Assembly: GCA_964019135.1 (NCBI GenBank)
Contig: OZ025260.1
Span: 33,660,254-33,724,253 of the forward strand
Direction of reading: 5' to 3'
From: Arenicola marina
Taxonomy: Eukaryota > Annelida > Polychaeta > Arenicolidae
Length of the DNA stretch: 64,000 nucleotides
The notes under the pieces were generated by a model, which searched no databases, had not been told where the DNA came from, and saw only the letters and a program-made list of their open reading frames with translations. A program made the position numbers and the translations under genes. Position 1 is the first letter of the stretch. Every line of letters begins with the position of its first letter. Shown here in pieces: positions 1 through 64,000 of the stretch.

Positions 1-302
1 AAGCTAGAGAGGTGGACTTAGGTGGTTCGGCCTGCACTGCCGACTGCATTGTGTGTAGGTCCAGCTCCCTGTGGTTGTCCCTGTCGAAGTCATATCGCCG
101 TGTATGACGTACTGAGGATGCCGCAGTCGCCACGTAAAAGCCGAGGTTTTGGTTGTTCTGGCAGGCTTCATCCATAACTAATGTGTGTTTGTTTTGTGTC
201 TGTTTTACGGACATATGGCATTTTTACTGTATCGTTAGAGACACGCTGAAGTCGCCAAAATATTTCTGAATGTTATGTAGACAAACTCCGCCAACTTTCT
301 GG
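1..302. other. Noncoding, no recognised feature
   Basis: No exon with conserved residues or splice context seen. Single-copy sequence leading into the 11-bp array. Confidence 0.5.
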
Positions 303-522
303 CGCCTCCACCCCGCCTCCACCCCGCCTCCACCCCGCCTCCACCCCGCCTCCACTCCGCCTCCACCCCGCCTCCACCCCGCCTCCACCCCGCCTCCACC
401 CCGCCTCCACCCCGCCTCCACTCCGCCTCCACCCCGCCTCCACCCCGCCTCCACCCCGCCTCCACCCCGCCTCCACTCCGCCTCCACCCCGCCTCCACCC
501 CGCCTCCATCCCGCCTCCACCC
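303..522. repeat. 11-bp minisatellite (CGCCTCCACCC)
   Basis: About 20 tandem copies with few substitutions (CACTC or CATCC variants). The Pro/Ser-rich and Gly/Trp/Arg-rich open frames here are a by-product of the repeat on both strands. Confidence 0.95.
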
Positions 523-1658
523 ATCAGGCACGGTGCAAGTGGCAGTTTTGGCCGCAGCGCTGTCCCGGCTGCCTTTATGCGATATACCCTGTCGTTACCT
601 TGAATATCTGGAGCGTCCTGCAGACGGGTGGCGGTGGGTGACAGGGTCTTGGTATGGCTGATGGCAAGGCAAATCCGGCTGACAGCGACTGTACCCTCCC
701 CCCACCCCCACAGTCCCGCCAGCCCCCTTCACCGTTACCATGCCGATGACGCTCGGACCCTCTGCGTAATTCTGGGGGTTCTGTCCGTTCACTCGCGGCG
801 TCCTCTGCGGAGTGGATGGCGGGGGGGGGGGGGGGGAGTCCCAGCTGCCCTTCCCTACGCCAGCCCCAGGCGTGTCTGGGGTCGGTCGCCCGTCTCTCTG
901 CCCTCAAAAGACGTGGCACCCGGTATCCGGGTAACCGGGTATCTGGGTGTTGCCACCCACCGCATAGGCAAACCCCACAACCTTGAACCTTGGTCGCTTT
1001 AAAGCACCGGGTTATAGCGTCTGCTATGTTGCTCCTACCATCGGCATGTAAAATGTAGCCCCCCTTCCCACCACCCCCACCCCACCCCTATGCACCCCTC
1101 CCTCTTCTTTGACCTGCCCCAGTCAACCCTGTTGTCGTCCTGACGACGATGGGTCTATCACCCCCTGGTGTGGCCTGGTGTGGCCTGGTGTGGCCTTGTG
1201 TGGCCATGGTTGGGAGAGAGGGAGGGAGAGAGGGGAGGGAGGAAAAAAAGGAGAATTGCGGCACCATCTCTACCGCTCTGGCAATGACTGACTACTAATG
1301 ACTAACCTTCCTGCAGGAGTAGTCACCCCTCGGGGTAGTCACCTCACCGCCGCTGTCAATTTGGGCGTCAGGCTCGGGCTGTAAGCTGTGTAATCGGTGC
1401 GGGATTAATCGTATCATGCTCCACCGTTCCACCCCGCCTCCACCCTCTACCCCGTCCACCCCGCCCCTCGCCCCCTCCACCCCCCCCCCTCCAGCCCCAC
1501 CCCACCTCATGACGCGAGCCTGACGGCGCCAGAATAACTGTCAGGGGTAAGGATGCTGTGTTTTGAGATGACAGGACGTCGGATCTCTCCGTCACTCTCA
1601 ACCTCTCTCAATCGGGGCATTGTGCGACTTCTTTATGACGACGGTGATGACATTACAG
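523..1658. other. Noncoding; G/C-rich low complexity
   Basis: Contains a G run near 822-836, four copies of tggtgtggcc at about 1168-1206 and C-rich tracts at 1050-1090 and 1428-1505. No exon recognised. Confidence 0.5.
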
Positions 1659-2090
1659 GTGACGCTAAAGGTGTCATACATGTGACGCTAAAGGTGACAT
1701 ATATGTGACGCTAAAGGTGATATACATGTGACGCTAAAGGTGACATATGTGACGCTAAAGGTGACATACATGTGACGCTAAAGGTGACATACATGTGACG
1801 CTAAAGGTGACATACATGTGACGCTAAAGGTGACATATATGTGACGCTAAAGGTGACGCTAAAGGTGATATACATGTGACACTAAAGGTGACATATATGT
1901 GACGCTAAAGGTGACACTAATGATGACATACCTGTGACGCTAAACGTGACACAAAAAGTGACTAAACATGACGCTAAAGGTGACGTTAACGATGCGTTAA
2001 ATGAGGCGCTAGAGAAGACACTAGAGTTGAGGATAGAGATGATAAAGATGACACTAAATTTGACACTAAATGTGACCGAAAAAGTTGACG
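1659..2090. repeat. 23-bp minisatellite (gtgacgctaaaggtgacata)
   Basis: About 14 copies built of gtgacgctaaag plus gtgacatacat. They are regular until about 1990 and then decay gradually, so the 3' flank holds the oldest copies. Confidence 0.92.
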
Positions 2091-3182
2091 CTCAAGAATT
2101 CCGTGACAAACAAATATATACTCCATGGGATCCATACAGCTTTGTCGCTGGCAATCGTACTAAAATGAGGCTGTGGTGGGGCATTTACTGCTCGCTTTAT
2201 GGCATCCGCTCAATCAGGCTGGTGTTAACTGTTCGCTCCCTACTTTAGGATTGATGCATCCGTGACGAGGAGATTAATTTATTTGTTGGTTCCCTACTTT
2301 AGGATTGCTGCACCCACTGCGCAATGTCTTTATCGGCAACCGTCGTTTCAAATTCTGAAATGAATTTTATAATTGGGTCAGTACGCCATCGCGAGCTGCT
2401 ACTCACCCCAGTCCTGCGGCGAAGCACCCTATTTTACTTACTAGGGTTCCATTAGTTTTCATTAGGGAGCCGACCGGGGTGCGATTTTGATGGACATTGG
2501 GTATTAATTTAGTGTTAATGTCGCTATCTACCCCTCGTCTCGCTGCGTCCTGACCGCTCAGCCCGCCCTGCCCGCCCGCCACCCCCACCCACCCCGTCTG
2601 CCCCGCCCATCCCCCCGCCCCCCCGCGCGGTCCTCATCAATCTTTTCCATGCATGGACTGGACGGGTATAGCCCCCGATCGGGCCATGATTCGGCCTGCT
2701 CAGGGGGGCAGTGAGTGGACTGGCGCCTGCTGATATGACCGGGAGGGTAAGGCGGTGGGGGCGGGGGGGGGGGGGAGGGGGGGGGGGGGGGTCGCCAATC
2801 TGTTGTCCCATCGCAGGGCTTGATTTGGCCCCTAGACTGATGCCCGAGTCAGTCCATTGCCCTGTCCATAAGCGGAGGGGTCTTCGGGCAGAGCGGTGGG
2901 CAGACCGGTTGATGTGCCAACGGACAGCTTATTCCCACGTGAGGCTACGGGCAACGGTCATAAATATGGATTTCTCCCGACTGCAGGCGAATTGATCGAG
3001 TCTGGGAGGAGAACTGTTCAGCGGTGGCTGATAGAACTGGGTCCTCTTCCTCTCGCGCGGTAGCTGGTACCCCGGTGGGGCACGTGGTCTGGTGGTACTG
3101 GCGGTAATGGGGTCACTGGGTCGGGTCACAGAGTCCTCTCACCCGTTTGGTGATACTGTCGGGGCTGGTGTACCGGGGTCAC
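2091..3182. other. Noncoding; one 53-bp duplication and a long G tract
   Basis: The segment around tccctactttaggattg occurs at 2237 and 2290 (spacing 53). A G-rich homopolymer of over 30 bases interrupted by one A lies at 2762-2791. No exon recognised. Confidence 0.55.
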
Positions 3183-3590
3183 TGGGTCAGGTGACTGCTG
3201 GTCATGGAGACATCTGGCTGGGTCAGGTCATGGAGACCTCTGGCTGGGTCAGGTCATGGAGACCTCTGGCTGGGTCAGGTCATGGAGACCTCTGGCTGGG
3301 TCAGGTCATAAAGACCTCTGGCTGGGTCAGGTCATAGAGACCTGTGTCTGGGTCAGGTCATGGAGACCTCTGGCTGGGTCAGGTCATGGAGACCTCTGGC
3401 TGGGTCAGGTCATGGAGACCTGTGTCTGAGTCAGGTCATAGAGACCTGTGTCTGGGTCAGGTCATAGAGACCTGTGTCTGGGTCAGATCATAAAGACCTG
3501 TGTCTGGGTCAGGTCATAGAGACATGTGTCTGGGTCAGGTCATGGAGACATGTGTCTGGGTCAGGTCATAGAGACCTGTGTTTGGGTGAT
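3183..3590. repeat. 26-bp minisatellite (ctgggtcaggtcatggagac)
   Basis: About 15 copies in two sub-types, with gacctctgg dominating the first half and gacctgtgt the second. Confidence 0.93.
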
Positions 3591-4785
3591 GGCTGCCGAC
3601 TACAAACACAGGGGGCTCGGGAGCCCTGGGTTGACCCTGAATAATGCAGCGCGTCTCGTCCCATGGCTTGTCTCTGGTCTGATATCACTTCACCAGGTTA
3701 ACGGTGCTAATGGGCCGGCGTCAATATTGCCGTGGTGAATAATTTGCACAGTCGTCGCCCAAGAAAAATTAAAACTTTTTATGCGGCTGAAAATACGCGG
3801 TAATGCCAGCATGAACTGACGTGACTTGCCACCCGGAAGCCGTGTACGGGTTGTCACTGGTACAGGGTTTACCGTAGTTCATCCTTACTCCTGGTCGTCG
3901 CTCTCTTACGCAAGTATACACTGGATTTCCTGCTGCATGGACTATAGGCCGACTGTACTATGGGCCGACTTCACACTGGGCCGACCTTACAATGGGCACC
4001 CCCCCCCCCCCCCAGATATCTCCATAATTGATCCGCTTGTAATCGTTAGTATCGGATTTGAAATGCTTAATTGTCGTTCGATCTGTTTTAACGTAACAGG
4101 AGGATAAAAGATCACGTAATACCCCCTACCCCTGCCCCCTTCCCTCCCCACTTCCCTCCCCCCCCCCCCACCCTCCCCCTCTGCCAATGTAATAATAAGA
4201 ATTTCTCTGAACTGTCGCCGTTCTTCTCCCGTTTATCGACCCCGGCCAATGTTACGGGCTGGCCAGCCCCAAGCCCTCACTCCCGTCGTTCTCGGGGGCG
4301 ATTCCCATGCCTCTCAGCCCTTCTCTGTGCTCTCAGATATCATTAGCCGCCTTAAATATCCCTGTAACGACCTCCGGCCTAGAAAACATCTCCACGGGAC
4401 TCGTTATCCCAACGCTTTGACGAAACCCTGGCCCTATTTGTACCCACCCCCCCACCCCCACACCCCCCACCCCCCCCCCCTCCACCACCATGTGACCTGT
4501 CACATGCAACATGGCGTCGACGTCAGATGGCGAAGATGAAAGACGCCAAGCGATTTCGGTGGGACCACGTGGCTCTTCCAAGTCGGCCTTGACCTTTCTC
4601 CCATGATGATGGGTCTGTACCCTGGGATGTGATTCTGGATTGGCGATATAGTGTATGGCAGAGAATTTGGTGTCGATAGTTCTCGGCCGTTATGGTCGAT
4701 ATTATTCCGTCTGCACTGGTATTGTCTACATTGACCACCCAGCATCACGTCTCATCCTTTCATCCCTCATTCATTGTGTCGGGAG
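3591..4785. other. Noncoding; homopolymers and small repeats
   Basis: Three copies of tatgggccgac-like sequence at 3945-3990, a C run at 4000-4013 and C-rich tracts at 4120-4175 and 4440-4480. No exon recognised, including no GSTT first exon. Confidence 0.5.
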
Positions 4786-7235
4786 TGGGGGTCTCCCTGG
4801 TGTAGTGGTTAGCGCATTGGACCGCAGATCATTACGTCCTGGGGACCTCCCTGGTGTAGTGGTTAGCGCACTGGACCACAGATCATTACGTCCTGGGGGT
4901 CTCCCTGGTGTAGTGGTTAGCGCACTGGACCGCAGATCATTACGTCCTGGGGGTCTCCCTGGTATAGTGGTTAGCGCATTGGACCGCAGATCATTACGTC
5001 CTGGGGGTCTCCCTGGTGTAGTGGTTAGCGCACTGGACCGCAGATCATTACGTCCTGGGGGTCTCCCTGGTGTAGTGGTTAGCGCACTGGACCACAGATC
5101 ATTACGTCCTGGGGGTCTCCCTGGTGTAGTGGTTAGCGCATTGGACCGCAGATCATTACGTCCTGGGGGCCTCCCTGGTGTGGTGGTTAGCGCATTGGAC
5201 CACAGATCAATAGGTCCTGGGGGCCTCCCTGGTGTAGTGGTTAGCGCACTGGATCACAGATCATTACGTCCTGGGGACCTCCCTGGTGTAGTGGTTAGCG
5301 CACTGGACCACAGATCATTACGTCCTGGGGGCCTCCCTGGTGTAGTGGTTAGCGCACTGGATCACAGATCATTACGTCCTGGGGACCTCCCTGGTGTAGT
5401 GGTTAGCGCACTGGACCACAGATCATTACGTCCTGGGGGCCTCCCTGGTGTAGTGGTTAGCGCACTGGACCACAGATCATTACGTCCTGGGGGCCTCCCT
5501 GGTGTAGTGGTTAGCGCACTGGACCGCATATCAATACGTCCTGGGGGTCTCCCTGGTGTAGTGGTTAGCGCACTGGACCGCAGATCATTACGTCCTGGGG
5601 GTCTCCCTGGTGTAGTGGTTAGCGCACTGGACCGCAGATCATTACGTCCTGGGGACCTCCCTGGTGTAGTGGTTAGCGCACTGGACCACAGATCATTACG
5701 TCCTGGGGGCCTCCCTGGTGTAGTGGTTAGCGCACTGGACCGCAGATCATTACGTCCTGGGGACCTCCCTGGTGTAGTGGTTAGCGCATTGGACCACAGA
5801 TCATTACGTCCTGGGGACCTCCCTGGTGTAGTGGTTAGCGCACTGGACCACAGATCATTACGTCCTGGGGGCCTCCCTGGTGTAGTGGTTAGCGCACTGG
5901 ACCGCAGATCATTACGTCCTGGGGACCTCCCTGGTGTAGTGGTTAGCGCATTGGACCACAGATCATTACGTCCTGGGGACCTCCCTGGTGTAGTGGTTAG
6001 CGCATTGGACCACAGATCATTACGTCCTGGGGACCTCCCTGGTGTAGTGGTTAGCGCACTTGACCACAGATCATTACGTCCTGGGGGTCTCCCTGGTGTA
6101 GTGGTTAGCGCACTGGACCGCAGATCAATACGTCCTGGGGACCTCCCTGGTGTAGTGGTTAGCGCACTGGACCGCAGATCAATACGTCCTGGGGACCTCC
6201 CTGGTGTAGTGGTTAGCGCACTGGACCGCAGATCAATACGTCCTGGGGACCTCCCTGGTGTAGTGGTTAGCGCACTGGACCGCAGATCAATAGGTCCTGG
6301 GGGCCTCCCTGGTGTAGTGGTTAGCGCACTGGACCACAGATCATTACGTCCTGGGGGTCTCCCTGGTGTAGTGGTTAGCGCACTGGACCGCAGATCAATA
6401 GGTCCTGGGGACCTCCCTGGTGTAGTGGTTAGCGCACTGGACCGCAGATCATTACGTCCTGGGGGTCTCCCTGGTGTAGTGGTTAGCGCACTGGACCGCA
6501 GATCATTACGTCCTGGGGACCTCCCTGGTGTAGTGGTTAGCGCACTGGACCGCAGATCATTACGTCCTGGGGGCCTCCCTGGTGTAGTGGTTAGCGCACT
6601 AGGCCACAGATCAATAGGTCCTTGGGGCCTCCCTGGTGTAGTGGTTAGCGCACTAGACCACAGATCAACAGGTCCTGGGGGTCTCCCTGGTGTATTGGTT
6701 AGCGCACTAGACCACAGATCAATAGGTCCTTGGGGCCTCCCTGGTGTATTGGTTAGCGCACTAGACCACAGATCAACAGGTTCTGGGGGTCTCCCTGGTG
6801 TATTGGTTAGCTCACTAGACCACAGATCAAATGGTCCTGGGGGCCTCTCTGGTGTATTGGTTAGCGCACTAGGCCACAGATCAACAGGTCCTGGGGGCCT
6901 CCCTGGTGTAGTGGTTAGCTCACTAGACCACAGATCAAATGGTCCTGGGGGCCTCTCTGGTGTATTGGTTAGCGCACTAGGCCACAGATCAATAGGTCCT
7001 TGGGGCCTCCCTGGTGTAGTGGTTAGCGCACTAGACCACAGATCAACAGGTCCTGGGGGTCTCCCTGGTGTATTGGTTAGCGCACTAGACCACAGATCAA
7101 TAGGTCCTTGGGGCCTCCCTGGTGTAGTGGTTAGCGCACTAGACCACAGATCAATAGGTCCTGGGGGTCTCCCTGGTGTATTGGTTAGCGCACTAGACCA
7201 CAGATCAATAGGTCCTTGGGGCCTCCCTGGTGTAG
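4786..7235. repeat. 54-bp tandem array with tRNA A-box-like core, about 45 copies
   Basis: The unit contains ctccctggtgtagtggttag followed by cgcactggacc and cagatcattacgtcctgg. The stretch TGGTGTAGTGG fits the pol III A-box pattern (TRGYNNARNNG) and continues as a tRNA D-arm does (GTTAGCGC). No B-box is present. No unit carries an indel, so an 895-codon frame (4655-7342) and a 637-codon antisense frame stay open. Between-unit changes (His/Arg, Leu/Ile, Gly/Asp) are not biased to synonymous sites, so I read it as a satellite in a GSTT intron. Subtypes are arranged in blocks, older near 6600-7235. Confidence 0.95.
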
Positions 7236-7308
7236 CCTCCCAGTTCATCCCTTGTGAATACCAATGTGGCCTCAAAAACCAGTTTCTTTTCCTTCATTTT
7301 ACTCACAG

Positions 7309-7396
7309 GAGAGCATCAATCAGAGGAATATGCTCGGATTAACCCCATGAAGGCCGTCCCGGCGATGCAAGATGGCGACTTTCGGCTAAGTGAGAG
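7309..7396 (+). CDS. GSTT: GSTT exon with cis-Pro and Glu-Ser glutathione-binding motif
   Basis: The acceptor is actcacag at 7301-7308 and the donor is gtaagc at 7397. The exon enters with two bases completing a Gly codon, then reads EHQSEEYARINPMKAVPAM and on to GDFRLSE, leaving AG for the split Ser codon. Longer open frames through this stretch (4655-7342 in another frame) are repeat artefacts. Confidence 0.88.
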
Positions 7397-7684
7397 GTAA
7401 GCCTTTCATTCTCTATAGCCCTCTGTCGCTACCTGGCGGTTATACCAAGAAACGGGTGGCTCTACTCTCGCTTGCTGGTGCCTGTTAGAATATATTTCTA
7501 ATTAACATGTCTATCCGTCTCTCACAGTGTCGCCATTTTGCGTTACTTGGTGGCAACACGTGACGTCATTCCCCAGGACTGGTATCCCACGGATGTCCGC
7601 CAGAGGGCGCTAGTGGACGAGTTTATCGCCTGGCATCACACCGGGTTACATCGCCATGGTGATGGCAACGTGTTCGTGTCTCAC
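7309..7684 (+). CDS. GSTT: Glutathione S-transferase theta, partial (two internal exons)
   Basis: Two exons, 7309-7396 and 7528-7684, join in frame to give 81 complete residues plus part of one codon. GST theta enzymes conjugate glutathione to electrophiles in the cytosol. The first exon encodes the end of the thioredoxin-like domain: NPMKAVPAMQDGDF contains the Val-Pro pair with the cis-proline, and it ends in Glu-Ser (Ser split by the intron), the pair that binds the gamma-glutamyl part of glutathione. The second exon begins VAILRYL and carries WYP, then VDEFIAWHHTGL, the theta-class start of the helical domain. Exon lengths (88 and 157 bases) and phases (1, 2, 0) fit my memory of the vertebrate GSTT gene. 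The N-terminal exon is not visible upstream, where a 54-bp array fills most of the preceding intron. The C-terminal exons are not visible after the assembly gap. Either they are in the gap or the locus is a fragment. Class assignment is confident; functionality is unknown. Confidence 0.88.
7528..7684 (+). CDS. GSTT: GSTT exon, domain linker and start of C-terminal helical domain
   Basis: The acceptor is ctctcacag ending at 7527 and the donor is gtaagt at 7685. One base completes Ser, then 52 codons read VAILRYLVATRDVIPQDWYP and continue to FVSH, ending in phase 0. WYP and the following R-x-R-A-x-VDE segment match theta-class GSTs. The exon also contains a CRE palindrome (7561-7568) and a CTCF-like core (7597-7612). 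Confidence 0.87.
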
Positions 7685-8035
7685 GTAAGTTCCATTCAAG
7701 GCGGCCACGATTTGCACGTCATCTGTAAGTCTAATAATCAAAATTCTATACAAAGTCACCATTGCAAACCCGAGATCGTCACACATGCTAAATCTACACT
7801 TGCGTATACTAAAGCCTCTTTATACAGATATTTCTCGCTAACTAAAGCCAAGATCGATGGGCGTAATGCGTAGAAAATTTAGGAACGAGACTGATATCGA
7901 TTTAGCAGCTGCACTTTGGTAATTATGAAAGTGCCACATGTTTTATTGCAGCTGATGATGCTCTGTGGCATTCTGTCAACCAATTGTTGCACTAATCTCG
8001 CCACAAGACGTTACAGTTCAGATAGTGATACGACT
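7685..8035. other. GSTT intron sequence up to the gap
   Basis: Follows donor gtaagt. AT-rich single-copy sequence with no further exon. Confidence 0.6.
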
Positions 8036-8235
8036 NNNNNNNNNNNNNNNNNNNNNNNNNNNNNNNNNNNNNNNNNNNNNNNNNNNNNNNNNNNNNNNNN
8101 NNNNNNNNNNNNNNNNNNNNNNNNNNNNNNNNNNNNNNNNNNNNNNNNNNNNNNNNNNNNNNNNNNNNNNNNNNNNNNNNNNNNNNNNNNNNNNNNNNNN
8201 NNNNNNNNNNNNNNNNNNNNNNNNNNNNNNNNNNN
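8036..8235. other. Assembly gap (200 N)
   Basis: Exactly 200 unknown bases, a conventional placeholder, so the true size is unknown. It lies 352 bases downstream of GSTT exon 3, where the C-terminal exons would be expected. Confidence 1.
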
Positions 8236-8815
8236 GGGACTCGTTGTGCCGTCTTTCCCAGAGGGTGTGGGGTGGGAGCTCCCTTCCTTCCTTCCCCTCC
8301 TCCTCCCAGGGGTCCAAAACGCCGTGCTATATTGCACAATGCTGAGTTGATTAAGTCGGGGCGTGAGTGGGGGGGGGGGGGGGCGTATCCGGGACACGAC
8401 TACGCTCTCTAACCTCTCCTTTCTGCCGCTCGTGTGTCCTTTCATTGATTGTCAGATGGAAGCGGCATTTTAACGTTGAATGAAAAAAAAATGCAAACAG
8501 GTTGGGGGAGGCCAGGCCGGGTCGGGGTGGGGCCAGGCCGGGTCGGGTGGGACCAGGCCGGGGCGGAGCCGGGACGGGATCCCCCTCCTCTCCAAGGCTC
8601 GCCCCCACGCCTTTTCCCACCGCCTCTTCCCCCGCCCATCCCCTCCGCCTTTCCCCTGTGCTCTCCCCAATTCAACCTGCGCCCCTCCCCCCCCCTCGAT
8701 CTCACCCCCCACCCCGGGTCTTTGCCCATACCGTTGCTGATTGGACAGATGAGGTTGTCGCCGACTTGTCTATGTATGTATGTATGAGTGGCTGGCAGAC
8801 AGTATTCGAGGGTGG
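8236..8815. other. Noncoding; short GC-rich repeats
   Basis: Contains a G run at about 8370-8384, four copies of a ggccaggccgggtcgggg-like unit at 8496-8575 and a tatg microsatellite near 8772-8786. No GSTT C-terminal exon found. Confidence 0.55.
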
Positions 8816-9500
8816 CCCAACCAAGACAGGGGGTGGGGGGGATGCCAGCCAATACAGGCTAGGGGGGGGGGGAGGCTTGCCAACAAAAATAGGGGGTGAG
8901 GGGGGGGGGGGTGCCAGCTAAGACAGGCAGAAGGTGGGGGGGAGGGCGTGTGTGCAAGCCAAGACAGGCGGGTGGGTGTAAGCCAAGACAGGTGGGGGAG
9001 GGGAGATTACCAGCCAAGCAGGTGGGAAGGGGCTGTACCAGCCAAGACAGGCGGGGGTGGGGTGCCAGCCAAACAGACGGGGGGTGGGTGCCAGCCAAGA
9101 CAAGCGGCGGGGTGTGAGCCAAGACATTCTGGGAGGGGGGGGGGGGGGAGTGCCTTCTAAGACAGGCTGGGGTGGGGTGCCAACCAAACAGACGGGGGAT
9201 GTGTGCCAACCAAGACATTCGTGGGGGGTGGGGGTGTAAGCCAAGACAGGTGGGGTGTGTAAGCCAAGACATTCGGGGGTGTATGTGCCAGCCAAGACAG
9301 GCGTTGGTGGGGTGCCATCCAAGACAGGCTGGGCGGGGGGTGCCAGCCAAGACAAGCGGGCGGAGGTGCCAGCCAAAACAGGCAGTGGGGGGTGTGGGGG
9401 GTGCCAGCCAAGACGGGCCGGGGTTGGAGCGCAGCCAAGACAGGCGGGGAGGGGGTTGCCAACCAGGACAGGCGGGGTGGGGGGGGGGATGCCGCACGGC
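8816..9500. repeat. Diverged G-rich minisatellite (gccagccaagacaggcgggg)
   Basis: About 25 units of variable length (about 22-32 bp) sharing ccagccaagacaggc with a variable G/T tract. Followed at 9504 and 9562 by a two-copy repeat of ctctttactcctgatccatc. Confidence 0.88.
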
Positions 9501-9599
9501 TGGCTCTTTACTCCTGATCCATCAGGCAGGTGGTGGGAGTGGGGGGGGGGCCGGGTCATGACTCTTTACTCCTGATCCATCAAGCAGGTGGTCGGCATT

Positions 9600-10405
9600 T
9601 CTGCCACAGAGAAAAGGTCACCATTCGGCGTAGGTAATAGGACTGTGACCAACCAGGGAGCTGTCTGTATGCCTCGGCGGTCGGCATGCCAGCCGTTGGG
9701 GGGTGTGGGGGGTGTGGGGGTGTGAGGTGGGTCTCCGATGGGAGGTGGGGTATGGCTCGTGGCACTCACATGTACGCTTGCCGAGGCGATGGTAGAGGGA
9801 GATTAAGGGAGCTTATGCCCCACACGATTTGTCCAGTTATTATGTGTTGAACACGGTCACCAGTTTTTAAACGGTTGCCATATTGTTTTTCTTAGATGTA
9901 CATATAGATAATACGCTGGCTCTCATTGTTTGAATAGTCTTACCCCTAGATTTAATATATCGCTTATGTTAAATGTTGGGGACCACGCTATCCAAAATGC
10001 TAGGCGTGAGTAAGACGTGAAATAGGGTGAAGCAATGGTATGCTTTAACATGGAAGCACTCAGAATACTCGTTCGTGCTATAGTGTTGTTGAGTTATACA
10101 TATTTTATATTTTATGCCAATCTATGTTAAAATATTCCATAAAACACGGCTCGCTTCCCTAGGAAACAAAACGGGTTTTTCAATTGTCTATGTCGTTTCA
10201 TCTTTACATGGCCTTTTTGATGTTTTTTGAGTCAGCGATACGCGTTGGTTCGTCGTGTTGCGGTGGCTGATGGTGAGGACTGGAGCCAGGCCAACAGTCG
10301 CCTCGCTGTCTGGCCACCTCCACACATAGTCAGAGTAATTGTTGTGGGTGTCTTTATATGGCACTCCCTGCTATTACCCCCGGCCTTCATCTCCCAACGG
10401 TGCCT
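9600..10405. other. Noncoding single-copy, AT-rich
   Basis: No repeat, exon or RNA gene seen, apart from a short ggggtgtgg tract near 9698-9722. An open frame from 10227 runs into the following simple repeat and shows no family resemblance. Confidence 0.45.
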
Positions 10406-10605
10406 CCACACCTCCCCACCGCCATCCCCACCCCCATCCTCACCCCCATCCCATCCCCATCCCCACCCCCCACCCCCACCCCTACCCCCACCCCCATCCC
10501 CATCCCCACCCTCATCCCCATCCCCATTACCATCCCCACCATCCCCACCCCCACCCACATCCCCATCCCGACTCCTACCCCCTCTGCACCATCACCACCC
10601 TCCGC
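10406..10605. repeat. (CCCCAY)n simple repeat
   Basis: CCCCAT and CCCCAC hexamers with interruptions. The minus strand is G4-capable (GGGGATGGGGATGGGG). Flanked by C-rich low-complexity sequence to about 10880. Confidence 0.9.
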
Positions 10606-11539
10606 CCCCGGACTCCACTTATCCCGCCGCTCCTCCCATCGCCCTTGCCGCCAGGTCTCCAGCTGCCCCCCTCCCCCCCCCCTCCCCTCCCCCACGCCAC
10701 CAGGGGTTTGCTCCCTCGCCCACGGCGCGGCAACCCCCCCCCCCTTACCTTGAGGTCTCTTGCCGTTAGTTTTCCTTCCCGCCATGTTGGTAAAACCCCC
10801 GCGCCCTCCCCCTGTCTCCCGTCTCCCGAGCGGTCCACAAGACTCCGATTCCCTCCCTCCTGCCCTCCAACCCGCCCTCTCTGCGTGAAGAGGGTGGGTG
10901 GGGTTGGCTTACGGCCGGTGCCGTGACAAGCAATATCTCCAGGTCTTTCGCTGGGAGCGGAACCCGGCAGCGGAACCCAGGAGCGGAAGTCTCGCGTATG
11001 GCCGAGGAAGACGCGAAGACGGCGTCGGCACGTGGTCGTCTGCGCGGACCCGTGGACCGAGGAAAAGGGCGGGAAACGGAGGAATCGGACACTGCACGGG
11101 AACGGGTGGGAGGGCTGCGGAGACGGGAAAGGATTTAGGGTTAAGAGCAAGGGATGATAGTGGGGGAGGGGGGGGGTGAGGAACAGACTCGGATGGTGTT
11201 GTGGGGGCCATGATTAAATGTATGTATGACCTTGACCTTTTGTCGCCTTATGTACTTACTCAAGGCCCTATGAGACTACAGTGAAGCCTCCGCATGACGC
11301 ATGCGCAAACGAGGCGTTTTGCTGCTGGCTAATTAACGGAGTCGTGGGTTTAACGGCGGTCCGATTGCCTCTTCAGGGACTGAGTGGTCCTCTCTATTCC
11401 AAAGTGTCTGGGTATTGGGGCCTTACATGAGCGCCCTGAGGGCGGGCGGCCAGAGCGTGCAGACAGAGTGTCCGCCCACCCCAAGGTCACTGCGCCATGT
11501 ATGTAGTGTCATATATACAGCCTCCATGCGTAAGGGACA
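10606..11539. other. Noncoding GC-rich, no recognised feature
   Basis: C-rich tracts to about 10750, then GC-rich single-copy sequence. Open frames are compositional. No exon recognised. Confidence 0.4.
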
Positions 11540-12067
11540 GCCGCCGTGGCCCAGAGGGTAGCGTGCTAGGCTGCAGACCGACCGGTGGCGGGTTCGCTCC
11601 CCACCTGTGTCTGCCGCCATGGTTGAGAGGGTAGCGTGCTAGGCTGCAGACCGACCGGTGGCTGGTTCGCTCCCCACCTGTGTCTGCCGCCATAGCTGAG
11701 AGAGTAGCGTGCTAGGCTGCAGACCGACCGGTGGCGCGTTCGCTCCCCACCTGTGTCTGCCGCCGTGGCCGATGAGGGTAGTGTGCTAGGCTGCAGACCG
11801 ACCGGTGGCGGGTTTGCTCCCCACCTGTGTCTGCCGCCATGGCTGAGAGGGTAGCGTGCTAGGCTGCAGACCGACCGGTGGCGGGTTCGCTCCCCACCTG
11901 TGTCTGCCGCCGTGGCCGAGAGGGTAGCGTGCTAGGCTGCAGACCGACCGGTGGCGGGTTCGCTCCCCCACCTGTGTCTGCCGCCGTGGCCGAGAGGGTA
12001 GCGTGCTAGGCTGCAGACCGACCGAGGGCGGGTTCGCCTCCCCACCTGTGTCTGCCGCCGTGGCTGA
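11540..12067 (+). repeat. 73-bp tRNA-like tandem array, seven units plus a partial eighth
   Basis: Units start at 11540, 11613, 11686, 11759, 11833, 11906, 11980 and (partial) 12054. Each has an A-box match (TGGCCGAGAGG or close variants), GGTAGCGTGCTAGGCTGCAG as a D-arm/anticodon-arm-like middle and GGGTTCGCTCCCC as a B-box with one mismatch. The unit is tRNA length, but the acceptor stem does not close (GCCGCCG has no partner), so these are tRNA-derived SINE heads rather than tRNA genes. Confidence 0.85.
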
Positions 12068-13670
12068 CAACACACGTCACCCATGCCCAGCTTGCTGGCG
12101 TAGTACACAAGAATGCCACTTGTCCGCGCACATACCTATCCCCAATCTGACAGAAAATACATCTAAATCATATTTGATTGTTTTTGTACACTATTGCATA
12201 GTCTGTCTATGATAATGATCTCAATATGAGATTTCCACCTGAGCGATTTAAGGTATTATAAATATTTCTATATGAGCCACTTTAAGACTTCCGGCTGCTT
12301 TAATAAGTGATGATTCGGCAAAGGGCCGCGTTGTTTGCGGCAGTCCAGGGGCGAAAGATAGAAGTAGATAAAAACCGCAGGTTTGGGGTGCAAATAGGTA
12401 GGGTAATGCCTGCTTTATTTTCCCGTTATGGCACTCATTATCGCCCATGATTTCAGACCTTCCACGTGGTCAGCGCACAGTTTGTGGCGGGCTATTAGCC
12501 ATTCAAGGAAGTGCCCCAAACGAGGGCTTTAATGGAGGATTTTTTTCTAAGCCTATTAAGGGCTTTGAATGCTATATGCCCCAATGGGTACCTTAATGGG
12601 GGAGATTTTTTCCAAACCTATTAAGGGTTTTGGAGGTTATATCTGAAGGGCTTGTTGGAGCTTCGCTGGGGCTGGGCCAGAGGCGAGCCCTGAGGGGCGG
12701 AATACAAACGCCGTGTCGTCTGCGCAGGTTTTTGGCGGGAAATAATGTCCGTTCTTAGTGTGTGTGTTTTTTTGCTTTATTAGTCGATTACGACAACGAT
12801 GATGATGGAATTGAGTTCCCGTTAAAGATTTTTGACGAAGTATAATTTACACCCGCTTCCTTTTTTGTCTTGGGAATTAAGTCGTAGTGACGGTGCATGT
12901 AATCACATAGAGTCGATATCGTCTGATATGGTAAGCTTTGTTAAACCGTGTAATTTCGAGAGCATTAGTCTTTAAGTCTTCATCTGAGCGTGATCCAGAG
13001 GAGGGGAGGGTGGATGGGTTTGGCAATATCATCTTATTTAATCCCGCCCTCTCCCCCCTCCCGTCGTCTGATTACTAAAGCCTCCCCCCCCCCCCCCGTC
13101 GTCAGGTGTTTTTACCCTCTCCACCACTACCTCGGCCATCAAATTTCCATCCCTCTTTAACTCGTATGGTCAGTTTTTTCAGCTTTCGAAAGGAGGCACC
13201 GATCCCTCCCCCCCCCCCCCCCCCCCCCAGCCCACCACCTAACAAATGTCTGGATCGCCCCAGCCGTTTACGAATGGATATACAGCGCCCCATCCACTAT
13301 CTGTAGCCGCCCCACTGACTCCGATGCCTCAGATTCTGTCCGCATCGGGATCCGGTCGAAATCAATCCGACTCCATCATTTTGTAATAATTACGTTCCCC
13401 AATCCGCGTAATCGCGGGCGTGCGTTAAATGTGTCCTAGCGAGTCTCCATGGTGATCCCACCCAGGGATGGGGCCCGGTGACTCCCCGTAAGGGACGGCG
13501 GCAAGGATACCCGCTCTGTTTAACGGTAACCTTTCCCAGTGGTCCACTGTGATGGCATTCGCAGTGTGCCGTGAAAGTGTCCCGTTACGAGCACGGCTAG
13601 CTGCCTATGCCACTGCCGTCTGCTGTGACTACAGTGAGGTACTGGGGGGGGGGGGGGTGAAGACTGCATG
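12068..13670. other. Noncoding; one short duplication and C runs
   Basis: A pair of related segments around cctattaagggctttgaatg lies at 12529-12579 and 12592-12643. C runs are at 13085-13097 and 13208-13228, and a G run at 13645-13657. No exon recognised. Confidence 0.45.
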
Positions 13671-13689
13671 GTTCAGTTCAGTTGCAGTA

Positions 13690-13900
13690 TCTCTGGCATT
13701 CGGGGAGCCTCCTAAGCTCGGTTGGTGAGCAGGGTGAGCTGCAGATCAACGTGTCGTCGTGGGCACGAACCATGGCGCCTGCCTCTGGGGCAAGCTTCAC
13801 CCTGCCCCGTGTCTTTGTCCTGGGAGGTTGTCTTGGCCCAATTCTGCCTCCAAGTGCGCAACAGCGACTTCAAAACACCAACGTTTCTTTCTGTGGCCTT
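13690..13900 (+). mobile_element. tRNA-derived SINE copy (family member a)
   Basis: Shares gtgagctgcagatcaac, then cctgggaggt and cttggcccaattctgcctcc with the copies at 36440 and 57700. The B-box is degraded (gggcacgaacc). Same order of blocks in all four copies. Confidence 0.7.
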
Positions 13901-14702
13901 CGCGTTGGAGGCTTTTTTCTGCCTTCATCAGCACCGAAGCCAAGCCTCTGAAACGAAGGTCTGTCCCTGTGATAGCTTCGGGGCTCTAAGCTGTGGGGTA
14001 AGCTCGCGACGGGTCTTTGTGAAGGGTCTTGAAATCAACAAATGAGCCATGTCCCGGGGTGCCCCCCCCCCCTTCTTCCTTCTCCCGCGCCTCTTCTACT
14101 ATCTCCGGCAATATGGACGTTGCACCAGTGGGGTTCGAAGCCAGCCACCGTCCGCTGTGGCTGACCCAGCAGAGCTTCGTCAGTCAGTCAGGCCGACGAA
14201 GCTAGGTGTTGGGGTTGTGTAACGGCGGGGCAGGGCTTTGCTGGGTGTTTTTGGAGTTAAGATTGCTGGACTGGAAGGGGCTCTACATTATCGCCGTGTG
14301 GCCTGTCAGCACTGAATCAATGGAAGGTTTCAGCTGTTGTTTTAGGGACACTCTAACTTCTCCAACTTACCATTTATTCCAGCAAAAATTGTGTACATAC
14401 AAACCGTCGGAAGGACGTGTCAAGTGGGCCTTTGGCGTGCGTACCGTCACAGCCCAATGTGTGGGCTTTACTCTCACCCCCCCCCCACCCCCCCCAAAAA
14501 AAGATCACCTGTGTGTGAGGCCGCGTCTTGAGAGTCTGACCCAGACAGGCCGTGTCTCCGGGTGATCATGTGACCCCCCCGCGCGGCGAGTCTCAGCGCT
14601 AGGGCCAGTAAAGGCCTTTATGACCTGTTGGGTTCAGAGGTCACATCCGTCACGGGGGCGGGGGCATTGGCATTGGGGGACAGTGTGCAAGATGCGCGGC
14701 TC
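13901..14702. other. Noncoding; possible SINE fragment
   Basis: The segment gtggggttcgaagccagcc at about 14128 resembles a B-box and may be a further SINE fragment. C runs near 14062 and 14478-14496. No exon recognised. Confidence 0.4.
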
Positions 14703-14812
14703 TGTGACGTCGCATGTACACGGACGTGACGCCACTTGCACACCACTATGACGTCACTTGCATACCGCTGTGACGTTACTTGCACACCGCTGTGACGTCA
14801 CATGCACACCCC
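14703..14812. repeat. 22-bp minisatellite carrying CRE-like motifs
   Basis: Five units of gtgacgtcacttgcacaccg type. Units three and five hold the full palindrome TGACGTCA (14749-14756 and 14793-14800); the others are one or two bases off. Confidence 0.85.
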
Positions 14813-15424
14813 TGTCCGTCCGCACCGTGGATCTTGTGCCAGGCACCGAAAGTATTTATAGCACTCGTACCTGTGGCCGAGTTGGGATTCCGGCGTTCAA
14901 GTACTCTTATTCTTTGTAAGTATATCCTGCTACCCCCCTCCCTCCCCCGCTTTCTCTATCTTTGTCGCTCTGCCCCCCCGCGTCCCTCTCTCCCTCCCCT
15001 CTTTCTCTCTCTGTCAGTGCCGGGGTGTCACTAATAGCACAGCAGGTCCCTTTAATATGACGGCGAGCTGTGGGTGTCATCAATATTCATATCAGCAACC
15101 CTGAGTTGTGTGGCCTCATAGCCTCTTGTGTCGGGCCAGCGGCATGACTGGAGTATGTCGGAGCTGGCTACCATAAAACTCCACTATATTTGTTTTGAAG
15201 AAAAAGTTCTAGTCAGTAGTTAAGGCGGTAGCGTACTGAGCTTGATCTCGACGGGCCTGGACTGGCACCCCCAAGCTCGTATCAGTGTACTCAGTACTTA
15301 CCCCGGTATGCCCCGTGGCCAAGCTTAATCTGTGTGTGCACGAAGGTGGCCTCATCAAGTCAGTTTGGGGAGAATTCGTCTTTGCCATGAGGCATTTGTG
15401 ATGCTATGTTGAAATCTCCCCTAT
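14813..15424. other. Noncoding single-copy
   Basis: A pyrimidine-rich stretch at 14925-15020, otherwise nothing recognised. Confidence 0.4.
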
Positions 15425-15620
15425 TCCTACAGGGAAACATCCTTGGCTCAGTTGGTCAGCGGTAGGTCGAGAGGTCGTGGGTTCGAATCCTGCGACATGT
15501 CTCATCCAACCCAATTCATTGTTCCCGAAAATATCTTGGCCTCCATGTGCGCGCAATTGGTCTAAAACACCACCGTTTTACATTCATTGTAGGATATCCA
15601 CGGGCAATTCCGATGAGCTT
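15425..15620 (+). mobile_element. tRNA-derived SINE copy (family member b)
   Basis: The A-box region ggctcagttggtcagc and B-box gtgggttcgaatcctg are well preserved. The tail has cttggcctccatgtgcgcg and ctaaaacacc, matching the central domain of the other copies. Confidence 0.75.
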
Positions 15621-16429
15621 CTGTATGAAATAGAAAGGTGAAATGGAAAAGAAAACCGCCATGTCAGACACTGAAGTCATTTCCTTTCCCGAACAAACCG
15701 ACCTGCCTGATGACGTTATTTCTGACAGCGACCAGCAGGTGATCCTAGTGGTCAGCTACAGACACGTGATCACATACCCACTCCGCGCCCTCTAGCGGGG
15801 AATAAATACCCGAATGTTGATTTTATTTGATTTGATTAGGGTTTAACGGCACTTTCAGCCTGTAAGGCTATATCGTGCCATACTGGTTCTTCAATTAAAA
15901 TAACTCAGCAGTCAATACTAAAACCCTGAAAATTAATATATACATGTGATATTCAAGAAAGAAAAATTGCAAAAATGATAAAGGGTCATATAGATATGAA
16001 TAAAACCATGATTGCAGTCAATGTGGAAACGATCAATAGATATAAAACCCTGAGGGCCGAATGTTGAAAGTAAATTATTGCTTAATGTATAACAAAGAAA
16101 AGTTACACTTGTACTTTGCCACACACACTCCAATGATACGATATAATGCACTCGTCAATTTCACTGGGTATTTGTAATTAATTATTGGACGAAAGATAAG
16201 TTTTGTCTTCGTGGAGGATCTAGAACTTACGTACCCTTACACATTCAGAGTACGCACGGTGTCATGTTCCCTCGGCCCTCGGGGTTATTACGGACTTGGT
16301 TCGTCCCTCGGTGGACCCCCGCCCCCCCCCCCCCACCGTCTGCAGTCTCTTGCCACCCTCGCCATGTTACCAGGGTGATAACCCGACCCACGTACGTGGC
16401 GTGGATGTAGCGGGGGAGGGGGGGGGGGG
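15621..16429. other. Noncoding; possible interspersed repeat remnant
   Basis: Around 15822-15885, tttgatttgattagggttta followed by acggcactttcagcc looks like a widespread lophotrochozoan repeat I recall; weakly supported. A C run lies at 16320-16335 and a G run at about 16412-16432. Confidence 0.4.
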
Positions 16430-17262
16430 GGTCACGGGGGAGATTGGAGGGTGGAGGGGGCAGGACTAGGGGTGGTGTTAGGTGGTGTGAATGGGATGGT
16501 AGGGGAGTGAGATGTGGGCTTGGGGGGCGATTGGACCGGTGGGGATTGTTTGTGGCGGTGGAGTGGGATGGTGGGGTGGGGTCTTGGGGCGGTGATAGGG
16601 GAGAGGGTGGTGTGATGGGAGATGAGTTGTGTGGTATGGTGCACGTGGTAGTGGGGTGATGGGTGGGGTCTGGGGGGCGGTGATAGGGGAGTGGGATGGT
16701 GGGGGTGGGGTCTTGGGGCGGTGATAGGGGAGAGGGTGGTGTGATGGGAGATGAGTTGTGTGGTATGGTGCACGTGGTAGTGGGGTGATGGGTGGGGTCT
16801 GGGGGCGGTTGATAGGGGAGTGGATGGTGGGGGTGGGGTCTGGGGGGCGGTAATAGGGGAGAGGGTGGTGTGATGGGGCGATGAGTTGTGTGGTGTGGTG
16901 CACGTGTTAGTGGGGTGATGGGTGGGGTCTGGGGGCGGTGGGAGTGGGATGGTGGGGGTGGGGTCTGGGGGGCGGTAATAGGGGAGAGGGTGGTGTGATG
17001 GGGAGATGAGTTGTGTGGTGTGGTGGACCTGGTAGTGGGGTGATGGGTGGGGTCTGGGGGCGGTGATAGGGGAGTGGGATGGTGGGGGTGGGGTCTGGGG
17101 GGCGGTAATAGGGGAGAGGGTGATGTGATGGGGCGATGAGTTGTGTGGTGTGGTGGACCTGGTAGTGGGGTGATGGGTGGGGTCTGGGGGCGGTGATAGC
17201 GGAGTGGGATGGTGGGGGTGGGGTCTGGGGGGCGGTGATAGGGGAGTGGGTGGTGTGGTGTG
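16430..17262. repeat. About 129-bp G-rich minisatellite, six copies
   Basis: The marker gatgagttgtgtgg recurs at 16621, 16750, 16880, 17005 and 17135. Each unit is itself composed of ggtggggtctgggg sub-repeats. Long His/Pro/Thr-rich antisense frames are by-products. Confidence 0.88.
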
Positions 17263-19500
17263 GTCCGCAGATACCTGTTGGGTTATCCTGCACCGCTTGA
17301 CCCTGCTGCTGGGTAAGTGCCAGGATGGCCAGGATAGCGCACCAGCCAATTATGTATTACAACATGTATTAAAAAATACATATTTGATATATTCTTCCCC
17401 GGGGCATACCGCCTATTTATAGACGTTTTATAGACGCTCCGGCGCTTTGAATTAATTAACCCTTTTATGCCCAGTGCCGTCAATGGGGGATGTACCAGGT
17501 GTGACAATGGTGCAATTCGCCTATCGCTGGTAACCCACACCAAGGCCAAGTACCCCAGTCTCCCCCCTCCCCCCCCCCCTCCTCTCGCTGTCGATGGGGG
17601 CGCTGCTCCCTGGGTGTAAGTAGTGTAACTCCTTCCAATGAATATTGATCTGTAACAACCGGGTCTGGCTAGATCCGCCTTCCATTGACGAGGTCAGCTT
17701 TCACATAGAAGAGTGTGAGTGTGGGTGTGTGGCTGGGGTGGGGGGGGGGAGGGTGTCTCCCACCTGGCTGTATCAGTCTGCCTCTATCGTGACCATTATG
17801 TGGCGTGACGCGGGTATCCCTACTCCCCGGGCTGCCCGCGCCTCCACCCCCACCTCGCCCTCCTCCCACCACTCCCACACGGACCCCTGGTGGAGTCCCC
17901 GCTCGGTATCATGAAGGGTAGAGTACAGACCTTGGAGGGCCCATCCATACCCATCGATATAATGGTAACCCTAGCAACGGAGGGGTAGAGTCACGGCTCG
18001 CATTAATGTACCTGTATGATATTCTGCACTTCAAGGTCTGGAGAAGACGATATTTGCTTTCACTATATCGTAAAACAATTCTAATAATAGTGCCAGATGT
18101 ACCATTGTCCCCAGAGAAATGTACTCAAAGGAAACTTATTATAACAACGACGGATTTAGTACTTGAAAGTGATGACGTCATCCGGATAGTCCTCTCTGAC
18201 GTCATTGTCAGAAAGGCCGCTTATAGCAATGATGATTATATAGTGGAGGTTACTATATGTGGGCTATGATATAACTTACCGGCGTGTGTGTGTGTGGGGG
18301 GGGGGGGGGGGGCTATAGTATGATAATGGAGCGAGCCAATCAGGACATCATGTATGGTAGAACGCGCTAACAGCTGGGGTGGGGTTGGGGGGGGGTGGTA
18401 CATTGGCGAACAATGGGTGACAGGAGGTTGATAGAGTGGTAACAATGCCCGGCATAGTGGCATGATCTGGGACGGGGGGGGGGGTGGTGGTACATTGGCG
18501 AGCAATGGGTGACAGGAGGTTGATATAGTGGTAACAATGCCCGGCATAGTGGCATGATCTGGGACAGGGGGGGGTGGGGGGGGGGGGAGGGGGGGCTGGG
18601 GACAGGGGAGGAAGAAGGCACCGTTTGGTGGAATGGGTTAATCGGGCCAAGGTATATCCCCGAAGATAAATGCTATGACGTCATTTCCCTTGGTATGGAT
18701 GTTGAATTGGTCCCTGTAGCTGGGAATTTTCTCCCTCCACGGATCAGTACTTGAAGCATATCGCCATGCTATGAACCGTTGCTGATGGAGAAGGCCGAGT
18801 GGCCATGGCCTGGGTGCCGGGGGTGGGGGGGGGGGGAGGGGGGGGGGGGTGGCGGCAGAGAGGCAGTCGGATCTGGTCAGACCTCCCCGACTCCTGAAGC
18901 CATGTGATGGCGCTCTCCATAATGCAAGTGGCGCTGCCTGTGCCGTGCCCGTGGCTAATGCCGCCGCCCCCCCGCCGTCTTATTGTTGTCTTTCCTGACC
19001 GGGATGTGTGTGTGTGTACCCCTGGCTCGCCTCGCTGGCCGGGGCGCCACCCCTCACAATGAGAACGGGGGGCTGGGCGGCCCTGGGTGGCCCTGAGCGG
19101 CCCTGTGTCTCGGGGCTTCGGTGCATAACCCATGACAAACTGACAAGGCTTTTTTCCGGTGACTCGGTACCATGCTAATGTTTTTGTCAGCTATATGTGG
19201 GTGCAAACTAACTGAGCGTCCCTGACCTGGAGACGTGGATACCTGTCACAATTATGACAATAAAACAACGAATTTGCGCTTGAACGGGGGTACAATACAT
19301 AACACATGTCGATACACCACCCGAGATACCTCGCGGCAGGTGATACATCACACCTGTCGATGTACCATAGTACACACAGACATCGCTGTCGTGGGTTCTT
19401 GTCGCCCATGACAACCAGCCTCCGCCTCGTCTTATATGGGATGATGGATGCGGCGTGCGTGTTCCGCCATCTTTGTGCATGCACGCCACCCCACGGCGGC
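17263..19500. other. Noncoding; small duplication, GT/G tract, regulatory-like motifs
   Basis: A 91-bp duplication at 18393-18565 (marker tggtacattggcga). (GT)n followed by 17 G at 18284-18312. CRE palindromes at 18173-18180 and 18197-18204. An X-box-like motif at 17965-17978. An open frame 18006-18269 shows no recognisable family. Confidence 0.5.
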
Positions 19501-22032
19501 GGGGGGTACCATTGGTCTGTTGTTGCTGGGCCTGGGGCGGGTAAGGGGGTAACATTGGTCTGTTGTTGCTGGGCCTGGGGCGGGTAGGGGGGTACCATGG
19601 GTCTGTTGTTGCTGGGCCTAGGGCGGGTAGGGGGGTACCATTGGTCTGTTGTTGCTGGGCCTGGGGCGGGTAAGGGGGTAACATTGGTCTGTTGTTGCTG
19701 GGCCTGGGGCGGGTAGGGGGGTACCATGGGTCTGTTGTTGCTGGGCCTAGGGCGGGTAGGGGGGTATCATTGGTCTGTTGTTGCTGGGCCTAGGGCGGGT
19801 AGGGGGGTACCATGGGTCTGTTGTTGCTGGGCCTGGGGCGGGTAGGGGGGTACCATGGGTCTGTTGTTGCTGGGCCTAGGGCGGGTAGGGGGGTACCATG
19901 GGTCTGTTGTTGCTGGGCCTGGGGCGGGTAGGGGGGTACCATTGGTCTGTTGTTGCTGGGCCTGGGGCGGGTAGGGGGGTACCATTGGTCTGTTGTTGCT
20001 GGGCCTGGGGCGGGTGGGGTACCATTGGTCTGTTGTTGCTGGGCCTGGGGCGGGTAGGGGGGTACCATTGGTCTGTTGTTGCTGGGCCTAGGGCGGGTAG
20101 GGGGGTACCATTGGTCTGTTGTTGCTGGGCCTGGGGCGGGTAGGGGGGTACCATTGGTCTGTTGTTGCTGGGCCTGGGGCGGGTAAGGGGGTAACATTGG
20201 TCTGTTGTTGCTGGGGCGGGTAGGGTACCATTGGTCTGTTGTTGCTGGGCCTGGGTCGGGTAGGGGGGTACCATTGGTCTGTTGTTGCTGGGCCTGGGGC
20301 GGCTAAGGGGGTAACATTGGTCTGTTGTTGCTGGGCCTGGGGCGGGTAGGGGGGTACCATGGGTCTGTTGTTGCTGGGCCTGGGGCGGGTAGGGGGGTAC
20401 CATGGGTCTGTTGTTGCTGGGCCTAGGGCGGGTAGGGGGGTACCATTGGTCTGTTGTTGCTGGGCCTGGGGCGGGTAGGGTACCATGGGTCTGTTGTTGC
20501 TGGGGCTAGGGCGGGTAGGGGGGTACCGTTGGTCTGTTGTTGCTCGGCCTAGGGCGGGTAGGGTACCATGGGTCTGTTGTTGCTGGGGCTAGGGCGGGTA
20601 GGGGGGTACCATTGGTCTGTTGTTGCTCGGCCTAGGGCGGTAGGGTACCATTGGTCTGTTGTTGCTGGGCCTGGGGCGGTAGGGTACCATTGGTCTGTTG
20701 TTGCTGGGCCTGGGGCGGGTGGGGTACCATTGGTCTGTTGTTGCTGGGCCTGGGGCGGGTAGGGGGGTACCATTGGTCTGTTGTTGCTGGGCCTAGGGCG
20801 GGTAGGGGGGTACCATTGGTCTGTTGTTGCTGGGCCTGGGGCGGGTAAGGGGGTAACATTGGTCTGTTGTTGCTGGGGCGGGTAGGGTACCATTGGTCTG
20901 TTGTTGCTGGGCCTGGGGCGGTAGGGTACCATTGGTCTGTTGTTGCTGGGCCTGGGGCGGGTGGGGTACCATTGGTCTGTTGTTGCTGGGCCTGGGGCGG
21001 GTAGGGGGGTACCATTGGTCTGTTGTTGCTGGGCCTAGGGCGGGTAGGGGGGTACCATTGGTCTGTTGTTGCTGGGCCTGGGGCGGGTAGGGGGGTACCA
21101 TTGGTCTGTTGTTGCTGAGCCTGGGGCGGGTAAGGGGGTAACATTGGTCTGTTGTTGCTGGGCCTGGGGCGGGTAGGGGGGTACCATGGGTCTGTTGTTG
21201 CTGGGCCTGGGGCCGGCAGGGGGGTACCATGGGTCTGTTGTTGCTGGGCCTAGGGCGGGTAGGGGGGTACCATTGGTCTGTTGTTGCTGGGCCTGGGGCG
21301 GGTAGGGTACCATTGGTCTGTTGTTGCTGGGCCTGGGGCGGTAGGGTACCATTGGTCTGTTGTTGCTGGGCCTGGGGCGGGTAGGGGGGTACCATGGGTC
21401 TGTTGTTGCTGGGCCTGGGGCGGGTAGGGTACCATTGGTCTGTTGTTGCTGGGCCTGGGGCGGGTAGGGGGGTACCATTGGTCTGTTGTTGCTGGGCCTG
21501 GGGCGGGTAGGGTACCATTGGTCTGTTGTTGCTTGGCCTGGGGCGGGTAGGGGGGTGCCATTGGTCTGTTGTTGCTGGGCCTGGGGCGGGTAGGGTACCA
21601 TGGGTCTGTTGTTGCTGGGCCTGGGGCGGGTAGGGGGGTACCATGGGTCTGTTGTTGCTGGGCCTGGGGCGGGTAGGGGGTATCATTGGTCTGTTGTTGC
21701 TGGGCCTGGGGCGGGTAGGGGGGTACCATTAGTCTGTTGTTGCTGGGCCTGGGGCGGGTAGGGGGGTACCATTGGTCTGTTGTTGCTGGGCCTTGGGCGG
21801 GTAGGGGGGTATCATTGGTCTGTTGTTGCTGGGCCTGGGGCGGGTAGGGGGGTATCATTGGTCTGTTGTTGCTGGGCCTGGGGCGGGTAGGGGGGTACCA
21901 TTGGTCTGTTGTTGCTGGGCCTGGGGCGGGTAGGGGGGTACCATTGGTCTGTTGTTGCTGGGCCTAGGGCGGGTAGGGGGGTACCATTGGTCTGTTGTTG
22001 CTGGGCCTAGGGCGAGTAGGGGGGTACCATTG
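19501..22032. repeat. 43-bp array, G-quadruplex motif in most units, about 60 copies
   Basis: The unit contains taccattggtctgttgttgc then tgggcctggggcgggtaggg. GGGCCTGGGGCGGGTAGGG satisfies G3-N1-7 four times. The frequent variant with CCTAGGG keeps the pattern, as do most shortened 38-bp units; units with gcggtaggg break it. Open frames on both strands (for example 20793-21686 antisense) are by-products. Confidence 0.95.
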
Positions 22033-22379
22033 CTGTGTTATTCTTGCTTCCTGGCTGCCGTGTCACCTTCCCGACCCCGAGGCCTTTCGAGACCCACCGT
22101 CCTTTTAATCTTCATGTTGACCCAACGACCTTCCTTCCCCCCGGGAGTTGGGGTTGGGGCGGGATGGGATTCGGTGTGGGGTGGGGGCACCTGTTGTGAC
22201 TTGCAGGGAGTAGTGAGGACGGGATGGGGTAGGTAGGGGGTGAGGGTCGTTGCCACTACCACCCACTCCACCCACGACTCCTCCCACCACCGTCCTTATT
22301 TTCCCCATCCGTCTTTTCTCGAGTGGAAACAACTCCACTCCATGAACCACTCGCTTAACCACGGCCTTCTCCTCTTCTA
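22033..22379. other. Noncoding between arrays
   Basis: Nothing recognised. Ends with a polypyrimidine tract and AG (cctcttctacag) exactly at the border of the next array. Confidence 0.4.
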
Positions 22380-22685
22380 CAGGTCTGTGGTGAAGCAGGT
22401 TGTTCCTGTCTGTGGTGAAGCAGGTTGTTCCTGTCTGTGGTGAAGCAGGTTGTTCCTGTCTGTGGTGAAGCAGGTTGTCCCTGTCTGTGGTGAAGCAGGT
22501 TGTTCCTCTCTGTGGTGAAGCAGGTTGTTCCTGTCTGTGGCGAAGCAGGTGGTCCCTGTCTGTGGCGAAGCAGGTTGTTCCTCTCTGTGGTGAAGCAGGT
22601 TGTTCCTGTCTGTGGCGAAGCAGGTGGTCCCTGTCTGTGGCGAAGCAGGTGGTCCCTGTCTGTGGTGAAGCAGCGTGTTCCTGTC
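22380..22685. repeat. 25-bp minisatellite (tctgtggtgaagcaggttgt)
   Basis: Twelve copies with gtggtgaag/gtggcgaag and gttgttc/gtggtcc variants. The first copy directly follows an acceptor-like cttctacag at 22370-22381. Confidence 0.93.
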
Positions 22686-23557
22686 AGATAAGCAAGTTTC
22701 GGATTCAAACCTGACCTGTGTCTGTCTCTGTTTTATCCTTTCATCACATTATCCCTGGGACATATTGCCGGGACCTAATTTAGCCTTTTTGTGGACTAAA
22801 AACGCTTACCGGCCATCCGCTGCTGGAAGGATCCGCCCCCCCCCCCCCCCCCCTACGGCCATGACCGACTGACCGATCGTTCCCTGATGGTTGGTCGGTC
22901 AGCAGTAAAAAAAGCATTTCGTGAATCCGATTTGGAAGGAGAGATCGGTGAGGGAGATGGAGGGGATGTTGGGGGAGAGGGTGCAGCGGCTTAAGGATAT
23001 GCCTTTCAGTGTTCAAATTGCGTTGAGTGGCTGGGGTGGTTACCTGAGGGAGGGTGGGTGTGTGGGGGGGTTACCTGACACACATGTACCGCCTTCGTTG
23101 TTACTCTGGCATTCCACGGCCGTCGCCTAGCCCCCACCCCACCCCACCCCCCTGCACCTACACCCACACCCCCTACACCCCCCCCCGTCCCCAAATGGCA
23201 TGCTTATCGCCCCTTGGGACGCGAAGTCCGCGTTATCGTCACTCCAACATCCGGTCACGTGATCATGTGCTGTTGCTGTTGGTTCTCGTCAGTCAATCCG
23301 AGGGATGACGAGATTTCCCTTCCCGTTAGCTATACTGCCCCCCCCCCCTCCCCGGCTACACCCCGACCCCTCCTGATGACGTTAATGCATTGGGAGGACT
23401 CCCTTTCCTCGTGTTACCCCCCCCCCCCCACTACTCCTTCCACCACCTTCATCTCCCTCGCCTCACATCCTCATTTTGCTCGTTCGTTCTCTCTGCCATA
23501 AAAAAACATCTCGCGGGATTTGGTGCAGCGCGGTACGCAAGGGATCCAAGTCTCATG
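22686..23557. other. Noncoding; inverted repeat and C tracts
   Basis: A short inverted repeat tgaccgac / gtcggtca lies at about 22861-22902. C runs at 22836-22852, 23339-23348 and 23419-23430. No exon recognised. Confidence 0.4.
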
Positions 23558-23712
23558 TGATCTGTGATTGGCCAACATCTGATTGTCTGGTCTGAATAGT
23601 CATTATGTGATTGGTCATTCTGTGATTGGCCAGTCCGTGATTGGTCAGTCCGTGATTGGTCAGTCTGTGATTGGCCAATCTGATTGTCTGGCATGAGTCT
23701 GTGATTATCCTG
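23558..23712. repeat. 15-bp repeat of inverted CCAAT boxes (tgattggtcagtctg)
   Basis: At least six gtgattgg motifs at roughly 15-bp steps (23609, 23624, 23639, 23654, 23669 among them). ATTGG is an inverted CCAAT pentamer. Whether it acts as a promoter element is unknown; no gene start is recognised nearby. Confidence 0.8.
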
Positions 23713-24014
23713 CTGTGTGGTTGCGACCCGGCGTGGTGGTGATTGGCTGTGGTGGTTTCCTGGTTGCGACCCGGCCTGAGCCTGGGTCTGGGTCTGAGTC
23801 CGACAATGTCCGCCCCCCCCCCCCCTATGACACCCAGGCGATGGCCGCCCGATGGATAATTGAATTGTTATCCAAGCGACAGGCCAGACAGGGGGCGATA
23901 GGATACGGATGTCCCCTGGTCACCGAGAGGACGGGACTCGCTCCCTGTGGTCCCCGTCCCTCCTCGTGGTACCCCATCAAGCAGCCACGCCTGCGGGAAT
24001 CACTAGGCCGTTAA

Positions 24015-24342
24015 GACGTAACCAAGGGGCGCCCACGGTAGCCGTGGCACGGGCTGCCAGGGTCGTCACACGCGACGTAACCAAGGGGCGCCCACGGTAG
24101 CCGTGGCAAGGGCTGCCAGGGTCGTCACACGCGACGTAATCCTTGGGGCCCCATGGTAGCCATGGTACGGGTTGCCAGGGTCACCACACGCGACGTAACC
24201 AAGGGGCTTCCACGGTAGCCGTGGCAAGGGCTGCCAGGGTCGTCACACGCGACGTAATCCTTAGGGCCCCATGGTAGCCATGGTACGGGTTGCCAGGGTA
24301 ATCACACGCCACGTAACCAAAGGGACCCACGGTACGGGGACA
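24015..24342. repeat. 59-bp minisatellite with internal palindrome, five copies
   Basis: Two unit types in the order A, A, B, A, B, then a truncated end. A carries CCACGGTAGCCGTGG and B carries CCATGGTAGCCATGG, so the stem stays paired in both. All share cacacgcgacgtaa and ctgccagggt or ttgccagggt. Confidence 0.9.
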
Positions 24343-25410
24343 CGCTATTCATTCATTCGCTCATTCAGGCATTACCTGTTCCTTTTGTGCAAAAAAGGTG
24401 GCCCAAAACAGAAATCCATCCAAGGGGCTATCAGGCGGACGGTACATGGAGAGGGGGTGGGGGGGCGTACTGTCCTTTTCTCATCTACCACGGGTTAGGC
24501 ATGTGATACATCTGATGGGTAATTTGAAGTGAATTCCGCCGCGAGGAAAGTCGATTGGATGCCCTAAAAGTGCCAAGAAAAACAGCTGACATTGGATGAG
24601 TGGGTATGATAGCCAGTTGAGTTGAGCCTCGGGGGTCCTCCACCCCCTCCCCGCCCCCGCCCCACTCCGTCCTCTCCCCTCCTCTGCTCCCCGCCTCCGC
24701 CCCCGCCCCCCCCCCCCAACCGCCCTACACCCAGCCAAACCTTGCTGGTCCGGCCGCTCGGGTGTGTCCTTCCCCCCGTTATCAATCTCCGACAGTGGCT
24801 ATTACTGTAACAGCTGTAAAACGTGTTTTCCGACCAATCGCCTTGACGATGGATCCCCCTGCATTCCGGCTAAAGGCCCGGGTGCCGGCCCGAATCGATC
24901 CGGATCAGACACGGGGTTTAAATCCGGAGCCCGGCGATCCATTGTGACAGTGGTTTAAGTTGTTCAGGACTGGCCCCGGTTTATAAGTCGTTAATGGGTT
25001 TGGCCTGAGGTGGGCCTCGAGGAGGCCGTATGTCCTTCCTGTAGTATGGCTACTCGGTCGGTGTCCGCTATTTAAAGGGGCGGAGCTGTTTCTGATTACC
25101 ACAAGAGATGGATTGAGTGATGTAATGTAAACTGCTTCTGGGTGATAGAATTCTTTAGATGAATATGAAATCAGTCAAAAAGCCGGGTGGGTTTTCGCTG
25201 TATGGTGGTAACTAGTTCGTATTTGTACCGCAAACCTATGTAGCAGTGGGGCTAGTGTTTATCCGCTATGTCTTTGTACAGGATGGTTGGTTGGTTGTAT
25301 ATTCAAGACACTTTAACCACTTCTGGTCATATCGCGTCAATGGGACAAGGAAAGGAGAGTAGAGGCATGTATCCGGGGGTAACACCCAACTTATTGCGAA
25401 GAAGGACAAG
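24343..25410. other. Noncoding; contains relative of the 52.9-kb array seed
   Basis: The stretch 24390-24421 (aaaggtggcccaaaac then aatccatcc) resembles 52932-52960. C-rich tract at 24640-24720. The missing first exon of NBEA/LRBA was sought here and not found. Confidence 0.45.
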
Positions 25411-25516
25411 GGATCTTTATCCTGCGACGTACCACCGATCAACGTGCCATGAGGCTCTCAGGTGGTTAGAGCGCTCAATACGAGCGTTCTAACCCACTGA
25501 GCTATCGGGCCGGCCC
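25411..25516 (-). mobile_element. tRNA-derived SINE-like remnant, minus strand
   Basis: The minus strand reads gggccggcccgatagctcag then tgggttagaacgctcgta, an A-box and D-arm-like head. The rest (aagggatcttta on the + strand) resembles a repeat I associate with molluscs. An internal inverted pair (ggttagagcgctc / gagcgttctaacc) is also present. Confidence 0.55.
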
Positions 25517-25785
25517 CCTTTGTACAGGAAGGCCGAAAATCTCTCCAATAATGCGCGTATATTTCATGTGCATTGCTAACGCCATTGACATTTTTTTATA
25601 TATTATTTTATTATTATTTAAATTTTGAAAATCTGCTTCGCCGTTGCAATCTTATGCTACTTGTGTTCATTGCAGACGTCCGTATTTCGTTCATAATGAA
25701 CTCTTGGCATTTCTGTTTAACTGTACATATAAGCTATGACATTAGAGTGTATGGCCTGACCACATTTTTGTTTTAATCTTTTCAG
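25517..25785. other. NBEA/LRBA intron, AT-rich
   Basis: Single-copy sequence ending in the polypyrimidine tract and acceptor of the first recognised exon. Confidence 0.5.
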
Positions 25786-25890
25786 TTGGTTGGTGGAGAA
25801 TTCGAGCTGGAAACGAACTTCATCATTCAGGACCCACAAAATGTGGTCCACATGTTGGGTCTCATGGATACCTGTTCCAGCACACTACAG
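25786..25890 (+). CDS. NBEA/LRBA: NBEA/LRBA exon 1 in window (codons 1-35)
   Basis: The acceptor is tcttttcag and the donor gtgaga, phase 0 at both ends. It begins [16 protein letters not shown], the family segment following the first helix of the N-terminal armadillo-like region. An upstream start exon must exist but was not found between the gap and here. A 16-base piece of this exon (25839-25854) is repeated in the next intron at 25921-25936. Confidence 0.92.
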
Positions 25891-28800
25891 GTGAGATAAT
25901 GAGTGACCATAGAACTCATCAAATGTGGTCCACATGACTCTTCCCGCCATTACCCTGGTGTGATCTTTCCCGCCATTACCCTGGTTTGACTTTTGCGCTA
26001 TTAGCCTGGTTTGACTCTTCCCGCCGCTGGCCTGGTTTGACTTTTCCCGCTATTAGCCTGGTTTGACTCTTCCCGCCATTAGCCAGGTTTGTCTCTTCCC
26101 GCCATTATCCTGGTTTGACTTTTCCCTCTATTAACCTGGTTTGACTCTTCCCGCCATTAGCCTGGTTTGACTTTTCCCGCCATTATCCTGGTTTGACTCT
26201 TCCCGCCATTAGCCTGGTTTCACTCTTCCCGCCGCTAGCGTGGTTTGACTCTTCCCGCCGCTAGCCAGGTTTGACTTCCCGCCATTAGCCTGGTTTGACT
26301 TCCCGCCGCTAGCCTGGTTTGACTTCCCGCCATAAGCCTGGTTTGACTTTTCCCGCTATTAGCCTGGTTTGACTCTTCCCGCCGCTAGCGTGGTTTGATT
26401 CTTCCCGCCGCTAGCCTGGTTTGACTTCCCGCCATAAGCCTGGTTTGACTTTTCCCGCTATTAGCCTGGTTTGACTCTTCCCGCCGCTAGCGTGGTTTGA
26501 CTTTTCCCGCCATTATCCTGGTTTGACTCTTCCCACCATTAGCCTGGTTTGACTTTTCCCGTCATTATCCTGGTTTGACTTTTCCCGCCGCTAGCCTGGT
26601 TTGACTTTTCCCGCCATTAGCCAAGATTGACTTTTCCCGCCATTATCCTGGTTTGACTCTTGCCGACATTAGCCTGGTTTGACTCTTCCCGCCATTATCC
26701 TGGTTTGACTCTTCCCACCATTTGCCTGGTTTGACTCTTCCCGTCATTAGCCTGGTTTGACTCTTCCCGCCATCAGCCTGGTTTGACTTTTCCCGCCATT
26801 ATCCTGGCTTGACTTTTCCCACCATTAGCCTGGTTTGTGAGGTGTTTAACCGGAAGTTTCCTGTGTGTTTCTGCGGCAGGCCGAGGTGTGGAGCCACTTT
26901 ACAGCCATCCTGCGGAAGAGTACTCGCAATCTGCAGGCGTGCACGGAGGTGGGGCTGGTGGAGCGGGCTCTCACCAGACTCACGGCGGCAGACGACATCC
27001 TCGCCGGTGAGTGCTCAAAGACGCCACACACCCGGGGAGCGTCTCACTAAGAGTTGCGGCCTCATAACCATATCGTTTACCTACTAATTTAACGACAGTT
27101 TGTAATTTTACGAGCAACGGGAATAAGCATTATAGTGCGATGATGGAGGCGCAGCTATCTTCGTGCAGTTTCTTTTCCGCCAATATTATTAAGCACTATG
27201 TTTGCCATATGTTTATATGAAAAAGTTAAGATATCTTAACTGACAGCCAGGCAGGCGAGCTGATAACAGTACATTTGTTAGGACAAAAATCTTCCCGGAT
27301 ATGGCGATATAATTGCAATTGTCGTCGATGCTATAGCTGTGCTATATTATCTGATGAGAGTGTCCTGCTTGCTTATTGATTCGGGGGGGGGGGGGGGTGA
27401 CTGCATGACGTGATATCCGCATGGGATATTGACCATATAACTGATGTGAGATGTATAAGTCAAGGGAAGTGGGAGCAAGTTATATATATATTTCAATGGT
27501 ATTATCAGGAATTATTGCAGAATTATTAAGATGTAGCACATGTGTGCACTTGTTTAGTGTTGGGACTATAGCGTTCGACTGAGATTTATACTATGGAAAT
27601 ATATCCAGGATCCATGTTGCCTGCTATTTATATATATGTTTCCTATATATTGATATTTTTTTATTATTATTAGTTCCATAATCGTACAGCAATTTGAGAT
27701 ATCAGAGAGACATAGCACTTGTTATATGTGCTGACAATGTATGGTCATTACTAAACACGTGACGCTTTGAGCCTGCCCATAATGCCTGGGGGTTGTGTGT
27801 TTCAGAGCTGCCCATAATGCTTGGGGGGTTGTGTGTTTCAGAGCTGCCCATAATGCCTGGGGGTTGTGTGTTTCAGAGCTGCCCATAATGCCTGGGGGGT
27901 TGTGTGTTTCAGAGCTGCCCATAATGCCTGGGGGTTGTGTGTTTCAGAGCTGCCCATAATGCCTGGGGGGTTGTGTGTTTCAGAGCTGCCCATAATGCCT
28001 GGGGGGTTGTGTGTTTCAGAGCTGCCCATAATGCCTGGGGGTTTGTGTGTTTCAGAGCTGCCCATAATGCCTGGGGAGTTGTGTGTTTCAGAGCTGCCCA
28101 TAATGCCTGGGGGGGTTGTGTGTTTCAGAGCTGCCCATAATGCCTGGGGGTTTGTGTGTTTCAGAGCTGCCCATAATGCCTGGGGGGTTGTGTGTTTCAG
28201 AGCTGCCCATAATGCCTGGGGGGTTGTGTGTTTCAGAGCTGCCCATAATGCCTGGGGGGTTGTGTGTTTCAGAGCTGCCCATAATGCCTGGGGGTTTGTG
28301 TGTTTCAGAGCTGCCCATAATGCCTGGGGAGTTGTGTGTTTCAGAGCTGCCCATAATGCCTGGGGAGTTGTGTGTTTCAGAGCTGCCCATAATGCCTGGG
28401 GAGTTGTGTGTTTCAGAGCTGCCCATAATGCCTGGGGGTTTGTGTGTTTCAGAGCTGCCCATAATGCCTGGGGGGTTGTGTGTTTCAGAGCTGCCCATAA
28501 TACCTGGGGGGTTGTGTGTTTCAGAGCTGCCCATAATGCCTGGGGGGTTGTGTGTTTTAGAGCTGCCCATAATGCCTGGGGGGTTGTGTGTTTCAGAGCT
28601 GCCCATAATGCCTGGGGGTTTGTGTGTTTCAGAGCTGCCCATAATGCCTGGGGAGTTGTGTGTTTCAGAGCTGCCCATAATGCCTGGGGGGTTGTGTGTT
28701 TCAGAGCTGCCCATAATGCCTGGGGGGTTGTGTGTCTCAGAGCTGCCCATAATACCTGGGGGGTTGTGTGTTTCAGAGCTGCCCATAATGCCTGGGGGGT

Positions 28801-31800
28801 TGTGTGTTTTAGAGCTGCCCATAATGCCTGGGGGGTTGTGTGTTTCAGAGCTGCCCATAATGCCTGGGGGTTTGTGTGTTTCAGAGCTGCCCATAATGCC
28901 TGGGGAGTTGTGTGTTTCAGAGCTGCCCATAATGCCTGGGGGGTTGTGTGTTTCAGAGCTGCCCATAATGCCTGGGGGGTTGTGTGTTTCAGAGCTGCCC
29001 ATAATGCCTGGGGGGTTGTGTGTTTCAGAGCTGCCCATAATGCCTGGGGGTTGTGTGTTTCAGAGCTGCCCATAATGCCTGGGGGGTTGTGTGTCTCAGA
29101 GCTGCCCATAATGCCTGGGGGGTTGTGTGTTTCAGAGCTGCCCATAATACCTGGGGGGTTGTGTGTTTCAGAGCTGCCCATAATGCCTGGGGGTTTGTGT
29201 GTTTCAGAGCTGCCCATAATGCCTGGGGGTTTGTGTGTTTCAGAGCTGCCCATAATGCCTGGGGAGTTGTGTGTTTCAGAGCTGCCCATAATGCCTGGGG
29301 GGTTGTGTGTTTCAGAGCTGCCCATAATGCCTGGGGAGTTGTGTGTTTCAGAGCTGCCCATAATGCCTGGGGGGTTGTGTGTTTCAGAGCTGCCCATAAT
29401 GCCTGGGGGTTGTGTGTTTCAGAGCTGCCCATAATGCCTGGGGGGTTGTGTGTTTCAGAGCTGCCCATAATACCTGGGGGGTTGTGTGTTTCAGAGCTGC
29501 CCATAATGCCTGGGGGGTTGTGTGTCTCAGAGCTGCCCATAATGCCTGGGGGGTTGTGTGTTTCAGAGCTGCCCATAATGCCTGGGGAGTTGTGTGTTTC
29601 AGAGCTGCCCATAATGCCTGGGGGGGTTGTGTGTTTCAGAGCTGCCCATAATGCCTGGGGGGTTGTGTGTTTTAGAGCTGCCCATAATGCCTGGGGTGTT
29701 GTTAGTTTCAGAGCTGCCCATAATGCCTGGGGGGTTGTGTGTTTCAGAGCTGCCCATAATGCCTGGGGGGTTGTGTGTTTCAGAGCTGCCCATAATACCT
29801 GGGGGGTTGTGTGTTTCAGAGCTGCCCATAATGCTTGGGGGGTTGTGTGTTTCAGAGCTGCCCATAATGCCTGGGGGGTTGTGTGTTTCAGAGCTGCCCA
29901 TAATGCCTGGGGGGTTGTGTGTCTCAGAGCTGCCCATAATGCCTGGGGGGTTGTGTGTTTCAGAGCTGCCCATAATGCCTGGGGGGGTTGTGTGTTTCAG
30001 AGCTGCCCATAATGCCTGGGGGGTTGTGTGTTTTAGAGCTGCCCATAATGCCTGGGGGGGTTGTGTGTTTCAGAGCTGCCCATAATGCCTGGGGTGTTGT
30101 GTGTTTCAGAGCTGCCCATAATACCTGGGGGGTTGTGTGTTTCAGAGCTGCCCATAATGCCTGGGGGTTTGTGTGTTTCAGAGCTGCCCATAATGCCTGG
30201 GGGGTTGTGTGTTTCAGAGCTGCCCATAATGCCTGGGGGGTTGTGTGTTTCAGAGCTGCCCATAATGCCTGGGGGGTTGTGTGTTTCAGAGCTGCCCATA
30301 ATGCCTGGGGGGTTGTGTGTTTCAGAGCTGCCCATAATGCCTGGGGGGTTGTGTGTTTCAGAGCTGCCCATAATGCCTGGGGGGTTGTGTGTTTTAGAGC
30401 TGCCCATAATGCCTGGGGGGTTGTGTGTTTCAGAGCTGCCCATAATGCCTGGGGGTTGTGTGTTTCAGAGCTGCCCATAATGCCTGGGGAGTTGTGTGTT
30501 TCAGAGCTGCCCATAATGCCTGGGGGGTTGTGTGTTTCAGAGCTGCCCATAATACCTGGGGGGTTGTGTGTTTCAGAGCTGCCCATAATGCCTGGGGGGT
30601 TGTGTGTTTCAGAGCTGCCCATAATGCCTGGGGGGTTGTGTGTTTCAGAGCTGCCCATAATGCCTGGGGGGGTTGTGTGTTTCAGAGCTGCCCATAATGC
30701 CTGGGGGTTGTGTGTTTCAGAGCTGCCCATAATACCTGGGGGGTTGTGTGTTTCAGAGCTGCCCATAATACCTGGGGGGTTGTGTGTCTCAGAGCTGCCC
30801 ATAATGCCTGGGGGGTTGTGTGTTTCAGAGCTGCCCATAATGCTTGGGGGGTTGTGTGTTTCAGAGCTGCCCATAATGCCTGGGGGGTTGTGTGTTTCAG
30901 AGCTGCCCATAATGCCTCGGGGGGTTGTGTGTTTCAGAGCTGCCCATAATGCCTGGGGTGTTGTGTGTTTTAGAGCTGCCCATAATGCCTGGGGTGTTGT
31001 TAGTTTCAGAGCTGCCCATAATGCCTGGGGGGTTGTGTGTTTCAGAGCTGCCCATAATGCCTGGGGGGTTGTGTGTTTCAGAGCTGGCCATAATGCCTGG
31101 GGAGTTGTGTGTTTCAGAGCTGCCCATAATGCCTGGGGGGTTGTGTGTTTCAGAGCTGCCCATAATGCCTGGGGGGTTGTGTGTTTCAGAGCTGCCCATA
31201 ATGCCTGGGGGGTTTGTGTGTTTCAGAGCTGCCCATAATGCCTGGGGGGTTGTGTGTTTCAGAGCTGCCCATAATGCCTGGGGGTTGTGTGTTTCAGAGC
31301 TGCCCATAATGCCTGGGGGGGTTGTGTGTTTCAGAGCTGGCCATAATGCCTGGGGGTTGTATGTTTCAGAGCTGCCCATAATGCCTGGGGGTTGTGTGTT
31401 TCAGAGCTGCCCATAATGCCTGGGGGGGTTGTGTGTTTCAGAGCTGCCCATAATGCCTGGGGGGTTGTGTGTTTCAGAGCTGCCCATAATGCCTGGGGGG
31501 TTGTGTGTTTCAGAGCTGCCCATAATGCCTGGGGGGTTGTGTGTTTCAGAGCTGCCCATAATGCCTGGGGGTTTGTATGTTTCAGAGCTGCCCATAATGC
31601 CTGGGGGGTTGTGTGTTTCAGAGCTGCCCATAATGCCTGGGGGTTTGTGTGTTTCAGAGCTGCCCATAATGCCTGGGGGGTTGTGTGTTTCAGAGCTGCC
31701 CATAATGCCTGGGGGGTTGTGTGTTTCAGAGCTGCCCATAATGCCTGGGGGGTTGTGTGTTTCAGAGCTGCCCATAATGCCTGGGGGTTTGTGTGTTTCA

Positions 31801-34800
31801 GAGCTGCCCATAATGCCTGGGGGGTTGTGTGTTTCAGAGCTGCCCATAATGCCTGGGGGGTTGTGTGTTTCAGAGCTGCCCATAATGCCTGGGGGGTTGT
31901 GTGTTTCAGAGCTGCCCATAATGCCTGGGGGGTTGTGTGTTTCAGAGCTGCCCATAATGCCTGGGGGTTGTGTGTTTCAGAGCTGCCCATAATGCCTGGG
32001 GGGTTGTGTGTTTCAGAGCTGCCCATAATGCCTGGGGGGTTGTGTGTTTCAGAGCTGCCCATAATGCCTGGGGGGTTGTGTGTTTCAGAGCTGCCCATAA
32101 TGCCTGGGGGGTTGTGTGTTTCAGAGCTGCCCATAATGCCTGGGGGGTTGTATGTTTCAGAGCTGCCCATAATGCCTGGGGGTTTGTGTGTTTCAGAGCT
32201 GCCCATAATGCCTGGGGGTTTGTGTGTTTCAGAGCTGCCCATAATGCCTGGGGGTTTGTGTGTTTCAGAGCTGCCCATAATGCCTGGGGGGTTGTGTGTT
32301 TCAGAGCTGCCCATAATGCCTGGGGGGTTGTGTGTTTCAGAGCTGCCCATAATGCCTGGGGGGTTGTGTGTTTCAGAGCTGCCCATAATGCCTGGGGGGT
32401 TGTGTGTTTCAGAGCTGCCCATAATGCCTGGGGGGTTGTGTGTTTCAGAGCTGCCCATAATGCCTGGGGGTTTGTGTGTTTCAGAGCTGCCCATAATGCC
32501 TGGGGGGTTGTGTGTTTCAGAGCTGCCCATAATGCCTGGGGGGTTGTGTGTTTCAGAGCTGCCCATAATGCCTGGGGGGTTGTGTGTTTCAGAGCTGCCC
32601 ATAATGCCTGGGGGGTTGTGTGTTTCAGAGCTGCCCATAATGCCTGGGGGTTGTGTGTTTCAGAGCTGCCCATAATGCCTGGGGGGTTGTGTGTTTCAGA
32701 GCTGCCCATAATGCCTGGGGGGTTGTGTGTTTCAGAGCTGCCCATAATGCCTGGGGGGTTGTGTGTTTCAGAGCTGCCCATAATGCCTGGGGGTTGTGTG
32801 TTTCAGAGCTGCCCATAATGCCTGGGGGGTTGTGTGTTTCAGAGCTGCCCATAATGCTTGGGGGGTTGTGTGTTTCAGAGCTGCCCATAATGCCTGGGGG
32901 GTTGTGTGTTTCAGAGCTGCCCATAATGCCTGGGGGGTTGTATGTTTCAGAGCTGCCCATAATGCCTGGGGGTTTGTGTGTTTCAGAGCTGCCCATAATG
33001 CCTGGGGGTTTGTGTGTTTCAGAGCTGCCCATAATGCCTGGGGGTTTGTGTGTTTCAGAGCTGGCCATAATGCCTGGGGGTTTGTGTGTTTCAGAGCTGC
33101 CCATAATGCCTGGGGGGTTGTGTGTTTCAGAGCTGGCCATAATGCCTGGGGGTTGTGTGTTTCAGAGCTGCCCATAATGCCTGGGGGGTTGTGTGTTTCA
33201 GAGCTGCCCATAATGCCTGGGGGGTTGTGTGTTTCAGAGCTGCCCATAATGCCTGGGGGGTTGTATGTTTCAGAGCTGCCCATAATGCCTGGGGGTTTGT
33301 GTGTTTCAGAGCTGCCCATAATGCCTGGGGGGTTGTGTGTTTCAGAGCTGCCCATAATGCCTGGGGGGTTGTATGTTTCAGAGCTGCCCATAATGCCTGG
33401 GGGGTTGTATGTTTCAGAGCTGCCCATAATGCCTGGGGGGTTGTGTGTTTCAGAGCTGCCCATAATGCCTGGGGGGTTGTGTGTTTCAGAGCTGCCCATA
33501 ATGCCTGGGGGGTTGTGTGTTTCAGAGCTGCCCATAATGCCTGGGGGGTTGTGTGTTTCAGAGCTGCCCATAATGCCTGGGGGGTTGTGTGTTTCAGAGC
33601 TGCCCATAATGCCTGGGGGTTGTGTGTTTCAGAGCTGGCCATAATGCCTGGGGGTTGTGTGTTTCAGAGCTGCCCATAATGCCTGGGGGTTTGTGTGTTT
33701 CAGAGCTGCCCATAATGCCTGGGGGTTTGTGTATTTCAGAGCTGCCCATAATGCCTGGGGGGTTGTGTGTTTCAGAGCTGCCCATAATGCCTGGGGGGTT
33801 GTGTGTTTCAGAGCTGCCCATAATGCCTGGGGGTTGTGTGTTTCAGAGCTGCCCATAATACCTGGGGGGTTGTGTGTTTCAGAGCTGCCCATAATGCCTG
33901 GGGGTTTGTGTGTTTCAGAGCTGCCCATAATGCCTGGGGGTTTGTGTATTTCAGAGCTGCCCATAATGCCTGGGGGGTTGTGTGTTTCAGAGCTGCCCAT
34001 AATGCCTGGGGGTTTGTGTATTTCAGAGCTGCCCATAATGCCTGGGGGGTTGTGTGTTTCAGAGCTGCCCATAATGCCTGGGGGGTTGTGTGTTTCAGAG
34101 CTGCCCATAATGCCTGGGGGTTGTGTGTTTCAGAGCTGCCCATAATACCTGGGGGGTTGTATGTTTCAGAGCTGCCCATAATGCCTGGGGTGTTGTGTGT
34201 TTCAGAGCTGCCCATAATGCCTGGGGGGTTGTGTGTTTCAGAGCTGCCCATAATGCCTGGGGGGTTGTGTGTTTCAGAGCTGCCCATAATGCCTGGGGGG
34301 TTGTGTGTTTCAGAGCTGCCCATAATGCCTGGGGGTTTGTGTGTTTCAGAGCTGCCCATAATGCCTGGGGGGTTGTGTGTTTCAGAGCTGCCCATAATGC
34401 CTGGGGGGTTGTGTGTTTCAGAGCTGCCCATAATGCCTGGGGGTTTGTGTGTTTCAGAGCTGCCCATAATGCCTGGGGGGTTGTGTGTTTCAGAGCTGGC
34501 CATAATGCCTGGGGGGTTGTGTGTTTCAGAGCTGCCCATAATGCCTGGGGGTTTGTGTGTTTCAGAGCTGCCCATAATGCCTGGGGGGTTGTGTGTTTCA
34601 GAGCTGCCCATAATGCCTGGGGGTTTGTGTGTTTCAGAGCTGCCCATAATGCCTGGGGGTTTGTGTGTTTCAGAGCTGCCCATAATGCCTGGGGGTTTGT
34701 GTGTTTCAGAGCTGCCCATAATGCCTGGGGGGTTGTGTGTTTCAGAGCTGCCCATAATGCCTGGGGGTTGTGTGTTTCAGAGCTGGCCATAATGCCTGGG

Positions 34801-37800
34801 GGGTTGTGTGTTTCAGAGCTGCCCATAATGCCTGGGGGGTTGTGTGTTTCAGAGCTGCCCATAATGCCTGGGGGGTTGTGTGTTTCAGAGCTGCCCATAA
34901 TGCCTGGGGGGTTGTGTCTTTCAGAGCTGCCCATAATGCCTGGGGGGTTGTGTGTTTCAGAGCTGCCCATAATGCCTGGGGGGTTGTGTGTTTCAGAGCT
35001 GCCCATAATGCCTGGGGGGTTGTGTGTTTCAGAGCTGCCCATAATGCCTGGGGGGTTGTGTGTTTCAGAGCTGCCCATAATGCCTGGGGGGTTGTGTGTT
35101 TCAGAGCTGCCCATAATGCCTGGGGGTTTGTGTGTTTCAGAGCTGCCCATAATGCCTGGGGGTTTGTGTGTTTCAGAGCTGCCCATAATGCCTGGGGGGT
35201 TGTGTGTTTCAGAGCTGCCCATAATGCCTGGGGGTTGTGTGTTTCAGAGCTGCCCATAATGCCTGGGGGGTTGTGTGTTTCAGAGCTGCCCATAATGCCT
35301 GGGGGGTTGTGTGTTTCAGAGCTGCCCATAATGCCTGGGGGTTTGTGTATTTCAGCGCTGCCCATAATGCCTGGGGGGGTTGTGTGTTTCAGAGCTGCCC
35401 ATAATACCTGGGGGGTTGTATGTTTCAGAGCTGCCCATAATGCCTGGGGGGTTGTATGTTTCAGAGCTGCCCATAATGCCTCGGGGGGTTGTGTGTTTCA
35501 GAGCTGCCCATAATGCCTGGGGGTTTGTGTGTTTCAGAGCTGCTGATTGATATGCTTGGGGTGCTGGCCAGCTACAGTGTCACAGTGAAGGAGCTGAAGT
35601 TGTTGTTCAGCATGCTGAAGGGAGTCTCAGCGAAATGGGTAATTTTCGTTTTGTTTTTTTGGGTAATGATAGCTAGAGTCGTTAACATTGTTCTTTAGTT
35701 CACTGAGAGAACGGCCGACCGCGTTATGTGTGTATTATCTAGGTCCTGTATGAAGCCTATTGAAAGGGTTCCCACCATGCGGGGAATGCTATACTGTATA
35801 TGACATCAGGTAAAGATGTTATTCCGTCCACTGAAAAGACTGCCAGCTAAGTGGGTCCGAGTAAATGTCATTGAAGTAAAGCTGTTTTGGAGCCGTGTAA
35901 AGGGAGGGTAAGCCCCAGGGTGACAGGCTGTGTATGGGCTGGCCCGACCGCCGTGGGCTGTGGGTCGTCGCCAGGAGGGTAAGCCCTAGGGTGACAGGCT
36001 GTGTATGGGCTGGCCCGACCGCCGTGGGCTGTGGGTCGTCGCCAGGAGGGTAAGCCTCAGGGTGACAGGCTGTGTATGGGCTGGCCCGACCGCCGTGGGA
36101 TGTGGGTCGTCGCCAGGAGGGTAAGCCCCAGGGTTACAGGCTGTGTATGGGCTGGCCCGACCGCCGTGGGCTGTGGGTCGTCGCCAGGAGGGTAAGCCCC
36201 AGGGTGACAGGCTGTGTATGGGCTGGCCCGACCGCCGTGGGCTGTGGGTCGTCGCCAGGAGGGTAAGCCCCAGGGTGACAGGCTGTGTATGGGCTGGCCC
36301 GACCGCCGTGGGCTGTGGGTCGTCCAAGGCAATAAAAACCTCAAGGAACTTGGAGGGGATCTTTATGCCATGGTGTGTCTTTGTCCTGGACCACTATGCC
36401 ATAGACTGTGTGCCGGCTAGGGTCTCGGTAGGCGATTTGGTTATATGTGGCCGGGCTGAGCTGCGGATCAACAGGTCGTGGGTTCGAACCCTGGCACCTG
36501 CTTGATCTAGAACAACGTAAATTTCATTGACCTGGGAGGTTACTTGGCCCAATGCAGCCTTCATATCCGAAGCAGAACGGCCTAAAATATGTCACCCCCA
36601 ACCCCACCCCCACCCCCACCCCTCCATGTCCCTACCGTGCTGATTATATGACGTCTAAGCCAAGGGAGATGGGAGCAAGTTCGATACATAATTCTATGTT
36701 AATATCAAGATAATTTGTTATTCGTTATGAAGTATTTTTTGGAGATTCTCAGATGTAGCTGCGTAACCTAGCGGCGTGCGCGTAGGTGTGTACAGTACAG
36801 TACTCATTATGTGTGTACATCTGTGTACTTGTGTGTAGATGTATGTCTTATTGTGATCTGAGCCCACACCTCCACATAATAATCCCCCCCCCCCTTTCCA
36901 CCACAGCCCCGCCACTCGGTGAAGCTGCTGCAGGTGCTCCGACAGATGCCCCAGAGACACGGGCCGGACGAGTTCTACAGCCTGCCGGGAAAGAAAGGAG
37001 CAGTGAGTGCCGAGTTTATTCTCTACATGTTCATATTCATCCAAATTGAACCGGTGTCAGATTTATATTGCTTGGGTAAAAAACTCGAATGTTCAAATCA
37101 AATATTGAAACTCCTACTAAATATGTACACAAAGTCCATGGCAAGTGTAGTGTAATTTACCACGAATAATATTCACTATGAATATATATATGATATATTC
37201 AGGGCACCATCTCTGGACCAACGTTCAATGGTCGATGCATATCAGCTGAGCTATAGAACAATAAATAAATTATTATAATAATAAATCATAATAATATATT
37301 ATTATAACGTTATCATTATTATATATTGAGTGGGGCTGGGTTTTTGTCGTTGTGTCACGGAAACCACGTGGAGTACCACGTGATCGATGAGAATTTGCCT
37401 GACTTTGGGACTTGTCCCCCACCCCCCTCCCATCTAGGCCGTGGCCCTGCCGCCCTTCTCCAAGTGGCCCTACCAGAACGGCTGGACCTTCCACTGCTGG
37501 TTCAGGCTGGATCCGGTCACCGGAGTCAACATAGAGAGGGAAAAACCGTATCTCTACTGGTAAGATTTGTCACTCAGCAAATAGCGTTGTGGTTCCTGGT
37601 ACCGGGTACTTCAATTAAACTTCCGGCTGTTACCCCCCGGCAGCATCATAGCATCATATAAGATATTCTATAGCAAATGGGAATTCATAGTTATTTTATC
37701 GCCTTTGTACATATATTATATACATTAGGATGAGGTCTTGAGTACAGTTAAGTTTAATTATTTCCATACTGAATAGTTTAGAATTCCGAATTCATATAAG

Positions 37801-40800
37801 AAAAGAACGATTTTCTCATATAATGTCGAAATAAACTAACTTTCTAACTTTCGGGATAGTCAGTCAACTTTCGGGATAGTCAGTCATCGGTGAGCCACTT
37901 TATAAAGTTTTGTTTGTTTACATCCTGCTAGATGTTTAATCGTTTGTTTACTTCCACGACAGCTTTCGCACCAGCAAAGGCATCGGCTACTCAGGCCATT
38001 TCCTAGGCAACGCCCTTGTGATAACTTCTATGAAGGTCAAAGGCAAGGGCTTCCAGCACTGCATCAAGTACGACTTCAAACCCAGACAGGTGGGTAGCTG
38101 TTGTACGGCCTGGCAGCCTGTCTTTGGCAAGCAATTAGTTAAAACAGCAGTTGGTAACATCGTATCTATCTTTTCTCAGATTCAGCTTCTCTTTGGGAAG
38201 CGACATTTAAATTAATTGTGTGTCCTGAACTACTGTCTTTGGTAACGTGCTGCGCGTCATCGTACGTGCTTACATGTTTTGTTTTGTATCTCGACGGATT
38301 AAAATTCTGCATATAGCGCAATTTTCTGGTTCATTGCAAATGCCGTGCATCGTTCATTAGGCAGCTTTCCTTGATTTTGGGCGTTGACAATATACAATGT
38401 GGTATATGTTTGGAATCATGGTGGCATAAGGACATAATAATTACTTTATTTAAAGCGGGTGTCCAACCTAATTTAATTACGATCTGCACCGAAAGTTTAC
38501 ATCTTAAAATTATATTGGCGAGTGTTAACACTTGGTTTCGGCCGACTGGTAAGCAGAAGAAAATTAAGGCAACCCGCCCCCAGCAATGTCAAGCAGAGCG
38601 CCATTTTGCCGGGAGCAGTGACGCATATTGTGACTATTCATATGGCGCCGCCTTACGCTATAACTCGCTGAGAGAGAGATCAGGGCCGCGATTTACAGAT
38701 GAACAGCGGCAGTTCCAAGCCGCGCAGTAGCGCAAGATCTTAGTCTTTCATGGAAAAGTACCATCCTAACAAATTGATATACGTCTTGCGACGATTGACT
38801 CCGCACCAATTCCATAATTGAAGTTACATCCGCAGCTATTTATATTAGCGATTATCACGCGCTCTAGTTTTGCTCACACAATAGGCGCAATTTCCGGTTT
38901 GAATAAATTAGAGTATCGCCTCCTGATTGGTCAATCACAGACACGCCTCCAAAAAGGGCTGCCGCCTGGTAGGCGGCGAAATCTTGCCTGGCGGTCACTT
39001 CTAAATTTTATTGTGAGCTACAGACAGAACGAAAAATTTTGTAATTTGGGGGATAGACAATTGGGTATTATATGAATCGGTAAAGCAGCGTTAGAGGCCA
39101 GGCTGGCGGTTCCCTTTAATGACCAGGTGTTCCTATCCTCTACTTGGTATCAGTCACCGATAACTAAAACCACTTCTTTTGACTATGTGTATAGATGTTC
39201 TCTGTTCGCAGTATATAGCCGGGTCTTTTGACCACGTGTATACTTTATCCTCTGTTTGCAGTGGTACATGGTGTCAGAGGTCTATAGCCGGGTCTTTTGA
39301 CCACGTGTATACTTTATCCTCTGTTTGCAGTGGTACATGGTGTCAGAGGTCTATAGCCGGGTCTTTTGATCACGTGTATACTTTATCCTCTGTTTGCAGT
39401 GGTACATGGTGTCAGTGGTCCATATCTACAACCGCTGGAGCAAGAGCGAGCTCAAGTGCTTTGTCGACGGCCAGCTTGTGTCTCACGCCGAGATGACGTG
39501 GCTTGTCAGCACCAATGACGTATGTACCGCGTCACCGTCGCTCCGGTGGTGACGTCACACTGACGTAATGGTGTTTCGCGATTCGCGAATAGTGACTGTA
39601 CGTTAACAGGCCAGCAGGCATGTTTTAGCCTCACTCGGTCTGCCGCAGCCTTTGTTTCGTTCTGTGTGTGTGTATACGTTAAGGAGATCAGCGAATGACG
39701 GTAATTCCTTGTTAACATTAAATAATGTGAGGACGATACTATACACGTGATAGTTCACTCCAGCCATCCGTCAAATTTCTTTTACATATAACTATGTAGA
39801 CTATGGAGCTGTATGCGCGATATTTCGCTACAACTGCGTTATACATCTTGTTGGGTAGAGCTATAAACGTGATGTCTTACTACAGCGGTTTTGTTACGTA
39901 GAAGTATAAACGTGCTATCTCACTGAAGCCGTTTTGTCGGGTGGAGCTAGAAGCGCGATATTTCACTACAGCCGTTTTGTTAGGTAGAGCTATAAGCATG
40001 ATATCTCACTACATCCGTTTTGTTAGACAGAGCCATAAACGTGATATCCCACATCAGCCGTTTGTTAGATAGAGCTAGAAACGTGATATCCCACATCAGC
40101 CGTTTTGTTAGATAGAGCTAGAAACGTGATATCCCACATCAGCCGTTTTGTTAGATAGAGCTAGAAACGTGATATCCCACATCAGCCGTTTTGTTAGATA
40201 GAGCTAGAAACGTGATATCTCACGTCAGTCGTTTGTTACAACCTCCCTGTAATGCGACTGTGTACATGTTTGGCCGCGCTCTTTGCAGCCGTTCGACAAG
40301 TGCTACCTGGGCGCCACCCCGGAGATGGACGTGGACACGATGTTCTGTGGCCAGCTCTCCTCCGTTTACCTGTTCAGCGAGACCCTCACCCCCAACCAGG
40401 TGGCGGCCATGTACCAGCTGGGCTCCGGATACAAGGTCAGACCCCACCCCCCACACCCCACACCCTCCTCTCCAGCACCAACTCAAAGACCACGATACCA
40501 TGGCCACAAAGCATGTTCTTGGTGTCCGTTTAATACTGTGTATAACGGATAACAATATATAATAAAATGAATAATAATAATAAAGTTATGTTTTGTAGAT
40601 TAACGTTTTTAATGCGTATATTGTTATCATGCTGGTAATTAACTGTGTAATTCTTGATTATTGACAAGTTATCTCTATTCTTGGTTGCATATTTGTATTG
40701 AAGTAGCCACCCCCATGCTAGTGACGGCCACAATCTTAACAATAATCGCCTGAACCAGTCTGCTTGTGACTCAGTTACACCCGACACATTTGTTGACATA

Positions 40801-43800
40801 TTGGTTTTGGTGAAGTCAGCGTTTATTAATCAGCTATGTTATTTGAAATATCCAGCATAAAATTAAGCCGGTCACATGTAGCGTCATTGACACAGCATGC
40901 TGCTGTAGTGTGTGGTCACATGTAGCGTCATTGACACAACATGCTGCTGTACTGTGTGGTCACATGTAGCGTCATTGACACAACATGCTGCTGTACTGTG
41001 TGGTCACATGTAGCGTCATTGACACAACATGCTGCTGTACTGTGTGGTCACATGTAGCGTCATTGACACAACATGCTGCTGTACTGTGTGGTCACATGTA
41101 GCGTCATTGACACAGCATGCTGTTGTACTGTGTGCTCCTTGTCCTATGGTCTTCAATGTGGAAAGCTACTGTTACTACTAACATGGAGCATCATTTAACC
41201 TTCATCATTTCAGAGTCAGTTCAGATTTGAGAACGAAAGCAGCGTGCTAATGAGTGACGCCACAAAGAGGGTGAGTCTGAAGCTGAAGGGGTCATCAGAG
41301 TGTCAAGCATACATGTTTGTTTTTCTTAATATGACTGTAGATTAAGAGATGAAAAATCGATCGCGTTTGACGCTGAACAAATATCTTATTTTCTGTTATA
41401 GAAAATGTGCATACCAGTATGGCCTCTTTGTACGCATTTATACACATAATCAGTTCGATCTGTAGGCAGTTTGCCCTGTTTGTATGCTACCTGTTGGGCC
41501 TATATGTGACCTGGTTCCTCTGCCTCCTCCAGATCCTATATGACACTCGCCTGACGAACGCCATTGTCTTCATGTACACACCGGTGGCCTGCGACAGCCA
41601 GCTCTGTCTGGAGTCCTCCCCCAAGGGCAACCCCTCCTTCTTCACCCACACCCCGCACGCCCTCATGCTGAACGACGTCAAGGCGGTCCTCACCCACTCC
41701 ATACACAGCACTCTCCACTCCATAGGGGGCGTGCAGGTAGGTTGTCTCACCCACTCCATGCACAGCACTCTCCACTCCATAGGGGGCAAGGAGGTACGTC
41801 CTCACCCACTCCATACACAGCACTCTCCACTCCATAGGGGGCGTGCAGGTAGGTTGTCTCACCCACTCCATACACAGCACTCTCCACTCCATAGGGGGCG
41901 TGCAGGTAGGTTGTCTCACCCACTCCATACACAGCACTCTCCACTCCATAGGGGGCGTGCAGGTAGGTTGTCTCACCCACTCCATGCACAGCACTCTCCA
42001 CTCCATAGGGGGCGTGCAGGTAGGTTGTCTCACCCACTCCATGCACAGCACTCTCCACTCCATAGGGGGCGTGCAGGTAGGTTGTCTCACCCACTCCATA
42101 CACAGCACTCTCCACTCCATAGGGGGCGTGCAGGTAGGTTGTCTCACCCACTCCATACACAGCACTCTCCACTCCATAGGGGGCGTGCAGGTAGGTCGTC
42201 TCACCCACTCCATAGGGGGCGTGCAGGTAGGTTGTCTCACCCACTCCATGCACAGCACTCTCCACTCCATAGGGGGCGTGCAGGTAGGTTGTCTCACCCA
42301 CTCCATACACAGCACTCTCCACTCCATAGGGGGCGTGCAGGTAGGTTGTCTCACCCACTCCATGCACAGCACTCTCCACTCCATAGGGGGCGTGCAGGTA
42401 GGTTGTCTCACCCACTCCATACACAGTACTCTCCACTCCATAGGGGGCAAGGAGGTACGTTCTCACCCACTTCATACACATCACTCTCCACTCCATAGGG
42501 GGCGTGCAGGTAGGTTGTCTCACCCACTCCATACACAGCACTCTCCACTCCATAGGGGGCGTGCAGGTAGGTTGTCTCACCCACTCCATACACAGCACTC
42601 TCCACTCCATAGGGGGCGTGCAGGTAGGTTGTCTCACCCACTCCATACACAGCACTCTCCACTCCATAGGGGGCGTGCAGGTAGGTCGTCTCACCCACTC
42701 CATGCACAGCACTCTCCACTCCATAGGGGGCGTGCAGGTAGGTTGTCTCATCCATTCCATACACAGCACTCTCCACTCCATAGGGGGCGTGCAGGTACGT
42801 TCTCACCCACTCCATACACACCACTCTCCACTCCATAGGGGGCGTGCAGGTAGGTTGTCTCACCCACTCCATACACACCACTCTCCACTCCATAGGGGGC
42901 GTGCAGGTAGGTTGTCTCACCCACTCCATACACACCACTCTCCACTCCATAGGGGGCGTGCAGGTAGGTTGTCCCACCCACTCCATACACAGCACTTTCC
43001 ACTCCATAGAGGGCGTGCAGTTAGGTTGTCTCACCCACTCCATACACAGCACTCTCCACTCCATAGGGGGCGTGCAGGTAGGTTGTCTCACCCATTCCAT
43101 ACACAGCACTCTCCACTCCATAGGGGGCGTGCAGGTAGGTTGTCTCACCCACTCCATACACAGCACTCTCCACTCCATAGGGGGCGTGCAGGTAGGTTGT
43201 CTCACCCATTCCATACACACCACTCTCCACTCCATAGGGGGCGTGCAGGTAGGTTGTCTCACCCACTCCATACACAGCACTCTCCACTCCATAGGGGGCG
43301 TGCAGGTAGGTTGTCCCACCCACTCCATACACAGCACTCTCCACTCCATAGGGGGCGTGCAGGTAGGTTGTCTCACCCACTCCATACACAGCACTCTCCA
43401 CTCCATAGGGGGCAAGCAGGTACGTTCTCACCCACTCCATACACACCACTCTCCACTCCATAGGGGGCGTGCAGGTAGGTTGTCTCACCGATTCCACAGG
43501 GGGCGTGCAGGAAGGTAGTCTCCTCCATTCCATACACAGTACTCTCCACTCCATAGGGGGCGTGCAGGTAGGTTCTCACCCATTCCATACACAGGGATCG
43601 TACCGCGTGTCAATGGAAAAGAAAAAGTCATATAATTATACACATTAACCTACGATTTGTTAAGATACGTTTAAACTTTAAAATACTTACAAAATCATTG
43701 GCCGTTAAATGGTTGCATTTCCTATCAAACTACCCACTCCTGAGATATTGTTTTGCCGTCTCTCTATTTAAATTCATAACAGCTAAACGTCAAACTCAAA

Positions 43801-46800
43801 CAGTTACGTAACCATATGCTTCATATATACCGTTGCGTGTTTGTGTTTCAGGTGTTGTTCCCGCTCTTCGGGCAGCTGGACTTTGTCCAAACCTCGTCAG
43901 ATGGCGAGAATGAGAAAGTGGACTACACGATATGGTGAGCACTGTATTCCCGAATAGAGACAGGACAGTGTAGCACAGGTCCGCTGTCCTAGAGACAGGA
44001 CAGTTTAGCACAGGTCCGCTGTCCTAGAGACAGGGCAGTGTAGCACAGGTCCGCTGTCCTAGAGACAGGACAGTTTAGCACAGGTCCGCTGTCCTAGAGA
44101 CAGGACAGTGTAGCACAGGTCCGCTGTCCTAGAGACAGGACAGTTTAGCACAGGTCCGCTGTCCTAGAGACAGGACAGTGTAGCACAGGTCCGCTGTCCT
44201 AGAGACAGGACAGCTTAGCACAGGTTCTTTGTCCTAGAGACAGGGCAGTTTAGCACAGGTCCGCTGTCCTAGAGACCGGACAGTTTAGCACAGGTCCGCT
44301 GTCCTAGAGACAGGACAGTGTAGCACAGGTCCGCTGTCCTAGAGACAGGACAGTTTAGTACAGGTCTGCTGTCCTAGAGACAGGGCAGTGTAGCGCAGGT
44401 CCGCTGTCCTAGAGACAGGGCAGTGTAGCACAGGTCCGCTGTCCTAGAGACAGGACAGTGTAGCACAGGTCCGCTGTCCTAGAGACAGGACAGTTTAGCA
44501 CAGTTCCGCTGTCCTAGAGACAGGACAGTGTAGCACAGGTCCGCTGTCCTAGAGACAGGACAGTTTAGCACAGGTCCGCTGTCCTAGAGACAGGACAGTG
44601 TAGCACAGGTCCGCTGTCCTGGAGACAGGACAGTTTAGCACAGGTCCGCTGTCCTAGAGACAGGGCAGTGTAGCACAGGTCCCGCTGTCCTAGAGACAGG
44701 ACAGTTTAGCACAGGTCCGCTGTCCTAGAGACAGAACAGTGTAGCACATGTCCGCTGTCCTAGAGACAGGACAGTGTAGCACAGGTCCGCTGTCCTAGAG
44801 ACAGGACAGTTTAGCACATGTCCGCTGTCCTAGAGACAGGACAGTTTAGCACAGGTCCGCTGTCCTACAGACAGGACAGTGTAGCACAGGTCCGCTGTCC
44901 TAGAGACAGGACAGTGTAGCACAGGTCCGCTGCCCTAGAGACAGGACAGTTTAGCACAGGTCCGCTGGCCTAGAGACAGGACAGTGTAGCACAGGTCCGC
45001 TGTCCTAGAGACAGGACAGTTTAGCACAGGTCCGCTGTCCTAGAGACAGGACAGTGTAGCACAGGTCCGCTGTCCTAGAGACAGGACAGTGTAGCACATA
45101 TCCGCTGTCCTAGAGACAGGTTCACAACATGGATCGCGTTCTGGTCGTAAACTAGGCAGACAATGCTGAAGTAATTACAAACTATTTATGACAACATCTA
45201 TCCATAAATTCGGTTGACAACTGCGAAAGAGGACACGTTGCCGGACATGACCTGATATGGTATGGCCTTGACCTTGCAGCTCCACCTTGATGGGCCTGCT
45301 GTGTGACCTTCTGGAGAGTTCGGTCAACATTCAGCAGCAGTTGATTCAGAACAAAGGCTTCCTAGTCATCAGCTACCTGCTGGAGAAGGTAGGTGTGGCC
45401 TGTTGGGCAAACCTAGGCTGCTCCTCATGTAGAGTCTCAGGCCGCGTGAGATTTACATGGAACCAACACCGGTTAGCCGAAGTGACTGTTAGACCCGAGA
45501 AGCACCGAAACCGGGTTTTAATCTACCCAGAGACCAGTGGCCTATTTCACGTACATAGTTTATCCGGCTACGGGATTCTCATAACTGGCATAACAGCCTC
45601 CATTACCTTAATGCGACCCACGGATTCTTGGTTCCATATATCTCTTTCTCGCCGTGACGTCACTCCGGTGACAATCAAACAAATCAGGTCTTGTGAAATG
45701 AAATATTATGATGCGGTTTAAGCTAAATTTCAAGTAACTGACCGTAAATAATGTATACTGGACCTAGAGTGGTGGCATATAAGGCCGGATGCATCTTTTT
45801 GAAATGGATCAAAATGTCATCTGCTTTTTCAGTCGTCTCGTGAGCACGTGACGGAGGAGGTGCTGGACTGCTTCCTGAAGCTGACCAAGTACCTTGTCAA
45901 CCTGCCGACGGCCGGACCGCTCCTCAAACACATGTTTGATCACATCCTGTTTAACCCGGCTCTCTGGATCTACTCGCCTGTTCACGTAAATAATCAGACC
46001 TGGACTTCGGAACAGGCCTTCTTGCTCTCATTTTGCCTACAGATCTTTCAGGAATAAAAAAAATAGTCCTGAATCTTCCTTTCACTTCGATAGTATCTAG
46101 TTGTGTTTCCCGCCTCGAATCAGATCTGTTTCTATGTTCTACAGATAGAGATCAAGTTGTACCGGTATCACATCAGATCTGTTTCTATGTTCTACAGATA
46201 GAGATCAAGTTGTACCGGTATCACATCAGATCTGTTTCTATGTTCTACAGATAGAGATCAAGTTGTACCGGTATCACATCAGATCTGTTTCTATGTTCTA
46301 CAGATAGAGATCAAGTTGTACCGGTATCACATCAGATCTGTTTCTATGTTCTACAGATAGAGATCAAGTTGTACCGGTATCACATCAGATCTGTTTCTAT
46401 GTTCTACAGATAGAGATCAAGTTGTACCGGTATCACATCAGATCTGTTTCTATGTTCTACAGATAGAGATCAAGTTGTACCGGTATCACATCAGATCTGT
46501 TTCTATGTTCTACAGATAGAGATCAAGTTGTACCGGTATCACATCAGATCTGTTTCTATGTTCTACAGATAGAGATCAAGTTGTACCGGTATCACATCAG
46601 ATCTGTTTCTATGTTGTACAGGTACAGAACAAGCTGTACGAATACATGTCGACCGAATTCCTGAGTAACGCGCAAATCTACAGCAACATTCGACGCGTGA
46701 GCTCGGTGCTGCAAACCATGCACACCCTGAAGTACTACTACTGGGTGGTCAACCCCCTCGACCGCAGCGGCATCACCCCAAAGGGAGTCGGTTAGTGCCC

Positions 46801-49800
46801 CCGCCCCCCAGGCTCTTGTGGTGGACTATGGTGATGTTTTGTGGGTTATCCCCGCGACGTCCATATGGGACCATGGAAACCTATGGTGACGTCATAGGAG
46901 TTATCCCAGTGATGTCATGAAAGCATGGGGTGACGTCATGACGCTGCGTTCTTATCGTCTTCCTTATTGTCTTACATGTTGTTTTACTTATTGTCTTACT
47001 TATAAATCATTAAATAAAAGTAAACAATTAAATTATTTTATAAATAAATTTGAATAACTAAACTCCTGCTAACCCCTGATCCCGTGTTGTCGATCCAGAC
47101 GGCCCGCGACCCGACCAGGATCAGGTGGTCCTCCTCCGCGGATACATGCTCCAATACGTCCGCCAGCTCATCCTCAAGGGCAACGGTATCCATGACGACG
47201 AGCTGCAGTCCATCCTCAACTACCTCACCACTGTGCAGGAGGTCGGTGATCCGCCAGTCACCCGGATCGCCCTCCCTTCTCCCTCCTCTCCGCTGTATGC
47301 GCGTCTTTGGAGTGTGGGTGGGGAGAGGGGGGGGGGGCGGTGGTTATGGAGCGCTCTCAGACATACTATATTCTATATGGCCATAAGTGTATAAAAGGTG
47401 TATCCCTGTCAGCGATTATCGCACATGATAAATTTACTGTGAGAGGATTTACTCAGGCGCTCCTTCATATCGGTCCATTTTGCGTTTATTATGCACAAAT
47501 GCACCCCATTTCCCATATTGTGCGGCCATAAAATCCCTCCTCCCTTAAAAAATACTTTAAAAACCCACCCACAAGAAATGAAGTTCTGGATAGTTTTGAC
47601 GCAACAGATCTTAAATAGATTCCCAAGATTGAATAAACTGGTGGATTTGGCCACCATTCAGACCACGATACCCTGTGTACGATTTTATGATTATATTTAG
47701 TCAATTAATACTGTTGACGCTTATGACCCCTCAGGATGCCAACCTTCAGGACGTGTTAAACCTGTTGTGTCAGCTGATGGCCGAACACCCGGCCTCCATG
47801 GTCCCCGCCGTGGACCGCAAGCAGGGAGTCAGGTATGTGATGGGGGAAGGGGGAGGGAGGCGAGACGCCAGGGCTTGTCCGGTCACGTACTCGTGACAGG
47901 CGTTCTCAATGCCGACCACATTGAGTCGTTAACAATAGAGGCCAATCGGACTAAATGATCATATGACCTAACGGCTACTTGTAATAAGTGCTGGTTGTCT
48001 AGCTGAATCACCGTCAAAATTGTAACAATGTCTATCTAAATCACCGTCAAAACTCTAAGAATGTCTATCTAGAATAAGTGTCAAAATTTCTATAATGTCT
48101 TTTTAGAATAAGTGTCAGAATTGCAATAATGTCTATATATAATAACTGTCATAACTCTAAAGATGTCCATCTCCGGCAAGTCCATGTGTGCACAAAGCTG
48201 GCCCAAAGCGCCAAGCCGTACATGCCCTGTTCCGCGTGGTTGCAGGACGGTGTACAAGCTGCTGGCCTCCGCCAATGAGGACATCAGGATCCAGTCCATG
48301 AAGCTGCTGGGCTTCTTCCTCATGCGGAGCACGCACAAGTAGGTCAAACAAAAACCTCAATGGTAGCCAATCACAGCACGCACAAGTAGGTCAAACAAAA
48401 ACCTCAATGGTAGCCAGTCATAACACGCACAAGTAGGTCAAACAAAAACCTCAATGGCAGCCAATCACAGCACGCACAAGTAGGTCAAACAGGGACCTAA
48501 ATTGTAGCCAATCACAGCACGTGAGGGCCCTCAATAGCACCCACAATGCACAATAATCTGATATAGAAGAGAGTAATACGTGAGCTCTGCTGAAACCGAG
48601 ATTCGTGATAACCACGAACCAAAGAACTGGTCATTCTTCAATGTTGACGTGAAAGTATACGGTTATGGGCTGTCCATGTACTGTCTCCACTGTCACGATA
48701 TGTGCCTTAGTAACCCCTGAAAGGATTCCTTGACTTAGTGTTTTATCCTTCATTATCACCCAGGCGTAAAGTGGCATAGTCTCCAGTAAACCACTTAACT
48801 GTGGAGTTAATGTCAGATCACAGTTGCCTGTTCACCTCCCTGGACGTCCATTACAGCATTCTCTTTGTGATTATTGTGAGAGCATACTCATACAGCGTGT
48901 GATTATTGTAAGAGCATACTCATACAGCGTGTGATTATTGTAAGAGCATACTCATACAGCGTGTGATTATTGTAAGAGCATACTCATACAGCGTGTGATT
49001 ATTGTAAGAGCATACTCATAGAGCGTGTGATTATTGTAAGAGCATACTCATACAGCATGTAATTATTGTAAGAGCATACTCATACAGCGTGTGATTATTG
49101 TAAGAGCATACTCATACAGCGTGTGATTATTGTAAGAGCATACTCATACAGCATGTGATTATTGTAAGAGCATACTCATACAGCGTGTGATTATTGTAAG
49201 AGCATACTCATACAGCATGTGATTATTGTAAGAGCATACTCATACAGCGTGTGATTATTGTAAGAGCATACTCATACAGCGTGTGATTATTGTAAGAGCA
49301 TACTCATACAGCATGTGATTATTGTAAGAGCATACTCATACAGCGTGTGATTATTGTAAGAGCATACTCATACAGCGTGTGATTATTGTAAGAGCATACT
49401 CATATAGCGTGTGATTATTGTAAGAGCATACTCATAGAGCGTGTGATTATTATAAGAGCATACTCATACAGCATATGATTATTGTATGAGCATACTCATA
49501 CAGCGTGTGATTATTGTAAGAACATACTCATACAGCGTGTGATTATTGTAAGAGCATACTCATAGAGCATGTGATTATTGTAAGAGCATACTCATACAGC
49601 GTGTGATTATTGTAAGAGCATACTCATACAGCGTGTGATTATTGTACGAGCATACTCATACAGCGTGTGATTATTGTATGAGCATACTCATACAGCGTGT
49701 GATTATTGTAAGAGCATACTCATACAGCGTGTGATTATTGTATGAGCATACTCATACAGCGTGTGATTATTGTAAGAGCATACTCATAGAGCGTGTGATT

Positions 49801-52800
49801 ATTGTAAGAGCATACTCATAGAGCGTGTGATTATTGTAAGAGCATACTCATACAGCGTGTGATTATTGTAAGAGCATACTCATACAGCGTGTGATTATTG
49901 TAAGAGCATACTCATACAGCGTGTGATTATTGTAAGAGCATACTCATACAGCGTGTGATTATTGTAAGAGCATACTCATACAGCGTGTGATTATTGTAAG
50001 AGCATACTCATACAGCGTGTGATTATTGTAAGAGCATACTCATACAGCATGTGATTATTGTAAGAGCATACTCATACAGCGTGTGATTATTGTAAGAGCA
50101 TACTCATACAGCATGTGATTATTGTATGAGCATACTCATACAGCGTGTGATTATTGTAAGAGCATACTCATACAGCGTGTGATTATTGTAAGAGCATACT
50201 CATAGAGCATGTGATTATTGAAAGAGCATACTCATACAGCGTGTGATTATTGTAAGAGCATACTCATACAGCGTGTGATTATTGTAAGAGCATACTCATA
50301 CAGCGTGTGATTATTGTAAGAGCATACTCATAGAGCATGTGATTATTGTAAGAGCATACTCATACAGCGTGTGATTATTGTAAGAGCATACTCATAGAGC
50401 ATGTGATTATTGAAAGAGCATACTCATACAGCGTGTGATTATTGTAAGAGCATACTCATAGAGCATGTGATTATTGAAAGAGCATACTCATACAGCATGT
50501 GATTATTGTAAGAGCATACTCATACAGCGTGTGATTATTGTAAGAGCATACTCATAGAGCATGTGATTATTGAAAGAGCATACTCATTCAGCGTGTGATT
50601 ATTGTAAGAGCATACTCATACAGCGTGTGATTATTGTAAGAGCATACTCATAGAGCATGTGATTATTGAAAGAGCATACTCATTCAGCGTGTGATTATTG
50701 TAAGAGCATACTCATACAGCGTGTGATTATTGTAAGAGCATACTCATACAGCATGTGATTATTGTAAGAGCATACTCATAGAGCATGTGATTATTGAAAG
50801 AGCATACTCATACAGCATGTGATTATTGTAAGAGCATACTCATACAGCGTGTGATTATTGTAAGAGCATACTCATAGAGCGTGTGATTATTGTAAGAGCA
50901 TACTCATAGAGCGTGTGATTATTGTAAGAGCATACTCATACAGCGTGTGATTATTGTAAGAGCATACTCATACAGCGTGTGATTATTGTAAGAGCATACT
51001 CATACAGCGTGTGATTATTGTAAGAGCATACTCATAGAGCATGTGATTATTGAAAGAGCATACTCATACAGCATGTGATTATTGTAAGAGCGTACTCATA
51101 CAGCGTGTGATTATTGTAAGAGCATACTCATAGAGCGTGTGATTATTGTAAGAGCATACTCATAGAGCATGTGATTATTGTAAGAGCATACTCATACAGC
51201 GTGTGATTATTGTAAGAGCATACTCATACAGCGTGTGATTATTGTAAGAGCATACTCATACAGCGTGTGATTATTGTAAGAGCATACTCATACAGCGTGT
51301 GATTATTGTACGAGCATACTCATACAGCGTGTGATTATTGTAAGAGCATACTCATACAGCGTGTGATTATTGAAAGAGCATACTCATTCAGCGTGTGATT
51401 ATTGTAAGAGCATACTCATACAGCGTGTGATTATTGTAAGAGCATACTCATACAGCGTGTGATTATTGTAAGAGCATACTCCTACAGCGTGTGATTATTG
51501 TATATGCAAACTGGCCGGCGGCAAATACACTGATGGGTTGTTATGTGGCTGTGCTCACCCCCTGCAGGCGGAAGCATGACTCGATGACCCCCCACAACCT
51601 CTTCTCCCTGCTGACGGAGCGCCTGTCCCTGCACAGCAGTCAGCTCACCATGGCAACCTACAACGTCCTCTTTGAGGTGAGTGCCGCTACAGATATAGTG
51701 GTCTGCTTGTTCTGTATACGTCAAGTTATGGGAAGTTTATATTTTACGTAATTAATTTTTACGTAAAGTCTGGAGAAGGTGCTATCTAGCAGTCACCTCG
51801 AACAAACATAGTAACAATCCTTTCTTAATGCGAAGTAAAGATAAGTAATGAATTCATCAAAAGTGGAAAGCTTCTGTGTTCGAACATTGTGACAGCCTTT
51901 GGATGGAATCAAAGAGCACAACCAGACACCGGTGGCACCTCCAAGGCTCATTCAAGACATTGATGATCCATATTGACTAATGCTTGTAAGAGAGTGGAAA
52001 TAACACATGGAAGATAATGGAATGTTTATTTCATGCTTGTGCGGGTCCGATCTTCGTTAATTAACCACGTGGTGAAAATAGTGATGGTCGATAATAGAGA
52101 GTGTGGCGAGCTACTTCCAGTTAATCTGAACACGTGATGAATATAGTGATGGTCGATAATAGGAAGTATGGCGTCTTACTTCCAGTTATTATAACTACAT
52201 GGTGAATATAGTGATGGTCGATAATGGGGAGTTCTACTTGCAGATAATGACGGAGCGCATGAACCACGATATCTTGACGGAGAAGCACCCGGAGCCCGAC
52301 TCCAACTACAGGCTGGAGAACCCATGTAAGTCATAGAAATTGAGTTTATAATTTAATTTAACGTTCCACTTGCCTGTGTATTGTGTGAGAAATGGCCCTT
52401 TGGATTTTGCTGATTAAATAGGCCTGCTACTGTTTAATAGTTTAATGGGATTAACATTGCGGTCGTTCTTACATGTTGAGGCGAACCATTGTTGCAGCAT
52501 ATCTCCCGTATGACTCACGTCTACCGTTTCATACAATAATCTATTTCGTGGACTTTAACATGGAAGATGGATATAATTGCCGAACATAATTGTATTTCGG
52601 CGGGTCTGCATTTTTAATGTCATTGTTGTTGTTGATGTCGTTGTTGTTGCCGCTCCAGTGGTGCTGAAGGTAGTGGCCAACCTGATACGGCAGTCTAAGC
52701 AGACCGATGAGGTGTTGGACGTGAAGCACCTCTTCCTGTCCGACCTCACCATCCTGTGTAACAACAACAGGGACAACAGGAGGTAGGAGCGCCGGGCTAG

Positions 52801-55800
52801 GACCTGGGGGTGGGGCGACTTGGCGCACTTGGAAATGGCTCTGGTTAAAATCTGCCTGTCAGCTATACTGACCGCGTTCATACACTCTACATGGTGTATG
52901 CTGGCTGTTCCTTGTTTAGCCGGTTTGTACTCAAAGGTGGCCTAAAACCCCAGTCCATCCATCCATCTTGCTGACGCCCCACCGGTGTACACACCTGTTA
53001 TACCCCAGTCCATCCATCCATCTTGCTGACGCCCCACCGGTGTACACACCTGTTATACCCCAGTCCATCCATCCATCTTGCTGACGCCCCACCGGTGTAC
53101 ACACCTGTTATACCCCAGTCCATCCATCCATCTTGCTGACGCCCCACCGGTGTACACACCTGTTATACCCCAGTCCATCCATCCATCTTGCTGACGCCCC
53201 ACCGGTGTACACACCTGTTATACCCCAGTCCATCTATCCATCTTGCTGACGCCCCACCGGTGTACATACCTGTTATACCGCAGTCCATCCATCCATCTTG
53301 CTGACGCCCCACCGGTGTACATACCTGTTATACCCCAGTCCATCCATCCATCTTGCTGACGCCCCACCGGTGTACATACCTGTTATACCCCAGTCCATCC
53401 ATCCATCTGGCTGACGCCCCACCGGTGTACACACCTGTTATACCCCAGTCCATCCATCCATCTTGCTGACGCCCCACCGGTGTACACACCTGTTATACCC
53501 CAGTCCATCCATCCATCTTGCTGACGCCCCACCGGTGTACACACCTGTTATACCCCAGTCCATCCATCCATCTTGCTGACGCCCCACCGGTATACACACC
53601 TGTTATACCCCAGTCCATCCATCCATCTTGCTGACGCCCCACCGGTGTACATACCTGTTATACCCCAGTCCATCCATCCATCTTGCTGACGCCCCACCGG
53701 TGTACACACCTGTTATACCCCAGTCCATCCATCCATCTTGCTGACGCCCCACCGATGTACACACCTGTTATACCGCAGTCCATCCATCCATCTTGCTGAC
53801 GCCCAACCGGTGTACACACCTGTTATACCCCAGTCCATCCATCCATCTTGCTGACGCCCCACCGGTGTACATACCTGTTATACCCCAGTCCATCCATCCA
53901 TCTTGCTGACGCCCCACCGGTGTACACACCTGTTATACCCCAGTCCATCCATCCATCTTGCTGACGCCCCACCGGTGTACATACCTGTTATACCCCAGTC
54001 CATCCATCCATCTTGCTGACGCCCAACCGGTGTACACACCTGTTATACCCCAGTCCATCCATCCATCTTGCTGACGCCCCACCGGTGTACACACCTGTTA
54101 TACCCCAGTCCATCCATCCATCTTGCTGACGCCCAACCGGTGTACACACCTGTTATACCCCAGTCCATCCATCCATCTTGCTGACGCCCCACCGGTGTAC
54201 ATACCTGTTATACCCCAGTCCATCCATTCATCTTGCTGACGCCCCACCGGTGTACACACCTGTTATACCCCAGTCCATCCATCCATCTTGCTGACGCCCC
54301 ACCGGTGTACACACCTGTTATACCCCAGTCCATCCATCCATCTTGCTGACGCCCCACCGGTGTACACACCTGTTATACCCCAGTCCATCCATCCATCTTG
54401 CTGACGCCCCACCGGTGTACACACCTGTTATACCCCAGTCCATCCATCCATCTTGCTGACGCCCCACCGGTGTACACACCTGTTATGCCCCAGTCCATCC
54501 ATCCATCTTGCTGACGCCCCACCGGTGTACACACCTGTTATACCCCAGTCCATCCATCCATCTTGCTGACGCCCCACCGGTGTACACACCTGTTATGCCC
54601 CAGTCCATCCATCCATCTTGCTGACGCCCCACCGGTGTACACACCTGTTATACCCCAGTCCATCCATCCATCTTGCTGACGCCCCACCGGTGTACACACC
54701 TGTTATGCCCCAGTCCATCCATCCATCTTGCTGACGCCCCACCGGTGTACACACCTGTTATACCCCAGTCCATCCATCCATCTTGCTGACGCCCCACCGG
54801 TGTACACACCTGTTATCCCCCAGTCCATCCATCCATCTTGCTGACGCCCCACCGGTGTACACACCTGTTATCCCCCAGTCCATCCATCCATCTTGCTGAC
54901 GTCCCACCGGTGTACACACCTGTTATACCCCAGTCCATCCATCCATCTTGCTGACGCCCCACCGGTGTACACACCTGTTATACCCCAGTCCATCCATCCA
55001 TCTTGCTGACGCCCCACCGGTGTACACACCTGTTATGCCCCAGTCCATCCATCCATCTTGCTGACGCCCCACCGGTGTACACACCTGTTATACCCCAGTC
55101 CATCCATCCATCTTGCTGACGCCCCACCGGTGTACACACCTGTTATCCCCCAGTCCATCCATCCATCTTGCTGACGCCCCACCGGTGTACACACCTGTTA
55201 TGCCCCAGTCCATCCATCCATCTTGCTGACGCCCCACCGGTGTACACACCTGTTATACCCCAGTCCATCCATCCATCTTGCTGACGCCCCACCGGTGTAC
55301 ACACCTGTTATCCCCCAGTCCATCCATCCATCTTGCTGACGCCCCACCGGTGTACACACCTGTTATCCCCCAGTCCATCCATCCATCTTGCTGACGCCCC
55401 ACCGGTGTACACACCTGTTATACCCCAGTCCATCCATCCATCTTGCTGACGCCCCACCGGTGTACACACCTGTTATACCCCAGTCCATCCATCCATCTTG
55501 CTGACGCCCCACCGGTGTACACACCTGTTATGCCCCAGTCCATCCATCCATCTTGCTGACGCCCCACCGGTGTACACACCTGTTATACCCCAGTCCATCC
55601 ATCCATCTTGCTGACGCCCCACCGGTGTACACACCTGTTATGCCCCAGTCCATCCATCCATCTTGCTGACGCCCCACCGGTGTACACACCTGTTATACCC
55701 CAGGCGTATGTATGGCGTGTGCCACGTTATCGTAACAGGCGCTTTAAATGTCGTCTGCTTTTTTCCCCGCCACCAGGACGGTGCTGCAGATGTCGGTGTG

Positions 55801-58156
55801 GCAAGACTGGCTCTTCTCGATGGCGTACATCTACCCCCAGAACGAGGACGAGAAGAAGATCACGGAGATGGTGATGTCGCTCTTCCGGATGTTGCTGCAC
55901 CACGCCATGAAGTACGAGTACGGGGGCTGGCGCGTCTGGATCGACACTCTGGCTATACTCCACTCCAAGGTCAGTGCTCAAGGTCATCAACGTAATGATG
56001 CTACTCAACTTAAAGGTTGGTGCTAAAGCTCATACGGGCACTTGCCTTATCTCAGTCCAAGGACAGTGATTAAAATGTTCCATACACTGGGTATACTCCA
56101 CTCAAAGGTCAGTTCCCAATGTCGTTCAAACAGTTGTCAAATTTATGCATATATGGCCATATTCCACTCCAAGGTCAGTTCTCAACATCTTCAAAGTTCA
56201 TTATCATAATCTACTATCAGTTAGTAAGTTCTCAAGGTCATCCACTCATTGGCCTTATCCCATCCCATTAAATACCCCGGGGCCCTGATGGGAGTAAACA
56301 CCAACCGTACAGTGGTTGCCTCCCACCGTTCTACATGTATATGATGTGCGGACGCCGTGGTTGCAGGTGTCGTACGAGGACTTTAAGATCCACATGGCCC
56401 GGATGTACCAGCAGTACGAGCGGCAGCAAGTATACCACATCTCGGACCCGGCTCTCCGCCAGCAGCACCCGGTCAGCACCATCTCGGGGCTGTCTCAGGA
56501 CGCCGACACCATCGCCAGGAGCCAGGAGACCAGCACCGTCAGGATCACCGAGCTCACGGACACCAGCGACCAGGGCACGCAGGCCAGCGACCAAGGTCAA
56601 GGTCAGGGTGGCGAGGACGTCTCGGCGGGTGCCGCCGCGCCTGAAGGTCAGAGCGAGGTCAAGGTTGAAGGAGGCGGTGACCTTGACCTTAGTGATGCCC
56701 CTGAGAGCGGTCGGGATGGGAAGGAAGAGCGGTTGGAGGCCTATTCCCTGTTGGGCTTTGACGAGAACGTGGTGCAGTTCGTGCAAGAGATTGTCGAGGA
56801 AGTGGTCAGCAGGGTCGGAGGGGAAGCGCCGTCTTCCCAAGGTGAAGCTCAAACCAAATCTGAAGGTCAAGCTGCACCTGAGGATGACGCCGCAGCTGGT
56901 GATACCAAAGTCGCCTCCGATCAGGCGCAAGAGCAGAGTTCAGCAGACTCGGAGGGTGGGCCCCAGGCCGGGGCCGCGGAAGCCCGCGTCCAGGCCGCCC
57001 CGGAGGGGGTACCGGCCGTGACCCCCCAGGCCCGGGAGGGCAATCCGGACGAGCACCAGAGCCAGGCGGAGGCTGATGCGACAGAGAAGGAATCTAGCTT
57101 GACAGGTAAGAAGGCAGTGACGTTCAGAGGCAATAGAGTTGATCGCATAAATGCTTAAGTTCATACTCTATGTAAACTATTGTCACTTTCTTCCATTATC
57201 GCCCACCTTCTGACGCACGTGGTTTCCCCGCAGGCTTGAAGAACCAGTCGACCTCCACCGGCGCGGCGGGCGCCACGGGTGAGGAAGGGACCCCCCCACC
57301 AGCCGGGGCCGAGGGTGATGATGAGGGGGAGGGTGAGGGTCGCCCGGACAAGCTGCCACTGTCTGAGGGGAGCGGGCAGCCAGCCACCCCCAGCCGGCAG
57401 ATCTTCAGCCCCGGGCCGCGCGCCCCACCGTTCCGGATCCCGGAGTTCCGCTGGTCCTACCTCCACCAGAAGCTGCTCTCCGACCTGCTCTTCTCCCTGG
57501 AGCAGGACATCCAAGTCTGGAAGACGTGAGTCCCTGAGTCTCACATGTCTCTGTCCTAGCTCGTATGGAGTTCAGTATGGAGTATTGGAGATCAAATCTG
57601 GGGCTGCGTGTTCTATATTTGTATAACTTTGTATTGCACAGATCATCTTTACTTCTGGTTACAGAAGGAATCAAATAGCTGTAAATGTACTCCCTGTCTC
57701 ATTTGATAAGCAGTCTGAGCTGCAGACACACAGGTCATGGGTTCGAACCCTGGTAGCTGTGCCTTGTTATTTAATCCCATTTCAATATCCCAGGAGGTAG
57801 CCTGGGCTTCATGTACGCGAAACTGGTAATGGCTGAATGCGGGCGATATGGGAAGGTGCTGGTGTCAATGTGTATTAGGGGTTAAATGGGTTGGTTATGC
57901 CAGGGAATAAATACAATATTGAAGGGGATTAGCTGATGGATGTATAGGAGGAAACAGCTTGGTTCTCGCCTGTGTCCTGATCAAGCCCTCTTCCCGCCGC
58001 AGACACAGCACCAAGAACGTCATCGACTTCGTCAACGCTTCGGAGAACCACGTGTTCGTTGTCAACGTAACGCACATGATCTCCCAGCTAGCCGACAACC
58101 TGATCACGGCTTGTGGAGGGCTGCTGCCACTTCTAGCCGCCGCCACCTCCCCCAAC
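25786..58156 (+). CDS. NBEA/LRBA: Neurobeachin/LRBA-family BEACH protein, N-terminal half (24 exons, partial)
   Basis: Large scaffold protein of the BEACH family (vertebrate NBEA and LRBA, Drosophila rugose/AKAP550), which acts in vesicle and receptor trafficking and anchors PKA. The 24 exons listed below sum to 3747 bases and join without a stop into 1249 codons, with matching phases at all 23 introns. Order: armadillo-like helices (codons 1-143), concanavalin A-like domain (about 150-320), DUF4704-type helical region (about 335-870), acidic low-complexity linker (about 880-1160) with a predicted RII-binding helix (989-1004), then a conserved segment from SPGPR to LLAAATSPN. Residues resemble both vertebrate paralogues (LRBA-like YNVLFE and [13 protein letters not shown]-like VSTISGLS), as expected for a pre-duplication invertebrate gene. 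The first exon(s) and the DUF1088, PH, BEACH and WD40 parts are absent from the window. Introns are dominated by minisatellites, many of which contain copies of the gene's own splice junctions. Confidence 0.95.
25921..25936 (+). repeat. Copy of an exon 1 fragment in the following intron
   Basis: Sixteen bases identical to 25839-25854 inside exon 1, 82 bases apart, directly abutting the 26-bp array. Confidence 0.75.
25937..26838. repeat. 26-bp minisatellite (cctggtttgactcttcccgc)
   Basis: About 34 diverged copies with attagcc/attatcc and actcttccc/acttttccc variants, occasionally shortened. The common variant TTTTCCCGCC equals the E2F consensus. Fills nearly all of the intron between exons 1 and 2. 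Confidence 0.93.
26880..27006 (+). CDS. NBEA/LRBA: NBEA/LRBA exon 2 (codons 36-77)
   Basis: The acceptor is ctgcggcag and the donor gtgagt, ending in phase 1. It reads [19 protein letters not shown], then [11 protein letters not shown] and DDILA, one of the most conserved N-terminal blocks of NBEA/LRBA. Confidence 0.95.
27007..27769. other. NBEA/LRBA intron, AT-rich single-copy
   Basis: Nothing recognised except a G run near 27385-27397. Confidence 0.5.
27770..35537 (+). repeat. 36-bp array of exon 3 acceptor copies, about 216 units
   Basis: The unit is agctgcccataatgcctggg plus a G run of variable length and ttgtgtgtttcag. Length varies 35-37 only through the G run. The real acceptor (tgtgtgtttcag before agctgctgattgatatgc) is the last in register, and exon 3's first bases align to the unit (agctgc, then atgc-tgggg). 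Each unit therefore carries an acceptor and an exon-start-like segment reading ELPIMPGGL against exon [10 protein letters not shown]. Long open frames on both strands are by-products. Confidence 0.95.
35538..35638 (+). CDS. NBEA/LRBA: NBEA/LRBA exon 3 (codons 78-111)
   Basis: The acceptor tgtgtgtttcag is the last site of a 36-bp array containing about 216 near-identical acceptors. The donor gtaatt is weak. It reads (E)[19 protein letters not shown] and on to LLFSMLKG. The split first codon gives Glu where I recall Asp in vertebrates. Confidence 0.95.
35639..35905. other. NBEA/LRBA intron, single-copy
   Basis: Nothing recognised between donor gtaatt and the next array. Confidence 0.5.
35906..36325. 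repeat. 71-bp minisatellite, six copies
   Basis: The unit contains gggtaagccccagggtgac and gggctggcccgaccgccgtg. Copies differ at only a few positions. Each has a donor-like ggaggGTAAGC, but no resemblance to the neighbouring exon ends was found. Confidence 0.94.
36440..36600 (+). mobile_element. tRNA-derived SINE copy (family member c)
   Basis: B-box tcgtgggttcgaaccctg intact, then cctgggaggttacttggccc and cctaaaata. Best-preserved central domain of the four copies. Intronic in NBEA/LRBA. Confidence 0.75.
36907..37002 (+). CDS. NBEA/LRBA: NBEA/LRBA exon 4 (codons 112-143)
   Basis: The acceptor is ccaccacag and the donor gtgagt, phase 0 on both sides. It reads [20 protein letters not shown] and on to YSLPGKKGA, the end of the armadillo-like region leading into the lectin-like domain. 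Confidence 0.95.
37195..37262 (-). mobile_element. Possible tRNA-like remnant, minus strand
   Basis: The minus strand reads ctatagctcagctgatatgc then atcgaccattgaacg, resembling an A-box and D-arm. No B-box seen, so tentative. Confidence 0.35.
37438..37559 (+). CDS. NBEA/LRBA: NBEA/LRBA exon 5, start of ConA-like domain (codons 144-183)
   Basis: The acceptor is catctag and the donor gtaaga, ending in phase 2. It reads [20 protein letters not shown] and on to EKPYLY, the first strands of the concanavalin A-like/laminin-G-type domain. Confidence 0.95.
37963..38089 (+). CDS. NBEA/LRBA: NBEA/LRBA exon 6, ConA-like domain (codons 184-226)
   Basis: The acceptor is cacgacag and the donor gtgggt. 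It reads (C)[19 protein letters not shown] and on to [17 protein letters not shown], ending in phase 0. Confidence 0.95.
38090..39180. other. NBEA/LRBA intron, single-copy
   Basis: No array in this intron. Two related segments (ttgcctggcggtcac at about 38983 and gccaggctggcggttc at about 39097) may be remnants of an interspersed element. An open frame 38371-38730 matches nothing I recognise. Confidence 0.4.
39181..39399 (+). repeat. 69-bp array of exon 7 acceptor copies
   Basis: Pseudo-exon starts at 39262 and 39331 precede the real one at 39400, each after tcctctgtttgcag. The first 16 exon bases (tggtacatggtgtcag) are identical in all three. A fourth copy at 39212 has lost the exon-start bases. 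Confidence 0.93.
39400..39519 (+). CDS. NBEA/LRBA: NBEA/LRBA exon 7, ConA-like domain (codons 227-266)
   Basis: The acceptor tgtttgcag is the third of three in-register copies spaced 69 bp apart (39262, 39331, 39400). The donor is gtatgt. It reads [19 protein letters not shown] and on to LVSTND, phase 0 at both ends. Confidence 0.95.
39735..40288 (+). repeat. 43-bp array, possible exon 8 acceptor copies
   Basis: About 12 units, diverged at the 5' end and nearly identical near 40050-40229, containing gtgatatcccacatcagccg then ttttgttagatagagc. CAG followed by CCGTT equals the real junction (cag, ccgttcgac), with pseudo-starts at 40143, 40186 and 40229. The last step to the real site is 60 rather than 43, so the relation is only probable. 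Confidence 0.8.
40289..40435 (+). CDS. NBEA/LRBA: NBEA/LRBA exon 8, ConA-like domain (codons 267-315)
   Basis: The acceptor is ctctttgcag and the donor gtcaga is weak. It reads [20 protein letters not shown], then [13 protein letters not shown] and QLGSGYK, which closes the lectin-like fold. Confidence 0.95.
40436..40870. other. NBEA/LRBA intron, AT-rich single-copy
   Basis: Nothing recognised between exon 8 and the 44-bp array. Confidence 0.45.
40871..41133. repeat. 44-bp minisatellite, six copies
   Basis: The unit contains gtcacatgtagcgtcattga then cacaacatgctgctgtac. Near-identical copies. No convincing link to exon 9. Confidence 0.93.
41214..41270 (+). CDS. NBEA/LRBA: NBEA/LRBA exon 9 (codons 316-334)
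   Basis: A 57-base exon between catttcag and gtgagt, phase 0 at both ends, reading [19 protein letters not shown]. It corresponds to a short variable connecting segment in the family. Confidence 0.88.
41533..41736 (+). CDS. NBEA/LRBA: NBEA/LRBA exon 10 (codons 335-402)
   Basis: The acceptor is cctccag and the donor gtaggt, phase 0 at both ends. It reads [17 protein letters not shown], then [13 protein letters not shown] and [16 protein letters not shown] at the end. The last 48 bases plus nine intron bases are the unit of the array that follows. Because the ending is conserved across the family, the exon copy must be the ancestral one. Confidence 0.96.
41689..43593 (+). repeat. 57-bp array of exon 10 3' end plus donor, about 33 copies
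   Basis: The unit is nine intron bases (gtaggttgt) plus the last 48 exon 10 bases, so every copy recreates gtgcag followed by gtaggt and encodes [16 protein letters not shown]. Variants: ggcaaggag followed by gtacgt at three places (41788, 42450, 43413), 55-bp units, cacacca for cacagca. 57 is a multiple of three and the unit has no stop in the exon frame. Read in that frame it gives 19-residue repeats until the first 55-bp unit. Confidence 0.97.
43852..43934 (+). CDS. NBEA/LRBA: NBEA/LRBA exon 11 (codons 403-429)
   Basis: The acceptor is ttgtgtttcag and the donor gtgagc, ending in phase 2. It reads [20 protein letters not shown] and ends VDYTI, the start of the DUF4704-type helical region. 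The donor lies one unit length upstream of a 35-bp array. Confidence 0.94.
43938..45119 (+). repeat. 35-bp array at exon 11 donor, about 33 copies, partly dimeric
   Basis: The unit contains agacaggacagtgtagcaca then ggtccgctgtcct. AGGACAG and CTGTCCT are inverted, giving a 7-bp stem. cagtgtag and cagtttag units often alternate, making a 70-bp dimer. The intron's first bases (gtgagcac) are one unit length before gtagcac of the first unit, so the real donor lies in register. Confidence 0.92.
45280..45388 (+). CDS. NBEA/LRBA: NBEA/LRBA exon 12 (codons 430-466)
   Basis: The acceptor is accttgcag and the donor gtaggt. It reads (C)[19 protein letters not shown] and on to [11 protein letters not shown], ending in phase 0. 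Reading continues open into the intron, but nothing there is conserved. Confidence 0.95.
45389..45832. other. NBEA/LRBA intron, single-copy
   Basis: Reading remains open from exon 12 to 45721 but with no family resemblance. No repeat seen. Confidence 0.45.
45833..45985 (+). CDS. NBEA/LRBA: NBEA/LRBA exon 13 (codons 467-517)
   Basis: The acceptor is gctttttcag and the donor gtaaat, phase 0. It reads [20 protein letters not shown] and on to [20 protein letters not shown], matching the family's conserved [10 protein letters not shown] block. Confidence 0.96.
46105..46621 (+). repeat. 53-bp array of exon 14 acceptor copies, nine plus the real site
   Basis: Acceptors tatgttctacag with pseudo-exon starts at 46145, 46198, 46251, 46304, 46357, 46410, 46463, 46516 and 46569. 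The real start 46622 is exactly 53 further. Units are virtually identical to each other. Against the exon, 16 of the first 24 bases match ([10 protein letters not shown] versus [10 protein letters not shown]). Confidence 0.95.
46622..46790 (+). CDS. NBEA/LRBA: NBEA/LRBA exon 14 (codons 518-573)
   Basis: The acceptor gttgtacag is the tenth in a perfect 53-bp register with nine upstream copies. The donor is gttagt, phase 1. It reads [20 protein letters not shown] and on to [20 protein letters not shown]. Confidence 0.96.
46791..47098. other. NBEA/LRBA intron 14, single-copy
   Basis: A few tgacgtcat motifs near 46887 and 46930, then AT-rich sequence. Confidence 0.4.
47099..47241 (+). CDS. NBEA/LRBA: NBEA/LRBA exon 15 (codons 574-621)
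   Basis: The acceptor is gatccag and the donor gtcggt. It reads (D)[19 protein letters not shown] and on to [16 protein letters not shown], phase 0 at the end. Confidence 0.95.
47242..47734. other. NBEA/LRBA intron 15, single-copy
   Basis: A G run at 47320-47340, otherwise nothing recognised. Confidence 0.4.
47735..47832 (+). CDS. NBEA/LRBA: NBEA/LRBA exon 16 (codons 622-653)
   Basis: The acceptor is cccctcag and the donor gtatgt, ending in phase 2. It reads [20 protein letters not shown] and on to [12 protein letters not shown], with a split Arg codon. Confidence 0.95.
47990..48175. repeat. About 38-bp diverged minisatellite, five copies
   Basis: Markers aatgtctatct and gtgtcaaaa/ccgtcaaaa recur at roughly 38-bp steps. 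Old and diverged. No link to exon 16 or 17 ends seen. Confidence 0.8.
48246..48338 (+). CDS. NBEA/LRBA: NBEA/LRBA exon 17 (codons 654-684)
   Basis: The acceptor is ggttgcag and the donor gtaggt, phase 2. It reads (R)[19 protein letters not shown] and ends FFLMRSTH. The last 11 exon bases plus the donor recur three times at 47-bp spacing in the following intron. Confidence 0.94.
48328..48525 (+). repeat. 47-bp array of exon 17 3' end plus donor
   Basis: agcacgcacaa followed by gtaggtcaaac occurs at the real junction (48339) and again with donors at 48386, 48433 and 48480, exactly 47 apart. A partial fifth copy ends near 48523. Confidence 0.95.
48526..48866. other. NBEA/LRBA intron 17, single-copy part
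   Basis: Nothing recognised. Confidence 0.4.
48867..51502. repeat. 32-bp array, about 82 copies
   Basis: The unit contains gtgtgattattgtaagagca then tactcatacagc. Variants include catagagc, catgtgatt and tgaaagagc, and the gaaagagc type clusters at 50200-51400. Period is constant at 32. Link to the exon 18 acceptor not convincing. Confidence 0.96.
51568..51676 (+). CDS. NBEA/LRBA: NBEA/LRBA exon 18 (codons 685-721)
   Basis: The acceptor is cccctgcag and the donor gtgagt. It reads (K)[19 protein letters not shown] and ends MATYNVLFE. It follows a 2.6-kb array of a 32-bp unit. Confidence 0.95.
51677..52060. other. NBEA/LRBA intron 18, single-copy part
   Basis: Nothing recognised. Confidence 0.4.
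52061..52243 (+). repeat. Diverged three-copy repeat of the exon 19 acceptor region
   Basis: tagtgatggtcgataat followed within 20-30 bases by tacttccag or tacttgcag occurs three times. Pseudo-starts are 52121 and 52186; the real start is 52244. The downstream bases ttaat align with exon ataat. Confidence 0.75.
52244..52325 (+). CDS. NBEA/LRBA: NBEA/LRBA exon 19 (codons 722-748)
   Basis: The acceptor is tctacttgcag and the donor gtaagt, phase 1. It reads [20 protein letters not shown] and on to NYRLENP. Two diverged copies of the acceptor region precede it. Confidence 0.93.
52326..52658. other. NBEA/LRBA intron 19, single-copy
   Basis: A gttgtt-rich stretch at 52625-52650, otherwise nothing recognised. 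Confidence 0.4.
52659..52782 (+). CDS. NBEA/LRBA: NBEA/LRBA exon 20 (codons 749-789)
   Basis: The acceptor is cgctccag and the donor gtagga. It enters with TG completing a Leu codon, then reads [20 protein letters not shown] and ends NNNRDNR, phase 2. Confidence 0.95.
52942..55705. repeat. 55-bp array, about 50 copies
   Basis: The unit contains ccagtccatccatccatctt then gctgacgccccaccggtgta. Very homogeneous, with atacccc/atgcccc/atccccc and acacac/acatac variants arranged in runs. Its 5' border continues a sequence related to 24390-24421. Confidence 0.97.
55777..55969 (+). CDS. NBEA/LRBA: NBEA/LRBA exon 21 (codons 790-854)
   Basis: The acceptor is gccaccag and the donor gtcagt. It reads (R)[19 protein letters not shown], then [20 protein letters not shown], the strongly conserved YE-GGWRVW-DTL block. 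Diverged copies of its last bases plus donor follow in the intron at 46-bp spacing. Confidence 0.96.
55953..56190 (+). repeat. Diverged 46-bp repeat of exon 21 3' end plus donor
   Basis: Real junction at 55970 (ccactccaag, gtcagtgctc). Related junctions at 56016 (aacttaaag, gttggtgct), 56062 (agtccaag, gacagtg, donor lost), 56108 (cactcaaag, gtcagtt) and 56174 (cactccaag, gtcagtt). The first three steps are exactly 46. Confidence 0.8.
56367..57105 (+). CDS. NBEA/LRBA: NBEA/LRBA exon 22, acidic linker with AKAP-type helix (codons 855-1100)
   Basis: A 739-base exon between ggttgcag and gtaaga. It begins [20 protein letters not shown], then has the family's VSTISGLS motif, then a low-complexity Glu/Gly/Ala/Gln-rich linker expected to be disordered. 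Within it, [18 protein letters not shown] (codons 987-1004) is an isolated amphipathic segment matching the PKA RII-binding pattern. Vertebrate NBEA and fly AKAP550 are known RII binders. The linker itself is poorly conserved in the family, so its boundaries rest on the open frame and matching phases. Confidence 0.93.
56769..56816 (+). other. Predicted PKA RII-anchoring amphipathic helix within exon 22
   Basis: The 16 residues [16 protein letters not shown] place aliphatic or aromatic side chains at spacing 0, 3-4, 7-8, 11-12, 15 (V, FV, IV, VV, V), the A-kinase anchoring consensus. It sits in an otherwise hydrophilic disordered linker, as in vertebrate NBEA, where an RII site lies between DUF4704 and DUF1088. 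Inferred from pattern only. Confidence 0.7.
57234..57525 (+). CDS. NBEA/LRBA: NBEA/LRBA exon 23 (codons 1101-1197)
   Basis: The acceptor is ttccccgcag and the donor gtgagt. A further low-complexity stretch (Gly/Glu/Pro-rich) is followed by the conserved block [20 protein letters not shown] and [13 protein letters not shown], where family conservation resumes after the linker. Ends in phase 2. Confidence 0.95.
57526..57699. other. NBEA/LRBA intron 23, first part
   Basis: Single-copy, nothing recognised. Confidence 0.4.
57700..57850 (+). mobile_element. tRNA-derived SINE copy (family member d)
   Basis: gtctgagctgcagacacaca then ggtcatgggttcgaaccctg, followed by ggaggtagcctgggcttcat, in the same order as the copy at 36440. 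Lies in the intron before exon 24. Confidence 0.75.
58003..58156 (+). CDS. NBEA/LRBA: NBEA/LRBA exon 24, last recognised (codons 1198-1249)
   Basis: The acceptor is cccgccgcag and the donor gtgagt. It reads (T)[18 protein letters not shown] and on to [17 protein letters not shown] and LLAAATSPN, phase 0. The last roughly 27 bases plus the donor are repeated ten times immediately downstream. The next expected exon (family block after the TSP motif) is not found up to 64000. Confidence 0.95.
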
Positions 58157-58645
58157 GTGAGTACCCCCCCCCCTCTCCTGGCCGCCGCCACGTCCCCCAA
58201 CGTGAGTACCCCCCCCCCCCCCTCTCCTGGCCGCCGCCACCTCCCCCAACGTGAGTACCCCCCCCCCTCTCCTGGCCGCCGCCACTTCCCCCAACGTGAG
58301 TAGCCCCCTCCCTCTCCTGGCCGCCGCCACATCCCCCAACGTGAATACCCCCACCCCCTCTCCTGGCCGCCGCCACCTCCCCCAACGTGAGTACCCCCCC
58401 CCCCTCTCTCCTAGCCGCCGCCACCTCCCCCAACGTGAGTACCCCCCCTCTCTCCTAGCCGCCGCCACCGCCCCCAACGTGAGTACCCCCGCCCTCCTGG
58501 CCGCCGCCACCTCCCACAACGTGAGTACCCATCCCCCCCCCACTCTCCTGGCCGCCGCCACCTACCCCAACGTGAGTACCCTCCCCTGGACGCCGCCCCC
58601 CCCCCCCCACTCTCCTAGCAGCCGCCACCTCCCCCAATGTGAGTA
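58125..58645 (+). repeat. About 45-bp array of exon 24 3' end plus donor, ten copies
   Basis: The unit is ctcctggccgccgccacctc then ccccaac and gtgagtacc with a variable C run. Donors lie at about 58157 (real), 58202, 58249, 58294, 58340 (gtgaat), 58387, 58434, 58480, 58519, 58571 and 58638. Each copy encodes [13 protein letters not shown] residues. Confidence 0.94.
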
Positions 58646-58877
58646 CCCCTACCCCTGAACGTTTTCAGCCTGGCGACGATCGTGCAGCCGTTTCTCACTG
58701 CGCTCTCATCCCGTGCCACCACTGTCTTCTTCAACCCAAGTAATGCCCCCCCCACTCCCTCCCCTAAACAATGCCTCGCTCAGCACCAGTGAATCCCTCG
58801 CGCCACCGATACCGAAGTCCTACTGCGCACCCTCTCGTGCTAACGACCGCGGTCAACAGGTAAAGTCATAATCAAGA

Positions 58878-58990
58878 ATGATCTTGACCTTTCAGCGAGT
58901 GATCATGGCGCTCAAAAAGAGTGCCCTTGACGTTTCATCAAGTAACGTTCATATTTCAAAGAATAAGTTTGACCTTTCAATAAATAATAC
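58878..58990. repeat. Decayed 45-bp triplicate (cttgacctttca)
   Basis: Related segments at 58880, 58925 and 58970: cttgacctttcagcgag, cttgacgtttcatcaag and tttgacctttcaataaa. Confidence 0.65.
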
Positions 58991-60050
58991 TGACTAGCCA
59001 ATGGGTAATCTAGGCCCATCCGAGGTAAAACTTCATGTTTGAACTGGTAACCGTGGCTGGTGACCTTTTAACTTTGTCAGCTGTATTTTTGATTTGCACA
59101 AAGTGGTAATGTAACGAATTCCGATATAGCAATTCGAAACTTTTTGTCCGTATTTTAATTAATGAATTAGGGGGGTATGTGGTATGTAACAGTAGTTAGG
59201 ACCCCTCCTGCAATTTGATTATAATCTGTAACCCGGTCCAGTTCGCATTGGTAAAATGTTTTCCTACAATCGCTCATAATTGAGAACATTAACGTATGTA
59301 TTTCTGTTTACTTAATATAATTTATCGCTCTGTTGAGTTTTAGATGTCGTTGTTGCCTAATAGTTATATTTATTACAATGCGTTTTGTACCCATGTGCCC
59401 TCAATTTGTAGACTGCATGTGCCATAATATTATAGAAAAGACATTGCTAAACACTTCGTACAATTCTTTATCGTAATACCCCTGACCGAAAGTTAGATGG
59501 CTTATTAGCACTGCAACAAGTATTGGAGGCAACCTCTGTTTACAATAATTAGTAGAAAATGTCTTAATGGAAACGCTGGCTGCTATATTAATTCTCACTG
59601 GGTCTTTCCGCTTCATTAATACCACGGGACCATTACTCCATGCGTCGGTTGCCAAGTCGCGTCTTGATTTCATAAACGATTCGTGTATGTATAAAAAAAA
59701 AGACACATCAGAGTTCATAGTATCACATAACTGCAGCTTTTCTGTAGTTGTCTATACACATCCAGTATCGTTATGTGTCTTATGATTCTCTAGCACGTCT
59801 TGTTTTTATCCTGTATATTAATCGTATCGTTGTCATGGCAATCTATGGGTGGAGTAATCGGTGAGATGTTCTGGGGGAGGATGTCACTCCTCACATATAG
59901 CCATCCGCATGACTATCTTAACTAACATGAGCATGTACCTTTTGCAGCTTGCTGATCCTACCCGGGAAGGCAAAGATAGCAAAGTGTGTTGCATATCTAA
60001 CATGTCGCTATGTACATAGAACTACACTTACCTCATAGTATTTAGCCTAG
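58991..60050. other. AT-rich single-copy; intron 24 or intergenic
   Basis: No exon, repeat or RNA gene recognised. Continuation of NBEA/LRBA would require a further exon, which is not seen. Confidence 0.45.
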
Positions 60051-60415
60051 CCGCGTTCCGCACTTTAGTGACATCCGTGTTGGTCAACCATTATTTGATC
60101 TATTTGTGCTGCTCTGATGTCCGCGCCTTACTGCGTTCCGTCTTTTAGTAAACTCGTATTGGGCCTCGATCCTCTGCTCAGTGGCTTGCCTTGTATCCAC
60201 GTCTTGCCGCGATTCGTACTTTAAGAATCCGGCGTTGGTCGTGGGTGGTCTGCACTGTTTCTTTATTTTTGTCTGCGTTTCTCCATAGTCCGTACTTTAG
60301 TGAAACCCGCGTTGGTCGTTGCTCGTCTGCTCTGTTACTTCATTGTGTCAACTCCTTTCCCCAATCCGTGCTTTAGTGAAATGCCCATTGGTCGTTATAA
60401 TCGTCTGCTGTTGTT
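60051..60415. repeat. About 77-bp diverged repeat, five copies
   Basis: Marker tccgtactttagtgaaaccc and gttggtcgt recurs at 60053, 60133, 60209, 60286 and 60363. Old and diverged. Confidence 0.85.
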
Positions 60416-60944
60416 TATATTGTGATGACGCCATAGTTGTAGCGTTGCAACTACCCCTGGATTCATATTAATCTTGTGATACAGTGTCGAAATGTTCGTC
60501 TCAGTAGTATTTCGTCACTTTGTATGACGGGTCATGTCAAGTTTAAAGTCCCACTTTTTGAATGAGCGTTCGTTCGTTTTCGATCAGAACCAGCTGCCTG
60601 CTTAATTCGTTCGGTCATACTGACGCAATTTCTATTCTCTTGTTTGTCTTATCCCTAAGAGCCCCCCCCCCCGTCGCAAGTCTCAATGGACCCTCTTTTC
60701 AAATTCTTGGATCCGCCGCTTGGTCTTTCGTGCGGCCGGATCTCTGGAGATCTAAAGCTTAACATGTGTCAGATGAGGACATATCCTTCCGAAGGTGTTA
60801 TCCGAGGCATAAGTTAGCTCCCTGGCCGAGTCCCGAGGGGATAGTTTGAAGGACATCACGTTATGGCAAGTTCGCGCCTCTGTATGCTGAATTCATGTCA
60901 GACGTTACGGTTGCCTGTACTCTACATACGCTCCACCCTGACCT
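60416..60944. other. Single-copy noncoding
   Basis: Nothing recognised except a C run near 60663-60671. Confidence 0.4.
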
Positions 60945-61046
60945 CACCCCAGCCCCCACCCCATAGCCCTCACTACACACCCGCTACTCCTCACTTCCCC
61001 CCGGCCCCCACCCATAGCCCTCACTACACACCCGCTACTCCGCCAT
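60945..61046. repeat. Two-copy tandem repeat
   Basis: atagccctcactacacaccc followed by gctactcc occurs twice about 53 bases apart. Confidence 0.85.
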
Positions 61047-64000
61047 CTTGATCGCACTCTATATTCCAATAGTTGGTTGTGCGGATTGCTGATTATAGGC
61101 AGTCGGTTGCTAGATGCACCCCGCCATTCCTAGAACTTTAGCTATATCTTCATGTCGATTTCAACTCATATCATAAGACGCTTTGCTCAATAACGTTAAT
61201 GCATCTGTGCCGTCTACGATTCTGAGACTGTTTGTTTTGTCTACAACTATTCCCTGTGAGTGGCGTGCGTCTACGCTTGGTCCAGTTAATGCTTTGCCAT
61301 CTAACACCCTCACGCTGAGCAGCTATTGGCGCAGAATTGTGGCAAGTGATGCTTGGCACATTTTCAATCATTTTTTATCAGGACCTTGCCTCTGTTCTCT
61401 TGACTGTGTGCGCAGAGAGCTTATTTAGATTTTATAGTTTATTATTTAGGTTTTATAGTGAAACTATGAATCTTCAGTGTAGTTATCTGATATCATCATG
61501 ATGTTCCCTTGGAAGTTGTGGAAGCGAGACCTTTGAGAAACGTTAAACTTCTGAATGCTATGGAGTATGTTTTATTATTTCTACGTAGTTGTATTTACCC
61601 CCAAGTATTATTGCATGACTGTAAAGCTGGCGTCCGTATAATACTGGAGAAACAAATATCACGCGTCATAGCTTCTCTTGCTACTACTATTATAATTATT
61701 AATAGTTGCCATGGTAACTGCCATACATTTGTTACCTCTCCCCTAGGTGGAGGATGAGAGTGAGGGGAACAATGTATTCTCAGGCCGAAAGTTTAGAGTG
61801 ACTGCCAGAGTAAGCCACTCGCTGCCTGCCTGTAACATTGCACGCAGTTGTAGATATGCTGCACTTCTAACCACGTGTATTGATCCTTCAATCAGCGCTG
61901 AGCTCTGTACTAATCTGGGTTGCAACCCGCGAGGTGGTGGCGTTGGTGGTGGTGGTTCACTCCAGCCATAGCCACATTGATTTTTCCCTATAGTCCTCGA
62001 CAAAAAAAATCTCAATAGCATTTGTGTAAATAGACTGTGTGGTTCTCTGCTTCTCTGGGACACATGTGGATTGATTTTGTAGGTTCGGTTTAGAGCAAGT
62101 TACATCCTGTCCATGATTGGAAATTGTTTTCAGAAAAACACAAGCTATGGTAAAAAAAGCGTTTGCACTATACGATTCCACCGTGTCGTCAAACGCTTAC
62201 AATTAACTAACCATATCGATTTTCGAAAGTCAATCCTGGTTTAATGTTGTCCAGAAGCCAAGGGGTTATTACTCGCACAAAGAACTTGCTGCCAAGGGTT
62301 GAGTGTCTGCCTTTTGTGCCATCACTTTTTCGTGTTTTTTTTATTTGTTAGTGTTTAGTGTTAGAAGTAGATTAGTTGGTGTTCTCGCATGGTTGCGTAT
62401 GATTGCTCTTTACTTCCCTTGGACTTGGTATTATTTATCATCAAAGAAACAAAATATCGTTTAAGTACTCACCATGTGTGTCGTAATATAATTACCTGAT
62501 GCAATGCGATGCAATACAACATAGAGAAACGTTTAATGTCGGATACAAAAAAACTGCAGACATGTTTGGTTAAAGGAATAGCTCCAAATATTTAGTCTTC
62601 ATGGAAAATATCTGCCGCCTCGTTTTCTAATTGAACACAAAATATTTCCATTACAAGCCTAAAATCAGTTTATATCTGTCAGCTTCAGCCAAAGACAACA
62701 GAATTTGGCTTATTCACAGTCCTGTTGCCAAGAGAATTCACATGATGCCAAAATGAATAGTATCACGCAAGAGAAGCAGACAAGTTTTGCTATGGCCGCC
62801 GCTTTGTTTTCCTTGTCACCTGCCATGTCCATGGGCCATAATATTGCTGTATTTTGGGAGGGTGATTCGGTTGTGTACATGCCGAGCCATAACTCGAATT
62901 ACATGCGTTTCCTGGTCTCACATGCTCATAGCTGTTAATATGTAGACGTTGTATGGACAAATAACGCTCTGTCCCCTTTGCTTGTTCTTGATGTTAGACT
63001 CTTCCATGGGTCTACTTCTTTTAACCAATGAAAAGGCAGTAAGATGACCTTCACCTTACGACATCATGAAAACGCGGGTGTCAGAACACTTTCGTCTGCC
63101 ATACTTTATGCTAGAGGCTATCTTGTTGTGCTGTTATTAACCAAAATTACTTACAAGTAAGTTAAAATTACAAGGGTCTCGTGTAATGGTGTACATAAAT
63201 GCATGAAACGTGGCTGCAAATGGTGCACAGAAAAGGTAGTTGAGGAAAGCGAGGCGGCAGATATTAAACGCGCCAACTTTTTTCTCCTTGTGAAATCAGA
63301 CGGTTATTGAAAGTCTAGATGTGTTATGTTTGCGCTATCCGTTCAGCAGGAAAAACACCTTGAAGCCTACACATGTCATCAGCTACAAGTTGTAGTTAAG
63401 CCTTAAGGACAGTAAAGGTTATTATTTTCCTCCTAAATTCCCTTGCATTTCTCTGTGTATAGCACGTGAGCTATTTATAGAAACGTAATAGCTTAGCTTA
63501 CTTCCGGTTAGCACGTGGCGGGGTCCAGGGTTCTTCTCCCAAACTGTCTTCTGAGCTGTGGGTGGCATACCAGCATACTCGCACGGTCTTGGATTGTAGA
63601 TGTACACTACCCCAGTGCATTTGTCCACTTTGCATGACCCCTTCAAAAACTTCATTTCATATAGCATGTAGGTGTTTCCATCATTTGTTGAAGATATAGC
63701 CTACGTTTAATTGGAAGTTGCTTTAAGTTGTATAAGTTTGACAGCGGTATAGCTGTGCTCGATGCCTGTAATGCTGTATACGTTGCACAGTTGTCTGTTC
63801 GTTTTGATTGTCCTACAGTGGCACTGAAGTTAAACCACTTTAGTTTTGATTTTCTTACTCAAGACATGCTACATGTTCAGTTCATTTTTCTTTTGAATTT
63901 GATGCTTTAATGATCAATAATTTGTAATCAAGCATAGCGCTATTTCTATTTGTTTCGTTTCTGTCCGTTAAAGTCGAGTACCAGTGTTCCGCCTGTTTTG
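61047..64000. other. AT-rich single-copy; no recognised gene
   Basis: An X-box-like palindrome at 61705-61718 and a possible exon starting at 61748 after ctcccctag (VEDESEGNNVFSGRKFRV), which I cannot assign to any family. No BEACH, PH or WD40 exon of NBEA/LRBA recognised. Nothing else seen. Confidence 0.4.

Follow-up and report, generated by a model that had tools for sequence, protein, structure and literature searches.

How a gene comes to carry, within its introns, tandem arrays built from copies of its own splice junctions, and what such copies mean for splicing, are the questions raised by a neurobeachin gene found in a stretch of 64,000 nucleotides (the window in what follows). The sequence-only reading of this stretch had proposed that at least six introns of the gene contain arrays whose unit includes the neighbouring splice site and the edge of the neighbouring exon, that the exon is the source of the array, and that either tandem duplication is repeatedly seeded at exon-intron borders or arrays of decoy sites are tolerated or useful. 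The analysis described here indicates that the arrays are mirage-type minisatellites and probably tolerated by-products of a minisatellite-prone genome.

The gene fragment lies on the + strand at 25786..58156 and consists of 24 coding exons (E1 to E24), with GT-AG borders throughout and 3747 nt of coding sequence that read through, with no stop, into 1249 amino acids; exon ends were set by reading the sequence and were then checked. Pfam detects DUF4704 (634 bits), Laminin_G_3 and the Neurobeachin solenoid in the predicted protein and, among the matches listed in a protein search (120 of 267), neurobeachin, LRBA and BEACH-type proteins make up most of those with descriptive names, the best-scoring named relatives being molluscs; a match to a solved structure was not obtained at E 0.001. 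Neither an upstream first exon nor the exon following E24 was recognised within the 64-kb window. The shortest intron measures 128 nt, and the model of 24 exons gives no sign of a new intron or exon. When exon-proximal splicing is assumed, the nine printed junctions, aligned with seven homologues (from the closest relative to rat), show a single gap overall, a lone dash in the Apis sequence opposite the final residue of E24, which is also the end of the fragment.

Arrays were collected with Tandem Repeats Finder, which yielded 15 distinct intronic arrays with a unit of at least 26 nt in the neurobeachin gene. This number leaves out the in-gene rows with units under 26 nt (37846-37886, 46951-47003, 37264-37307, 36593-36622, 52623-52649 and 40441-40465), rows that overlap an array already counted, and any array lying upstream of 25785, a part without exon model. 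Abundant minisatellites are the background of this locus, since the 15 arrays fill 19,962 of the 32,915 bases (approx. 61%) of the gene region 25786-58661.

Probes of 60 nt, taken from all 47 junctions of the model, were aligned locally to the arrays (at most 2500 bases per array) after removal of the 30 intron bases beside each intron's own junctions. In 7/15 arrays the own junction comes first among the 47; six of these arrays match strongly, with scores of 39 (E3 acceptor), 50 (E7 acceptor), 60 (E10 donor), 38 (E14 acceptor), 41 (E17 donor) and 54 (E24 donor), while the seventh is the E19 acceptor with a score of 16; against these seven arrays, no junction from another intron scores above 15. 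The best own-junction score in the remaining eight arrays is 5-10, ranking from 4th to 46th. The six strong matches, with scores between 38 and 60, fall at exactly the places that the sequence-only reading had named, i.e. the acceptors of E3, E7 and E14 and the donors of E10, E17 and E24. That reading had also suggested a comparison of arrays with their flanking junctions which, run within this gene, comes out in its favour: the own-junction scores of the 15 arrays sum to 357, against a mean of 130 (sd 20.6) and a maximum of 296 upon random assignment of arrays to introns, so that the permutation p is at its floor, the observed total never being reached in 20,000 trials. Exon-internal control probes gave no score of at least 13 in any of 110 probe-intron pairs. 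Furthermore, when each of the 47 junctions was compared with its own intron (at most 3000 bases) and with 100 dinucleotide shuffles of it, the six strong junctions and the E21 donor scored 28-60, and shuffled maxima were 12-20 (best 18 of 47 printed). As a separate observation, two large arrays at 48866-51502 (32-nt units) and 52947-55703 (55-nt units) match the junctions of their own introns not above chance.

In each of the six strong cases, all on the + strand, the site that is probably used lies in register with the array. The E3 acceptor array (27773..35543) is the largest, with about 217 units of 36 nt, of which some 26 nt are exon-like and some 10 nt intron-like by alignment, and its last unit carries the presumed acceptor at 35537/35538. 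The other two acceptor arrays are those of E7 (39214..39424; 3.1 units of 69 nt, presumed site 39399/39400 in the last unit) and E14 (46119..46639; 10 units of 53 nt, presumed site 46621/46622, again in the last unit). The donor arrays have the presumed site in their first unit: E10 (41689..43610; about 35 units of 57 nt, 48 exon plus 9 intron nt; site 41736/41737), E17 (48328..48521; 4.1 units of 47 nt, 11 of them exonic; site 48338/48339) and E24 (58136..58661; about 12 units of approx. 45 nt, 21 of them exonic; site 58156/58157). By eye, a degenerate copy of the E7 unit also seems to be present just upstream of that array, at 39178-39213. Copy numbers across the strong arrays range from 3 to 217. 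The spacing of the site motif is 36 in 163/203 steps at E3 (with 35, 37 and multiples also present), 69 at E7 (2/2), 57 at E10 (21/28), 53 at E14 (9/9) and 47 at E17 (3/3), and it is irregular around 45 at E24 (42-51 and one 67, over 10 steps); the steps of 36, 47, 53, 57 and 69 given previously are, in this way, all recovered. A normal protein is obtained with the first unit of each of the three donor arrays and with the last unit of each of the three acceptor arrays, i.e. with the exon-proximal site in 6/6 cases, from which we infer that the working splice site is kept beside the exon and the normal protein retained.

The comparison of the working copy with its array bears on which of the two, exon or array, came first. 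Identities on the intron side and on the exon side, respectively, are 36/36 and 20/26 (E3), 49/51 and 23/25 (E7), 50/51 and 51/51 (E10), 52/53 and 14/18 (E14), 46/47 and 9/9 (E17), and 44/45 and 27/30 (E24), with E21 (30/41 and 18/20) and E19 (45/54 and no exon letters aligned) in addition. The exon part is thus identical to the array at E17 and E10 and matches it at 14/18 to 27/30 in E3, E7, E14 and E24. At E14, the working copy is array-like on the intron side and less so on the exon side, which favours the reading preferred here. Translated in the exon frame, the exon reads WYMVSVVHI and the neighbouring array unit WYMVSEVYS at E7; the corresponding pairs are VQNKLYEYM and IEIKLYRYH at E14, and LLIDMLGVL and LPIMPGGLC at E3. 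The family alignment fits the exon versions at E3, E7 and E14 and not those of the array, with the exception of the third E14 residue, where the array and the nearest relative share an I and the exon has N. That the exon keeps the letters of the family at these three acceptors while the array has drifted supports the exon as the likely source of the array, in agreement, but for this one E14 residue, with what had been claimed.

These features are best accommodated by a sequence of events in which a short tandem duplication would span an exon-intron border, with one copy retained as the functional border, since the protein depends on it, and the other becoming intronic. Slippage or unequal exchange would then multiply and homogenize the intronic copies, which would diverge from the exon and, in the end, decay, while splicing would take the exon-proximal copy, first in donor arrays and last in acceptor arrays. 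The copies themselves, their register, their specificity for the own junction and, in three cases, their exon source are observed, as is the range of array states, almost uniform at E3 and E14 and decayed at E21; the mode of duplication, the neutrality of the arrays and the actual use of the sites are deduced from this pattern.

The decayed end of the range is found where the sequence-only reading had listed weaker cases (exons 8, 11, 19 and 21), a list that stands in part. At E21 it is the donor that is repeated: the interval 55950..56242 (+ strand), which is not listed by Tandem Repeats Finder, contains the E21 donor and five diverged intronic stretches like it (56002-56242), scoring 29, 28, 18, 15 and 13 against a shuffled maximum of 12, and these stretches are best described as a decayed array of donor copies. 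The E19 acceptor array (52056..52243, + strand; 65-nt unit) is a borderline match on the intron side (p 0.069 with 100 shuffles, 0.025 with 1500 shuffles), and its best unit alignment lies wholly within the intron, with 0 exon letters aligned, so that inclusion of the boundary in the unit is not found. The acceptors of E8 (p 0.43) and E21 (p 1.0) and the donor of E11 (p 0.86) are at chance level and were rejected as junction copies. Elsewhere, the E3 donor has a weak in-register copy at 35817-35856 (28/40 letters, score 14, p 0.007, weak given 47 tests), perhaps another decayed case, and the E15 acceptor has a weak score of 12 (p 0.002, likewise weak given 47 tests). In exon 1, a 16-nt stretch (AAATGTGGTCCACATG) at 25839 is repeated 82 bases on, at 25921; this second copy of AAATGTGGTCCACATG, which the junction probe missed, lies just inside intron 1 and adjoins the start of a 26-nt array.

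Whether borders are preferred sites of array birth was approached by collapsing each array to one unit, which gives a gene of 13.8 kb with 3.7 kb exonic, and by placing units at random but not wholly within exons, a placement being scored as a crossing when the unit included one junction and extended 6 nt or more to both sides of it. Depending on unit length, 7-24% of placements cross a junction, and 2.3 crossings are expected in 15 arrays against the 6 seen (P 0.017, in a post hoc test on a window selected for the feature). Counting the E19 array as a seventh would lower P to 0.0036 and raise the excess, but it should not be counted, because its unit alignment contains no exon letters and fails the exon overlap demanded by the null. 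The excess agrees, weakly, with the earlier proposal that duplication is repeatedly seeded at borders. In such a scenario, borders would be preferred seeds of tandem duplication in this genome, owing for instance to DNA breaks coupled to splicing or to short sequence matches close to the splice sites, and the arrays would thereafter be neutral; the decayed E21 case, which comes on top of the count, points in the same direction, as does AGCACG, which begins the E17 unit and ends the E17 array and may be a 6-nt microhomology or a partial last copy. However, AGCACG lies away from the splice site, the other five strong arrays offer four outward matching letters at the far edge of E3 and, for the rest, scattered matches only, and a single gene, picked for the feature, provides all of the evidence; preferential seeding is possible but, at present, a rather unlikely explanation. 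It is similarly doubtful that intronic minisatellites arise again and again from borders in a spiralian lineage, independently of amphioxus, with a large share of genic arrays being junction-built and splicing ignoring hundreds of near-perfect decoys; were it so, splicing or transcription at the border may be linked to the birth of an array.

Usefulness of the decoys, i.e. that they tune splicing, for instance via degraded transcripts or in-frame inserts, finds encouragement in the AG or GT being kept in nearly all copies, and in unit lengths that are a multiple of three in 4/6 strong junction arrays versus 0/9 others (Fisher p 0.011, or 0.026 with E19 counted among the junction arrays, both post hoc), a hint that frame may matter. 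Also, a minisatellite of C. elegans is over-represented near multiple alternative splicing decisions according to PMC4039745, so that an influence of intronic minisatellites on splicing is possible in principle. Against this, the core letters are invariant in E3 (217 units) and E14 (10 units) and vary in 3% (E10, 35 units) and 8% (E24, 12 units), much as the median position of the unit does, which is likewise invariant in E3 and E14; since core and median position vary alike, no constraint is visible, and selection is neither shown nor excluded. By exact motif, a count that leaves out units lacking it, there are 258 decoys (203 at E3, 31 at E10, 10 at E24, 9 at E14, 3 at E17 and 2 at E7), of which three, one each at E3, E10 and E24, keep the phase and an open frame; the other 255/258 shift the phase or meet a stop, two of the E24 decoys being phase-shifting with no stop as far as can be judged with the next exon outside the window. 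Decoys that mostly add in-frame repeats are ruled out by these 3/258, indels disrupt the frame within the E3, E10 and E24 arrays, and copy numbers span 3 to 217. A useful role, as proposed earlier, is without support here and seems very unlikely, and the other half of that proposal, tolerated decoys, fits the evidence. An assembly artefact or a wrong exon model, with misassembled arrays or matched ‘junctions’ that are not used, is conceivable in that 36-nt units repeated over 7.8 kb are difficult to assemble and copy numbers may be wrong, and a misassembled mirage is noted in PMC3087553; the six arrays, unrelated to one another, each matching a junction of its own and most of them with copy variants, argue against it, as do the decayed E21 case, the 24 GT-AG exons, the open frame of 1249 amino acids and the near-gapless junction alignments, and it seems very improbable. 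The reading as tolerated by-products is the probable one, and the points that count against it are the excess of junction-crossing arrays, the multiple-of-three units and the E14 residue (I in the array, N in the exon).

The placement of the host was taken from a protein tree of 31 rows (midpoint root, no amphioxus row, phylum labels assigned by us), in which the predicted protein belongs to a 17-row clade (support 100/100) together with 13 named spiralians and three other proteins. Its sister there is P0150 (74% identity), and it does not fall into the mollusc fork; the echinoderm and vertebrate rows, seven in all, make up another clade, likewise with 100/100. The spiralian placement was also obtained in a cruder tree built before, and an amphioxus host was rejected on the position of the protein in the 31-row tree (itself lacking an amphioxus row). 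The cephalochordate host of the known mirages is not found here, the protein grouping with spiralians and apart from the deuterostome rows; such a host is treated as the known range of mirages rather than as a defining feature, whereas the property that defines them, a unit spanning the border between an exon and an intron of its own gene, is strongly evident in 6/15 arrays.

In amphioxus, minisatellite-like duplications of intron-exon boundaries in two globin genes have been called mirages, after earlier work on Adh3, and the accessible text of that report describes lengths that differ between haplotypes, undisturbed splicing and a mechanism termed unclear (PMC3087553). Similar repeats occur in PGBD5, and troponin C is cited as a further case, in an extract of PMC3902484. 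As far as these excerpts go, the amphioxus mirages (BflGb6, BflGb9, Adh3 and troponin C) have the same boundary-spanning units at donors or acceptors, often with AG/GT; units measure 10-72 nt in Adh3, 150-160 in the globin genes, and 60 and 108 in PGBD5, in comparison with 36-69 nt here, and BflGb6 haplotypes have 3 and 6 copies where up to about 217 are found here. Unlike the amphioxus mirages, which have a cephalochordate host, those described here have a host that groups with spiralians, and six strong junctions and one decayed are gathered in a single gene.

Boundary repeats are found in human genes as well. A human minisatellite reportedly provides multiple splice donors, going by the title of a study of Turri et al. 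1995 (Nucleic Acids Res 23:1854), the gene being said to be 6-16, also IFI6 or G1P3; many donors from one minisatellite are common to that case and the present one, but there a single donor in a single gene is concerned. In human segmental-duplication genes, minisatellites with units of about 30 bp on average are located at exon-intron boundaries, with 27 intron modifications (PMC2812944, in part); with approx. 4 units, they are said in the same excerpt to create novel introns and alternative transcripts, whereas the arrays discussed here are seemingly inert within existing introns. A tandem duplication carrying AG/GT is also the starting point for introns gained by internal duplication (Rogers 1989, Zhuo 2007, and Gao and Lynch 2009, cited by PMC3087553), but here the 24-exon model contains no new intron or exon. 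Among spiralians, earthworm metallothionein genes have minisatellites in a first intron, the available portion of the report making no mention of junctions within the units (PMC12783039), and no report of junction-built arrays in spiralians was found in the literature searched, which excluded most subscription journals. Within that search, what is new is the spiralian host and the density, the kind being already known from amphioxus and human. The locus extends to another animal branch a phenomenon in print for those two, and offers arrays of several apparent ages in one gene. Two questions become testable with it, namely whether tandem repeats are seeded at exon-intron borders above chance and how, with up to some 200 near-identical sites on offer, a single one is chosen in splicing.

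Outside the junction arrays, ARAGORN (tRNA) and Rfam at gathering thresholds returned nothing within the 64-kb window. Two large minisatellites, at 4786-7235 (54-nt units) and 11540-12067 (73-nt units), look tRNA- or SINE-like by eye, and GGTTCGA(A/T)(T/C)CC, which we take to be a B-box-like motif of tRNA-derived elements, occurs three times on the + strand, at 15480, 36481 and 57740.
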